A stretch of 64,000 nucleotides of DNA, taken from assembly GCA_001695595.3 (NCBI GenBank), contig MBPM02000116.1, positions 1-64,000 of the forward strand, in the 5' to 3' direction. Below, one piece after another: positions 1 through 64,000 of this stretch; positions within the stretch are counted from its first letter, which is position 1; each line of letters opens with the position of its first letter. A program made the translations under genes and the position numbers. This DNA is from Plasmopara viticola (lineage: Eukaryota; Oomycota; Peronosporomycetes; Peronosporales; Peronosporaceae). The notes under the pieces were generated by a model. It saw nothing but the letters and a program-made list of their open reading frames with translations, had not been told where the DNA came from and did no database searches.

Positions 1-106
1 TTATCACCGCTCTGTTTTCAAAGTTTACATTTTAGCAGCTACAAATACGAGCGGCATTTCCTTAGCTACAAAGGTCAGGCCCATACGTTTCGCTATATTC
101 ATATTC

Positions 107-127
107 ATGCGGTCGTTATGATCGCAT
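107..127. other. Conserved spacer hairpin (representative)
   Basis: Arms ATGCGGTC and GATCGCAT form 8 pairs (one G-U) around a GTTAT loop. The segment is present in practically all units, including diverged border units where substitutions keep pairing. Strand and function are unknown; it could be part of a small RNA, a DNA-level site, or hitchhiking sequence. Confidence 0.5.
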
Positions 128-189
128 ATGCTTGACACCAAAGACCTCTGATTACGGAAAATATCGAGGTTGGGCAATGCTTCGTAGAT

Positions 190-193
190 AAAA
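190..193 (-). terminator. Pol III T-run terminator (representative)
   Basis: Four T on the minus strand, about 41 nt beyond the tRNA 3' end at 235. No T4 run lies nearer. In other units the run is T4 or T5 within three spellings of the flank (GATAAAATAATTTT, GATAAAATATTTT, GATAAAAATATTTT), always keeping at least four. It is missing in the unit of the gene at 40,214 and in the relics at 55,223, 55,587 and 55,957. Confidence 0.6.
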
Positions 194-234
194 TAATTTT
201 CCAGCAGCTGTGACTTTTTGCAGCCTTCACAAAT

Positions 235-315
235 CGACAGCTGTGAGACTTGAACTCACGCGGGTTACCCCAATAGATTTCGAGTCTATCGCCTTAACCG
301 CTCGGCCAAGCTGTC
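235..315 (-). tRNA. trnS-CGA: tRNA-Ser(CGA), copy 1 (reference copy)
   Basis: 81 nt with discriminator G. Acceptor GACAGCU/AGCUGUC is fully paired; U8-G9; D-stem GCC/GGC with loop GAGCGGTTAA (invariant G18G19); anticodon stem ATAGA/TCTAT with loop CTCGAAA, anticodon CGA at 280-282; variable arm TGGG/CCCG; T-arm GTGAG/CTCAC with loop TTCAAGT. The internal A box (TGGCCGAGCGG) and B box are intact. No intron and no encoded CCA. It reads codon UCG. Copies called consensus below have this exact sequence. 386 bp to the next copy. Confidence 0.97.
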
Positions 316-331
316 TTAGCACTGAAGACAG
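311..331 (-). other. Leader hairpin overlapping tRNA 5' end (representative)
   Basis: CTGTCTT and AAGACAG are perfect 7-bp arms around a 7-nt loop. Five bases of one arm (311-315) are the first five bases of the mature tRNA, so in the precursor this hairpin competes with the acceptor stem. It recurs in nearly every unit. In the unit at 53,637 both arms changed (CTATCTT/AAGATAG) and pairing is kept. Confidence 0.6.
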
Positions 332-620
332 CACCTACACTGCATCAGCAAGTTGCTTTCAGTATGCCACGCTACCTAACACATTTATCACCGCTCTGTT
401 TTCAAAGTTTACTTTTTAGCAGCTACAAGTACGAGCGGCATCGTTCCTTAGCTTCAAAGGTCAGACCCATACGTTTCGCTGTATTCTATTCATGCGGTCG
501 TTATGATCGCATATGCTTGACACCAAAGACGTCTGATTACGGAAAATTATCGAGGTTGGGCAATGCTTCGTAGATAAAATAATTTTCCAGCAGATGTGAC
601 TTTTTGCAGCATTCACAAAT

Positions 621-701
621 CGACAGCTGTGAGACTTGAACTCACGCGGGTTACCCCAATAGATTTCGAGTCTATCGCCTTAACCGCTCGGCCAAGCTGT
701 C
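621..701 (-). tRNA. trnS-CGA: tRNA-Ser(CGA), copy 2
   Basis: Consensus; 397 bp to next copy. Confidence 0.95.
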
Positions 702-1017
702 TTAGCACTGAAGACAGCACCTACACTGCATCAGCAAGTTGCTTTCAGTATGCCACGCTACCTAACACATTTTTCTCCGCTGTGTTTTCAAATCAGTTTC
801 AAAGTTCACATTTTAGCAGCTACAAATACGAGCGGCATCGTTCCTTAGCTTCAAAGGTCAGGCCCATACGTTTCGCTATATTCATATTCATGCGGTCGTT
901 ATGATCGCATATGCTTGACACCAAAGACGTCTGATTACGGAAAATTATCGAGGTTGGGCAATGCTTCGTAGATAAAAATATTTTCCAGCAGATGTGACTT
1001 TTGCAGCATTCACAAAT

Positions 1018-1098
1018 CGACAGCTGTGAGACTTGAACTCACGCGGGTTACCCCAATAGATTTCGAGTCTATCGCCTTAACCGCTCGGCCAAGCTGTC
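1018..1098 (-). tRNA. trnS-CGA: tRNA-Ser(CGA), copy 3
   Basis: Consensus; 384 bp to next copy. Confidence 0.95.
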
Positions 1099-1401
1099 TT
1101 AGCACTGAAGACAGCACCTACACTGCATCAGCAAGTTGCTTTCAGTATGCCACGCTACCTAACACATTTATCACCGCTCTGTTTTAAAAGTTTACATTTT
1201 AGCAGCTACAAATACGAGCGGCATTTCCTTAGCTACAAAGGTCAGGCCCATACGTTTCGCTATATTCATATTCATGCGGTCGTTATGATCGCATATGCTT
1301 GACACCAAAGACGTCTGATTACGGAAAATTATCGAGGTTGGGCAATGCTTCGTAGATAAAATATTTTCCAGCAGATGTGACTTTTTGCAGCCTTCACAAA
1401 T

Positions 1402-1482
1402 CGACAGCTGTGAGACTTGAACTCACGCGGGTTACCCCAATAGATTTCGAGTCTATCGCCTTAACCGCTCGGCCAAGCTGTC
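1402..1482 (-). tRNA. trnS-CGA: tRNA-Ser(CGA), copy 4
   Basis: Consensus; 384 bp to next copy. Confidence 0.95.
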
Positions 1483-1785
1483 TTAGCACTGAAGACAGCA
1501 CCTACATTGCATCAGCAAGTTGCTTTCAGTATGCCACGCTACCTAACACATTTATCACCGCTCTGTTTTCAAAGTTACTTTTTAGCAGCTACAATACGAG
1601 CGGCATCGTTCCTTAGCTTCAAAGGTCAGGCCCATACGTTTCGCTATATTCATATTCATGCGGTCGTTATGATCGCATATGCTTGACACCAAAGACGTCT
1701 GATTACGGAAAATTATCGAGGTTGGGCAATGCTTCGTAGATAAAATAATTTTCCAGCAGATGTGACTTTTTGCAGCTTCACAAAT

Positions 1786-1866
1786 CGACAGCTGTGAGAC
1801 TTGAACTCACGCGGGTTACCCCAATAGATTTCGAGTCTATCGCCTTAACCGCTCGGCCAAGCTGTC
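1786..1866 (-). tRNA. trnS-CGA: tRNA-Ser(CGA), copy 5
   Basis: Consensus; 485 bp to next copy because the spacer holds a 99-bp duplication. Confidence 0.95.
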
Positions 1867-1914
1867 TTAGCACTGAAGACAGCACCTACATTGCATCAGC
1901 AAGTTGCTTTCAGT

Positions 1915-2112
1915 ATGCCATGCTACCTAACACATTTATCACCGCTCTGTTTTCAAAGTTTACATTTTAGCAGCTACAAATACGAGCGGCATCGTTCCTT
2001 AGCTTCAAAGGTCATGCCATGCTACCTAACACATTTATCACCGCTCTGTTTTAAAAGTTTACATTTTAGCAGCTACAAATACGAGCGGCATCGTTCCTTA
2101 GCTCAAAGGTCA
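1915..2112. repeat. 99-bp internal duplication in one array spacer
   Basis: The segment from ATGCCATGCTACC to CAAAGGTC occurs twice in tandem (starts 1,915 and 2,014), enlarging this unit to 485 bp. The junction sits at GTCATGCC, where the normal continuation is GTCAGGCC. Confidence 0.8.
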
Positions 2113-2270
2113 GGCCCATACGTTTCGCTATATTCATATTCATGCGGTCGTTATGATCGCATATGCTTGACACCAAAGACGTCTGATTACGGAAAATTAT
2201 CGAGGTTGGGCAATGCTTCGTAGATAAAATAATTTTCCAGCAGATGTGACTTTTTGCAGCATTCACAAAT

Positions 2271-2350
2271 CGACAGCTGTGAGACTTGAACTCACGCGGT
2301 TACCCCAATAGATTTCGAGTCTATCGCCTTAACCGCTCGGCCAAGCTGTC
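2271..2350 (-). tRNA. trnS-CGA: tRNA-Ser(CGA), copy 6, variable-arm deletion
   Basis: One base lost from the variable arm (CGCGGTTACC on +), otherwise consensus; 402 bp to next copy. Confidence 0.85.
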
Positions 2351-2672
2351 TTAGCACTGAAGACAGCACCTACACTGCATCAGCAAGTTGCTTTCAGTAT
2401 GCCACGCTACCTAACACATTTATCTCCGCTGTTTTCAAAGTTCACTCTGTGGTTTCAAAGTTCACATTTTAGCAGCTCAAATACGAGCGGCATCGTTCCT
2501 TAGCTTCAAAGGTCAGGCCCATACGTTTCGCTATATTCATATTCATGCGGTCGTTATGATCGCATATGCTTGACACCAAAGACGTCTGATTACGGAAAAT
2601 TATCGAGGTTGGGCAATGCTTCGTAGATAAAATAATTTTCCAGCAGATGTGACTTTTGCAGCATTCACAAAT

Positions 2673-2752
2673 CGACAGCTGTGAGACTTGAACTCACGCG
2701 GTTACCCCAATAGATTTCGAGTCTATCGCCTTAACCGCTCGGCCAAGCTGTC
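2673..2752 (-). tRNA. trnS-CGA: tRNA-Ser(CGA), copy 7, variable-arm deletion
   Basis: Same one-base loss as its left neighbour, so the lesion was copied locally; 383 bp to next copy. Confidence 0.85.
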
Positions 2753-3055
2753 TAAGCACTGAAGACAGCACCTACACTGCATCAGCAAGTTGCTTTCAGT
2801 ATGCCACGCTACCTAACACATTTATACCGCTCTGTTTTAAAAGTTTACATTTTAGCAGCTACAATACGAGCGGCATCGTTCCTTAGCTTCAAAGGTCAGG
2901 CCCATACGTTTCGCTATATTCATATTCATGCGGTCGTTATGATCGCATATGCTTGACACCAAAGACGTCTGATTACGGAAAATTATCGAGGTTGGGCAAT
3001 GCTTCGTAGATAAAATAATTTTCCAGCAGATGTGACTTTTGCAGCATTCACAAAT

Positions 3056-3136
3056 CGACAGCTGTGAGACTTGAACTCACGCGGGTTACCCCAATAGATT
3101 TCGAGTCTATCGCCTTAACCGCTCGGCCAAGCTGTC
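3056..3136 (-). tRNA. trnS-CGA: tRNA-Ser(CGA), copy 8
   Basis: Consensus; 387 bp to next copy. Confidence 0.95.
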
Positions 3137-3442
3137 TTAGCACTGAAGACAGCACCTACACTGCATCAGCAAGTTGCTTTCAGTATGCCACGCTACCTAA
3201 CACATTTATCACCGCTCTGTTTTCAAAGTTCACCGCTTTTAGCAGCTACAAATACGAGCGGCATCGTTCCTTAGCTTCAAAGGTCAGGCCCATACGTTTC
3301 GCTATATTCATATTCATGCGGTCGTTATGATCGCATATGCTTGACACCAAAGACGTCTGATTACGGAAAATTATCGAGGTTGGGCAATGCTTCGTAGATA
3401 AAATATTTTCCAGCAGATGTGACTTTTGCAGCATTCACAAAT

Positions 3443-3523
3443 CGACAGCTGTGAGACTTGAACTCACGCGGGTTACCCCAATAGATTTCGAGTCTATCGC
3501 CTTAACCGCTCGGCCAAGCTGTC
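3443..3523 (-). tRNA. trnS-CGA: tRNA-Ser(CGA), copy 9
   Basis: Consensus; 400 bp to next copy. Confidence 0.95.
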
Positions 3524-3842
3524 TTAGCACTGAAGACAGCACCTACATTGCATCAGCAAGTTGCTTACAGTATGCCATGCTACCTAACATGTTTATCTCC
3601 GCTGTGTTTTCAAAGTTCACCGCTTTCAAAGTTCACATTTTAGCAGCTCCAATACGAGCGGCATCGTTCCTTAGCTTCAAAGGTCAGGCCCATACGTTTC
3701 GCTATATTCATATTCATGCGGTCGTTATGATCGCATATGCTTGACACCAAAGACGTCTGATTACGGAAAATTATCGAGGTTGGGCAATGCTTCGTAGATA
3801 AAATAATTTTCCAGCAGATGTGACTTTTGCAGCTTCACAAAT

Positions 3843-3923
3843 CGACAGCTGTGAGACTTGAACTCACGCGGGTTACCCCAATAGATTTCGAGTCTATCGC
3901 CTTAACCGCTCGGCCAAGCTGTC
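3843..3923 (-). tRNA. trnS-CGA: tRNA-Ser(CGA), copy 10
   Basis: Consensus; 385 bp to next copy. Confidence 0.95.
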
Positions 3924-4227
3924 TTAGCACTGAAGACAGCACCTACACTGCATCAGCAAGTTGCTTTCAGTATGCCACGCTACCTAACACATTTATCACC
4001 GCTCTGTTTTAAAAGTTTACATTTTAGCAGCTACAAATACGAGCGGCATTTCCTTAGCTTCAAAGGTCAGGCCCATACGTTTCGCTATATTCATATTCAT
4101 GCGGTCGTTATGATCGCATATGCTTGACACCAAAGACGTCTGATTACGGAAAATTATCGAGGTTGGGCAATGCTTCGTAGATAAAATAATTTTCCAGCAG
4201 ATGTGACTTTTTGCAGCATTCACAAAT

Positions 4228-4308
4228 CGACAGCTGTGAGACTTGAACTCACGCGGGTTACCCCAATAGATTTCGAGTCTATCGCCTTAACCGCTCGGCC
4301 AAGCTGTC
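4228..4308 (-). tRNA. trnS-CGA: tRNA-Ser(CGA), copy 11
   Basis: Consensus; 403 bp to next copy. Confidence 0.95.
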
Positions 4309-4630
4309 TTAGCACTGAAGACAGCACCTACATTGCATCAGCAAGTTGCTTTCAGTATGCCATGCTACCTAACACTTTATCTCCGCTGTGTTTTCAAAGT
4401 TCACCGCTGTTTTCAAAGTTCACATTTTAGCAGCTCCAATACGAGCGGCATCGTTCCTTAGCTTCAAAGGTCAGGCCCATACGTTTCGCTATATTCATAT
4501 TCATGCGGTCGTTATGATCGCATATGCTTGACACCAAAGACGTCTGATTACGGAAAATTATCGAGGTTGGGCAATGCTTCGTAGATAAAATAATTTTCCA
4601 GCAGATGTGACTTTTGCAGCATTCACAAAT

Positions 4631-4711
4631 CGACAGCTGTGAGACTTGAACTCACGCGGGTTACCCCAATAGATTTCGAGTCTATCGCCTTAACCGCTCG
4701 GCCAAGCTGTC
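4631..4711 (-). tRNA. trnS-CGA: tRNA-Ser(CGA), copy 12
   Basis: Consensus; 386 bp to next copy. Confidence 0.95.
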
Positions 4712-5016
4712 TTAGCACTGAAGACAGCACCTACATTGCATCAGCAAGTTGCTTTCAGTATGCCATGCTACCTAACACATTTATCACCGCTCTGTTTTCA
4801 AAGTTCACATTTTAGCAGCTACAAATACGAGCGGCATCGTTCCTTAGCTTCAAAGGTCAGGCCCATACGTTTCGCTATATTCATATTCATGCGGTCGTTA
4901 TGATCGCATATGCTTGACACCAAAGACGTCTGATTACGGAAAATTATCGAGGTTGGGCAATGCTTCGTAGATAAAATAATTTTCCAGCAGATGTGACTTT
5001 TGCAGCATTCACAAAT

Positions 5017-5097
5017 CGACAGCTGTGAGACTTGAACTCACGCGGGTTACCCCAATAGATTTCGAGTCTATCGCCTTAACCGCTCGGCCAAGCTGTC
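5017..5097 (-). tRNA. trnS-CGA: tRNA-Ser(CGA), copy 13
   Basis: Consensus; 384 bp to next copy. Confidence 0.95.
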
Positions 5098-5400
5098 TTA
5101 GCACTGAAGACAGCACCTACACTGCATCAGCAAGTTGCTTTCAGTATGCCACGCTACCTAACACATTTATCACCGCTCTGTTTTAAAAGTTTACATTTTA
5201 GCAGCTACAAATACGAGCGGCATTTCCTTAGCTTCAAAGGTCAGGCCCATACGTTTCGCTATATTCATATTCATGCGGTCGTTATGATCGCATATGCTTG
5301 ACACCAAAGACGTCTGATTACGGAAAATTATCGAGGTTGGGCAATGCTTCGTAGATAAAATAATTTTCCAGCAGATGTGACTTTTGCAGCATTCACAAAT

Positions 5401-5481
5401 CGACAGCTGTGAGACTTGAACTCACGCGGGTTACCCCAATAGATTTCGAGTCTATCGCCTTAACCGCTCGGCCAAGCTGTC
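5401..5481 (-). tRNA. trnS-CGA: tRNA-Ser(CGA), copy 14
   Basis: Consensus; 384 bp to next copy. Confidence 0.95.
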
Positions 5482-5784
5482 TTAGCACTGAAGACAGCAC
5501 CTACACTGCATCAGCAAGTTGCTTTCAGTATGCCACGCTACCTAACACATTTATCACCGCTCTGTTTTCAAAGTTCATTTTAGCAGCTACAAATACGAGC
5601 GGCATCGTTCCTTAGCTTCAAAGGTCAGGCCCATACGTTTCGCTATATTCATATTCATGCGGTCGTTATGATCGCATATGCTTGACACCAAAGACGTCTG
5701 ATTACGGAAAATTATCGAGGTTGGGCAATGCTTCGTAGATAAAATAATTTTCCAGCAGATGTGACTTTTGCAGCATTCACAAAT

Positions 5785-5865
5785 CGACAGCTGTGAGACT
5801 TGAACTCACGCGGGTTACCCCAATAGATTTCGAGTCTATCGCCTTAACCGCTCGGCCAAGCTGTC
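5785..5865 (-). tRNA. trnS-CGA: tRNA-Ser(CGA), copy 15
   Basis: Consensus; 405 bp to next copy. Confidence 0.95.
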
Positions 5866-6189
5866 TTAGCACTGAAGACAGCACCTACATTGCATCAGCA
5901 AGTTGCTTTCAGTATGCCATGCTACCTAACACATTTATCTCCGCTGTGTTTTCAAAGTTCACCGCTGGGTTTTCAACTTCACATTTTAGCAGCTCAAATA
6001 CGAGCGGCATCGTTCCTTAGCTTCAAAGGTCAGGCCCATACGTTTCGCTATATTCATATTCATGCGGTCGTTATGATCGCATATGCTTGACACCAAAGAC
6101 GTCTGATTACGGAAAATTATCGAGGTTGGGCAATGCTTCGTAGATAAAATAATTTTCCAGCAGATGTGACTTTTGCAGCATTCACAAAT

Positions 6190-6270
6190 CGACAGCTGTG
6201 AGACTTGAACTCACGCGGGTTACCCCAATAGATTTCGAGTCTATCGCCTTAACCGCTCGGCCAAGCTGTC
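6190..6270 (-). tRNA. trnS-CGA: tRNA-Ser(CGA), copy 16
   Basis: Consensus; 385 bp to next copy. Confidence 0.95.
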
Positions 6271-6574
6271 TTAGCACTGAAGACAGCACCTACATTCCAT
6301 CAGCAAGTTGCTTTCAGTATGCCACGCTACCTAACACATTTATCACCGCTCTTTTTAAAAGTTTACATTTTAGCAGCTACAAATACGAGCGGCATCGTTC
6401 CTTAGCTTCAAAGGTCAGGCCCATACGTTTCGCTATATTCATATTCATGCGGTCGTTATGATCGCATATGCTTGACACCAAAGACGTCTGATTACGGAAA
6501 ATTATCGAGGTTGGGCAATGCTTCGTAGATAAAATAATTTTCCAGCAGATGTGACTTTTGCAGCATTCACAAAT

Positions 6575-6655
6575 CGACAGCTGTGAGACTTGAACTCACG
6601 CGGGTTACCCCAATAGATTTCGAGTCTATCGCCTTAACCGCTCGGCCAAGCTATC
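6575..6655 (-). tRNA. trnS-CGA: tRNA-Ser(CGA), copy 17, acceptor wobble
   Basis: Acceptor base 3 is U instead of C, giving a U3-G70 wobble; still foldable. 384 bp to next copy. Confidence 0.9.
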
Positions 6656-6958
6656 TTAGCACTGAAGACAGCACCTACACTGCATCAGCAAGTTGCTTTC
6701 AGTATGCCACGCTACCTAACACATTTATCACCGCTCTGTTTTCAAAGTTCACTTTTAGCAGCTACAATACGAGCGGCATCGTTCCTTAGCTTCAAAGGTC
6801 AGGCCCATACGTTTCGCTATATTCATATTCATGCGGTCGTTATGATCGCATATGCTTGACACCAAAGACGTCTGATTACGGAAAATTATCGAGGTTGGGC
6901 AATGCTTCGTAGATAAAAATATTTTCCAGCAGATGTGACTTTTTGCAGCTTCACAAAT

Positions 6959-7039
6959 CGACAGCTGTGAGACTTGAACTCACGCGGGTTACCCCAATAG
7001 ATTTCGAGTCTATCGCCTTAACCGCTCGGCCAAGCTGTC
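6959..7039 (-). tRNA. trnS-CGA: tRNA-Ser(CGA), copy 18
   Basis: Consensus; 403 bp to next copy. Confidence 0.95.
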
Positions 7040-7361
7040 TTAGCACTGAAGACAGCACCTACATTGCATCAGCAAGTTGCTTTCAGTATGCCATGCTACC
7101 TAACACATTTATCTCCGCTGTGTTTTCAAAGTTCACCGCTTTTTCAAAGTTCACATTTTAGCAGCTCAATACGAGCGGCATCGTTCCTTAGCTTCAAAGG
7201 TCAGGCCCATACGTTTCGCTATATTCATATTCATGCGGTCGTTATGATCGCATATGCTTGACACCAAAGACGTCTGATTACGGAAAATTATCGAGGTTGG
7301 GCAATGCTTCGTAGATAAAATAATTTTCCAGCAGATGTGACTTTTTGCAGCCTTCACAAAT

Positions 7362-7442
7362 CGACAGCTGTGAGACTTGAACTCACGCGGGTTACCCCAA
7401 TAGATTTCGAGTCTATCGCCTTAACCGCTCGGCCAAGCTGTC
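7362..7442 (-). tRNA. trnS-CGA: tRNA-Ser(CGA), copy 19
   Basis: Consensus; 385 bp to next copy. Confidence 0.95.
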
Positions 7443-7746
7443 TTAGCACTGAAGACAGCACCTACACTGCATCAGCAAGTTGCTTTCAGTATGCCACGCT
7501 ACCTAACACATTTATCACCGCTCTTTTTTAAAGTTTACTTTTAGCAGCTACAAATACGAGCGGCATCGTTCCTTAGCTTCAAAGGTCAGGCCCATACGTT
7601 TCGCTATATTCATATTCATGCGGTCGTTATGATCGCATATGCTTGACACCAAAGACGTCTGATTACGGAAAATTATCGAGGTTGGGCAATGCTTCGTAGA
7701 TAAAATAATTTTCCAGCAGATGTGACTTTTTGCAGCATTCACAAAT

Positions 7747-7827
7747 CGACAGCTGTGAGACTTGAACTCACGCGGGTTACCCCAATAGATTTCGAGTCTA
7801 TCGCCTTAACCGCTCGGCCAAGCTGTC
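7747..7827 (-). tRNA. trnS-CGA: tRNA-Ser(CGA), copy 20
   Basis: Consensus; 405 bp to next copy. Confidence 0.95.
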
Positions 7828-8151
7828 TTAGCACTGAAGACAGCACCTACATTGCATCAGCAAGTTGCTTTCAGTATGCCATGCTACCTAACACATTTAT
7901 CTCCGCTGTGTTTTCAAAGTTCACCGCTGGTTTCAAAGTTCACATTTTAGCAGCTCAAATACGAGCGGCATCGTTCCTTAGCTTCAAAGGTCAGGCCCAT
8001 ACGTTTCGCTATATTCATATTCATGCGGTCGTTATGATCGCATATGCTTGACACCAAAGACGTCTGATTACGGAAAATTATCGAGGTTGGGCAATGCTTC
8101 GTAGATAAAATAATTTTCCAGCAGATGTGACTTTTTGCAGCATTCACAAAT

Positions 8152-8232
8152 CGACAGCTGTGAGACTTGAACTCACGCGGGTTACCCCAATAGATTTCGA
8201 GTCTATCGCCTTAACCGCTCGGCCAAGCTGTC
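8152..8232 (-). tRNA. trnS-CGA: tRNA-Ser(CGA), copy 21
   Basis: Consensus; 385 bp to next copy. Confidence 0.95.
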
Positions 8233-8536
8233 TTAGCACTGAAGACAGCACCTAGATTGCATCAGCAAGTTGCTTTCAGTATGCCACTACCTAACACATT
8301 TATCACCGCTCTGTTTTCAAAGTTTACATTTTAGCAGCTACAAATACGAGCGGCATCGTTCCTTAGCTTCAAAGGTCAGGCCCATACGTTTCGCTATATT
8401 CATATTCATGCGGTCGTTATGATCGCATATGCTTGACACCAAAGACGTCTGATTACGGAAAATTATCGAGGTTGGGCAATGCTTCGTAGATAAAATAATT
8501 TTCCAGCAGATGTGACTTTTTGCAGCATTCACAAAT

Positions 8537-8617
8537 CGACAGCTGTGAGACTTGAACTCACGCGGGTTACCCCAATAGATTTCGAGTCTATCGCCTTAAC
8601 CGCTCGGCCAAGCTGTC
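8537..8617 (-). tRNA. trnS-CGA: tRNA-Ser(CGA), copy 22
   Basis: Consensus; 383 bp to next copy. Confidence 0.95.
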
Positions 8618-8919
8618 TTAGCACTGAAGACAGCACCTACACTGCATCAGCAAGTTGCTTTCAGTATGCCACGCTACCTAACACATTTATCACCGCTCTG
8701 TTTTCAAAGTTCACTTTTAGCAGCTACAAGTACGAGCGGCATTTCCTTAGCTTCAAAGGTCAGGCCCATACGTTTCGCTATATTCATATTCATGCGGTCG
8801 TTATGATCGCATATGCTTGACACCAAAGACGTCTGATTACGGAAAATTATCGAGGTTGGGCAATGCTTCGTAGATAAAATATTTTCCAGCAGATGTGACT
8901 TTTTGCAGCCTTCACAAAT

Positions 8920-9000
8920 CGACAGCTGTGAGACTTGAACTCACGCGGGTTACCCCAATAGATTTCGAGTCTATCGCCTTAACCGCTCGGCCAAGCTGTC
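8920..9000 (-). tRNA. trnS-CGA: tRNA-Ser(CGA), copy 23
   Basis: Consensus; 405 bp to next copy. Confidence 0.95.
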
Positions 9001-9324
9001 TTAGCACTGAAGACAGCACCTACATTGCATCAGCAAGTTGCTTTCAGTATGCCATGCTACGTAACACATTTATCTCCGCTGTGTTTTCAAAGTTCACCGC
9101 TGGTTTCAAAGTTCACATTTTAGCAGCTCAAATACGAGCGGCATCGTTCCTTAGCTTCAAAGGTCAGGCCCATACGTTTCGCTATATTCATATTCATGCG
9201 GTCGTTATGATCGCATATGCTTGACACCAAAGACGTCTGATTACGGAAAATTATCGAGGTTGGGCAATGCTTCGTAGATAAAATAATTTTCCAGCAGATG
9301 TGACTTTTTGCAGCATTCACAAAT

Positions 9325-9405
9325 CGACAGCTGTGAGACTTGAACTCACGCGGGTTACCCCAATAGATTTCGAGTCTATCGCCTTAACCGCTCGGCCAAG
9401 CTGTC
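9325..9405 (-). tRNA. trnS-CGA: tRNA-Ser(CGA), copy 24
   Basis: Consensus; 385 bp to next copy. Confidence 0.95.
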
Positions 9406-9709
9406 TTAGCACTGAAGACAGCACCTACATGCATCAGCAAGTTGCTTTCAGTATGCCACGCTACCTAACACATTTATCACCGCTCTTTTTTAAAGTTTAC
9501 ATTTTAGCAGCTACAAATACGAGCGGCATCGTTCCTTAGCTTCAAAGGTCAGGCCCATACGTTTCGCTATATTCATATTCATGCGGTCGTTATGATCGCA
9601 TATGCTTGACACCAAAGACGTCTGATTACGGAAAATTATCGAGGTTGGGCAATGCTTCGTAGATAAAATAATTTTCCAGCAGATGTGACTTTTTGCAGCA
9701 TTCACAAAT

Positions 9710-9790
9710 CGACAGCTGTGAGACTTGAACTCACGCGGGTTACCCCAATAGATTTCGAGTCTATCGCCTTAACCGCTCGGCCAAGCTGTC
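9710..9790 (-). tRNA. trnS-CGA: tRNA-Ser(CGA), copy 25
   Basis: Consensus; 385 bp to next copy. Confidence 0.95.
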
Positions 9791-10094
9791 TTAGCACTGA
9801 AGACAGCACCTACATTGCATCAGCAAGTTGCTTTCAGTATGCCACGCTACCTAACACATTTATCACCGCTCTGTTTTCAAAGTTCACTTTTAGCAGCTAC
9901 AATACGAGCGGCATCGTTCCTTAGCTTCAAAGGTCAGGCCCATACGTTTCGCTATATTCATATTCATGCGGTCGTTATGATCGCATATGCTTGACACCAA
10001 AGACGTCTGATTACGGAAAATTATCGAGGTTGGGCAATGCTTCGTAGATAAAAATATTTTCCAGCAGATGTGACTTTTTGCAGCCTTCACAAAT

Positions 10095-10175
10095 CGACAG
10101 CTGTGAGACTTGAACTCACGCGGGTTACCCCAATAGATTTCGAGTCTATCGCCTTAACCGCTCGGCCAAGCTGTC
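10095..10175 (-). tRNA. trnS-CGA: tRNA-Ser(CGA), copy 26
   Basis: Consensus; 386 bp to next copy. Confidence 0.95.
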
Positions 10176-10480
10176 TTAGCACTGAAGACAGCACCTACAT
10201 GCATCAGCAAGTTGCTTTCAGTATGCCATGCTACCTAACACATTTATCACCGCTCTGTTTTAAAAGTTAACATTTTAGCAGCTACAAATACGAGCGGCAT
10301 CGTTCCTTAGCTTCAAAGGTCAGGCCCATACGTTTCGCTATATTCATATTCATGCGGTCGTTATGATCGCATATGCTTGACACCAAAGACGTCTGATTAC
10401 GGAAAATTATCGAGGTTGGGCAATGCTTCGTAGATAAAATAATTTTCCAGCAGATGTGACTTTTTGCAGCATTCACAAAT

Positions 10481-10561
10481 CGACAGCTGTGAGACTTGAA
10501 CTCACGCGGGTTACCCCAATAGATTTCGAGTCTATCGCCTTAACCGCTCGGCCAAGCTGTC
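10481..10561 (-). tRNA. trnS-CGA: tRNA-Ser(CGA), copy 27
   Basis: Consensus; 387 bp to next copy. Confidence 0.95.
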
Positions 10562-10867
10562 TTAGCACTGAAGACAGCACCTACACTGCATCAGCAAGTT
10601 GCTTTCAGTATGCCACGCTACCTAACACATTTATCACCGCTCTGTTTTCAAAGTTTACATTTTAGCAGCTACAAATACGAGCGGCATCGTTCCTTAGCTT
10701 CAAAGGTCAGGCCCATACGTTTCGCTATATTCATATTCATGCGGTCGTTATGATCGCATATGCTTGACACCAAAGACGTCTGATTACGGAAAATTATCGA
10801 GGTTGGGCAATGCTTCGTAGATAAAATAATTTTCCAGCAGATGTGACTTTTTGCAGCATTCACAAAT

Positions 10868-10948
10868 CGACAGCTGTGAGACTTGAACTCACGCGGGTTA
10901 CCCCAATAGATTTCGAGTCTATCGCCTTAACCGCTCGGCCAAGCTGTC
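10868..10948 (-). tRNA. trnS-CGA: tRNA-Ser(CGA), copy 28
   Basis: Consensus; 386 bp to next copy. Confidence 0.95.
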
Positions 10949-11253
10949 TTAGCACTGAAGACAGCACCTACACTGCATCAGCAAGTTGCTTTCAGTATGC
11001 CACGCTACCTAACACATTTATCACCGCTCTGTTTTCAAAGTTCACTTTTTAGCAGCTACAAGTACGAGCGGCATCGTTCCTTAGCTTCAAAGGTCAGGCC
11101 CATACGTTTCGCTATATTCATATTCATGCGGTCGTTATGATCGCATATGCTTGACACCAAAGACGTCTGATTACGGAAAATTATCGAGGTTGGGCAATGC
11201 TTCGTAGATAAAATATTTTCCAGCAGATGTGACTTTTTGCAGCCTTCACAAAT

Positions 11254-11334
11254 CGACAGCTGTGAGACTTGAACTCACGCGGGTTACCCCAATAGATTTC
11301 GAGTCTATCGCCTTAACCGCTCGGCCAAGCTGTC
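11254..11334 (-). tRNA. trnS-CGA: tRNA-Ser(CGA), copy 29
   Basis: Consensus; 407 bp to next copy. Confidence 0.95.
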
Positions 11335-11660
11335 TTAGCACTGAAGACAGCACCTACATTGCATCAGCAAGTTGCTTTCAGTATGCCATGCTACCTAACA
11401 CGTTTATCTCCGCTGTGTTTTCAAAGTTCACCGCTGGGCTTTCAAAGTTCACATTTTAGCAGCTCCAATACGAGCGGCATCGTTCCTTAGCTTCAAAGGT
11501 CAGGCCCATACGTTTCGCTATATTCATATTCATGCGGTCGTTATGATCGCATATGCTTGACACCAAAGACGTCTGATTACGGAAAATTATCGAGGTTGGG
11601 CAATGCTTCGTAGATAAAATAATTTTCCAGCAGATGTGACTTTTTGCAGCCTTCACAAAT

Positions 11661-11741
11661 CGACAGCTGTGAGACTTGAACTCACGCGGGTTACCCCAAT
11701 AGATTTCGAGTCTATCGCCTTAACCGCTCGGCCAAGCTGTC
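11661..11741 (-). tRNA. trnS-CGA: tRNA-Ser(CGA), copy 30
   Basis: Consensus; 385 bp to next copy. Confidence 0.95.
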
Positions 11742-12045
11742 TTAGCACTGAAGACAGCACCTACATGCATCAGCAAGTTGCTTTCAGTATGCCACGCTAC
11801 CTAACACATTTATCACCGCTCTGTTTTAAAAGTTTACATTTAGCAGCTACAAATACGAGCGGCATCGTTCCTTAGCTTCAAAGGTCAGGCCCATACGTTT
11901 CGCTATATTCATATTCATGCGGTCGTTATGATCGCATATGCTTGACACCAAAGACGTCTGATTACGGAAAATTATCGAGGTTGGGCAATGCTTCGTAGAT
12001 AAAATAATTTTCCAGCAGATGTGACTTTTTGCAGCATTCACAAAT

Positions 12046-12126
12046 CGACAGCTGTGAGACTTGAACTCACGCGGGTTACCCCAATAGATTTCGAGTCTAT
12101 CGCCTTAACCGCTCGGCCAAGCTGTC
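12046..12126 (-). tRNA. trnS-CGA: tRNA-Ser(CGA), copy 31
   Basis: Consensus; 384 bp to next copy. Confidence 0.95.
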
Positions 12127-12429
12127 TTAGCACTGAAGACAGCACCTACATGCATCAGCAAGTTGCTTTCAGTATGCCACGCTACCTAACACATTTATCA
12201 CCGCTCTGTTTTCAAAGTTCACTTTTAGCAGCTACAAATACGAGCGGCATCGTTCCTTAGCTTCAAAGGTCAGGCCCATACGTTTCGCTATATTCATATT
12301 CATGCGGTCGTTATGATCGCATATGCTTGACACCAAAGACGTCTGATTACGGAAAATTATCGAGGTTGGGCAATGCTTCGTAGATAAAAATATTTTCCAG
12401 CAGATGTGACTTTTGCAGCATTCACAAAT

Positions 12430-12510
12430 CGACAGCTGTGAGACTTGAACTCACGCGGGTTACCCCAATAGATTTCGAGTCTATCGCCTTAACCGCTCGG
12501 CCAAGCTGTC
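12430..12510 (-). tRNA. trnS-CGA: tRNA-Ser(CGA), copy 32
   Basis: Consensus; 400 bp to next copy. Confidence 0.95.
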
Positions 12511-12829
12511 TTAGCACTGAAGACAGCACCTACACTGCATCAGCAAGTTGCTTAGTATGCCATGCTACCTAACACATTTATCTCCGCTGTGTTTTCAAAG
12601 TTCACCGCTGGTTTCAAAGTTACATTTTAGCAGCTCAAATACGAGCGGCATCGTTCCTTAGCTTCAAAGGTCAGGCCCATACGTTTCGCTATATTCATAT
12701 TCATGCGGTCGTTATGATCGCATATGCTTGACACCAAAGACGTCTGATTACGGAAAATTATCGAGGTTGGGCAATGCTTCGTAGATAAAATATTTTCCAG
12801 CAGATGTGACTTTTGCAGCATTCACAAAT

Positions 12830-12910
12830 CGACAGCTGTGAGACTTGAACTCACGCGGGTTACCCCAATAGATTTCGAGTCTATCGCCTTAACCGCTCGG
12901 CCAAGCTGTC
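12830..12910 (-). tRNA. trnS-CGA: tRNA-Ser(CGA), copy 33
   Basis: Consensus; 386 bp to next copy. Confidence 0.95.
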
Positions 12911-13215
12911 TTAGCACTGAAGACAGCACCTACATTGCATCAGCAAGTTGCTTTCAGTATGCCATGCTACCTAACACATTTATCACCGCTCTGTTTTCAA
13001 AGTTCACTTTTTAGCAGCTACAAGTACGAGCGGCATCGTTCCTTAGCTTCAAAGGTCAGGCCCATACGTTTCGCTATATTCATATTCATGCGGTCGTTAT
13101 GATCGCATATGCTTGACACCAAAGACGTCTGATTACGGAAAATTATCGAGGTTGGGCAATGCTTCGTAGATAAAATATTTTCCAGCAGATGTGACTTTTT
13201 GCAGCATTCACAAAT

Positions 13216-13296
13216 CGACAGCTGTGAGACTTGAACTCACGCGGGTTACCCCAATAGATTTCGAGTCTATCGCCTTAACCGCTCGGCCAAGCTGTC
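13216..13296 (-). tRNA. trnS-CGA: tRNA-Ser(CGA), copy 34
   Basis: Consensus; 386 bp to next copy. Confidence 0.95.
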
Positions 13297-13601
13297 TTAG
13301 CACTGAAGACAGCACCTACATTGCATCAGCAAGTTGCTTTCAGTATGCCACGCTACCTAACACATTTATCACCGCTCTGTTTTCAAAGTTCACTTTTTAG
13401 CAGCTACAAGTACGAGCGGCATCGTTCCTTAGCTTCAAAGGTCAGGCCCATACGTTTCGCTATATTCATATTCATGCGGTCGTTATGATCGCATATGCTT
13501 GACACCAAAGACGTCTGATTACGGAAAATTATCGAGGTTGGGCAATGCTTCGTAGATAAAATATTTTCCAGCAGATGTGACTTTTTGCAGCATTCACAAA
13601 T

Positions 13602-13682
13602 CGACAGCTGTGAGACTTGAACTCACGCGGGTTACCCCAATAGATTTCGAGTCTATCGCCTTAACCGCTCGGCCAAGCTGTC
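13602..13682 (-). tRNA. trnS-CGA: tRNA-Ser(CGA), copy 35
   Basis: Consensus; 403 bp to next copy. Confidence 0.95.
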
Positions 13683-14004
13683 TTAGCACTGAAGATAGCA
13701 CCTACATTCCATCAGCAAGTTGCTTTCAGTATGCCATGCTACCTAACACATTTATCACCTGTGTTTTCAATCTCGCTGTGTTTTCAAAGTTTTCACACTT
13801 TTAGCAGCTCAAATACGAGTGGCATCGTTCCTTAGCTTCAAAGGTCAGGCCCATACGTTTCGCTATATTCATATTCATGCGGTCGTTATGATCGCATATG
13901 CTTGACACCAAAGACGTCTGATTACGGAAAATTATCGAGGTTGGGCAATGCTTCGTAGATAAAAATATTTTCCAGCAGATGTGACTTTTGCAGCATTCAC
14001 AAAT

Positions 14005-14085
14005 CGACAGCTGTGAGACTTGAACTCACGCGGGTTACCCCAATAGATTTCGAGTCTATCGCCTTAACCGCTCGGCCAAGCTGTC
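14005..14085 (-). tRNA. trnS-CGA: tRNA-Ser(CGA), copy 36
   Basis: Consensus; its leader-side spacer is the first 3x spacer (421 bp to next copy). Confidence 0.95.
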
Positions 14086-14425
14086 TTAGCACTGAAGATA
14101 GCACCTAGATTGCATGAGCAAGTTGCTTACAGTATGCCATGCTACCTAACACATTTATCACCCCTGTGTTTTCAAAGTCATCGCTGTTTTAAGTTCACCG
14201 CTGTGTTTTCAAAGTTCACTTTTAGCAGCTCAAATACGAGTGGCATCGTTCCTTAGCTTCAAAGGTCAGGCCCATACGTTTCGCTATATTCATATTCATG
14301 CGGTCGTTATGATCGCATATGCTTGACACCAAAGACGTCTGATTACGGAAAATTATCGAGGTTGGGCAATGCTTCGTAGATAAAAATATTTTCCAGCAGA
14401 TGTGACTTTTGCAGCATTCACAAAT

Positions 14426-14506
14426 CGACAGCTGTGAGACTTGAACTCACGCGGGTTACCCCAATAGATTTCGAGTCTATCGCCTTAACCGCTCGGCCAA
14501 GCTGTC
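14426..14506 (-). tRNA. trnS-CGA: tRNA-Ser(CGA), copy 37
   Basis: Consensus; 383 bp to next copy. Confidence 0.95.
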
Positions 14507-14808
14507 TTAGCACTGAAGACAGCACCTACATTGCATGAGCAAGTTGCTTACAGTATGCCATGCTACCTAACACATTTATCACCGCTGTGTTTTCAAAGTT
14601 CACTTTTAGCAGCTCAAATACGAGGGCATCGTTCCTTAGCTTCAAAGGTCAGGCCCATACGTTTCGCTATATTCATATTCATGCGGTCGTTATGATCGCA
14701 TATGCTTGACACCAAAGACGTCTGATTACGGAAAATTATCGAGGTTGGGCAATGCTTCGTAGATAAAAATATTTTCCAGCAGATGTGACTTTTGCAGCAT
14801 TCACAAAT

Positions 14809-14889
14809 CGACAGCTGTGAGACTTGAACTCACGCGGGTTACCCCAATAGATTTCGAGTCTATCGCCTTAACCGCTCGGCCAAGCTGTC
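14809..14889 (-). tRNA. trnS-CGA: tRNA-Ser(CGA), copy 38
   Basis: Consensus; 419 bp to next copy. Confidence 0.95.
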
Positions 14890-15227
14890 TTAGCACTGAA
14901 GACAGCACCTAGATTGCATGAGCAAGTTGCTTACAGTATGCCATGCTACCTAACACATTTATCACCCTGTGTTTTCAAAGTCACCGCTTTTTAAGTTCAC
15001 CGCTGTGTTTTCAAAGTTCACTTTTAGCAGCTCAAATACGAGTGGCATCGTTCCTTAGCTTCAAAGGTCAGGCCCATACGTTTCGCTATATTCATATTCA
15101 TGCGGTCGTTATGATCGCATATGCTTGACACCAAAGACGTCTGATTACGGAAAATTATCGAGGTTGGGCAATGCTTCGTAGATAAAAATATTTTCCAGCA
15201 GATGTGACTTTTGCAGCATTCACAAAT

Positions 15228-15308
15228 CGACAGCTGTGAGACTTGAACTCACGCGGGTTACCCCAATAGATTTCGAGTCTATCGCCTTAACCGCTCGGCC
15301 AAGCTGTC
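15228..15308 (-). tRNA. trnS-CGA: tRNA-Ser(CGA), copy 39
   Basis: Consensus; 422 bp to next copy. Confidence 0.95.
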
Positions 15309-15649
15309 TTAGCACTGAAGACAGCACCTACATTGCATGAGCAAGTTGCTTACAGTATGCCATGCTACCTAACACATTTATCACCCTGTGTTTTCAAAGT
15401 CACGCTGTGTTTTTTAAGTTCACCGCTGTGTTTTCAAAGTTCACTTTTAGCAGCTCAAATACGAGGGCATCGTTCCTTAGCTTCAAAGGTCAGGCCCATA
15501 CGTTTCGCTATATTCATATTCATGCGGTCGTTATGATCGCATATGCTTGACACCAAAGACGTCTGATTACGGAAAATTATCGAGGTTGGGCAATGCTTCG
15601 TAGATAAAAATATTTTCCAGCAGATGTGACTTTTGCAGCATTCACAAAT

Positions 15650-15730
15650 CGACAGCTGTGAGACTTGAACTCACGCGGGTTACCCCAATAGATTTCGAGT
15701 CTATCGCCTTAACCGCTCGGCCAAGCTGTC
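15650..15730 (-). tRNA. trnS-CGA: tRNA-Ser(CGA), copy 40
   Basis: Consensus; 393 bp to next copy. Confidence 0.95.
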
Positions 15731-16042
15731 TTAGCACTGAAGACAGCACCTACATTGCATCAGCAAGTTGCTTACAGTATGCCATGCTACCTAACACATT
15801 TATCACCGCTGTGCAAAGTTTTTTCAAAGTTCACTTTTAGCAGCTCCATATACGAGCAGCATCGTTCCTTGGCTTTAAAGGTCAGGCCCATACGTTTCGC
15901 TATATTCATATTCATGCGGTCGTTATGATCGCATATGCTTGACACCAAAGACGTCTGATTACGAAAAATTATCGAGGTTGGGCAATGCTTCGTAGATAAA
16001 ATAATTTTCCAGCAGATGTGACTTTTTGCAGCATTCACAAAT

Positions 16043-16123
16043 CGACAGCTGTGAGACTTGAACTCACGCGGGTTACCCCAATAGATTTCGAGTCTATCGC
16101 CTTAACCGCTCGGCCAAGCTGTC
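16043..16123 (-). tRNA. trnS-CGA: tRNA-Ser(CGA), copy 41
   Basis: Consensus; 401 bp to next copy. Confidence 0.95.
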
Positions 16124-16443
16124 TTAGCACTGAAGACAGCACCTACATTGCATCAGCAAGTTGCTTACAGTATGCCATGCTACCTAACACATTTATCACC
16201 GCTGTGTTTTCAAAGTTCACCGCTGTTTAAGTTCACTTTTAGCAGCTCAAATACGAGCGGCATCGTTCCTTAGCTTCAAAGGTCAGGCCCATACGTTTCG
16301 CTATATTCATATTCATGCGGTCGTTATGATCGCATATGCTTGACACCAAAGACGTCTGATTACGGAAAATTATCGAGGTTGGGCAATGCTTCGTAGATAA
16401 AAATATTTTCCAGCAGATGTGACTTTTTGCAGCATTCACAAAT

Positions 16444-16524
16444 CGACAGCTGTGAGACTTGAACTCACGCGGGTTACCCCAATAGATTTCGAGTCTATCG
16501 CCTTAACCGCTCGGCCAAGCTGTC
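16444..16524 (-). tRNA. trnS-CGA: tRNA-Ser(CGA), copy 42
   Basis: Consensus; 387 bp to next copy. Confidence 0.95.
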
Positions 16525-16830
16525 TTAGCACTGAAGATAGCACCTAGATTGCATGAGCAAGTTGCTTACAGTATGCCATGCTACCTAACACATTTATCAC
16601 CGCTCTGTTTTCAAAGTTTACATTTTAGCAGCTACAAATACGAGCGGCATCGTTCCTTAGCTTCAAAGGTCAGGCCCATACGTTTCGCTATATTCATATT
16701 CATGCGGTCGTTATGATCGCATATGCTTGACACCAAAGACGTCTGATTACGGAAAATTATCGAGGTTGGGCAATGCTTCGTAGATAAAATAATTTTCCAG
16801 CAGATGTGACTGTTTGCAGCATTCACAAAT

Positions 16831-16911
16831 CGACAGCTGTGAGACTTGAACTCACGCGGGTTACCCCAATAGATTTCGAGTCTATCGCCTTAACCGCTCG
16901 GCCAAGCTGTC
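16831..16911 (-). tRNA. trnS-CGA: tRNA-Ser(CGA), copy 43
   Basis: Consensus; 401 bp to next copy. Confidence 0.95.
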
Positions 16912-17231
16912 TTAGCACTGAAGATAGCACCTAGATTGCATGAGCAAGTTGCTTACAGTATGCCATGCTACCTAACACATTTATCACCCTGTGTTTTCAA
17001 AGTCACGCTGTGTTTCAAAGTTCACTTTTAGCAGCTCAAATACGAGTGGCATCGTTCCTTAGCTTCAAAGGTCAGGCCCATACGTTTCGCTATATTCATA
17101 TTCATGCGGTCGTTATGATCGCATATGCTTGACACCAAAGACGTCTGATTACGGAAAATTATCGAGGTTGGGCAATGCTTCGTAGATAAAAATATTTTCC
17201 AGCAGATGTGACTTTTGCAGCATTCACAAAT

Positions 17232-17312
17232 CGACAGCTGTGAGACTTGAACTCACGCGGGTTACCCCAATAGATTTCGAGTCTATCGCCTTAACCGCTC
17301 GGCCAAGCTGTC
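17232..17312 (-). tRNA. trnS-CGA: tRNA-Ser(CGA), copy 44
   Basis: Consensus; 404 bp to next copy. Confidence 0.95.
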
Positions 17313-17635
17313 TTAGCACTGAAGACAGCACCTACATTGCATGAGCAAGTTGCTTACAGTATGCCATGCTACCTAACACATTTATCACCCTGTGTTTTCA
17401 AAGTCACCGCTGTGTTTTCAAAGTTCACTTTTAGCAGCTCCAAATACGAGTGGCATCGTTCCTTAGCTTCAAAGGTCAGGCCCATACGTTTCGCTATATT
17501 CATATTCATGCGGTCGTTATGATCGCATATGCTTGACACCAAAGACGTCTGATTACGGAAAATTATCGAGGTTGGGCAATGCTTCGTAGATAAAAATATT
17601 TTCCAGCAGATGTGACTTTTGCAGCATTCACAAAT

Positions 17636-17716
17636 CGACAGCTGTGAGACTTGAACTCACGCGGGTTACCCCAATAGATTTCGAGTCTATCGCCTTAACC
17701 GCTCGGCCAAGCTGTC
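17636..17716 (-). tRNA. trnS-CGA: tRNA-Ser(CGA), copy 45
   Basis: Consensus; 427 bp to next copy. Confidence 0.95.
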
Positions 17717-18062
17717 TTAGCACTGAAGACAGCACCTACATTGCATGAGCAAGTTGCTTACAGTATGCCATGCTACCTAACACATTTATCACCCTGTGTT
17801 TTCAAAGTCCACCGCTGTGTTTTTAAGTTCACCGCTGTGTTTTCAAAGTTCACTTTTTAGCAGCTCCAAATACGAGTGGCATCGTTCCTTAGCTTCAAAG
17901 GTCAGGCCCATACGTTTCGCTATATTCATATTCATGCGGTCGTTATGATCGCATATGCTTGACACCAAAGACGTCTGATTACGGAAAATTATCGAGGTTG
18001 GGCAATGCTTCGTAGATAAAAATATTTTCCAGCAGATGTGACTTTTTGCAGCATTCACAAAT

Positions 18063-18143
18063 CGACAGCTGTGAGACTTGAACTCACGCGGGTTACCCCA
18101 ATAGATTTCGAGTCTATCGCCTTAACCGCTCGGCCAAGCTGTC
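18063..18143 (-). tRNA. trnS-CGA: tRNA-Ser(CGA), copy 46
   Basis: Consensus; 422 bp to next copy. Confidence 0.95.
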
Positions 18144-18484
18144 TTAGCACTGAAGACAGCACCTACATTGCATGAGCAAGTTGCTTACAGTATGCCATGC
18201 TACCTAACACATTTATCACCCCTGTGTTTTCAAAGTCACCGCTGTGTTTTAAGTTCACCGCTGTGTTTTCAAAGTTCACTTTTAGCAGCTCAAATACGAG
18301 TGGCATCGTTCCTTAGCTTCAAAGGTCAGGCCCATACGTTTCGCTATATTCATATTCATGCGGTCGTTATGATCGCATATGCTTGACACCAAAGACGTCT
18401 GATTACGGAAAATTATCGAGGTTGGGCAATGCTTCGTAGATAAAATATTTTCCAGCAGATGTGACTTTTGCAGCATTCACAAAT

Positions 18485-18565
18485 CGACAGCTGTGAGACT
18501 TGAACTCACGCGGGTTACCCCAATAGATTTCGAGTCTATCGCCTTAACCGCTCGGCCAAGCTGTC
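18485..18565 (-). tRNA. trnS-CGA: tRNA-Ser(CGA), copy 47
   Basis: Consensus; 405 bp to next copy. Confidence 0.95.
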
Positions 18566-18889
18566 TTAGCACTGAAGACAGCACCTAGATTGCATGAGCA
18601 AGTTGCTTACAGTATGCCATGCTACCTAACACATGTTATCACCGCTGTGTTTTCAAAGTTCACCGCTGTTTTCAAAGTTCACTTTTTAGCAGCTCAAATA
18701 CGAGTGGCATCGTTCCTTAGCTTCAAAGGTCAGGCCCATACGTTTCGCTATATTCATATTCATGCGGTCGTTATGATCGCATATGCTTGACACCAAAGAC
18801 GTCTGATTACGGAAAATTATCGAGGTTGGGCAATGCTTCGTAGATAAAAATATTTTCCAGCAGATGTGACTTTTGCAGCATTCACAAAT

Positions 18890-18970
18890 CGACAGCTGTG
18901 AGACTTGAACTCACGCGGGTTACCCCAATAGATTTCGAGTCTATCGCCTTAACCGCTCGGCCAAGCTGTC
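18890..18970 (-). tRNA. trnS-CGA: tRNA-Ser(CGA), copy 48
   Basis: Consensus; 421 bp to next copy. Confidence 0.95.
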
Positions 18971-19310
18971 TTAGCACTGAAGACAGCACCTACATTGCAT
19001 GAGCAAGTTGCTTACAGTATGCCATGCTACCTAACACATTTATCACCCTGTGTTTTCAAAGTCACGCTGTGTTTTGTTCACCGCTGTGTTTTCAAAGTTC
19101 ACTTTTTAGCAGCTCCAAATACGAGTGGCATCGTTCCTTAGCTTCAAAGGTCAGGCCCATACGTTTCGCTATATTCATATTCATGCGGTCGTTATGATCG
19201 CATATGCTTGACACCAAAGACGTCTGATTACGGAAAATTATCGAGGTTGGGCAATGCTTCGTAGATAAAAATATTTTCCAGCAGATGTGACTTTTGCAGC
19301 ATTCACAAAT

Positions 19311-19391
19311 CGACAGCTGTGAGACTTGAACTCACGCGGGTTACCCCAATAGATTTCGAGTCTATCGCCTTAACCGCTCGGCCAAGCTGTC
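19311..19391 (-). tRNA. trnS-CGA: tRNA-Ser(CGA), copy 49
   Basis: Consensus; 423 bp to next copy. Confidence 0.95.
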
Positions 19392-19733
19392 TTAGCACTG
19401 AAGACAGCACCTACATGAGCAAGTTGCTTACAGTATGCCATGCTACCTAACACATTTATCACCCCTGTGTTTTCAAAGTCCACCGCTGTGTTTTTTAAGT
19501 TCACCGCTGTGTTTTCAAAGTTCACTTTTAGCAGCTCCAAATACGAGTGGCATCGTTCCTTAGCTTCAAAGGTCAGGCCCATACGTTTCGCTATATTCAT
19601 ATTCATGCGGTCGTTATGATCGCATATGCTTGACACCAAAGACGTCTGATTACGGAAAATTATCGAGGTTGGGCAATGCTTCGTAGATAAAAATATTTTC
19701 CAGCAGATGTGACTTTTTGCAGCATTCACAAAT

Positions 19734-19814
19734 CGACAGCTGTGAGACTTGAACTCACGCGGGTTACCCCAATAGATTTCGAGTCTATCGCCTTAACCGC
19801 TCGGCCAAGCTGTC
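19734..19814 (-). tRNA. trnS-CGA: tRNA-Ser(CGA), copy 50
   Basis: Consensus; 410 bp to next copy. Confidence 0.95.
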
Positions 19815-20143
19815 TTAGCACTGAAGACAGCACCTACATTGCATGAGCAAGTTGCTTACAGTATGCCATGCTACCTAACACATTTATCACCCCTGTGTTT
19901 TCAAAGTCACGCTGTGTTTTTAAGTTCAAAAGTTCACTTTTAGCAGCTCAAATACGAGTGGCATCGTTCCTTAGCTTCAAAGGTCAGGCCCATACGTTTC
20001 GCTATATTCATATTCATGCGGTCGTTATGATCGCATATGCTTGACACCAAAGACGTCTGATTACGGAAAATTATCGAGGTTGGGCAATGCTTCGTAGATA
20101 AAAATATTTTCCAGCAGATGTGACTTTTGCAGCATTCACAAAT

Positions 20144-20224
20144 CGACAGCTGTGAGACTTGAACTCACGCGGGTTACCCCAATAGATTTCGAGTCTATCG
20201 CCTTAACCGCTCGGCCAAGCTGTC
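20144..20224 (-). tRNA. trnS-CGA: tRNA-Ser(CGA), copy 51
   Basis: Consensus; 427 bp to next copy. Confidence 0.95.
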
Positions 20225-20570
20225 TTAGCACTGAAGACAGCACCTACATTGCATGAGCAAGTTGCTTACAGTATGCCATGCTACCTAACACATTTATCAC
20301 CCCTGTGTTTTCAAAGTCCACCGCTGTGTTTTTAAGTTCACCGCTGTGTTTTCAAAGTTCACTTTTTAGCAGCTCCAAATACGAGTGGCATCGTTCCTTA
20401 GCTTCAAAGGTCAGGCCCATACGTTTCGCTATATTCATATTCATGCGGTCGTTATGATCGCATATGCTTGACACCAAAGACGTCTGATTACGGAAAATTA
20501 TCGAGGTTGGGCAATGCTTCGTAGATAAAAATATTTTCAGCAGATGTGACTTTTTGCAGCATTCACAAAT

Positions 20571-20650
20571 CGACAGCTGTGAGACTTGAACTCACGCGGG
20601 TTACCCCAATAGATTTCGAGTCTATCGCCTTAACGCTCGGCCAAGCTGTC
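20571..20650 (-). tRNA. trnS-CGA: tRNA-Ser(CGA), copy 52, D-loop G deleted
   Basis: First copy of subfamily del: one of the two invariant D-loop G (G18/G19) is missing (TAACGCTCGG on +), which also shortens the A box. Probably impaired. 396 bp to next copy. Confidence 0.75.
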
Positions 20651-20966
20651 TTAGCACTGAAGACAGCACCTACATTGCATGAGCAAGTTGCTTACAGTAT
20701 GCCATGCTACCTAACACATTTATCACCCCTGTGTTTTCAAAGTCCACGCTGTGTTTTTTACTTCAAAGTTCACTTTTAGTCAGAGCATCGTTCCTTAGCT
20801 AAAGGTCAGGCCCATACGTTTCGCTATATTCATATTCATGCGGTCGTTATGATCGCATATGCTTGACACCAAAGACGTCTGATTACGGAAAATTATCGAG
20901 GTTGGGCAATGCTTCGTAGATAAAAATATTTTCCAGCAGATGTGACTTTTTGCAGCATTCACAAAT

Positions 20967-21047
20967 CGACAGCTGTGAGACTTGAACTCACGCGGGTTAC
21001 CCCAATAGATTTCGAGTCTATCGCCTTAACCGCTCGGCCAAGCTGTC
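20967..21047 (-). tRNA. trnS-CGA: tRNA-Ser(CGA), copy 53
   Basis: Consensus; 404 bp to next copy. Confidence 0.95.
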
Positions 21048-21370
21048 TTAGCACTGAAGACAGCACCTACATTGCATGAGCAAGTTGCTTACAGTATGCC
21101 ATGCTACCTAACACATTTATCACCCTGTGTTTTCAAAGTTCACGCTGTGTTTTCAAAGTTCACTTTTAGCAGCTCCAAATACGAGTGGCATCGTTCCTTA
21201 GCTTCAAAGGTCAGGCCCATACGTTTCGCTATATTCATATTCATGCGGTCGTTATGATCGCATATGCTTGACACCAAAGACGTCTGATTACGGAAAATTA
21301 TCGAGGTTGGGCAATGCTTCGTAGATAAAAATATTTTCCAGCAGATGTGACTTTTGCAGCATTCACAAAT

Positions 21371-21451
21371 CGACAGCTGTGAGACTTGAACTCACGCGGG
21401 TTACCCCAATAGATTTCGAGTCTATCGCCTTAACCGCTCGGCCAAGCTGTC
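21371..21451 (-). tRNA. trnS-CGA: tRNA-Ser(CGA), copy 54
   Basis: Consensus; 392 bp to next copy. Confidence 0.95.
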
Positions 21452-21762
21452 TTAGCACTGAAGACAGCACCTACACTGCATCAGCAAGTTGCTTACAGTA
21501 TGCCATGCTACCTAACACATTTATCACCGTGTTTTCTGTGTTTTTAAAAGTTCACTTTTAGCAGCTCAAATACGAGTGGCATCGTTCCTTAGCTTCAAAG
21601 GTCAGGCCCATACGTTTCGCTATATTCATATTCATGCGGTCGTTATGATCGCATATGCTTGACACCAAAGACGTCTGATTACGGAAAATTATCGAGGTTG
21701 GGCAATGCTTCGTAGATAAAATAATTTTCCAGCAGATGTGACTTTTTGCAGCATTCACAAAT

Positions 21763-21843
21763 CGACAGCTGGGAGACTTGAACTCACGCGGGTTACCCCA
21801 ATAGATTTCGAGTCTATCGCCTTAACCGCTCGGCCAAGCTGTC
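21763..21843 (-). tRNA. trnS-CGA: tRNA-Ser(CGA), copy 55, T-stem mismatch
   Basis: CTCAC of the T-stem became CTCCC, leaving one unpaired position; 425 bp to next copy. Confidence 0.85.
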
Positions 21844-22187
21844 TTAGCACTGAAGACAGCACCTACATTGCATGAGCAAGTTGCTTACAGTATGCCATGC
21901 TACCTAACACATTTATCACCCCTGTGTTTTCAAAGTCCATCGCTGTGTTTTTAAGTTCACCGCTGTGTTTTCAAAGTTCACTTTTAGCAGCTCAAATACG
22001 AGTGGCATCGTTCCTTAGCTTCAAAGGTCAGGCCCATACGTTTCGCTATATTCATATTCATGCGGTCGTTATGATCGCATATGCTTGACACCAAAGACGT
22101 CTGATTACGGAAAATTATCGAGGTTGGGCAATGCTTCGTAGATAAAAATATTTTCCAGCAGATGTGACTTTTGCAGCATTCACAAAT

Positions 22188-22268
22188 CGACAGCTGTGAG
22201 ACTTGAACTCACGCGGGTTACCCCAATAGATTTCGAGTCTATCGCCTTAACCGCTCGGCCAAGCTGTC
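22188..22268 (-). tRNA. trnS-CGA: tRNA-Ser(CGA), copy 56
   Basis: Consensus; 426 bp to next copy. Confidence 0.95.
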
Positions 22269-22613
22269 TTAGCACTGAAGACAGCACCTACATTGCATGA
22301 GCAAGTTGCTTACAGTATGCCATGCTACCTAACACATTTATCACCCCTGTGTTTTCAAAGTCCACGCTGTGTTTTTAAGTTCACCGCTGTGTTTTCAAAG
22401 TTCACTTTTAGCAGCTCAAAATACAAGTGGCATCGTTCCTTAGCTTCAAAGGTCAGGCCCATACGTTTCGCTATATTCATATTCATGCGGTCGTTATGAT
22501 CGCATATGCTTGACACCAAAGACGTCTGATTACGGAAAATTATCGAGGTTGGGCAATGCTTCGTAGATAAAAATATTTTCCAGCAGATGTGACTTTTTGC
22601 AGCATTCACAAAT

Positions 22614-22694
22614 CGACAGCTGTGAGACTTGAACTCACGCGGGTTACCCCAATAGATTTCGAGTCTATCGCCTTAACCGCTCGGCCAAGCTGTC
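22614..22694 (-). tRNA. trnS-CGA: tRNA-Ser(CGA), copy 57
   Basis: Consensus; 427 bp to next copy. Confidence 0.95.
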
Positions 22695-22767
22695 TTAGCA
22701 CTGAAGACAGCACCTACATTGCATGAGCAAGTTGCTTACAGTATGCCATGCTACCTAACACATTTAT

Positions 22768-22830
22768 CACCCCTGTGTTTTCAAAGTCCATCGCTGTGTT
22801 TTTTAAGTTCACCGCTGTGTTTTCAAAGTT
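22768..22830. repeat. 21-bp minisatellite, three copies (representative)
   Basis: Three consecutive 21-bp copies (22,768-22,788; 22,789-22,809; 22,810-22,830) with core GCTGTGTTTTCAAAG. The first two are variants and the third is closest to the consensus. Units elsewhere have one or two copies, and this copy number explains the three unit-length classes. Confidence 0.85.
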
Positions 22831-23040
22831 CACTTTTAGCAGCTCAAATACGAGTGGCATCGTTCCTTAGCTTCAAAGGTCAGGCCCATACGTTTCGCTA
22901 TATTCATATTCATGCGGTCGTTATGATCGCATATGCTTGACACCAAAGACGTCTGATTACGGAAAATTATCGAGGTTGGGCAATGCTTCGTAGATAAAAA
23001 TATTTTCCAGCAGATGTGACTTTTTGCAGCATTCACAAAT

Positions 23041-23120
23041 CGACAGCTGTGAGACTTGAACTCACGCGGGTTACCCCAATAGATTTCGAGTCTATCGCCT
23101 TAACGCTCGGCCAAGCTGTC
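23041..23120 (-). tRNA. trnS-CGA: tRNA-Ser(CGA), copy 58, D-loop G deleted
   Basis: Subfamily del; 424 bp to next copy. Confidence 0.75.
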
Positions 23121-23464
23121 TTAGCACTGAAGACAGCACCTACATTGCATGAGCAAGTTGCTTACAGTATGCCATGCTACCTAACACATTTATCACCCCT
23201 GTGTTTTCAAAGTCCACGCTGTGTTTTTTAAGTTCACCGCTGTGTTTTCAAAGTTCACTTTTAGCAGCTCAAATACGAGTGGCATCGTTCCTTAGCTTCA
23301 AAGGTCAGGCCCATACGTTTCGCTATATTCATATTCATGCGGTCGTTATGATCGCATATGCTTGACACCAAAGACGTCTGATTACGGAAAATTATCGAGG
23401 TTGGGCAATGCTTCGTAGATAAAAATATTTTCCAGCAGATGTGACTTTTGCAGCATTCACAAAT

Positions 23465-23545
23465 CGACAGCTGTGAGACTTGAACTCACGCGGGTTACCC
23501 CAATAGATTTCGAGTCTATCGCCTTAACCGCTCGGCCAAGCTGTC
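23465..23545 (-). tRNA. trnS-CGA: tRNA-Ser(CGA), copy 59
   Basis: Consensus; 426 bp to next copy. Confidence 0.95.
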
Positions 23546-23890
23546 TTAGCACTGAAGACAGCACCTACATTGCATGAGCAAGTTGCTTACAGTATGCCAT
23601 GCTACCTAACACATTTATCACCCCTGTGTTTTCAAAGTCTATCGCTGTGTTTTTTAAGTTCACCGCTGTGTTTTCAAAGTTCACTTTTAGCAGCTCAAAT
23701 ACGAGTGGCATCGTTCCTTAGCTTCAAAGGTCAGGCCCATACGTTTCGCTATATTCATATTCATGCGGTCGTTATGATCGCATATGCTTGACACCAAAGA
23801 CGTCTGATTACGGAAAATTATCGAGGTTGGGCAATGCTTCGTAGATAAAAATATTTTCCAGCAGATGTGACTTTTGCAGCATTCACAAAT

Positions 23891-23970
23891 CGACAGCTGT
23901 GAGACTTGAACTCACGCGGGTTACCCCAATAGATTTCGAGTCTATCGCCTTAACGCTCGGCCAAGCTGTC
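23891..23970 (-). tRNA. trnS-CGA: tRNA-Ser(CGA), copy 60, D-loop G deleted
   Basis: Subfamily del; 426 bp to next copy. Confidence 0.75.
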
Positions 23971-24316
23971 TTAGCACTGAAGACAGCACCTACATTGCAT
24001 GAGCAAGTTGCTTACAGTATGCCATGCTACCTAACACATTTATCACCCCTGTGTTTTCAAAGTCCACCGCTTTTTTTTATAGTTCACCGCTGTGTTTTCA
24101 AAGTTCACTTTTTAGCAGCTCCAAATACGAGTGGCATCGTTCCTTAGCTTCAAAGGTCAGGCCCATACGTTTCGCTATATTCATATTCATGCGGTCGTTA
24201 TGATCGCATATGCTTGACACCAAAGACGTCTGATTACGGAAAATTATCGAGGTTGGGCAATGCTTCGTAGATAAAAATATTTTCAGCAGATGTGACTTTT
24301 TGCAGCATTCACAAAT

Positions 24317-24397
24317 CGACAGCTGTGAGACTTGAACTCACGCGGGTTACCCCAATAGATTTCGAGTCTATCGCCTTAACAGCTCGGCCAAGCTGTC
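24317..24397 (-). tRNA. trnS-CGA: tRNA-Ser(CGA), copy 61, D-loop G18U
   Basis: First copy of subfamily sub: G18 replaced by U (TAACAGCTCGG on +). G18 normally pairs with base 55 of the T-loop, so folding is probably impaired. 426 bp to next copy. Confidence 0.75.
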
Positions 24398-24742
24398 TTA
24401 GCACTGAAGACAGCACCTACATTGCATGAGCAAGTTGCTTACAGTATGCCATGCTACCTAACACATTTATCACCCCTGTGTTTTCAAAGTCCATCGCTGT
24501 GTTTTTTAAGTTCACCGCTGTGTTTTCAAAGTTCACTTTTAGCAGCTCAAATACGAGTGGCATCGTTCCTTAGCTTCAAAGGTCAGGCCCATACGTTTCG
24601 CTATATTCATATTCATGCGGTCGTTATGATCGCATATGCTTGACACCAAAGACGTCTGATTACGGAAAATTATCGAGGTTGGGCAATGCTTCGTAGATAA
24701 AAATATTTTCAGCAGATGTGACTTTTTGCAGCATTCACAAAT

Positions 24743-24823
24743 CGACAGCTGTGAGACTTGAACTCACGCGGGTTACCCCAATAGATTTCGAGTCTATCGC
24801 CTTAACCGCTCGGCCAAGCTGTC
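24743..24823 (-). tRNA. trnS-CGA: tRNA-Ser(CGA), copy 62
   Basis: Consensus; 425 bp to next copy. Confidence 0.95.
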
Positions 24824-25167
24824 TTAGCACTGAAGACAGCACCTACACTGCATCAGCAAGTTACTTACAGTATGCCATGCTACCTAACACATTTATCACC
24901 CTGTGTTTTCAAAGTCCATCGCTGTGTTTTTTAAGTTCACCGCTGTGTTTTCAAAGTTCACTTTTAGCAGCTCAAATACGAGTGGCATCGTTCCTTAGCT
25001 TCAAAGGTCAGGCCCATACGTTTCGCTGTATTCTATTCATGCGGTCGTTATGATCGCATATGCTTGACACCAAAGACGTCTGATTACGGAAAATTATCGA
25101 GGTTGGGCAATGCTTCGTAGATAAAAATATTTTCCAGCAGATGTGACTTTTTGCAGCATTCACAAAT

Positions 25168-25248
25168 CGACAGCTGTGAGACTTGAACTCACGCGGGTTA
25201 CCCCAATAGATTTCGAGTCTATCGCCTTAACAGCTCGGCCAAGCTGTC
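25168..25248 (-). tRNA. trnS-CGA: tRNA-Ser(CGA), copy 63, D-loop G18U
   Basis: Subfamily sub; 427 bp to next copy. Confidence 0.75.
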
Positions 25249-25594
25249 TTAGCACTGAAGACAGCACCTAGATTGCATGAGCAAGTTGCTTACAGTATGC
25301 CATGCTACCTAACACGTTTATCACCCCTGTGTTTTCAATTCCATCGCTGTGTTTTTTAAGTTCACCGCTGTGTTTTCAAAGTTCACTGTTTAGCAGCTCA
25401 AAATACAAGTGGCATCGTTCCTTAGCTTCAAAGGTCAGGCCCATACGTTTCGCTATATTCATATTCATGCGGTCGTTATGATCGCATATGCTTGACACCA
25501 AAGACGTCTGATTACGGAAAATTATCGAGGTTGGGCAATGCTTCGTAGATAAAAATATTTTCCAGCAGATGTGACTTTTGCAGCATTCACAAAT

Positions 25595-25675
25595 CGACAG
25601 CTGTGAGACTTGAACTCACGCGGGTTACCCCAATAGATTTCGAGTCTATCGCCTTAACAGCTCGGCCAAGCTGTC
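25595..25675 (-). tRNA. trnS-CGA: tRNA-Ser(CGA), copy 64, D-loop G18U
   Basis: Subfamily sub; 424 bp to next copy. Confidence 0.75.
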
Positions 25676-26018
25676 TTAGCACTGAAGACAGCACCTACAT
25701 TGCATGAGCAAGTTGCTTACAGTATGCCATGCTACCTAACACATTTATCACCCCTGTGTTTTCAAAGTCCACCGCTGTGTTTTTAAGTTCACCGCTGTGT
25801 TTTCAAAGTTCACTTTTAGCAGCTCAAATACGAGTGGCATCGTTCCTTAGCTTCAAAGGTCAGGCCCATACGTTTCGCTATATTCATATTCATGCGGTCG
25901 TTATGATCGCATATGCTTGACACCAAAGACGTCTGATTACGGAAAATTATCGAGGTTGGGCAATGCTTCGTAGATAAAAATATTTTCAGCAGATGTGACT
26001 TTTGCAGCATTCACAAAT

Positions 26019-26099
26019 CGACAGCTGTGAGACTTGAACTCACGCGGGTTACCCCAATAGATTTCGAGTCTATCGCCTTAACCGCTCGGCCAAGCTGTC
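26019..26099 (-). tRNA. trnS-CGA: tRNA-Ser(CGA), copy 65
   Basis: Consensus; 424 bp to next copy. Confidence 0.95.
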
Positions 26100-26442
26100 T
26101 TAGCACTGAAGACAGCACCTACATTGCATGAGCAAGTTGCTTACAGTATGCCATGCTACCTAACACATTTATCACCCCTGTGTTTTCAAAGTCCACGCTG
26201 TGTTTTTAAGTTCACCGCTGTGTTTTCAAAGTTCACTTTTAGCAGCTCAAATACGAGTGGCATCGTTCCTTAGCTTCAAAGGTCAGGCCCATACGTTTCG
26301 CTATATTCATATTCATGCGGTCGTTATGATCGCATATGCTTGACACCAAAGACGTCTGATTACGGAAAATTATCGAGGTTGGGCAATGCTTCGTAGATAA
26401 AAATATTTTCCAGCAGATGTGACTTTTGCAGCATTCACAAAT

Positions 26443-26522
26443 CGACAGCTGTGAGACTTGAACTCACGCGGGTTACCCCAATAGATTTCGAGTCTATCGC
26501 CTTAACGCTCGGCCAAGCTGTC
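26443..26522 (-). tRNA. trnS-CGA: tRNA-Ser(CGA), copy 66, D-loop G deleted
   Basis: Subfamily del; 425 bp to next copy. Confidence 0.75.
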
Positions 26523-26867
26523 TTAGCACTGAAGACAGCACCTACATTGCATGAGCAAGTTGCTTACAGTATGCCATGCTACCTAACACATTTATCACCC
26601 CTGTGTTTTCAAAGTCCACCGCTTTTTTTTTATAGTTCACCGCTGTGTTTTCAAAGTTCACTTTTAGCAGCTCAAATACGAGTGGCATCGTTCCTTAGCT
26701 TCAAAGGTCAGGCCCATACGTTTCGCTATATTCATATTCATGCGGTCGTTATGATCGCATATGCTTGACACCAAAGACGTCTGATTACGGAAAATTATCG
26801 AGGTTGGGCAATGCTTCGTAGATAAAAATATTTTCCAGCAGATGTGACTTTTGCAGCATTCACAAAT

Positions 26868-26948
26868 CGACAGCTGTGAGACTTGAACTCACGCGGGTTA
26901 CCCCAATAGATTTCGAGTCTATCGCCTTAACCGCTCGGCCAAGCTGTC
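26868..26948 (-). tRNA. trnS-CGA: tRNA-Ser(CGA), copy 67
   Basis: Consensus; 406 bp to next copy. Confidence 0.95.
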
Positions 26949-27273
26949 TTAGCACTGAAGACAGCACCTACATTGCATGAGCAAGTTGCTTACAGTATGC
27001 CATGCTACCTAACACGTTTATCTCCGCTGTGTTTTCAAAGTTCACCGCTGTGTTTTCAAAGTTCACTTTTTAGCAGCTCCAAATACGAGTGGCATCGTTC
27101 CTTAGCTTCAAAGGTCAGGCCCATACGTTTCGCTATATTCATATTCATGCGGTCGTTATGATCGCATATGCTTGACACCAAAGACGTCTGATTACGGAAA
27201 ATTATCGAGGTTGGGCAATGCTTCGTAGATAAAAATATTTTCAGCAGATGTGACTTTTGCAGCATTCACAAAT

Positions 27274-27354
27274 CGACAGCTGTGAGACTTGAACTCACGC
27301 GGGTTACCCCAATAGATTTCGAGTCTATCGCCTTAACCGCTCGGCCAAGCTGTC
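27274..27354 (-). tRNA. trnS-CGA: tRNA-Ser(CGA), copy 68
   Basis: Consensus; 427 bp to next copy. Confidence 0.95.
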
Positions 27355-27700
27355 TTAGCACTGAAGACAGCACCTACATTGCATGAGCAAGTTGCTTACA
27401 GTATGCCATGCTACCTAACACATTTATCACCCCTGTGTTTTCAAAGTCCATCGCTGTGTTTTTTAAGTTCACCGCTGTGTTTTCAAAGTTCACTTTTAGC
27501 AGCTCAAATACGAGTGGCATCGTTCCTTAGCTTCAAAGGTCAGGCCCATACGTTTCGCTATATTCATATTCATGCGGTCGTTATGATCGCATATGCTTGA
27601 CACCAAAGACGTCTGATTACGGAAAATTATCGAGGTTGGGCAATGCTTCGTAGATAAAAATATTTTCCAGCAGATGTGACTTTTTGCAGCATTCACAAAT

Positions 27701-27780
27701 CGACAGCTGTGAGACTTGAACTCACGCGGGTTACCCCAATAGATTTCGAGTCTATCGCCTTAACGCTCGGCCAAGCTGTC
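27701..27780 (-). tRNA. trnS-CGA: tRNA-Ser(CGA), copy 69, D-loop G deleted
   Basis: Subfamily del; 427 bp to next copy. Confidence 0.75.
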
Positions 27781-28127
27781 TTAGCACTGAAGACAGCACC
27801 TACATTGCATGAGCAAGTTGCTTACAGTATGCCATGCTACCTAACACATTTATCACCCCTGTGTTTTCAAAGTCCATCGCTGTGTTTTTTAAGTTCACCG
27901 CTGTGTTTTCAAAGTTCACTTTTAGCAGCTCAAAATACAAGTGGCATCGTTCCTTAGCTTCAAAGGTCAGGCCCATACGTTTCGCTATATTCATATTCAT
28001 GCGGTCGTTATGATCGCATATGCTTGACACCAAAGACGTCTGATTACGGAAAATTATCGAGGTTGGGCAATGCTTCGTAGATAAAAATATTTTCCAGCAG
28101 ATGTGACTTTTTGCAGCATTCACAAAT

Positions 28128-28208
28128 CGACAGCTGTGAGACTTGAACTCACGCGGGTTACCCCAATAGATTTCGAGTCTATCGCCTTAACAGCTCGGCC
28201 AAGCTGTC
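28128..28208 (-). tRNA. trnS-CGA: tRNA-Ser(CGA), copy 70, D-loop G18U
   Basis: Subfamily sub; 424 bp to next copy. Confidence 0.75.
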
Positions 28209-28551
28209 TTAGCACTGAAGACAGCACCTACATTGCATGAGCAAGTTGCTTACAGTATGCCATGCTACCTAACACATTTATCACCCCTGTGTTTTCAAAG
28301 TCACGCTGTGTTTTTAAGTTCACCGCTGTGTTTTCAAAGTTCACTTTTAGCAGCTCAAAATACGAGTGGCATCGTTCCTTAGCTTCAAAGGTCAGGCCCA
28401 TACGTTTCGCTATATTCATATTCATGCGGTCGTTATGATCGCATATGCTTGACACCAAAGACGTCTGATTACGGAAAATTATCGAGGTTGGGCAATGCTT
28501 CGTAGATAAAAATATTTTCCAGCAGATGTGACTTTTGCAGCATTCACAAAT

Positions 28552-28631
28552 CGACAGCTGTGAGACTTGAACTCACGCGGGTTACCCCAATAGATTTCGA
28601 GTCTATCGCCTTAACGCTCGGCCAAGCTGTC
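28552..28631 (-). tRNA. trnS-CGA: tRNA-Ser(CGA), copy 71, D-loop G deleted
   Basis: Subfamily del; 426 bp to next copy. Confidence 0.75.
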
Positions 28632-28977
28632 TTAGCACTGAAGACAGCACCTACATTGCATGAGCAAGTTGCTTACAGTATGCCATGCTACCTAACACAT
28701 TTATCACCCCTGTGTTTTCAAAGTCCATCGCTGTGTTTTTTAAGTTCACCGCTGTGTTTTCAAAGTTCACTGTTTAGCAGCTCAAATACGAGTGGCATCG
28801 TTCCTTAGCTTCAAAGGTCAGGCCCATACGTTTCGCTATATTCATATTCATGCGGTCGTTATGATCGCATATGCTTGACACCAAAGACGTCTGATTACGG
28901 AAAATTATCGAGGTTGGGCAATGCTTCGTAGATAAAAATATTTTCCAGCAGATGTGACTTTTGCAGCATTCACAAAT

Positions 28978-29058
28978 CGACAGCTGTGAGACTTGAACTC
29001 ACGCGGGTTACCCCAATAGATTTCGAGTCTATCGCCTTAACCGCTCGGCCAAGCTGTC
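28978..29058 (-). tRNA. trnS-CGA: tRNA-Ser(CGA), copy 72
   Basis: Consensus; 427 bp to next copy. Confidence 0.95.
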
Positions 29059-29404
29059 TTAGCACTGAAGACAGCACCTACATTGCATGAGCAAGTTGCT
29101 TACAGTATGCCATGCTACCTAACACATTTATCACCCCTGTGTTTTCAAAGTCCACCGCTTTTTTTTTAAGTTCACCGCTGTGTTTTCAAAGTTCACTGTT
29201 TAGCAGCTCAAAATACGAGTGGCATCGTTCCTTAGCTTCAAAGGTCAGGCCCATACGTTTCGCTATATTCATATTCATGCGGTCGTTATGATCGCATATG
29301 CTTGACACCAAAGACGTCTGATTACGGAAAATTATCGAGGTTGGGCAATGCTTCGTAGATAAAAATATTTTCAGCAGATGTGACTTTTTGCAGCATTCAC
29401 AAAT

Positions 29405-29484
29405 CGACAGCTGTGAGACTTGAACTCACGCGGGTTACCCCAATAGATTTCGAGTCTATCGCCTTAACGCTCGGCCAAGCTGTC
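29405..29484 (-). tRNA. trnS-CGA: tRNA-Ser(CGA), copy 73, D-loop G deleted
   Basis: Subfamily del; 425 bp to next copy. Confidence 0.75.
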
Positions 29485-29829
29485 TTAGCACTGAAGACAG
29501 CACCTACATTGCATGAGCAAGTTGCTTACAGTATGCCATGCTACCTAACACATTTATCACCCCTGTGTTTTCAAAGTCCACGCTGTGTTTTTTAAGTTCA
29601 CCGCTGTGTTTTCAAAGTTCACTTTTAGCAGCTCAAAATACAAGTGGCATCGTTCCTTAGCTTCAAAGGTCAGGCCCATACGTTTCGCTATATTCATATT
29701 CATGCGGTCGTTATGATCGCATATGCTTGACACCAAAGACGTCTGATTACGGAAAATTATCGAGGTTGGGCAATGCTTCGTAGATAAAAATATTTTCAGC
29801 AGATGTGACTTTTTGCAGCATTCACAAAT

Positions 29830-29909
29830 CGACAGCTGTGAGACTTGAACTCACGCGGGTTACCCCAATAGATTTCGAGTCTATCGCCTTAACGCTCGGC
29901 CAAGCTGTC
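29830..29909 (-). tRNA. trnS-CGA: tRNA-Ser(CGA), copy 74, D-loop G deleted
   Basis: Subfamily del; 427 bp to next copy. Confidence 0.75.
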
Positions 29910-30256
29910 TTAGCACTGAAGACAGCACCTACATTGCATGAGCAAGTTGCTTACAGTATGCCATGCTACCTAACACATTTATCACCCCTGTGTTTTCAAA
30001 GTCCACCGCTGTGTTTTTATGTTCACCGCTGTGTTTTCAAAGTTCACTTTTTAGCAGCTCCAAATACGAGTGGCATCGTTCCTTAGCTTCAAAGGTCAGG
30101 CCCATACGTTTCGCTATATTCATATTCATGCGGTCGTTATGATCGCATATGCTTGACACCAAAGACGTCTGATTACGGAAAATTATCGAGGTTGGGCAAT
30201 GCTTCGTAGATAAAAATATTTTCCAGCAGATGTGACTTTTTGCAGCATTCACAAAT

Positions 30257-30337
30257 CGACAGCTGTGAGACTTGAACTCACGCGGGTTACCCCAATAGAT
30301 TTCGAGTCTATCGCCTTAACCGCTCGGCCAAGCTGTC
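30257..30337 (-). tRNA. trnS-CGA: tRNA-Ser(CGA), copy 75
   Basis: Consensus; 429 bp to next copy. Confidence 0.95.
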
Positions 30338-30685
30338 TTAGCACTGAAGACAGCACCTACATTGCATGAGCAAGTTGCTTACAGTATGCCATGCTACCTA
30401 ACACATTTATCACCCCTGTGTTTTCAAAGTCCATCGCTGTGTTTTTTAAGTTCACCGCTGTGTTTTCAAAGTTCACTTTTTAGCAGCTCAAAATACGAGT
30501 GGCATCGTTCCTTAGCTTCAAAGGTCAGGCCCATACGTTTCGCTATATTCATATTCATGCGGTCGTTATGATCGCATATGCTTGACACCAAAGACGTCTG
30601 ATTACGGAAAATTATCGAGGTTGGGCAATGCTTCGTAGATAAAAATATTTTCCAGCAGATGTGACTTTTTGCAGCATTCACAAAT

Positions 30686-30766
30686 CGACAGCTGTGAGAC
30701 TTGAACTCACGCGGGTTACCCCAATAGATTTCGAGTCTATCGCCTTAACCGCTCGGCCAAGCTGTC
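30686..30766 (-). tRNA. trnS-CGA: tRNA-Ser(CGA), copy 76
   Basis: Consensus; 428 bp to next copy. Confidence 0.95.
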
Positions 30767-31113
30767 TTAGCACTGAAGACAGCACCTACATTGCATGAGC
30801 AAGTTGCTTACAGTATGCCATGCTACCTAACACATTTATCACCCCTGTGTTTTCAAAGTCCATCGCTGTGTTTTTTAAGTTCACCGCTGTGTTTTCAAAG
30901 TTCACTGTTTAGCAGCTCCAAATACGAGTGGCATCGTTCCTTAGCTTCAAAGGTCAGGCCCATACGTTTCGCTGTATTCATATTCATGCGGTCGTTATGA
31001 TCGCATATGCTTGACACCAAAGACGTCTGATTACGGAAAATTATCGAGGTTGGGCAATGCTTCGTAGATAAAAATATTTTCCAGCAGATGTGACTTTTGC
31101 AGCATTCACAAAT

Positions 31114-31194
31114 CGACAGCTGTGAGACTTGAACTCACGCGGGTTACCCCAATAGATTTCGAGTCTATCGCCTTAACAGCTCGGCCAAGCTGTC
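31114..31194 (-). tRNA. trnS-CGA: tRNA-Ser(CGA), copy 77, D-loop G18U
   Basis: Subfamily sub, first of three in a row; 427 bp to next copy. Confidence 0.75.
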
Positions 31195-31540
31195 TTAGCA
31201 CTGAAGACAGCACCTACATTGCATGAGCAAGTTGCTTACAGTATGCCATGCTACCTAACACATTTATCACCCCTGTGTTTTCAAAGTCCATCGCTGTGTT
31301 TTTTAAGTTCACCGCTGTGTTTTCAAAGTTCACTTTTTAGCAGCTCAAATACGAGTGGCATCGTTCCTTAGCTTCAAAGGTCAGGCCCATACGTTTCGCT
31401 ATATTCATATTCATGCGGTCGTTATGATCGCATATGCTTGACACCAAAGACGTCTGATTACGGAAAATTATCGAGGTTGGGCAATGCTTCGTAGATAAAA
31501 ATATTTTCCAGCAGATGTGACTTTTGCAGCATTCACAAAT

Positions 31541-31621
31541 CGACAGCTGTGAGACTTGAACTCACGCGGGTTACCCCAATAGATTTCGAGTCTATCGCCT
31601 TAACAGCTCGGCCAAGCTGTC
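31541..31621 (-). tRNA. trnS-CGA: tRNA-Ser(CGA), copy 78, D-loop G18U
   Basis: Subfamily sub; 408 bp to next copy. Confidence 0.75.
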
Positions 31622-31948
31622 TTAGCACTGAAGACAGCACCTACATTGCATGAGCAAGTTGCTTACAGTATGCCATGCTACCTAACACATTTATCACCCT
31701 GTGTTTTCAAAGTCCATCACCGCTGTGTTTTCAAAGTTCACTTTTTAGCAGCTCAAATACGAGTGGCATCGTTCCTTAGCTTCAAAGGTCAGGCCCATAC
31801 GTTTCGCTATATTCATATTCATGCGGTCGTTATGATCGCATATGCTTGACACCAAAGACGTCTGATTACGGAAAATTATCGAGGTTGGGCAATGCTTCGT
31901 AGATAAAAATATTTTCCAGCAGATGTGACTTTTGCAGCATTCACAAAT

Positions 31949-32029
31949 CGACAGCTGTGAGACTTGAACTCACGCGGGTTACCCCAATAGATTTCGAGTC
32001 TATCGCCTTAACAGCTCGGCCAAGCTGTC
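31949..32029 (-). tRNA. trnS-CGA: tRNA-Ser(CGA), copy 79, D-loop G18U
   Basis: Subfamily sub; 422 bp to next copy. Confidence 0.75.
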
Positions 32030-32370
32030 TTAGCACTGAAGACAGCACCTACATTGCATGAGCAAGTTGCTTACAGTATGCCATGCTACCTAACACATTT
32101 ATCACCCTGTGTTTTCAAAGTCCATGTGTTTTTTAAGTTCACCGCTGTGTTTTCAAAGTTCACTTTTAGCAGCTCAAATACGAGTGGCATCGTTCCTTAG
32201 CTTCAAAGGTCAGGCCCATACGTTTCGCTATATTCATATTCATGCGGTCGTTATGATCGCATATGCTTGACACCAAAGACGTCTGATTACGGAAAATTAT
32301 CGAGGTTGGGCAATGCTTCGTAGATAAAAATATTTTCCAGCAGATGTGACTTTTTGCAGCATTCACAAAT

Positions 32371-32451
32371 CGACAGCTGTGAGACTTGAACTCACGCGGG
32401 TTACCCCAATAGATTTCGAGTCTATCGCCTTAACCGCTCGGCCAAGCTGTC
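32371..32451 (-). tRNA. trnS-CGA: tRNA-Ser(CGA), copy 80
   Basis: Consensus; 403 bp to next copy. Confidence 0.95.
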
Positions 32452-32773
32452 TTAGCACTGAAGACAGCACCTACATTGCATGAGCAAGTTGCTTACAGTA
32501 TGCCATGCTACCTAACACATTTATCACCCCTCAAAGTCGCTGTGTTTTCAAAGTTTCAAAGTTCACTTTTAGCAGCTCAAATACGAGTGGCATCGTTCCT
32601 TAGCTTCAAAGGTCAGGCCCATACGTTTCGCTATATTCATATTCATGCGGTCGTTATGATCGCATATGCTTGACACCAAAGACGTCTGATTACGGAAAAT
32701 TATCGAGGTTGGGCAATGCTTCGTAGATAAAAATATTTTCCAGCAGATGTGACTTTTTGCAGCATTCACAAAT

Positions 32774-32854
32774 CGACAGCTGTGAGACTTGAACTCACGC
32801 GGGTTACCCCAATAGATTTCGAGTCTATCGCCTTAACCGCTCGGCCAAGCTGTC
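32774..32854 (-). tRNA. trnS-CGA: tRNA-Ser(CGA), copy 81
   Basis: Consensus; 416 bp to next copy. Confidence 0.95.
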
Positions 32855-33189
32855 TTAGCACTGAAGACAGCACCTACATTGCATGAGCAAGTTGCTTACA
32901 GTATGCCATGCTACCTAACACATTTATCACCGTGTTTTCAAAGTCTGTGTTTTAAAGTTCACCGCTGGTTTTCAAAGTTCACTTTTAGCAGCTCCAAATA
33001 CGAGTGGCATCGTTCCTTAGCTTCAAAGGTCAGGCCCATACGTTTCGCTATATTCATATTCATGCGGTCGTTATGATCGCATATGCTTGACACCAAAGAC
33101 GTCTGATTACGGAAAATTATCGAGGTTGGGCAATGCTTCGTAGATAAAAATATTTTCCAGCAGATGTGACTTTTGCAGCATTCACAAAT

Positions 33190-33270
33190 CGACAGCTGTG
33201 AGACTTGAACTCACGCGGGTTACCCCAATAGATTTCGAGTCTATCGCCTTAACAGCTCGGCCAAGCTGTC
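33190..33270 (-). tRNA. trnS-CGA: tRNA-Ser(CGA), copy 82, D-loop G18U
   Basis: Subfamily sub; 425 bp to next copy. Confidence 0.75.
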
Positions 33271-33614
33271 TTAGCACTGAAGACAGCACCTACATTGCAT
33301 GAGCAAGTTGCTTACAGTATGCCATGCTACCTAACACATTTATCACCCCTGTGTTTTCAAAGTCACGCTGTGTTTTTAAGTTCACCGCTGTGTTTTCAAA
33401 GTTCACTTTTAGCAGCTCCAAATACGAGTGGCATCGTTCCTTAGCTTCAAAGGTCAGGCCCATACGTTTCGCTATATTCATATTCATGCGGTCGTTATGA
33501 TCGCATATGCTTGACACCAAAGACGTCTGATTACGGAAAATTATCGAGGTTGGGCAATGCTTCGTAGATAAAAATATTTTCCAGCAGATGTGACTTTTTG
33601 CAGCATTCACAAAT

Positions 33615-33694
33615 CGACAGCTGTGAGACTTGAACTCACGCGGGTTACCCCAATAGATTTCGAGTCTATCGCCTTAACGCTCGGCCAAGCTGTC
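33615..33694 (-). tRNA. trnS-CGA: tRNA-Ser(CGA), copy 83, D-loop G deleted
   Basis: Subfamily del; 414 bp to next copy. Confidence 0.75.
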
Positions 33695-34028
33695 TTAGCA
33701 CTGAAGACAGCACCTACATTGCATGAGCAAGTTGCTTACAGTATGCCATGCTACCTAACACATTTATCACCCCTGTGTTTTCAAAGTCTATCGCTGTGTT
33801 TTTTAAGTTCAAAGTTCACTGTTTAGCAGCTCAAAATACAAGTGGCATCGTTCCTTAGCTTCGAAGGTCAGGCCCATACGTTTCGCTATATTCATATTCA
33901 TGCGGTCGTTATGATCGCATATGCTTGACACCAAAGACGTCTGATTACGGAAAATTATCGAGGTTGGGCAATGCTTCGTAAATAAAAATATTTTCCAGCA
34001 GATGTGACTTCTTGCAGCATTCACAAAT

Positions 34029-34109
34029 CGACAGCTGTGAGACTTGAACTCACGCGGGTTACCCCAATAGATTTCGAGTCTATCGCCTTAACAGCTCGGC
34101 CAAGCTGTC
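34029..34109 (-). tRNA. trnS-CGA: tRNA-Ser(CGA), copy 84, D-loop G18U
   Basis: Subfamily sub; 427 bp to next copy. Confidence 0.75.
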
Positions 34110-34455
34110 TTAGCACTGAAGACAGCACCTACATTGCATGAGCAAGTTGCTTACAGTATGCCATGCTACCTAACACATTTATCACCCCTGTGTTTTCAAA
34201 GTCCACCGCTGTGTTTTTATGTTCACCGCTGTGTTTTCAAAGTTCACTTTTTAGCAGCTCCAAATACGAGTGGCATCGTTCCTTAGCTTCAAAGGTCAGG
34301 CCCATACGTTTCGCTATATTCATATTCATGCGGTCGTTATGATCGCATATGCTTGACACCAAAGACGTCTGATTACGGAAAATTATCGAGGTTGGGCAAT
34401 GCTTCGTAGATAAAAATATTTTCAGCAGATGTGACTTCTTGCAGCATTCACAAAT

Positions 34456-34536
34456 CGACAGCTGTGAGACTTGAACTCACGCGGGTTACCCCAATAGATT
34501 TCGAGTCTATCGCCTTAACCGCTCGGCCAAGCTGTC
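34456..34536 (-). tRNA. trnS-CGA: tRNA-Ser(CGA), copy 85
   Basis: Consensus; 424 bp to next copy. Confidence 0.95.
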
Positions 34537-34879
34537 TTAGCACTGAAGACAGCACCTACATTGCATGAGCAAGTTGCTTACAGTATGCCATGCTACCTAA
34601 CACATTTATCACCCCTGTGTTTTCAAAGTCCACGCTGTGTTTTTAAGTTCACCGCTGTGTTTTCAAAGTTCACTTTTAGCAGCTCAAATACGAGTGGCAT
34701 CGTTCCTTAGCTTCAAAGGTCAGGCCCATACGTTTCGCTATATTCATATTCATGCGGTCGTTATGATCGCATATGCTTGACACCAAAGACGTCTGATTAC
34801 GGAAAATTATCGAGGTTGGGCAATGCTTCGTAGATAAAAATATTTTCCAGCAGATGTGACTTTTGCAGCATTCACAAAT

Positions 34880-34960
34880 CGACAGCTGTGAGACTTGAAC
34901 TCACGCGGGTTACCCCAATAGATTTCGAGTCTATCGCCTTAACCGCTCGGCCAAGCTGTC
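34880..34960 (-). tRNA. trnS-CGA: tRNA-Ser(CGA), copy 86
   Basis: Consensus; 426 bp to next copy. Confidence 0.95.
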
Positions 34961-35305
34961 TTAGCACTGAAGACAGCACCTACATTGCATGAGCAAGTTG
35001 CTTACAGTATGCCATGCTACCTAACACATTTATCACCCTGTGTTTTCAAAGTCCATCGCTGTGTTTTTAAGTTCACCGCTGTGTTTTCAAAGTTCACTTT
35101 TTAGCAGCTCAAATACGAGTGGCATCGTTCCTTAGCTTCAAAGGTCAGGCCCATACGTTTCGCTATATTCATATTCATGCGGTCGTTATGATCGCATATG
35201 CTTGACACCAAAGACGTCTGATTACGGAAAATTATCGAGGTTGGGCAATGCTTCGTAGATAAAAATATTTTCCAGCAGATGTGACTTTTTGCAGCATTCA
35301 CAAAT

Positions 35306-35386
35306 CGACAGCTGTGAGACTTGAACTCACGCGGGTTACCCCAATAGATTTCGAGTCTATCGCCTTAACCGCTCGGCCAAGCTGTC
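35306..35386 (-). tRNA. trnS-CGA: tRNA-Ser(CGA), copy 87
   Basis: Consensus; 425 bp to next copy. Confidence 0.95.
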
Positions 35387-35730
35387 TTAGCACTGAAGAC
35401 AGCACCTACATTGCATGAGCAAGTTGCTTACAGTATGCCATGCTACCTAACACATTTATCACCCTGTGTTTTCAAAGTCCATCGCTGTGTTTTTAAGTTC
35501 ACCGCTGTGTTTTCAAAGTTCACTTTTAGCAGCTCAAATACGAGTGGCATCGTTCCTTAGCTTCAAAGGTCAGGCCCATACGTTTCGCTATATTCATATT
35601 CATGCGGTCGTTATGATCGCATATGCTTGACACCAAAGACGTCTGATTACGGAAAATTATCGAGGTTGGGCAATGCTTCGTAGATAAAAATATTTTCCAG
35701 CAGATGTGACTTTTTGCAGCATTCACAAAT

Positions 35731-35810
35731 CGACAGCTGTGAGACTTGAACTCACGCGGGTTACCCCAATAGATTTCGAGTCTATCGCCTTAACGCTCGG
35801 CCAAGCTGTC
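35731..35810 (-). tRNA. trnS-CGA: tRNA-Ser(CGA), copy 88, D-loop G deleted
   Basis: Subfamily del, its last member in the window; 422 bp to next copy. Confidence 0.75.
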
Positions 35811-36152
35811 TTAGCACTGAAGATAGCACCTACATTGCATGAGCAAGTTGCTTACAGTATGCCATGCTACCTAACACATTTATCACCCTGTGTTTTCAAA
35901 GTCCACCGCTGTGTTTTAAGTTCACCGCTGTGTTTTCAAAGTTCACTTTTAGCAGCTCAAATACGAGTGGCATCGTTCCTTAGCTTCAAAGGTCAGGCCC
36001 ATACGTTTCGCTATATTCATATTCATGCGGTCGTTATGATCGCATATGCTTGACACCAAAGACGTCTGATTACGGAAAATTATCGAGGTTGGGCAATGCT
36101 TCGTAGATAAAAATATTTTCCAGCAGATGTGACTTTTGCAGCATTCACAAAT

Positions 36153-36233
36153 CGACAGCTGTGAGACTTGAACTCACGCGGGTTACCCCAATAGATTTCG
36201 AGTCTATCGCCTTAACCGCTCGGCCAAGCTGTC
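36153..36233 (-). tRNA. trnS-CGA: tRNA-Ser(CGA), copy 89
   Basis: Consensus; 382 bp to next copy, the return to 1x spacing. Confidence 0.95.
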
Positions 36234-36534
36234 TTAGCACTGAAGACAGCACCTACATTGCATGAGCAAGTTGCTTCAGTATGCCATGCTACCTAACACA
36301 TTTATCACCGCTCTGTTTTAAAGTTCACTTTTAGCAGCTCAAATACGAGCGGCATCGTTCCTTAGCTTCAAAGGTCAGGCCCATACGTTTCGCTATATTC
36401 ATATTCATGCGGTCGTTATGATCGCATATGCTTGACACCAAAGACGTCTGATTACGGAAAATTATCGAGGTTGGGCAATGCTTCGTAGATAAAAATATTT
36501 TCCAGCAGATGTGACTTTTGCAGCATTCACAAAT

Positions 36535-36615
36535 CGACAGCTGTGAGACTTGAACTCACGCGGGTTACCCCAATAGATTTCGAGTCTATCGCCTTAACCG
36601 CTCGGCCAAGCTGTC
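36535..36615 (-). tRNA. trnS-CGA: tRNA-Ser(CGA), copy 90
   Basis: Consensus; 405 bp to next copy. Confidence 0.95.
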
Positions 36616-36939
36616 TTAGCACTGAAGACAGCACCTACATTGCATGAGCAAGTTGCTTACAGTGCCATGCTACCTAACACATTTATCTCCGCTGTGTTTT
36701 CAAAGTTCACCGCTGGGTTTTCAAAGTTCACATTTTAGCAGCTTCAAATACGAACGCATTGTTCCTTAGCTTCAAAGGTCAGGCCCATACGTTTCGCTAT
36801 ATTCATATTCATGCGGTCGTTATGATCGCATATGCTTGACACCAAAGACGTCTGATTACGGAAAATTATCGAGGTTGGGCAATGCTTCGTAGATAAAAAT
36901 ATTTTCCAGCAGATGTGACTTTTTGCAGCATTCACAAAT

Positions 36940-37020
36940 CGACAGCTGTGAGACTTGAACTCACGCGGGTTACCCCAATAGATTTCGAGTCTATCGCCTT
37001 AACCGCTCGGCCAAGCTGTC
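36940..37020 (-). tRNA. trnS-CGA: tRNA-Ser(CGA), copy 91
   Basis: Consensus; 396 bp to next copy. Confidence 0.95.
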
Positions 37021-37335
37021 TTAGCACTGAAGACAGCACCTACATTGCATGAGCAAGTTGCTTATGCCATGCTACCTAACACATTTATCTCCGCTGTGTT
37101 TTCAAAGTTGTGGGTTTTCAAAGTTCACTTTTAGCAGCTCAAATACGAGCGGCATCGTTCCTTAGCTTCAAAGGTCAGGCCCATACGTTTCGCTATATTT
37201 ATATTCATGCGGTCGTTATGATCGCATATGCTTGACACCAAAGACGTCTGATTACGGAAAATTATCGAGGTTGGGCAATGCTTCGTAGATAAAAATATTT
37301 TCCAGCAGATGTGACTTTTTGCAGCCTTCACAAAT

Positions 37336-37416
37336 CGACAGCTGTGAGACTTGAACTCACGCGGGTTACCCCAATAGATTTCGAGTCTATCGCCTTAACC
37401 GCTCGGCCAAGCTGTC
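37336..37416 (-). tRNA. trnS-CGA: tRNA-Ser(CGA), copy 92
   Basis: Consensus; 384 bp to next copy. Confidence 0.95.
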
Positions 37417-37719
37417 TTAGCACTGAAGATAGCACCTACATTCCATCAGCAAGTTGCTTTCAGTATGCCATGCTACCTAACACATTTATCACCGCTCTGT
37501 TTTAAAAGTTTACATTTTAGCAGCTACAATACGAGCGGCATCGTTCCTTAGCTTCAAAGGTCAGGCCCATACGTTTCGCTATATTCATATTCATGCGGTC
37601 GTTATGATCGCATATGCTTGACACCAAAGACGTCTGATTACGGAAAATTATCGAGGTTGGGCAATGCTTCGTAGATAAAATATTTTCCAGCAGATGTGAC
37701 TTTTGCAGCATTCACAAAT

Positions 37720-37800
37720 CGACAGCTGTGAGACTTGAACTCACGCGGGTTACCCCAATAGATTTCGAGTCTATCGCCTTAACCGCTCGGCCAAGCTGTC
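37720..37800 (-). tRNA. trnS-CGA: tRNA-Ser(CGA), copy 93
   Basis: Consensus; 406 bp to next copy. Confidence 0.95.
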
Positions 37801-38125
37801 TTAGCACTGAAGACAGCACCTACATTGCATCAGCAAGTTGCTTTCAGTATGCCATGCTACCTAACACATTTATCTCCGCTGTGTTTTCAAAGTTCACCGC
37901 TGGGCTTTCAAAGTTCACATTTTAGCAGCTCCAAATACGAACGGCATCGTTCCTTAGCTTCAAAGGTCAGGCCCATACGTTTCGCTATATTCATATTCAT
38001 GCGGTCGTTATGATCGCATATGCTTGACACCAAAGACGTCTGATTACGGAAAATTATCGAGGTTGGGCAATGCTTCGTAGATAAAATATTTTCCAGCAGA
38101 TGTGACTTTTGCAGCATTCACAAAT

Positions 38126-38206
38126 CGACAGCTGTGAGACTTGAACTCACGCGGGTTACCCCAATAGATTTCGAGTCTATCGCCTTAACCGCTCGGCCAA
38201 GCTGTC
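38126..38206 (-). tRNA. trnS-CGA: tRNA-Ser(CGA), copy 94
   Basis: Consensus; 383 bp to next copy. Confidence 0.95.
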
Positions 38207-38508
38207 TTAGCACTGAAGACAGCACCTACATTGCATCAGCAAGTTGCTTTCAGTATGCCACGCTCCCTAACACATTTATCACCGCTCTGTTTTAAAGTTT
38301 ACATTTTAGCAGCTACAAATACGAGCGGCATTTCCTTAGCTACAAAGGTCAGGCCCATACGTTTCGCTACATTCATATTCATGCGGTCGTTATGATCGCA
38401 TATGCTTGACACCAAAGACGTCTGATTACGGAAAATTATCGAGGTTGGGCAATGCTTCGTAGATAAAAATATTTTCCAGCAGATGTGACTTTTGCAGCAT
38501 TCACAAAT

Positions 38509-38589
38509 CGACAGCTGTGAGACTTGAACTCAAGCGGATTACCCCAATAGATTTCGAGTCTATCGCCTTAACCGCTCGGCCAAGCTGTC
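38509..38589 (-). tRNA. trnS-CGA: tRNA-Ser(CGA), copy 95, altered T-stem and variable arm
   Basis: Two substitutions (CAAGCGGATT on + for CACGCGGGTT) break the outer T-stem pair and a variable-arm pair. 519 bp to next copy through a scrambled spacer. Confidence 0.75.
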
Positions 38590-38614
38590 TTAGCACTGAA
38601 GACAGCACCTAGAT

Positions 38615-38830
38615 TGCATCAGCAAGTTGTTTGCCATGCTACCTAACACGTTTATCTCCGCTGTGTTTCAAGTTCACCGCTCAAAGTTCACATTTTAGCA
38701 GCTGAGCGGCATCGTTAGCTTAAAGGTCAGGCCGCTCTGATTTTAAAGTTACATTGCATCAGCAAGTTGCTTTCAGTATGCCACGCTACCTAACACATTT
38801 ATCACCGCTTTTTAAAGTTACATTTTAGCA
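38615..38830. repeat. Scrambled spacer with partial second unit
   Basis: Two successive shortened copies of the leader-side spacer (each with GCATCAGCAAGTTG, CTACCTAACAC and TTTTAGCAGCT) with a truncated flank between them, lacking tRNA and hairpin. It looks like a deletion between two units leaving a stub. Confidence 0.75.
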
Positions 38831-39027
38831 GCTCAAATACGAGCGGCATCGTTCCTTAGCTTCAAAGGTCAGGCCCATACGTTTCGCTATATTCTATTCA
38901 TGCGGTCGTTATGATCGCATATGCTTGACACCAAAGACGTCTGATTACGGAAAATTATCGAGGTTGGGCAATGCTTCGTAGATAAAATAATTTTCCAGCA
39001 GATGTGACTTTTGCAGCATTCACAAAT

Positions 39028-39108
39028 CGACAGCTGTGAGACTTGAACTCACGCGGGTTACCCCAATAGATTTCGAGTCTATCGCCTTAACCGCTCGGCC
39101 AAGCTGTC
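39028..39108 (-). tRNA. trnS-CGA: tRNA-Ser(CGA), copy 96
   Basis: Consensus; 399 bp to next copy. Confidence 0.95.
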
Positions 39109-39426
39109 TTAGCACTGAAGACAGCACCTACATTGCATCAGCAAGTTGCTTTCAGTATGCCATGCTACCTAACACATTTATCTCCGTGTTTCAAAGTTCC
39201 GCTGGTTTTCAAAGTTCACATTTTAGCAGCTCAAATACGAGCGGCATCGTTCCTTAGCTTCAAAGGTCAGGCCCATACGTTTCGCTATATTCATATTCAT
39301 GCGGTCGTTATGATCGCATATGCTTGACACCAAAGACGTCTGATTACGGAAAATTATCGAGGTTGGGCAATGCTTCGTAAATAAAAAATTTTCCAGCAGA
39401 TGTGACTTTTTGCAGCATTCACAAAT

Positions 39427-39507
39427 CGACAGCTGTGAGACTTGAACTCACGCGGGTTACCCCAATAGATTTCGAGTCTATCGCCTTAACCGCTCGGCCA
39501 AGCTGTC
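39427..39507 (-). tRNA. trnS-CGA: tRNA-Ser(CGA), copy 97
   Basis: Consensus; 384 bp to next copy. Confidence 0.95.
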
Positions 39508-39810
39508 TTAGCACTGAAGATAGCACCTACATTCCATCAGCAAGTTGCTTTCAGTATGCCATGCTACCTAACACATTTATCACCGCTCTGTTTTAAAAGT
39601 TTACATTTTAGCAGCTACAAATACGAGCGGCATTTCCTTAGCTTCAAAGGTCAGGCCCATACGTTTCGCTATATTCATATTCATGCGGTCGTTATGATCG
39701 CATATGCTTGACACCAAAGACGTCTGATTACGGAAAATTATCGAGGTTGGGCAATGCTTCGTAGATAAAAATATTTTCCAGCAGATGTGACTTTTGCAGC
39801 ATTCACAAAT

Positions 39811-39891
39811 CGACAGCTGTGAGACTTGAACTCACGCGGGTTACCCCAATAGATTTCGAGTCTATCGCCTTAACCGCTCGGCCAAGCTGTC
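39811..39891 (-). tRNA. trnS-CGA: tRNA-Ser(CGA), copy 98
   Basis: Consensus; 403 bp to next copy. Confidence 0.95.
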
Positions 39892-40213
39892 TTAGCACTG
39901 AAGACAGCACCTACATTGCATCAGCAAGTTGCTTTCAGTATGCCATGCTACCTAACACATTTATCACCGCTGTGTTTTCAAAGTTCACCGCTTTTCAAAG
40001 TTCATTTTAGCAGCTCAAATACGAGCGGCATCGTTCCTTAGCTTCAAAGGTCAGGCCCATACGTTTCGCTATATTCATATTCATGCGGTCGTTATGATCG
40101 CATATGCTTGACACCAAAGACGTCTGATTACGGAAAATTATCGAGGTTGGGCAATGCTTCGTAGATAATAATATATTTTCCAGCAGATGTGACTTTTTGC
40201 AGCATTCACAAAT

Positions 40214-40294
40214 CGACAGCTGTGAGACTTGAACTCACGCGGGTTACCCCAATAGATTTCGAGTCTATCGCCTTAACCGCTCGGCCAAGCTGTC
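40214..40294 (-). tRNA. trnS-CGA: tRNA-Ser(CGA), copy 99, no T4 terminator
   Basis: Consensus tRNA, but the trailer reads GATAATAATATATTTT on +, so the usual T4 run is broken; 386 bp to next copy. Confidence 0.93.
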
Positions 40295-40599
40295 TTAGCA
40301 CTGAAGACAGCACCTACATTGCATCAGCAAGTTGCTTTCAGTATGCCACGCTACCTAACACATTTATCACCGCTCTGTTTTCAAAGTTCACTTTTTAGCA
40401 GCTACAAATACGAGCGGCATCGTTCCTTAGCTTCAAAGGTCAGGCCCATACGTTTCGCTATATTCATATTCATGCGGTCGTTATGATCGCATATGCTTGA
40501 CACCAAAGACGTCTGATTACGGAAAATTATCGAGGTTGGGCAATGCTTCGTAGATAAAATATTTTCCAGCAGATGTGACTTTTTGCAGCATTCACAAAT

Positions 40600-40680
40600 C
40601 GACAGCTGTGAGACTTGAACTCACGCGGGTTACCCCAATAGATTTCGAGTCTATCGCCTTAACCGCTCGGCCAAGCTGTC
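40600..40680 (-). tRNA. trnS-CGA: tRNA-Ser(CGA), copy 100
   Basis: Consensus; 501 bp to next copy because the spacer carries two hairpin segments. Confidence 0.95.
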
Positions 40681-40740
40681 TTAGCACTGAAGACAGCACC
40701 TACATTGCATCAGCAAGTTGCTTTCAGTATGCCATGCTAC

Positions 40741-41040
40741 CTAACACATATCACCGCTTTATCAGCTCCGAGCTGTGCTTTCAGGCCCATACGTTTCGCT
40801 ATATTCATATTCATGCGGTCGTTATGATCGCATATGCTTGACACCAAAGACGTCTGATTACGGAAAATTATCGAGGTTGGGCAATGCTTCGTACATTTTA
40901 GCAGCTCCAATACGAGCGCATCGTTCCTTAGCTTCAAAGGTCAGGCCCATACGTTTCGCTATATTCATATTCATGCGGTCGTTATGATCGCATATGCTTG
41001 ACACCAAAGACGTCTGATTACGGAAAATTATCGAGGTTGG
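40741..41040. repeat. Spacer with two hairpin segments and no tRNA between
   Basis: The conserved segment from CAGGCCCATACG through GGCAATGCTTCGTA appears at about 40,783-40,893 and again at about 40,943-41,053, joined by a short piece of minisatellite flank. One tRNA-containing part has been deleted or one hairpin segment duplicated. Confidence 0.8.
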
Positions 41041-41100
41041 GCAATGCTTCGTAGATAAAATATTTTCCAGCAGATGTGACTTTTTGCAGCCTTCACAAAT

Positions 41101-41181
41101 CGACAGCTGTGAGACTTGAACTCACGCGGGTTACCCCAATAGATTTCGAGTCTATCGCCTTAACCGCTCGGCCAAGCTGTC
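41101..41181 (-). tRNA. trnS-CGA: tRNA-Ser(CGA), copy 101
   Basis: Consensus; 385 bp to next copy. Confidence 0.95.
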
Positions 41182-41485
41182 TTAGCACTGAAGACAGCAC
41201 CTACATTGCATCAGCAAGTTGCTTTCAGTATGCCACGCTACCTAACACATTTATCACCGCTCTGTTTTAAAAGTTTACATTTTAGCAGCTACAAATACGA
41301 GCGGCATCGTTCCTTAGCTACAAAGGTCAGGCCCATACGTTTCGCTATATTCATATTCATGCGGTCGTTATGATCGCATATGCTTGACACCAAAGACGTC
41401 TGATTACGGAAAATTATCGAGGTTGGGCAATGCTTCGTAGATAAAATATTTTCCAGCAGATGTGACTTTTGCAGCATTCACAAAT

Positions 41486-41566
41486 CGACAGCTGTGAGAC
41501 TTGAACTCACGCGGGTTACCCCAATAGATTTCGAGTCTATCGCCTTAACCGCTCGGCCAAGCTGTC
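41486..41566 (-). tRNA. trnS-CGA: tRNA-Ser(CGA), copy 102
   Basis: Consensus; 383 bp to next copy. Confidence 0.95.
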
Positions 41567-41868
41567 TTAGCACTGAAGACAGCACCTACATGCATCAGCA
41601 AGTTGCTTTCAGTATGCCACGCTACCTAACACATTTATCACCGCTCTGTTTTAAAAGTTTACATTTTAGCAGCTACAAATACGAGCGGCATTTCCTTAGC
41701 TTCAAAGGTCAGGCCCATACGTTTCGCTATATTCATATTCATGCGGTCGTTATGATCGCATATGCTTGACACCAAAGACGTCTGATTACGGAAAATTATC
41801 GAGGTTGGGCAATGCTTCGTAGATAAAATAATTTTCAGCAGATGTGACTTTTTGCAGCATTCACAAAT

Positions 41869-41949
41869 CGACAGCTGTGAGACTTGAACTCACGCGGGTT
41901 ACCCCAATAGATTTCGAGTCTATCGCCTTAACCGCTCGGCCAAGCTGTC
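41869..41949 (-). tRNA. trnS-CGA: tRNA-Ser(CGA), copy 103
   Basis: Consensus; 384 bp to next copy. Confidence 0.95.
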
Positions 41950-42252
41950 TTAGCACTGAAGACAGCACCTACATGCATCAGCAAGTTGCTTTCAGTATGC
42001 CACGCTACCTAACACATTTATCACCGCTGTGCTTTCAAAGTTTACATTTTAGCAGCTACAAATACGAGCGGCATTTCCTTAGCTACAAAGGTCAGGCCCA
42101 TACGTTTCGCTATATTCATATTCATGCGGTCGTTATGATCGCATATGCTTGACACCAAAGACGTCTGATTACGGAAAATTATCGAGGTTGGGCAATGCTT
42201 CGTAGATAAAAATATTTTCCAGCAGATGTGACTTTTTGCAGCATTCACAAAT

Positions 42253-42333
42253 CGACAGCTGTGAGACTTGAACTCACGCGGGTTACCCCAATAGATTTCG
42301 AGTCTATCGCCTTAACCGCTCGGCCAAGCTGTC
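42253..42333 (-). tRNA. trnS-CGA: tRNA-Ser(CGA), copy 104
   Basis: Consensus; 385 bp to next copy. Confidence 0.95.
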
Positions 42334-42637
42334 TTAGCACTGAAGACAGCACCTACACTGCATCAGCAAGTTGCTTTCAGTATGCCACGCTACCTAACAC
42401 ATTTATCACCGCTCTGTTTTAAAAGTTTACATTTTAGCAGCTACAAGTACGAGCGGCATTTCCTTAGCTTCAAAGGTCAGGCCCATACGTTTCGCTATAT
42501 TCATATTCATGCGGTCGTTATGATCGCATATGCTTGACACCAAAGACGTCTGATTACGGAAAATTATCGAGGTTGGGCAATGCTTCGTAGATAAAATATA
42601 TTTTCCAGCAGATGTGACTTTTGCAGCATTCACAAAT

Positions 42638-42718
42638 CGACAGCTGTGAGACTTGAACTCACGCGGGTTACCCCAATAGATTTCGAGTCTATCGCCTTAA
42701 CCGCTCGGCCAAGCTGTC
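42638..42718 (-). tRNA. trnS-CGA: tRNA-Ser(CGA), copy 105
   Basis: Consensus; 401 bp to next copy. Confidence 0.95.
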
Positions 42719-43038
42719 TTAGCACTGAAGATAGCACCTAGATTGCATCAGCAGGTTGTATGCCATGCTACCTAACACGTTTATCTCCGCTGTGTTTTCA
42801 AAGTTCACCGCTGGGTTTTCAAACTTCACATTTTAGCAGCTCCAAATACGAACGGCATCGTTCCTTAGCTTCAAAGGTCAGGCCCATACGTTTCGCTATA
42901 TTCATATTCATGCGGTCGTTATGACCGCAAATGCTTGACACCAAAGACGTCTGATTACGAAAAGTTATCGAGGTTGGGCAATGCTTCGTAGATAAAATAA
43001 TTTTCCAGCAGATGTGACTTTTTGCAGCCTTCACAAAT

Positions 43039-43119
43039 CGACAGCTGTGAGACTTGAACTCACGCGGGTTACCCCAATAGATTTCGAGTCTATCGCCTTA
43101 ACCGCTCGGCCAAGCTGTC
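43039..43119 (-). tRNA. trnS-CGA: tRNA-Ser(CGA), copy 106
   Basis: Consensus; 401 bp to next copy. Confidence 0.95.
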
Positions 43120-43439
43120 TTAGCACTGAAGACAGCACCTACACTGCATCAGCAAGTTGCTTTCAGTATGCCATGCTACCTAACACATTTATCTCCGCTG
43201 TGTTTAAAGTTCACCGCTGGTTTCAATTCACATTTTAGCAGCTCCAAATACGAGCGGCATCGTTCCTTAGCTTCAAAGGTCAGGCCCATACGTTTCGCTA
43301 TATTCATATTCATGCGGTCGTTATGATCGCATATGCTTGACACCAAAGACGTCTGATTACGGAAAATTATCGAGGTTGGGCAATGCTTCGTAGATAAAAA
43401 TATTTTCCAGCAGATGTGACTTTTGCAGCATTCACAAAT

Positions 43440-43520
43440 CGACAGCTGTGAGACTTGAACTCACGCGGGTTACCCCAATAGATTTCGAGTCTATCGCCTT
43501 AACCGCTCGGCCAAGCTGTC
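43440..43520 (-). tRNA. trnS-CGA: tRNA-Ser(CGA), copy 107
   Basis: Consensus; 388 bp to next copy. Confidence 0.95.
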
Positions 43521-43827
43521 TTAGCACTGAAGACAGCACCTACACTGCATCAGCAAGTTGCTTTCAGTATGCCACGCTACCTAACACATTTATCACCGCT
43601 CTGTTTTCAAAGTTCACACACATTTTAGCAGCTACAAATACGAGCGGCATTTCCTTAGCTACAAAGGTCAGGCCCATACGTTTCGCTATATTCATATTCA
43701 TGCGGTCGTTATGATCGCATATGCTTGACACCAAAGACGTCTGATTACGGAAAATTATCGAGGTTGGGCAATGCTTCGTAGATAAAATAATTTTCCAGCA
43801 GATGTGACTTTTGCAGCATTCACAAAT

Positions 43828-43908
43828 CGACAGCTGTGAGACTTGAACTCACGCGGGTTACCCCAATAGATTTCGAGTCTATCGCCTTAACCGCTCGGCC
43901 AAGCTGTC
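43828..43908 (-). tRNA. trnS-CGA: tRNA-Ser(CGA), copy 108
   Basis: Consensus; 407 bp to next copy. Confidence 0.95.
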
Positions 43909-44234
43909 TTAGCACTGAAGACAGCACCTACATTGCATCAGCAAGTTGCTTTCAGTATGCCATGCTACCTAACACGTTTATCTCCGCTGTGTTTTCAAAG
44001 TTCACCGCTGAGTTTTCAACTTCACATTTTAGCAGCTCCAAATACGAACGGCATCGTTCCTTAGCTTCAAAGGTCAGGCCCATACGTTTCGCTATATTCA
44101 TATTCATGCGGTCGTTATGATCGCATATGCTTGACACCAAAGACGTCTGATTACGGAAAATTATCGAGGTTGGGCAATGCTTCGTAGATAAAATAATTTT
44201 CCAGCAGATGTGACTTTTTGCAGCATTCACAAAT

Positions 44235-44315
44235 CGACAGCTGTGAGACTTGAACTCACGCGGGTTACCCCAATAGATTTCGAGTCTATCGCCTTAACCG
44301 CTCGGCCAAGCTGTC
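44235..44315 (-). tRNA. trnS-CGA: tRNA-Ser(CGA), copy 109
   Basis: Consensus; 375 bp to next copy, the shortest interval outside the border. Confidence 0.95.
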
Positions 44316-44609
44316 TTAGCACTGAAGACAGCACCTACATTGCATCAGCAAGTTGCTTTCAGTATGCCATGCTACGTAACACATTTATCACCGCTGTTTT
44401 CAAAGTTTTTTTCAGCTATACGAGCGGCATCGTTCCTTAGCTTCAAAGGTCAGGCCCATACGTTTCGCTATATTCATATTCATGCGGTCGTTATGATCGC
44501 ATATGCTTGACACCAAAGACGTCTGATTACGGAAAATTATCGAGGTTGGGCAATGCTTCGTAGATAAAATATTTTCCAGCAGATGTGACTTTTTGCAGCC
44601 TTCACAAAT

Positions 44610-44690
44610 CGACAGCTGTGAGACTTGAACTCACGCGGGTTACCCCAATAGATTTCGAGTCTATCGCCTTAACCGCTCGGCCAAGCTGTC
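44610..44690 (-). tRNA. trnS-CGA: tRNA-Ser(CGA), copy 110
   Basis: Consensus; 396 bp to next copy. Confidence 0.95.
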
Positions 44691-45005
44691 TTAGCACTGA
44701 AGACAGCACCTACATTGCATCAGCAAGTTGCTTTCAGTATGCCATGCTACCTAACACATTTATCACCGCTCTGTTTTCAAAGTTCACTTTTAGTTCACAT
44801 TTTAGCAGCTAAATACGAGCGGCATCGTTCCTTAGCTTCAAAGGTCAGGCCCATACGTTTCGCTATATTCATATTCATGCGGTCGTTATGATCGCATATG
44901 CTTGACACCAAAGACGTCTGATTACGGAAAATTATCGAGGTTGGGCAATGCTTCGTAGATAAAATAATTTTCCAGCAGATGTGACTGTTTGCAGCATTCA
45001 CAAAT

Positions 45006-45086
45006 CGACAGCTGTGAGACTTGAACTCACGCGGGTTACCCCAATAGATTTCGAGTCTATCGCCTTAACCGCTCGGCCAAGCTGTC
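45006..45086 (-). tRNA. trnS-CGA: tRNA-Ser(CGA), copy 111
   Basis: Consensus; 406 bp to next copy. Confidence 0.95.
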
Positions 45087-45411
45087 TTAGCACTGAAGAC
45101 AGCACCTACATTGCATCAGCAAGTTGCTTTCAGTATGCCACGCTACCTAACACATTTATCTCCGCTGTTTTCAAAGTTCACCGCTGGGTTTTCAAAGTTC
45201 ACATTTTAGCAGCTCCAAATACGAACGGCATCGTTCCTTAGCTTCAAAGGTCAGGCCCATACGTTTCGCTATATTCATATTCATGCGGTCGTTATGATCG
45301 CATATGCTTGACACCAAAGACGTCTGATTACGGAAAATTATCGAGGTTGGGCAATGCTTCGTAGATAAAATAATTTTCCAGCAGATGTGACTTTTTGCAG
45401 CATTCACAAAT

Positions 45412-45492
45412 CGACAGCTGTGAGACTTGAACTCACGCGGGTTACCCCAATAGATTTCGAGTCTATCGCCTTAACCGCTCGGCCAAGCTGTC
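45412..45492 (-). tRNA. trnS-CGA: tRNA-Ser(CGA), copy 112
   Basis: Consensus; 385 bp to next copy. Confidence 0.95.
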
Positions 45493-45796
45493 TTAGCACT
45501 GAAGACAGCACCTACATGCATCAGCAAGTTGCTTTCAGTATGCCACGCTACCTAACACATTTATCACCGCTCTGTTTTCAAAGTTCACTTTTTAGCAGCT
45601 ACAAGTACAAGAGGCATCGTTCCTTAGCTTCAAAGGTCAGGCCCATACGTTTCGCTATATTCATATTCATGCGGTCGTTATGATCGCATATGCTTGACAC
45701 CAAAGACGTCTGATTACGGAAAATTATCGAGGTTGGGCAATGCTTCGTAGATAAAATAATTTTCCAGCAGATGTGACTTTTGCAGCATTCACAAAT

Positions 45797-45877
45797 CGAC
45801 AGCTGTGAGACTTGAACTCACGCGGGTTACCCCAATAGATTTCGAGTCTATCGCCTTAACCGCTCGGCCAAGCTGTC
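45797..45877 (-). tRNA. trnS-CGA: tRNA-Ser(CGA), copy 113
   Basis: Consensus; 400 bp to next copy. Confidence 0.95.
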
Positions 45878-46196
45878 TTAGCACTGAAGACAGCACCTAC
45901 ACTGCATCAGCAAGTTGCTTTCAGTATGCCACGCTACCTAACACATTTATCTCCGCTCTTTTCAAAGTTCACGCTGTTTTCAAAGTTCACATTTTAGCAG
46001 CTCAAATACGAGCGGCATCGTTCCTTAGCTTCAAAGGTCAGACCCATACGTTTCGCTGTATTCTATTCATGCGGTCGTTATGATCGCATATGCTTGACGC
46101 CAAAGACGTCTGATTACGGAAAATTATCGAGGTTGGGCAATGCTTCGTAGATAAAAAAATTTTCCAGCAGATGTGACTTTTGCAGCATTCACAAAT

Positions 46197-46277
46197 CGAC
46201 AGCTGTGAGACTTGAACTCACGCGGGTTACCCCAATAGATTTCGAGTCTATCGCCTTAACCGCTCGGCCAAGCTGTC
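46197..46277 (-). tRNA. trnS-CGA: tRNA-Ser(CGA), copy 114
   Basis: Consensus; 393 bp to next copy. Confidence 0.95.
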
Positions 46278-46589
46278 TTAGCACTGAAGACAGCACCTAC
46301 ATTGCATCAGCAAGTTGCTTTCAGTATGCCATGCTACCTAACACATTTATCTCCGCTGTGTTTTCAGTTTTCAAAGTTCACATTTAAGCAGCTCCAAATA
46401 CGAGCGGCATCGTTCCTTAGCTTCAAAGGTCAGGCCCATACGTTTCGCTATATTCATATTCATGCGGTCGTTATGATCGCATATGCTTGACACCAAAGAC
46501 GTCTGATTACGGAAAATTATCGAGGTTGGGCAATGCTTCGTAGATAAAATAATTTTCCAGCAGATGTGACTTTTGCAGCATTCACAAAT

Positions 46590-46670
46590 CGACAGCTGTG
46601 AGACTTGAACTCACGCGGGTTACCCCAATAGATTTCGAGTCTATCGCCTTAACCGCTCGGCCAAGCTGTC
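46590..46670 (-). tRNA. trnS-CGA: tRNA-Ser(CGA), copy 115
   Basis: Consensus; 392 bp to next copy. Confidence 0.95.
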
Positions 46671-46981
46671 TTAGCACTGAAGATAGCACCTACATTCCAT
46701 CAGCAAGTTGCTTTCAGTATGCCATGCTACCTAACACATTTATCACCGCTGTGTTTTAAAGTTCAGTTTTTCACATTTTAGCAGCTCAAATACGAGCGGC
46801 ATCGTTCCTTAGCTTCAAAGGTCAGGCCCATACGTTTCGCTATATTCATATTCATGCGGTCGTTATGATCGCATATGCTTGACACCAAAGACGTCTGATT
46901 ACGGAAAATTATCGAGGTTGGGCAATGCTTCGTAGATAAAATAATTTTCCAGCAGATGTGACTTTTGCAGCATTCACAAAT

Positions 46982-47062
46982 CGACAGCTGTGAGACTTGA
47001 ACTCACGCGGGTTACCCCAATAGATTTCGAGTCTATCGCCTTAACCGCTCGGCCAAGCTGTC
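46982..47062 (-). tRNA. trnS-CGA: tRNA-Ser(CGA), copy 116
   Basis: Consensus; 384 bp to next copy. Confidence 0.95.
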
Positions 47063-47365
47063 TTAGCACTGAAGACAGCACCTACACTGCATCAGCAAGT
47101 TGCTTTCAGTATGCCACGCTACCTAACACATTTATCACCGCTCTGTTTTAAAAGTTTACATTTTAGCAGCTACAAATACGAGCGGCATTTCCTTAGCTAC
47201 AAAGGTCAGGCCCATACGTTTCGCTATATTCATATTCATGCGGTCGTTATGATCGCATATGCTTGACACCAAAGACGTCTGATTACGGAAAATTATCGAG
47301 GTTGGGCAATGCTTCGTAGATAAAATAATTTTCCAGCAGATGTGACTTTTGCAGCATTCACAAAT

Positions 47366-47446
47366 CGACAGCTGTGAGACTTGAACTCACGCGGGTTACC
47401 CCAATAGATTTCGAGTCTATCGCCTTAACCGCTCGGCCAAGCTGTC
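47366..47446 (-). tRNA. trnS-CGA: tRNA-Ser(CGA), copy 117
   Basis: Consensus; 402 bp to next copy. Confidence 0.95.
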
Positions 47447-47767
47447 TTAGCACTGAAGACAGCACCTACATTGCATCAGCAAGTTGCTTTCAGTATGCCA
47501 TGCTACCTAACACATTTATCTCCGCTGTGTTTTCAAAGTTCACCGCTTTTCAAGTTCACATTTTAGCAGCTCAAATACGAGCGGCATCGTTCCTTAGCTT
47601 CAAAGGTCAGGCCCATACGTTTCGCTATATTCATATTCATGCGGTCGTTATGATCGCATATGCTTGACACCAAAGACGTCTGATTACGGAAAATTATCGA
47701 GGTTGGGCAATGCTTCGTAGATAAAAATATTTTCCAGCAGATGTGACTTCTTGCAGCATTCACAAAT

Positions 47768-47848
47768 CGACAGCTGTGAGACTTGAACTCACGCGGGTTA
47801 CCCCAATAGATTTCGAGTCTATCGCCTTAACCGCTCGGCCAAGCTGTC
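47768..47848 (-). tRNA. trnS-CGA: tRNA-Ser(CGA), copy 118
   Basis: Consensus; 385 bp to next copy. Confidence 0.95.
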
Positions 47849-48152
47849 TTAGCACTGAAGACAGCACCTACACTGCATCAGCAAGTTGCTTTCAGTATGC
47901 CACGCTACCTAACACATTTATCTCCGCTGTGTTGTCAAAGTTCACTTTTTAGCAGCTATAAATACGAGCGGCATCGAGCCTTAGCTTCAAAGGTCAGGCC
48001 CATACGTTTCGCTATATTCATATTCATGCGGTCGTTATGATCGAATATGCTTGACACCAAAGACGTCTGATTACGGAAAATTATCGAGGTTGGGCAATGC
48101 TTCGTAGATAAAATATTTTCCAGCAGATGTGACTTTTGCAGCATTCACAAAT

Positions 48153-48233
48153 CGACAGCTGTGAGACTTGAACTCACGCGGGTTACCCCAATAGATTTCG
48201 AGTCTATCGCCTTAACCGCTCGGCCAAGCTGTC
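48153..48233 (-). tRNA. trnS-CGA: tRNA-Ser(CGA), copy 119
   Basis: Consensus; 384 bp to next copy. Confidence 0.95.
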
Positions 48234-48536
48234 TTAGCACTGAAGACAGCACCTACATGCATCAGCAAGTTGCTTTCAGTATGCCACGCTACCTAACACA
48301 TTTATCACCGCTCTGTTTTTATAGGTTTACATTTTAGCAGCTACAAATACGAGCGGCATTTCCTTAGCTACAAAGGTCAGGCCCATACGTTTCGCTATAT
48401 TCATATTCATGCGGTCGTTATGATCGCATATGCTTGACACCAAAGACGTCTGATTACGGAAAATTATCGAGGTTGGGCAATGCTTCGTAGATAAAATAAT
48501 TTTCCAGCAGATGTGACTTTTGCAGCATTCACAAAT

Positions 48537-48617
48537 CGACAGCTGTGAGACTTGAACTCACGCGGGTTATTCCAATAGATTTCGAGTCTATCGCCTTAAC
48601 AGCTCGGCCAAGCTGTC
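48537..48617 (-). tRNA. trnS-CGA: tRNA-Ser(CGA), copy 120, D-loop G18U plus variable-arm changes
   Basis: The only subfamily-sub copy outside block B, and its leader spacer is also block B type (TGAGCAAGTTGCTTACAG). Two further changes weaken the variable arm (TATTCCA for TACCCCA on +). It looks like a unit moved from block B. 391 bp to next copy. Confidence 0.7.
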
Positions 48618-48927
48618 TTAGCACTGTAGACAGCACCTACATTGCATGAGCAAGTTGCTTACAGTATGCCATGCTACCTAACACATTTATCTCCGCTGTG
48701 TTTTCAAAGTTCAGTTTACATTTTAGCAGCTACAAATACGAGCGGCATCGTTCCTTAGCTTCAAAGGTCAGGCCCATACGTTTCGCTGTATTCATATTCA
48801 TGCGGTCGTTATGATCGCATATGCTTGACACCAAAGACGTCTGATTACGGAAAATTATCGAGGTTGGGCAATGCTTCGTAGATAAAATAATTTTCCAGCA
48901 GATGTGACTTTTGCAGCATTCACAAAT

Positions 48928-49008
48928 CGACAGCTGTGAGACTTGAACTCACGCGGGTTACCCCAATAGATTTCGAGTCTATCGCCTTAACCGCTCGGCC
49001 AAGCTGTC
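48928..49008 (-). tRNA. trnS-CGA: tRNA-Ser(CGA), copy 121
   Basis: Consensus; 384 bp to next copy. Confidence 0.95.
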
Positions 49009-49311
49009 TTAGCACTGAAGACAGCACCTACACTGCATCAGCAAGTTGCTTTCAGTATGCCACGCTACCTAACACATTTATCACCGCTCAGTTTTCAAAG
49101 TTTACATTTTAGCAGCTACAAATACGAGCGGCATTTCCTTAGCTTCAAAGGTCAGACCCATACGTTTCGCTGTATTCTATTCATGCGGTCGTTATGACCG
49201 CAAATGCTTGACACCAAAGACGTCTGATTACGGAAAATTATCGAGGTTGGGCAATGCTTCGTAGATAAAATAATTTTCCAGCAGATGTGACTGTTTGCAG
49301 CATTCACAAAT

Positions 49312-49392
49312 CGACAGCTGTGAGACTTGAACTCACGCGGGTTACCCCAATAGATTTCGAGTCTATCGCCTTAACCGCTCGGCCAAGCTGTC
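49312..49392 (-). tRNA. trnS-CGA: tRNA-Ser(CGA), copy 122
   Basis: Consensus; 403 bp to next copy. Confidence 0.95.
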
Positions 49393-49714
49393 TTAGCACT
49401 GAAGACAGCACCTACATTGCATCAGCAAGTTGCTTTCAGTATGCCATGCTACCTAACACATTTATCTCCGCTGTGTTTTCAAAGTTCACCGCTTTTCAAA
49501 GTTCACATTTTAGCAGCTCCAAATACGAGCGGCATCGTTCCTTAGCTTCAAAGGTCAGGCCCATACGTTTCGCTATATTCATATTCATGCGGTCGTTATG
49601 ATCGCATATGCTTGACACCAAAGACGTCTGATTACGGAAAATTATCGAGGTTGGGCAATGCTTCGTAGATAAAATAATTTTCCAGCAGATGTGACTTTTG
49701 CAGCATTCACAAAT

Positions 49715-49795
49715 CGACAGCTGTGAGACTTGAACTCACGCGGGTTACCCCAATAGATTTCGAGTCTATCGCCTTAACCGCTCGGCCAAGCTGTC
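49715..49795 (-). tRNA. trnS-CGA: tRNA-Ser(CGA), copy 123
   Basis: Consensus; 404 bp to next copy. Confidence 0.95.
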
Positions 49796-50118
49796 TTAGC
49801 ACTGAAGACAGCACCTACATTGCATCAGCAAGTTGCTTTCAGTATGCCATGCTACCTAACACATTTATCTCCGCTGTGTTTTCAAAGTTCACCGCTGTTT
49901 TCAAAGTTCACATTTTAGCAGCTCAAATACGAGCGGCATCGTTCCTTAGCTTCAAAGGTCAGGCCCATACGTTTCGCTATATTCATATTCATGCGGTCGT
50001 TATGATCGCATATGCTTGACACCAAAGACGTCTGATTACGGAAAATTATCGAGGTTGGGCAATGCTTCGTAGATAAAATAATTTTCCAGCAGATGTGACT
50101 TTTGCAGCATTCACAAAT

Positions 50119-50199
50119 CGACAGCTGTGAGACTTGAACTCACGCGGGTTACCCCAATAGATTTCGAGTCTATCGCCTTAACCGCTCGGCCAAGCTGTC
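50119..50199 (-). tRNA. trnS-CGA: tRNA-Ser(CGA), copy 124
   Basis: Consensus; 387 bp to next copy. Confidence 0.95.
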
Positions 50200-50505
50200 T
50201 TAGCACTGAAGACAGCACCTACACTGCATCAGCAAGTTGCTTTCAGTATGCCACGCTACCTAACACATTTATCACCGCTCTGTTTTCAAAGTTCACTTTT
50301 TAGCAGCTACAAGTACGAGCGGCATCGTTCCTTAGCTTCAAAGGTCAGGCCCATACGTTTCGCTATATTCATATTCATGCGGTCGTTATGATCGCATATG
50401 CTTGACACCAAAGACGTCTGATTACGGAAAATTATCGAGGTTGGGCAATGCTTCGTAGATAAAAATATTTTCCAGCAGATGTGACTTCTTGCAGCATTCA
50501 CAAAT

Positions 50506-50585
50506 CGACAGCTGTGAGACTTGAACTCACGCGGTTACCCCAATAGATTTCGAGTCTATCGCCTTAACCGCTCGGCCAAGCTGTC
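50506..50585 (-). tRNA. trnS-CGA: tRNA-Ser(CGA), copy 125, variable-arm deletion
   Basis: Same one-base variable-arm loss as copies 6 and 7, about 48 kb away; 385 bp to next copy. Confidence 0.85.
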
Positions 50586-50890
50586 TTAGCACTGAAGATA
50601 GCACCTACATTGCATCAGCAAGTTGCTTTCAGTATGCCATGCTACCTAACACATTTATCACCGCTCTGTTTTCAAAGTTCACTTTTTAGCAGCTACAAGT
50701 ACGAGCGGCATCGTTCCTTAGCTTCAAAGGTCAGGCCCATACGTTTCGCTATATTCATATTCATGCGGTCGTTATGATCGCATATGCTTGACACCAAAGA
50801 CGTCTGATTACGGAAAATTATCGAGGTTGGGCAATGCTTCGTAGATAAAATAATTTTCCAGCAGATGTGACTTTTGCAGCATTCACAAAT

Positions 50891-50971
50891 CGACAGCTGT
50901 GAGACTTGAACTCACGCGGGTTACCCCAATAGATTTCGAGTCTATCGCCTTAACCGCTCGGCCAAGCTGTC
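50891..50971 (-). tRNA. trnS-CGA: tRNA-Ser(CGA), copy 126
   Basis: Consensus; 385 bp to next copy. Confidence 0.95.
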
Positions 50972-51275
50972 TTAGCACTGAAGACAGCACCTACACTGCA
51001 TCAGCAAGTTGCTTTCAGTATGCCACGCTACCTAACACATTTATCACCGCTCTGTTTTCAAAGTTCACATTTTAGCAGCTACAAATACGAACGGCATTGT
51101 TCCTTAGCTTCAAAGGTCAGGCCCATACGTTTCGCTATATTCATATTCATGCGGTCGTTATGATCGCATATGCTTGACACCAAAGACGTCTGATTACGGA
51201 AAATTATCGAGGTTGGGCAATGCTTCGTAGATAAAATATTTTCCAGCAGATGTGACTTTTGCAGCATTCACAAAT

Positions 51276-51356
51276 CGACAGCTGTGAGACTTGAACTCAC
51301 GCGGGTTACCCCAATAAATTTCGAGTCTATCGCCTTAACCGCTCGGCCAAGCTGTC
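51276..51356 (-). tRNA. trnS-CGA: tRNA-Ser(CGA), copy 127, anticodon-stem wobble
   Basis: One substitution gives a G-U pair in the anticodon stem (TTTAT for TCTAT); 385 bp to next copy. Confidence 0.9.
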
Positions 51357-51660
51357 TTAGCACTGAAGACAGCACCTACACTGCATCAGCAAGTTGCTTT
51401 CAGTATGCCACGCTACCTAACACATTTATCACCGCTCTGTTTTAAAAGTTTACATTTTAGCAGCTACAAATACGAGCGGCATTTCCTTAGCTACAAAGGT
51501 CAGGCCCATACGTTTCGCTATATTCATATTCATGCGGTCGTTATGATCGCATATGCTTGACACCAAAGACGTCTGATTACGGAAAATTATCGAGGTTGGG
51601 CAATGCTTCGTAGATAAAATAATTTTCCAGCAGATGTGACTGTTTGCAGCATTCACAAAT

Positions 51661-51741
51661 CGACAGCTGTGAGACTTGAACTCACGCGGGTTACCCCAAT
51701 AGATTTCGAGTCTATCGCCTTAACCGCTCGGCCAAGCTGTC
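51661..51741 (-). tRNA. trnS-CGA: tRNA-Ser(CGA), copy 128
   Basis: Consensus; 388 bp to next copy. Confidence 0.95.
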
Positions 51742-52048
51742 TTAGCACTGAAGACAGCACCTACATTGCATCAGCAAGTTGCTTTCAGTATGCCATGCTA
51801 CCTAACACATTTATCACCGCTGTGTTTTCAAAAGTTTACATTTTAGCAGCTACAAATACGAGCGGCATCGTTCCTTAGCTTCAAAGGTCAGGCCCATACG
51901 TTTCGCTATATTCATATTCATGCGGTCGTTATGATCGCATATGCTTGACACCAAAGACGTCTGATTACGGAAAATTATCGAGGTTGGGCAATGCTTCGTA
52001 GATAAAATAATTTTCCAGCAGATGTGACTGTTTGCAGCATTCACAAAT

Positions 52049-52129
52049 CGACAGCTGTGAGACTTGAACTCACGCGGGTTACCCCAATAGATTTCGAGTC
52101 TATCGCCTTAACCGCTCGGCCAAGCTGTC
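52049..52129 (-). tRNA. trnS-CGA: tRNA-Ser(CGA), copy 129
   Basis: Consensus; 408 bp to next copy. Confidence 0.95.
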
Positions 52130-52456
52130 TTAGCACTGAAGACAGCACCTACATTGCATCAGCAAGTTGCTTTCAGTATGCCATGCTACCTAACACATTT
52201 ATCTCCGCTGTGTTTTCAAAGTTCACCGCTGGGTTTTCAAAGTTCACATTTTAGCAGCTCCAAATACGAGCGGCATCGTTCCTTAGCTTCAAAGGTCAGG
52301 CCCATACGTTTCGCTATATTCATATTCATGCGGTCGTTATGATCGCATATGCTTGACACCAAAGACGTCTGATTACGGAAAATTATCGAGGTTGGGCAAT
52401 GCTTCGTAGATAAAATAATTTTCCAGCAGATGTGACTGTTTGCAGCATTCACAAAT

Positions 52457-52537
52457 CGACAGCTGTGAGACTTGAACTCACGCGGGTTACCCCAATAGAT
52501 TTCGAGTCTATCGCCTTAACCGCTCGGCCAAGCTGTC
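52457..52537 (-). tRNA. trnS-CGA: tRNA-Ser(CGA), copy 130
   Basis: Consensus; 387 bp to next copy. Confidence 0.95.
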
Positions 52538-52843
52538 TTAGCACTGAAGACAGCACCTACACTGCATCAGCAAGTTGCTTTCAGTATGCCACGCTACCTA
52601 ACACAGTTATCACCGCTCTGCTTTCAAAACTCACTTTTTAGCAGCTACAAGTACGAGCGGCATCGTTCCTTAGCTTCAAAGGTCAGGCCCATACGTTTCG
52701 CTATATTCATATTCATGCGGTCGTTATGATCGCATATGCTTGACACCAAAGACGTCTGATTACGGAAAATTATCGAGGTTGGGCAATGCTTCGTAGATAA
52801 AATAATTTTCCAGCAGATGTGACTGTTTGCAGCATTCACAAAT

Positions 52844-52924
52844 CGACAGCTGTGAGACTTGAACTCACGCGGGTTACCCCAATAGATTTCGAGTCTATCG
52901 CCTTAACCGCTCGGCCAAGCTGTC
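52844..52924 (-). tRNA. trnS-CGA: tRNA-Ser(CGA), copy 131
   Basis: Consensus; 408 bp to next copy. Confidence 0.95.
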
Positions 52925-53251
52925 TTAGCACTGAAGATAGCACCTAGATTGCATGAGCAAGTTGCTTACAGTATGCCATGCTACCTAACACGTTTATCTC
53001 CGCTGTGTTTTCAATTTTCACCGCTGGGTTTTCAAAGTTCACATTTTAGCAGCTCCAAATTCGAGCGGCATCGTTCCTTAGCTTCAAAGGTCAGGCCCGT
53101 ACGTTTCGCTATATTCATATTCATGCGGTCGTTATGATCGCATATGCTTGACACCAAAGACGTCTGATTACGGAAAATTATCGAGGTTGGGCAATGCTTC
53201 GTAGATAAAATAATTTTCCAGCAGATGTGACTTTTTGCAGCATTCACAAAT

Positions 53252-53332
53252 CGACAGCTGTGAGACTTGAACTCACGCGGGTTACCCCAATAGATTTCGA
53301 GTCTATCGCCTTAACCGCTCGGCCAAGCTGTC
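53252..53332 (-). tRNA. trnS-CGA: tRNA-Ser(CGA), copy 132
   Basis: Consensus, the last one toward the border; 385 bp to next copy. Confidence 0.95.
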
Positions 53333-53636
53333 TTAGCACTGAAGACAGCACCTACACTGCATCAGCAAGTTGCTTTCAGTATGCCACGCTACCTAACACA
53401 TTTATCACCGCTCTGTTTTCAAAGTTTACATTTTAGCAGCTACAAATACGAGCGGCATTTCCTTAGCTACAAAGGTCAGGCCCATACGTTTCGCTATATT
53501 CATATTCATGCGGTCGTTATGATCGCATATGCTTGACACCAAAGACGTCTGATTACGGAAAATTATCGAGGTTGGGCAATGCTTCGTAGATAAAAATATT
53601 TTCTAGCAGATGTGACTTTTTGCAGCATTCATAAAT

Positions 53637-53717
53637 CGACAGCTGTGAGACTTGAACTCACGCGGGTTACCCCGATAGATTTCGAGTCTATCGCCTTAAC
53701 CGCTCGGTCAAGCTATC
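53637..53717 (-). tRNA. trnS-CGA: tRNA-Ser(CGA), copy 133, weakened D-stem
   Basis: G10 became A, breaking a D-stem pair and the A box; acceptor base 3 and base 44 are also changed. Anticodon CGA is intact. Possibly inactive. 408 bp to next copy. Confidence 0.65.
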
Positions 53718-54044
53718 TTAGCACTGAAGATAGCACCTACATTGCATCAGCAAGTTGCTTTCAGTATGCCATGCTACCTAACACGTTTATCTCCGCTGTG
53801 TTTTCAAAGTTCACCGCGGTGTTTTCAAAGTTCACATTTTAGCAGCTCCATATACGAGCAGCATCGTTCCTTGGCTTTAAAGGTCAGGCCCATACGTTTC
53901 GCTATATTCATATTCATGCGGTCGTTATGATCGCATATGCTTGACATCAAAGACGTCTGATTACGGAAAATTATCGAGGTTGGGCAATGCTTCGTAGATA
54001 AAAATATTTTCCAGCAGATGTGACTTTTTGCAGCCTTCACAAAT

Positions 54045-54125
54045 CGTCAGCTGTGGGACTTGAACTCACGCGGGTTACCCCAATAGATTTCAAGTCTATC
54101 GCCTTAACCGCTCGGCCAAGCTGTC
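54045..54125 (-). pseudogene. tRNA-Ser-like copy 134 with UGA anticodon
   Basis: The anticodon (54,090-54,092) reads UGA, still a serine anticodon (codon UCA). Acceptor pair 2 is broken (A-A) and one T-stem pair is lost, so it is probably a pseudogene rather than a working isoacceptor. 387 bp to next copy. Confidence 0.6.
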
Positions 54126-54431
54126 TTAGCACTGAAGACAGCACCTACACTGCATCAGCAAGTTGCTTTCAGTATGCCACGCTACCTAACACATTTATCA
54201 CCGCTCTGTTTTCAAAGTTTACATTTTAGCAGCTACAAATACGAGCGGCATCGTTCCTTAGCTACAAAGGTCAGGCCCATACGTTTCGCTATATTCATAT
54301 TCATGCGGTCGTTATGATCGCATATGCTTGACACCAAAGACGTCTGATTACGGAAAATTATCGAGGTTGGGCAATGCTTCGTAGATAAAAATATTTTCCA
54401 GCAGATGTGACTGTTTGCAGCATTCACAAAT

Positions 54432-54512
54432 CGACAGCTGTGAGACTTGAACTCACGCGGGTTACCCCAATAGATATCGAGTCTATCGCCTAAACCGCTC
54501 GGCCAAGCTATC
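54432..54512 (-). tRNA. trnS-CGA: tRNA-Ser(CGA), copy 135, loop changes
   Basis: Base 37 is U instead of A next to the CGA anticodon, one D-loop base is changed, and there is the U3-G70 wobble. It may be degenerate. 407 bp to the first clear relic. Confidence 0.6.
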
Positions 54513-54838
54513 TTAGCACTGAAGACAGCACCTACATTGCATCAGCAAGTTGCTTTCAGTATGCCATGCTACCTAACACATTTATCACCGCTGTGTTTTC
54601 AAAGTTCTCCGCTGGGTTTTCAAAGCTCACATTTTAGCAGCTATAAATACGAGCAGCATCGTTCTTTGGCTTCAAAGGTCAGGCCCATACGTTTCGCATA
54701 TTTATATTAATGCGGTCGTTATGATCGCATATGCTTGACACAAAAGACGTCTGATTACAGAAAATTATCGAGATTAAGCAATTCTTTGTAAATAAAAGTA
54801 ATTTCCACCTGATGTGACTTTTTGCAGCCTTCACAAAT

Positions 54839-54918
54839 CGACAGCTTTGAGACTTGAACTCACGCGGGTTTCTCCAACAGAATCGAGTCTATCGCCTTAA
54901 CCGCTCGGCCAAGCTGTC
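54839..54918 (-). pseudogene. tRNA-Ser relic 136
   Basis: Anticodon CGA remains, but one base is deleted in the anticodon arm and the variable arm and acceptor-T junction are altered, so the anticodon stem no longer pairs properly. Confidence 0.7.
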
Positions 54919-55222
54919 TAAGCACTTAGATCAGCACCTACATTTCATCAGCAAGTTGCTTACAGCATGCCACGCTACCTAACAAATTTATCACGGCTGT
55001 GTTTTCAAACTTCACTTTCTAGTAGGTCCAAATTGGAGCAGCATCGTTCCTCAGTTTCGAAGCTTCAGCAAAAACAATTTTGCTGTATTGATAGTTGTGC
55101 GGTCGTTATGGTTGCATCAGCTTGACACTAAAGTCGGTTGAGTACTGATCAATATCGAGGTGGGGCAATGCTTCGTAGATAAACATATTTCCAGCAGGTG
55201 CGACTTTTGCAGCCTTACAAAT

Positions 55223-55303
55223 TAAAAGCAGTGAGACTTGAACTTACGCGGATCACCCCAATAAATTTCGAGCTTTTCTCCTGAACCGCACGGCCAACCC
55301 GTC
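55223..55303 (-). pseudogene. tRNA-Ser relic 137
   Basis: Alignable over all 81 positions with many substitutions. The acceptor 3' strand has become TGCTTTT, the anticodon stem is largely unpaired, and the T4 terminator is reduced to three T. Confidence 0.75.
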
Positions 55304-55586
55304 TTAGCACTGTAGACACCACCTACATTGCATCAGCAACTTGCTTAGACTATGCCACATTTATCACCGCTGTGTTTTCAAACTTCAGTTTCCAGCTGCA
55401 TCAAATACGAGCAGCATCGTTCCTTATTTTCAAAGGTCAGGCTCATCCGTTTCGCTGTATTTATATTCATGCGGTCGTGATGGTCGCATCAGCTTGACAC
55501 CAAAGTCGTTTATTACTGAACAATATCGAGATTGGGCAATGCATCGAAGATAAAGATATTCTAGCAGGTGCGACTTATTTACAAAT

Positions 55587-55667
55587 TAAAAGCAGTGAGA
55601 CTTGAACTTACGCGGATCACCCCAATAAATTTCGAGCTTTTCTCCTGAACCGCACGGCCAAGCTGTC
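55587..55667 (-). pseudogene. tRNA-Ser relic 138
   Basis: Shares the private changes of relic 137 (GATCACC, CTTTTCTCCTGAACCGCACGG on +); terminator also lost. Confidence 0.75.
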
Positions 55668-55956
55668 TTAGAACTGTAGACACCACCTACATTGCATCAG
55701 CAACTTGCTTAGACTATGCCACATTTATCACCGCTGTGTTTTCAAACTTCAGTTTCCAGCTGCATCAAATACGAGCAGCATCGTTCCTTATTTTCAAAGG
55801 TCAGGCTCATCCGTTTCGCTGTATTTATATTCATGCGGTCGTGATGGTCGCATCAGCTTGACACCAAAGTCGTTTATTACTGAACAATATCGAGGTTGGG
55901 CAATGCATCGAAGATAAAGATATTCTAGCAGGTGCGACTTTTGCAGCTTTACAAAT

Positions 55957-56037
55957 TAAAAGCAGTGAGACTTGAACTTACGCGGATCACCCCAATAAAT
56001 TTCGAACTTTTCTCCTGAACCGCACGGCCAAGCTGTC
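55957..56037 (-). pseudogene. tRNA-Ser relic 139
   Basis: Third member of the relic triplet with one further change beside the anticodon; terminator lost. Confidence 0.75.
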
Positions 56038-56325
56038 TTAGCACTGTAGACACCACCTACATTGCATCAGCAACTTGCTTACACTATGCCACATTTATCA
56101 CCGCTGTGTTTCAAACTTCACTTTCCAGCTGCATCAAATACGAGCAGCATCGTTCCTTATTTTCAAAGGTCAGGCCCATCCGTTTCGCTGTATTTATATT
56201 CGTGCGGTCGTGATGGTCGCATCAGCTTGACACCAAAGTCGTTTATTACTGAACAATATCGAGGTTGGGCAATGCATCGAAGATAAAAATATTCCAGCAG
56301 GTGCGACTTTTGCAGCCTTACAAAC

Positions 56326-56406
56326 TCAAAGCTGTGAGTCATAAATTCACGCGAATCACCCCAATAGATTTCGAGTCTACCGCCTTAACCGCTCGGCCAA
56401 GCTGTC
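56326..56406 (-). pseudogene. tRNA-Ser relic 140
   Basis: The anticodon arm, D-arm and A box still match the consensus, but the T-loop (and with it the B box) and the acceptor 3' strand are mutated. Confidence 0.7.
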
Positions 56407-56724
56407 TTAGCACTGAAGACACCACCCACATTGCGTCAGCAAGTTGCTTACAGTATGCCACGCTACCTAACACATTTATCACCGCTGTGTTTTCAAAGCC
56501 CACCGCTGTGTTTTCAATGTTCACTTTCTAGCAGCTCCAAATACGAGCAGCATCGTTCCTTCGGCTTCAAAGGTCAGGCCCATCCGTTTCGCTGTGTTTA
56601 TATTCATGCGGTCGTGGTGGTCGCATCAGCTTGACACCAAAGTCGTTTGATTACTGGAGGTTGTGCAATCCTTCGAAGGTAAAAAATTCTCTAGCAGGTG
56701 CGACTTTTTGCAGCCTTTACGAAA

Positions 56725-56805
56725 CGACAGCTGTGAGACTTGAACTCACGCGGGTTGCCCCAATTGATTTTGGGTCTATCGCCTGAACCGCTCGGCCAAT
56801 CTGTC
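56725..56805 (-). pseudogene. tRNA-Ser relic 141, anticodon CAA
   Basis: The anticodon triplet (56,770-56,772) now reads CAA, formally leucine, but U33 is lost and the anticodon stem is broken. The T-arm and most of the acceptor are intact. Confidence 0.7.
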
Positions 56806-57003
56806 TTAGCACTGAAGATAGTACCTACATTGCGTCAGCAAGTTGTTTACAGTATACCCATACGCTTTGCTGTATACGTATTTGTGCGATCGTTTTGGTC
56901 GCATCAGATGGACACTAAAATCGTTTTATGCCGAGGGGTGTCAATGCTTCGTAGATAAAAAAATATCAATCAGCAGGTGCGATATTTTGCAGCCTCCACA
57001 CAT

Positions 57004-57085
57004 CGACAGCTGTGAAACCTTAACTCACATAGGTTACCCCAATAGATATCAATTTTATCGCCTTTACAGTCATTGTCGACAGCTT
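57004..57085 (-). pseudogene. tRNA-Ser relic 142 (last recognisable copy)
   Basis: The acceptor 3' strand and parts of the T- and variable arms are visible; the anticodon and D-arms are degraded. The left-hand end is approximate. Confidence 0.55.
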
Positions 57086-57422
57086 GTGTTTTTTCTGTTT
57101 AAATCTTTCGAAGCTTGACTATTTAATGCTGGCCAATAATTCTCGTGGTTTTTGGCAAAATGTGCAATCTTCGAATGCACAGCTGGTTCGATGGATTCAA
57201 AATTTTCACAATTATGATTTCAGGTGCATCACAAATCTAATACCCAGATATGCCACGGTAATGGTTCTTTTTCGTCGGGGCAATTTGATAATACAGTTCT
57301 ATGTATGCACGACCTATAAGTTTGTTTGTTAAATAAATTATCCTGTAGTTTACCTCACTATACAAACCGGTACAAATATCGATAGGATGCTACAGTTTGT
57401 TGTAATTTTTTAATTTGCTGCA
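57086..57422. other. Unique sequence between array and NPRL2-like gene
   Basis: AT-rich, with no repeat unit, recognisable gene or RNA. The last part is presumably the promoter and 5' UTR of the gene starting at 57,423. An 82-codon open frame here has no recognisable motif and I treat it as chance. Confidence 0.5.
57366..57371. promoter_or_regulatory. ACCGGT palindrome upstream of NPRL2-like gene
   Basis: AACCGGTA, a 7/8 match to the TACCGGTA palindrome found upstream of two other genes here, ends 51 bp before the ATG. Role inferred from position only. Confidence 0.4.
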
Positions 57423-59156
57423 ATGATCAAGGGCTTGTTCTACAGCGAGTTCGACAACGTAGCGGGCCCTGTAATTCTCTTTCAGGCGCCGGAATAGTGC
57501 GTATAATCTCAGCGTCTTTAACGTATAGTAGCTGCTAAACATATCTTAAGCGTATTGAGCAACGAGGTATTCGACAGCGTGTCCGGCTACATCATCATCG
57601 ACAAGGCTTTGTGTGGGAAGATCATCACTGGTCCACTATATTTTGAAATATTGTACAAAAAGTTGTCGGATACTTATTTTATCAATTCTAATGGGTGACA
57701 GTGCGAGCCCAAGACGTCAAAATTGTTGGGTACCCTGTGTGTATCGAGGACGACAAGTATCACCGCAATGCACTACTATTTAATATTGGTACGTACATGA
57801 GTTGCGCTAAAGGTGTCAACAAAGCTTAAAACCCAGATTTTTTTGTGGGCAGGTTTTGTGTTCGATGAGCACGTGGAGACGGCGCCGTTCCGACCAATAT
57901 TGCGAAAGGTTTGGCAAAACATTTTTTTAGTGAACGCAGCCACTAATCGACGTTCGATCTAGTTAGGAGCGTTGGTTGAAGGGATGGAAAAGGAAAGTGG
58001 ATTTTTGTACAATGCAGAAAAGAAAGAGCTACTCGGGATAATTTTGCCACGAATTCTAAGAGACTTGACGTTGCATGGCGAGTGCACGATACCAGTGGAT
58101 ACCGCAAATATCATCAACTTGAAACTTTTTCCAACATTGCAAGATCCTGCACCGGTGTTTGAGTACCAAGTACCAGTGGCAATTAGAGACCTCCGTGCAC
58201 TTCTTGAAAACAGTGGTTCGTGATTGGCCTTGAGAATATAGTGCGCAAATAGCACTTATAGAACGATTTGTGGTTTGAGTATGTAGCAGAATGGGATTTG
58301 GCACTGCAACAGATTGTGCCGCTCATTGATGGCGTCCGATACTTAAAACGCATCAGTCTGGAGGCTGATGTGGAGATCGCGATCGTCAAGAAGTGTGTAC
58401 GACAACTTCTGTACTACGGCTGCATTACCCTGATCGACATTTTTCTACATTCGAACATTTACACTACCACAAAAAAAGATTGCTGTCCTTGCAGGCGATC
58501 TTAAACTGCAGGCCGGGTGCGCTGTCTACATAGCAAAGTCCGGACACACACCCCCGTCCTTCGCACGAATTTTCGCGCTGTATTCCTCCGTTCAGCCAAG
58601 TCTGCGCGTGAGCGACTTCTGTGTCGTTTACTCCGAGTCACTCGCGCATATTGATGTCCGACGATTCATTTCTTTCGGTCTCATTCATGGGTTTCTAAGA
58701 CGTGTGCACCGCTACCCTATTTGCATCGACCTCAAATCACCTGGCTCCAGCCCGTTGGAACAGCAACAAAGCCAACAACCGCAGCAAACACAGCAACAGC
58801 AAAGTGGGCAGCAAAAAGGTCGCCTCTATGCTTTGTCATCCTCTAACTCCCCGTCACTCTCTGGGTTAAATCCCGTGAGCGTCGCAACTTTATCGACTCA
58901 ACCAAGTGGTAATGTTGGTGGAGTAAATGGAAATGGATTTAGTAGCGCCTCAAATGGACCTGGAGGCAATGCCATATCTTCTACGTCAGTAAAACGAGCG
59001 CTGGTTAGCAAGGCTAGTCAGCTAGAAAAAGACGTGCTTCGAATGATGGATGGCAGCCACCACACCGATGAAATGTGTACCAAATTTCTACTGCGCTATT
59101 CTGACATCGAGTCTACAATTCAGATGACGCCCAATTGCTTTGCTGTGCACAAATGA
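57423..59156 (+). CDS. NPRL2: NPRL2-like GATOR1 complex subunit (six exons, apparent frameshift)
   Basis: Homologue of Nprl2/Npr2, which with Nprl3 and Depdc5 forms GATOR1, the GTPase-activating complex that restrains TORC1 at the lysosome/vacuole when amino acids are scarce. My exon model is 57,423-57,496, 57,551-57,630, 57,702-57,788, 57,853-57,908, 57,963-58,215 and 58,287-59,156, with GT-AG introns of 54, 71, 64, 54 and 71 bp. It starts [20 protein letters not shown]. Family landmarks follow in order: [66 protein letters not shown], then [20 protein letters not shown], and a C-terminal [15 protein letters not shown] block. The frame shifts by one base at the A7 run 58,471-58,477; counting one A fewer gives 472 codons. 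A Q/S/G-rich insert of about 100 residues lengthens it beyond the roughly 380 residues usual in animals. The intron 5 boundaries are the least certain. It is convergent with the HECT gene, 111 bp apart. Confidence 0.85.
58471..58477 (+). other. A7 homopolymer frameshift in NPRL2-like gene
   Basis: Upstream the conserved frame runs to [10 protein letters not shown]; downstream it resumes one base off as [14 protein letters not shown]. Alignment length to the family is exact if one A is dropped. A sequencing or assembly indel is the simplest cause; a real null allele or slippage is possible. Confidence 0.7.
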
Positions 59157-59267
59157 AATTAAGACACACCCCAGCGCCATACAAATCTATATCGACATCT
59201 TCATTATGTTAAACTCCCTTTACTCTCTTGAACATTATCCACTCAAAATTGACAAGATCCTTCTTTG
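59157..59267. other. Convergent intergenic region (shared 3' ends)
   Basis: 111 bp between the two stop codons, which must hold both 3' UTRs or have them overlap. No clear polyadenylation hexamer stands out. Confidence 0.5.
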
Positions 59268-61664
59268 TTACTCCATCCAGAAACCCGAAATCTCCATGTT
59301 CATCACAAGCGTCAAATAGTTGACCATTTCTTCTTTCGTATGATAAAGTGGCAAGTCAATCCGATTGAAACATGTGTGGCCCTTGGGCATGAGACCCGTA
59401 GGTGGGGCACCACGCTGCACAAATTGAATTGTAAATCGTCGGACACGACCGTCACTGCTCGTGAGGGCCTTGAATCCCTGAACGGGAACACGAGACGTGC
59501 CGGTAGCAAACTGCAACAATCGAGCACGCTCTTCGCTCGTAAACTCCCGCATGCAATCCCAGAACCATTTGAGCACACGGTTTTCTACTGGAGTCGGCTT
59601 TTCAAGCTTAATCCAGCGAACTTCACTGTGTGTATGCCAGTCGTTAACATCGAGTTCCGGCACTCCAGAAAGCAAAAGGTCAAATTCTTGATAGTCAAAG
59701 ACAGTTATCAAGAACTGAGGCATGACGTCGTAAAAGCCCATGAGCAACGCTGCCAATTGCTCGGATATGCTCTCGAACATGTAGTGCTTGAGCAGTAATT
59801 CCAAGTACTCCTTCTTGTTATCGTCCGTCACGTCACGGGCAGCACCACCTGGGAGGAGCTCAACAGTGTGCGACTTTCCCTCGGAAGTAGTTACCTGGAC
59901 CGTGAAGTCGATCGCAAGCAAATCCGCGTTATCGTTATGCTTCATCCACATAGCGTTCTTGTACAAATCTTGGTCCAGAAATTCGAGGTCAGAGAATGAA
60001 ATAGGGACGCCCAGAATGTGCTTTATCAGCGGAAGCGCAAGGGACATCTTCATGTTGTAACCTTCAATCAATGCCTTAGCCAGCAATCGACCGACAAACT
60101 CATAGTATTTCAGGTGATTCGGCACCTTCGAAGCCGACGCAGGATTAATCCAATAGCCCATATTCTCACCTTTCGTTGCAATGAACAAGCCAAATTCATC
60201 ATTGAAAATTGAATCGCTCAAGATCTCGTACCACTCACGAATCAAACCACCGGCATCCAGGCCCGGCTCATTTTCAAAGTAAATGCGTAGGCGTTCCCAA
60301 AATCGACTGGAAGGACACTTGAGCATCTGCTCCAATGAATCGCTTACCACGTGCTCCCGCCTCACGACAAACTGGATATGACCATCTTCGTAATTACGCC
60401 AACGCTTCTGCACTTGTTCAAGAAACCAGCGGTTTTTGTCGTGAAAAGTTAATGATGCAATCTCCTCGAGATCATCCTGACATTCGATGCGACGACTGGT
60501 ATTTGAAAAATCAATGATCGTTCCAGCAGGAGTCCACTCGTAGCCACCCGCACCGTCTTCATGGCGCACATAACCGGTTGAGACTGTTGAAATAGCTGTA
60601 TCATTCGACTCAAGGAAACGGCGGTCCTCAGCTATTCCTGGTCCTTTTGACCCAGAAATGATTCCACCATTTACCGTGCCCTCTCGATCTTCATTGATCT
60701 GGACTAAGCTACAAGACTTCGCAAACGGGTTGACTAAACTACCAGAAAATGGATTCTTGCTGCTGCTTGGATTGAACAGATTCATACCGCTATTTGCCGG
60801 GTTAAAAGGATTCTGTTGCGAGTAAAACGCCATTGTTGGGCGCTCTTCCGCTTCTTCGAGACGCTGTAGCGCTGTTGCACGTAGCGGCTGAAAAGACGGC
60901 CGACCAAAGTCATTATTATTCGTCAAGAATGAGCTGTCGGGATGTCGTCCGTCCTCTTCCGAGACGCCAAAATCTCGCAATGCACGTGCTACAATCTCAT
61001 TGTCTTCTCGTAACGAAGACGACGACGAGACGCGACTGGTAGTGGATGTCCGTGCAAATTCGTGACCTCCAAGAATAGCCGTGTCATTAGTAGGCGTACT
61101 AAGTCCAGTGTACCGTGAATCGCTCATTTTCTCCTTGCTCTTTGTCTCGTGCTGTGCGTCGATACGAACCCAGCGCATCACACCGTCTTTCCCGCGTTTC
61201 CTCTTCCAAAGATGACGACGCACCGCTGCCTTTTGACGAGACGTGAGATCCATTTGCTTGAGTCTCCGGACGTGAAAACTTCGCACACGTGACTGCTGGT
61301 TCAGCATGCTCTGGCTAAAATTCTGCTTATGAAGACCCGAAGCTCGCGCGAGGTTGGACGGCGTCGTGGCTGTGACGATACGAGGTGTGCCACACATGAC
61401 GCAGCTCGTTTTGTCGGGGTGATTATCGTGAAAACAGATAGAGCAAGGCCACTCTTCTTCTCCACGCTGGAGAAAACTGTCGATGAGATGATGCCTCATC
61501 ATGTTGTTGTTCTGATTGTCTCTGGCCAAGAACCGCTCAATTTTGCGCGCGTATCTCCAATAGTACCAAATGGAACCGCATAAAACCACCAGCGCCAGCA
61601 CAAGAAACACATACACCAGTGCCGCCATGCCAAAATTTAATTCCTGTCCAAAGATGGCCGTCAT
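59268..61664 (-). CDS. Membrane-anchored RanBP2-zinc-finger HECT E3 ubiquitin ligase
   Basis: 798 residues in one uninterrupted frame. Residues about 13-36 form a strongly hydrophobic helix, probably a signal anchor. Residues 72-91 are a RanBP2-type zinc finger (W72, C74, C77, C88, C91), a fold that in other proteins binds ubiquitin or RNA. Residues about 100-430 are low-complexity and include three NPF tripeptides (285, 304, 312), the motif recognised by EH domains of endocytic proteins. A HECT domain fills about 435-798 with its N-lobe (RIYFENEPGLDAGGLIREWY) and C-lobe; the catalytic cysteine is C765 in PKGHTCFNRIDLPLY, and the protein ends SGFWME. HECT enzymes take ubiquitin from an E2 onto this cysteine before passing it to substrate. 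The NEDD4/HUWE1-like HECT is clear, but the exact subfamily is not. It is divergent from the gene at 62,140 and convergent with NPRL2. Confidence 0.9.
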   Translation of the reverse strand: MTAIFGQELNFGMAALVYVFLVLALVVLCGSIWYYWRYARKIERFLARDNQNNNMMRHHLIDSFLQRGEEEWPCSICFHDNHPDKTSCVMCGTPRIVTATTPSNLARASGLHKQNFSQSMLNQQSRVRSFHVRRLKQMDLTSRQKAAVRRHLWKRKRGKDGVMRWVRIDAQHETKSKEKMSDSRYTGLSTPTNDTAILGGHEFARTSTTSRVSSSSSLREDNEIVARALRDFGVSEEDGRHPDSSFLTNNNDFGRPSFQPLRATALQRLEEAEERPTMAFYSQQNPFNPANSGMNLFNPSSSKNPFSGSLVNPFAKSCSLVQINEDREGTVNGGIISGSKGPGIAEDRRFLESNDTAISTVSTGYVRHEDGAGGYEWTPAGTIIDFSNTSRRIECQDDLEEIASLTFHDKNRWFLEQVQKRWRNYEDGHIQFVVRREHVVSDSLEQMLKCPSSRFWERLRIYFENEPGLDAGGLIREWYEILSDSIFNDEFGLFIATKGENMGYWINPASASKVPNHLKYYEFVGRLLAKALIEGYNMKMSLALPLIKHILGVPISFSDLEFLDQDLYKNAMWMKHNDNADLLAIDFTVQVTTSEGKSHTVELLPGGAARDVTDDNKKEYLELLLKHYMFESISEQLAALLMGFYDVMPQFLITVFDYQEFDLLLSGVPELDVNDWHTHSEVRWIKLEKPTPVENRVLKWFWDCMREFTSEERARLLQFATGTSRVPVQGFKALTSSDGRVRRFTIQFVQRGAPPTGLMPKGHTCFNRIDLPLYHTKEEMVNYLTLVMNMEISGFWME

Positions 61665-61669
61665 TCTGA

Positions 61670-61677
61670 TACCGGTA
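61670..61677. promoter_or_regulatory. TACCGGTA palindrome
   Basis: Immediately upstream of the HECT start codon (6 bp), probably within its 5' UTR or core promoter. Confidence 0.45.
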
Positions 61678-61740
61678 CCACGTCGGTTAGTGTTCGCTTC
61701 GTCCCTACTTGCAGAATGGCGAGACTCGCGTGTTCTATGA

Positions 61741-61748
61741 TACCGGTA
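61741..61748. promoter_or_regulatory. TACCGGTA palindrome
   Basis: About 77 bp upstream of the HECT start codon; second copy of the same 8-mer. Confidence 0.45.
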
Positions 61749-62089
61749 TAGAAGACTGTACTGACTCTAGGCGTTTTTCGTCCAATTAAGATGAGAGCCG
61801 TAAAACCAAAAGTATCGGCTAAAGGACTAGCTCATTGTGATAAGTAATGCGGGCGAGAAGGCACATTACTATTAAAAGAGGCGAAAGTTCGCAGAACCGG
61901 CTTGGTCCGAAATGACGTGAATAAAGTCTGCTGGACTTGCTGGACTGTGTCCGTTACAAGAATTAAATGTAACGCGTTCTCGGAAAGATTTATAGTTGCC
62001 TTCCTTAAAGGCAGCTCAAGTCGAATTTTAGTTTTAAGAAAGGTTAGAGATTGAGGAAGAACACGATACGGAGTGACCCCATTATGGTG

Positions 62090-62097
62090 TACCGGTA
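62090..62097. promoter_or_regulatory. TACCGGTA palindrome
   Basis: 43 bp upstream of the ATG at 62,140. Confidence 0.45.
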
Positions 62098-62139
62098 CGT
62101 GTAACGTGCACCACACAAAGCGTAAATTCTTTAAGTACC

Positions 62140-62616
62140 ATGAGTACTATCGTGCAACGCATACAGGCGCGTGTGCAACGATGGCACCTCTTAGGACGCT
62201 ACTATGTCAACAAGTGGCACTATGACAGCTTCAAGTGGGCAGATCGTGTATGGTACGGTCAAGGTAGCACGGGAAACGGTCCAAGAGTCGCCTCCGTAGC
62301 CTTCATGGTCACGCACAGTATGCGGCAGCAGCTACTAAGCGCAAATTTTCCTCCTTCAGTCATTTCGACGCTTCAGCCAGCGACTGCACAGAAGCTTATC
62401 GCGGACGAGATGACATTTGCCCAGTTTGAAAAGCTTCGGAACAAACAGCAGGTGGTCGGGACGTCTAAGCAAAATTCGATGCCCAAGGAGCATTTACAGA
62501 GCGCACTGGTGGCGGCAGAGGAGAAAGAAATAGGAGTGGAAGCTGAATCGTCAGCTGTGCGAGACATTCAACAACAGAATGAGATTGAAGATGTTAGTAC
62601 GAAGGAACGGGATTGA
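62140..62616 (+). CDS. Small protein of unknown function
   Basis: 158 residues; I do not recognise the family. The N-terminal part (1-50) is basic and aromatic (RVQRWHLLGRYYVNKWHYD). Residues about 57-95 look like a compact helical motif (THSMRQQLLSANFPPSVISTL followed by PATAQKLI), of the M-R-x2-L plus P-x2-A-x-K-L-I kind seen in short UBA-like helices, but I would not assign it. The tail from about 105 is acidic, Q/E-rich and probably disordered. No signal peptide or membrane helix. The first ATG of the frame was used; a TACCGGTA motif lies 43 bp before it. Its promoter region is shared with the divergent HECT gene. A real gene is likely because the frame is long, unique and well placed. 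Confidence 0.65.
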   Translation: MSTIVQRIQARVQRWHLLGRYYVNKWHYDSFKWADRVWYGQGSTGNGPRVASVAFMVTHSMRQQLLSANFPPSVISTLQPATAQKLIADEMTFAQFEKLRNKQQVVGTSKQNSMPKEHLQSALVAAEEKEIGVEAESSAVRDIQQQNEIEDVSTKERD

Positions 62617-62787
62617 TGCGTCAAGGCCAGATGGTTGGCTGCATTTGCCAGACGTGCAGTGACAGCGCTTATAAACCATTTTGTGACGCGTCATCGATTG
62701 CAGTATTGACGATATGTTCGCTTCCGTCAATCGAAGACATCAGTACATAGCATCTTGTTACGATTCTTCGGCTTGATTATACGAAGT
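62617..62787. other. Convergent intergenic region
   Basis: 171 bp between two stop codons, with nothing recognisable. Confidence 0.5.
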
Positions 62788-63258
62788 TTAAGCTGCTACT
62801 TGCAACGATTCACTATCCCTTTTAGTGGATTCCACACTTAATTTCGCAACCTTGATCTTGTCCAGTATCTGATCCACCGGGGCGAGAGCGAGAACAATCA
62901 CAAGTTGCAATACCCACCACAGCGCACAAAAGGCATACCCATATATAACGCGGGCTTCTGTTCTTTTTGAAGAGTAGATCCACAAAGAAGAGCATAGCAC
63001 ATAGAGCAGCGTTACTAGCCAATAGACGCGGTAAAAATCGCGGCGCAAGTCGCCGTGCTGCAGTTTCTTGTTCCATTTAAAGCTGTAGATTGACGCCAAC
63101 ACACCGTGCTCCAGCGCTTGAGTCGTCATGGACACCACTAGCAAGATAGCAGTCAATTTTGCAAGAAAAGAAGCCGCCGGAGATAGGTATACCGCCAACT
63201 TCAGTGCAAGAAGCGCCAGCCGTAAGAACAACCGCGATGCTAGCCATAACAGCGTCAT
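62788..63258 (-). CDS. Four-helix integral membrane protein, unknown function
   Basis: 156 residues with four hydrophobic stretches at about 4-24, 30-47, 78-96 and 104-126, separated by a basic loop (about 60-76, WNKKLQHGDLRRDFYR) and followed by a short charged tail (KIKVAKLSVESTKRDSE). No catalytic motif is visible. The arrangement of helices, basic loop and paired helices faintly recalls PEX11-type peroxisomal membrane proteins, but no diagnostic residue supports that and I leave it unassigned. The start was chosen at the only upstream Met giving the first helix. It is convergent with the gene at 62,140 and apparently monocistronic. No TACCGGTA motif precedes it; a different palindrome, ATACCA-CA-TGGTAT, lies about 50 bp upstream at 63,308-63,321. 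Confidence 0.65.
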   Translation of the reverse strand: MTLLWLASRLFLRLALLALKLAVYLSPAASFLAKLTAILLVVSMTTQALEHGVLASIYSFKWNKKLQHGDLRRDFYRVYWLVTLLYVLCSSLWIYSSKRTEARVIYGYAFCALWWVLQLVIVLALAPVDQILDKIKVAKLSVESTKRDSESLQVAA

Positions 63259-63443
63259 GGAGTTAAGCTAGACTATTGATCCATGAAAATTAAGGCCTAT
63301 TTATGTCATACCACATGGTATGTACCGACAATTTCCTCACAAAATGTTGTTCTCCTACTACCCAAGGGACTCAATCGACTAATCGCCTTTCCCTGCCTTA
63401 TCCCGCCTCGCTCTGCTCTCTTCTCTCCTCGCTCACCTGCTCT
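63259..63443. other. Upstream region with pyrimidine-rich tract
   Basis: The first 80 bp are probably the promoter of the membrane-protein gene. From about 63,380 to 63,443 the + strand is very pyrimidine-rich (TTTCCCTGCC, CTCTTCTCTCCTCG). A TG dinucleotide at 63,345 (TGTTGTTCTCC) could be an LTR end. Confidence 0.4.
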
Positions 63444-63632
63444 ACTTTGCTTCGTTTGATCGCTTTGTCGGATCACTGCTTTTATTGAACAGTCGCAGGC
63501 CGCCGCTTAGTCGCTTGTTAGGCCGCTGTATTGCTTGACCGTTCGCTTTTTGTCGGCCCTTGATAGTGTTGCCGACCCTTGCTCCCACTTAGATCGGTAC
63601 GAGTGCTGTTTGCCTTCCAGGACGACAAAAAT
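63444..63632. repeat. 189-bp direct repeat, copy 1
   Basis: Identical to 63,721-63,909, offset 277 bp. Contains TTTTATTGAAC, which on the minus strand reads AATAAAA, a possible polyadenylation signal. No coding potential recognised. Confidence 0.85.
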
Positions 63633-63720
63633 CTGCTCGATGAATGGCAAGAAGAAGGGCAACTTCTTTTACTCTTTGAAACTGGTATCTTAACGTCAAG
63701 GTCAATATTGGTTCGTCCGA
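63633..63720. other. 88-bp spacer between direct repeats
   Basis: Ends in TCGTCCGA. The same octamer follows the second repeat 3 bp later (63,913-63,920), so the second unit appears to be the same 277-bp unit with an internal deletion. Confidence 0.6.
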
Positions 63721-63909
63721 ACTTTGCTTCGTTTGATCGCTTTGTCGGATCACTGCTTTTATTGAACAGTCGCAGGCCGCCGCTTAGTCGCTTGTTAGGC
63801 CGCTGTATTGCTTGACCGTTCGCTTTTTGTCGGCCCTTGATAGTGTTGCCGACCCTTGCTCCCACTTAGATCGGTACGAGTGCTGTTTGCCTTCCAGGAC
63901 GACAAAAAT
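63721..63909. repeat. 189-bp direct repeat, copy 2
   Basis: Perfect copy of 63,444-63,632. The sequence from 63,910 to the window end is not repeated here and has no recognisable gene. Confidence 0.85.
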
Positions 63910-64000
63910 TTATCGTCCGAAAATTCGTGTCGAAACCAGCACTAGGCGTTATTTATCGTTGCCAGCGGAATGTTAGCCGCTGCGCGACAACCTCTTTTGA

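Follow-up and report, generated by a model that had tools for sequence, protein, structure and literature searches.

The window analysed here, a stretch of 64,000 nt from Plasmopara viticola (positions 1–64000 of contig C116, MBPM02000116.1, which is 177,285 bases long), contains a tandem tRNA-Ser(CGA) array (1..57085, minus strand) that ends on the right at about 57.1 kb and is open on the left because the window begins at base 1 of the contig, i.e., at an assembly end. An ARAGORN search of the whole window identifies 137 tRNA-like units, all on one strand, including 134 calls of Ser(CGA), one of Ser(TGA) at 54045, one without a determined anticodon at 54839, and a decayed unit at 56725 that is called Leu(CAA). 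With Rfam cmscan, the number of tRNA matches exceeding the gathering score is also 137, and 108 of these score 60.3–60.4 bits; the position 56326 is found by cmscan only and 54839 by ARAGORN only, both being decayed edge units. The 81-nt tRNA (a representative intact copy is 235..315, minus strand) is identical in 105 of the 137 units. Thus, the first-pass annotation, which had reported at least 135 tandem copies of this gene, about 105 of them identical over 81 nt, a single minus-strand tRNA per unit and an open left edge, is borne out on each of these points, and both programs score the repeat as tRNA.

The spacing of the units is mostly 382–429 bp, with one tRNA per unit throughout the homogeneous core (1..53350, minus strand; the 128 aligned units starting below 53.5 kb, on which the core statistics are based). 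Three intervals are longer, namely those after the tRNAs at 1786 (485 bp), 38509 (519 bp) and 40600 (501 bp), and a partial-unit duplication with a period of 99 bp and 2.1 copies is located at 1915..2116 (no strand assigned). The spacer includes a 21-bp repeat (e.g., 22768..22833, no strand assigned) which, at one to three copies, would yield unit lengths near 384, 405 and 426 bp. The units degenerate from 53.6 kb onward, and this decaying edge (53637..57085, minus strand) consists of mutated and then degenerate units, the Ser(TGA), the Leu(CAA) and the unit without a clear anticodon among them. The array is flanked by a gene fragment related to Nitrogen permease regulator 2 (NPRL2-like, PF06218; 57963..58223, plus strand) and by a HECT E3 ubiquitin ligase gene encoding 798 aa in a single open frame (59268..61664, minus strand), with a weak match to the RanBP2-type zinc finger (22.9 bits against a cut-off of 27).

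The units combine a tRNA fold, the CGA anticodon and Pol III signals, as is characteristic of tRNA-Ser(CGA) genes. In the core, the B box is intact in all 128 units and the A box in 108, and the first run of four or more T lies 37–41 nt downstream of the tRNA in 136 of the 137 copies. When the RNA is folded alone and without constraints, its minimum-energy structure contains the acceptor, anticodon and T stems and lacks a standard D stem. The distant T run was considered as a mark of dead genes and rejected in that capacity, given that the other tRNA genes read in this genome vary: Met, Gln(TTG), Val and Ser(AGA) have a distant run, Lys has none within 80 nt, and a near one is present in Ile and one of two Ser(TGA) copies. 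A protein-coding unit was rejected as well: the longest stop-to-stop frame of the consensus has 111 codons and crosses the tRNA, a search among 5.8 billion proteins gave three candidates and no match at E <= 0.001, and no Pfam domain was detected. An A-rich tail is not apparent by eye in the unit consensus. There is no indication of a second RNA in the spacer, where an Rfam search of 814 bases at E up to 1 detects tRNA only, apart from antisense Plastid-ycf2 matches over the tRNA stretch that stay below the threshold (28.2 bits, cut-off 65.7). A hairpin in the leader that overlaps the 5' end of the tRNA was dropped from consideration, the folding of leader, tRNA and trailer together being not significant (z = -1.23).

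Genome-wide, the exact 41-nt tRNA core occurs 512 times (221 forward, 291 reverse), with 126 occurrences within the window; the reversed-pattern control gives no matches, and chance origin of this count is excluded. Pieces of the array are found on five contigs (C116, C122, C235, C268 and C299), and the array runs into the left ends of C116, C122 and C268 and into both ends of C235. The contig C268 carries the same right edge and unique flank as C116, with 99.4% identity over 6134 bp; C268 and C299 have the appearance of haplotigs of C116 and C122, representing the second haplotype. The assembly thus seems to retain both haplotypes here, and the haploid copy number is below 512. Each of two generic Ser patterns built to exclude the array gives no Ser(CGA) match outside it, although a diverged gene could escape patterns of this kind. 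Outside the array, the gene was seen only as a truncated fragment on C46 and as a mutated copy within retrotransposon-like sequence on C39. Judging from these searches, the array units appear to be the organism's only intact UCG-reading tRNA genes. A generic Ser(GCT) pattern gives no matches in the genome at up to one mismatch and therefore probably misfits that tRNA. Other tRNA families of the genome are also arrayed: Lys(TTT) has 123 exact matches (among the matches listed, on C27, C140, C147 and C233), Thr(TGT) has 281 at up to one mismatch (among the matches listed, on C16 and C47), and Ser(AGA), with 71 exact matches by hand count on C203, C211 and C288, alternates with Val(AAC) in the C203 loci that were read.

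The premise of the first-pass annotation that an array of this size, of one isoacceptor with one gene per unit, is unusual does not hold for this clade. In Phytophthora infestans, about 64% of the tRNA genes are reported to belong to single-gene arrays, such as the 271 Cys(GCA) genes repeated in tandem with a 513-nt unit (PMC9584435), and in Peronospora effusa, 570 tandem copies in 717-bp units and clusters of 10 to 970 copies are described (PMC11540230); the Ser(CGA) array is not exceptional for the group. As reported for P. infestans, those arrays consist of near-identical, head-to-tail, one-tRNA units of a few hundred bp in hundreds of copies, with variants grouped, often near one edge (PMC9584435); the difference is in the gene and the unit length, the example there being Cys(GCA). 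The P. viticola array has the same features, namely head-to-tail units with one tRNA, near-identity, and variants that are grouped or at the edge, and further tRNA families of its genome are arrayed as well. Both species also possess a Val(AAC)/Ser(AGA) array with a dimeric unit of about 850 bp. The tRNAs of an older P. viticola assembly (GCA_001974925.1) had been counted, and the available text of that report does not describe the Ser(CGA) array (PMC9584435). The "SINE-like" clusters of P. effusa are comparable in consisting of nearly identical tRNA units; they are described as location-specific, with subgroups of recent expansion, inversions inside clusters and size variation ascribed to non-allelic homologous recombination (PMC11540230). 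They differ in that the tRNA is Arg, the unit is 717 bp long and there are ORFs, some of which might encode a signal peptide and an RXLR motif (PMC11540230), whereas for the 111-codon frame found here neither a homologue nor a domain was detected.

More distant parallels exist in Entamoeba, where nearly all tRNA genes are in tandem arrays with short tandem spacer repeats, and where the available text states no relation of gene number to codon use (PMC2652664). This is an unrelated lineage with 25 array types and up to five tRNA genes per unit, although E. equi has a one-gene His unit, so that multi-tRNA units are not strict for the type (PMC2652664). The core units described here hold one tRNA each, not several different ones. 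The Arabidopsis Ser-Tyr-Tyr cluster has three genes per unit. It is likewise a tandem, serine-containing tDNA array grown by duplication, but Ser and Tyr genes occur together, and the cluster is described as silenced in most tissues and redundant (PMC12308677); in contrast, a dispersed intact Ser(CGA) gene was not found here with the generic patterns.

The variation among the units is structured. For this analysis, 131 of the 137 tRNA-ended units were aligned, with the first (which has no full spacer), three long and two edge units omitted. Neighbouring units differ by a mean distance of 0.0176, compared to 0.0261 in shuffled order (the lowest of 2000 shuffles is 0.0228); with separation, the distance climbs to 0.0335 at 60 units apart and drops to 0.0203 at 100, i.e., there is no steady rise. 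A lesion of the GG in the D-loop/A box (G to T or one base missing) is present in 20 of the 128 core units, 19 of which fall within 38 consecutive units, a clustering equalled in none of 10,000 permutations; the corresponding block (20571..35810, minus strand) has the lesion in 19 of 37 units. At the edge, the divergence of the six units on C116 from the consensus is similar for the tRNA (13.1%) and the mid spacer (14.3%). Minor states per site in the core amount to 0.0028 for the tRNA (8 of 80 columns variable) and 0.0020 for the mid spacer; the core tRNA varies at least as much as its mid spacer, so that selection on individual core copies is not visible. Accordingly, we do not claim that purifying selection acts more strongly on the tRNA than on the spacer: such a difference is seen only in four diverged C122 units (3.7% versus 10.4%), and neither in the core, in the six edge units nor in 13 further stretches of C122. 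This lack of contrast, the uniformity of the spacer block and the fall in distance at 100 units count against the interpretation favoured below.

These observations are best compatible with the view, to which we assign a probability of roughly 80%, that the units are the organism's own UCG-decoding tRNA genes, not a dispersed SINE, and that the array has been enlarged and homogenised by unequal recombination, with the excess of copies being nearly neutral. The array in the window would thus be part of the P. viticola tRNA-Ser(CGA) gene array, with Pol III tRNA genes as its units. As read from the pattern of variation, unequal crossing-over or gene conversion among neighbours may both enlarge the array and keep it uniform; copies in the middle, including defective ones, would be homogenised, and those at the edge would escape this process and then decay. 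Copies beyond the translational need are probably close to neutral, and activity may be required from just a part of the array. Of the three options in the first-pass annotation, neutral amplification by unequal crossing-over is the one best supported, by the likeness of neighbours, the spread of the lesion and the decay of the edge.

A competing interpretation, proposed for the P. effusa clusters from their rapid expansion (PMC11540230), is that the units are SINE-like, tRNA-derived copy-and-paste repeats rather than tRNA genes. The solitary pieces on C46 and C39, outside the arrays, are in its favour, but they lack most of the spacer, and the many dispersed copies expected of a SINE were not found beyond these two tRNA-bearing pieces: there are 518 exact occurrences of a 44-nt spacer block and, among the matches listed (in contig order, from C116), none is on C1–C115. 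The internal A and B boxes do not discriminate because tRNA genes carry both. Given also that the array copies are the sole intact Ser(CGA) genes found by the generic patterns, and that the Val(AAC)/Ser(AGA) array on C203, with a unit of about 854 bp, resembles the 850-nt dimer reported for P. infestans (PMC9584435), we consider a SINE-like nature of the units quite unlikely.

Selection for dosage, under which hundreds of copies are retained for a sufficient supply of UCG-reading tRNA, is very unlikely. UCG is the commonest serine codon, at 87 of 272, in a small sample of 20 kinase domains, yet UCU, UCC and UCA together account for 88, whereas Ser(CGA) has 512 exact pattern matches and Ser(AGA) 71. 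Among the 65 serine codons of the flanking HECT gene, AGC is the most frequent (16), with UCG at 12. Copy number does not scale with codon use, and the simple dosage role offered in the first-pass annotation finds no support. The lesion carried by some of the core units also speaks against dosage, as do the reports from P. infestans of a correlation between gene number and codon use of only R = 0.41 and of the most expanded Ser and Pro families fitting infrequent codons (PMC9584435).

It is very unlikely that the array is a tRNA-derived satellite held for a chromosomal role such as TFIIIC binding, boundary function or nuclear organisation, a thought on chromatin that the P. infestans authors also float (PMC9584435). 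The B box is intact throughout the core, in contrast to 20 units with a damaged A box, but this is weak evidence because chance alone should leave an 11-base B box clean in about one third of cases (an estimate, from the fraction of variable columns), and the edge units lose tRNA and spacer alike. The special form of this scenario, in which selection acts on the array as a chromosomal element rather than a gene bank and an essential tRNA family is turning into a Pol III/TFIIIC satellite, is just as unlikely; if true, B-box (TFIIIC) sites would be kept in every core unit with the tRNA let fail in a spreading block. Finally, inflation of a few copies into hundreds by the assembly has a negligible probability: although the array runs into contig ends and the apparent retention of both haplotypes means that 512 is not the haploid number, 130 of the 131 aligned units are distinct (91 by common, shared substitutions alone; sequencing errors resisting polishing may inflate the former figure), the same edge and flank recur on C268, and for representative tRNA families of P. 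infestans, read depth is reported to match assembly counts (PMC9584435).

The Ser(CGA) array clearly adds another case to a pattern already known from oomycetes and is not a new kind of array; it bears on the dispute over whether such arrays are genes (PMC9584435) or SINE-like elements (PMC11540230). The gene interpretation is favoured because intact UCG decoders appear to exist only within the array, because exact spacer copies are, among the matches listed, confined to the array contigs, and because the sister Val/Ser dimer array is made up as in Phytophthora. Under this interpretation, the block of D-loop lesions would be a naturally occurring trace of how defective copies are spread by homogenisation within an essential gene family.

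An ARAGORN search of the window identifies 137 tRNA-like genes, all on the minus strand, of which 134 are read as Ser(CGA), one as Ser(TGA) (position 54045, minus strand) and one as Leu(CAA) (a decayed unit at 56725, minus strand), the remaining one having no clear anticodon (54839, minus strand). The Rfam tRNA model yields 137 matches above the gathering score, 108 of them at 60.3-60.4 bits, and 105 of the 137 copies are identical over 81 nt; the counts reported for this array in the first-pass annotation are correct. The distance from one tRNA to the next is mostly 382-429 bp, with steps near 384, 405 and 426 bp that accompany a 21-bp spacer repeat; three spacings are longer (485, 519 and 501 bp), and the 485-bp one contains a partial duplication with a period of 99 bp. 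The open left edge of the array is the end of contig C116 (177,285 b, the window being its first 64,000). To the right lie an NPRL2-like gene and a HECT gene, whose ligase product shares 90% identity with the best named relative, a Plasmopara halstedii protein.

All 128 core units (those starting below 53.5 kb) have an intact B box, and 108 of them an intact A box as well; in 136 of the 137 copies, the first run of at least four T is found 37-41 nt downstream. Two generic Ser patterns built to exclude the array gave 0 and 0 matches to other Ser(CGA) genes genome-wide. A listing of places with up to one mismatch to Ser(CGA) includes, among the matches listed on contigs before C116, a single place, on C46 (C46:274676-277716), where a solitary 3'-truncated copy (around locus positions 1476-1543, 68 bp identical) gives no tRNA call. 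By eye, the leader segment of this copy between GTCTT and AAGAC is reversed in orientation relative to the array. Contig C39 (C39:670813-673840) carries a mutated piece of a Ser(CGA) unit, with the tRNA at locus positions 1437-1517, within what looks, by eye, like a Copia-type retrotransposon. Because the generic patterns gave no matches and the outside copies are truncated or mutated, the array appears to supply all intact genes for the UCG-reading tRNA. Ser(TGA) is represented by two copies on C20. For Ser(AGA) there are 71 exact pattern matches, counted by hand from the listing, on C203, C211 and C288. At those C203 loci that were read (L063-L067), Val(AAC) and Ser(AGA) genes take turns in a dimeric unit of about 854 bp; the pair and, very nearly, the unit length are those described in Phytophthora infestans (850 nt; PMC9584435).

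A 41-nt tRNA core has 512 exact matches (221 forward, 291 reverse) in the 92,937,831 bases of the 358 contigs, 126 of them in the window, and the reversed-pattern control gives 0 matches genome-wide. A variant pattern, all 51 of whose matches are listed, locates further array pieces on C122, C235, C268 and C299, and a single copy on C39. C268 matches the right edge of the array and its unique flank with 99.4% identity over 6134 bp; in C299, the initial 2549 bp match a stretch of C122 in reverse orientation at 99.6%. The simplest reading of these likenesses is that both haplotypes are present in the assembly and that the haploid copy number would therefore be below 512; alternatively, they could represent a second genomic copy. 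Kinase matches that pair up by having the same score (C54/C137, C103/C169 and C116:133504/C205:39606) suggest that both haplotypes are retained in several places of the assembly. Units change strand on C268, C122 and C299, which implies inversions within the array. Separate from the main array of C122, the region C122:104001-120000 (L072, L103) contains diverged Ser units, about 84-88% identical to the window array and mostly opposite in strand to the main one, six of which ARAGORN still reads as Ser(CGA).

The first-pass annotation considered the array unusual; for its clade it is ordinary. A study of Peronospora effusa describes 33-39 clusters per isolate, each with 10-970 units that are nearly identical; the clusters show inversions and vary in size among isolates, and the authors term them SINE-like (PMC11540230). 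For the Ser(CGA) family, the present analysis adds evidence that the array is the gene set, not a SINE. The genome analysed here also holds arrays of Lys(TTT) (123 exact matches) and of Thr(TGT) (281 matches at up to one mismatch). At C16:19001-22000 (L075), in an array of Thr(TGT) units of about 314 bp, four of the nine tRNAs read have an anticodon loop that is one base short and a changed D arm, and they are interspersed among intact units. P. viticola, from another assembly, figures in a per-species tRNA count in the P. infestans paper on single-gene tandem arrays (PMC9584435), and the P. viticola genome paper mentions tRNA once, in a different context (PMC6660063). The titles and abstract openings searched, with most subscription journals outside that scope, contain no account of this Ser(CGA) array. 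More distant parallels are the Entamoeba tRNA arrays (PMC2652664) and the Arabidopsis SYY cluster (PMC12308677). The observation is confirmed: a striking tRNA gene array, though ordinary for its clade.

Dosage of the UCG decoder is a role proposed earlier. UCG is the commonest serine codon (87 of 272) in 20 kinase domains, which were taken from the top of a list of 136 matches after passing over two likely duplicates and a frame interrupted by stops. Of the 65 serine codons in the HECT gene, 12 are UCG and 16 AGC. Simple proportional dosage is not supported, because the 512 and 71 matches for Ser(CGA) and Ser(AGA) stand at 7:1, far from the 1:1 codon ratio in this small sample (87 UCG vs 88 UCU+UCC+UCA); many copies may nevertheless be required.

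Within the core, the mid spacer (consensus positions 141-240 of the aligned unit) is no less uniform than the tRNA, with 0.0020 against 0.0028 minor states per site, so that selection on the tRNA is not readable from the core alone; the tRNA changes more slowly than the spacer solely in four diverged C122 units (3.7% vs 10.4%). No frame with a homologue, RNA family or protein domain was found for the uniform 141-240 block, which the reading as a gene array leaves unexplained or which counts against it. Spacer positions 241-380 are much more variable (0.094 minor states per site), an excess that probably comes in part from aligning the 21-bp repeats, and the non-repeat stretch 336-380 likewise carries high-frequency variants.

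Among the 131 of 137 units aligned (the first unit, three long ones and two edge units being omitted), 130 are distinct, and 91 remain distinct on 29 common substitution columns. Adjacent units resemble each other more than expected by chance: they differ on average by 0.0176, compared to 0.0261 when the order is shuffled (minimum over 2000 shuffles, 0.0228). The distance is 0.0335 at lag 60 and falls back to 0.0203 at lag 100, a fall that we interpret as likeness between the two outer parts and a different middle. In the middle part, at about 14-36 kb, units near 426 bp predominate. The D-loop GG (positions 18/19, on which the tRNA fold depends) has lost one G in 20 units. In ten of them the G is replaced by T and in the other ten a base is missing, two forms that may reflect one true change plus sequencing error. 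Of these units, 19 fall among the 37 located at 20.5-36 kb, a clustering matched in 0 of 10000 permutations. In six edge units, from about 53.6 kb, divergence from the consensus is 13.1% for the tRNA and 14.3% for the mid spacer; these units are decaying as pseudogenes. Local likeness, lesion clustering and edge decay fit unequal crossing-over or conversion, which would homogenise the middle units while those at the edge decay. The array would then document the spread of a defective variant through homogenisation.
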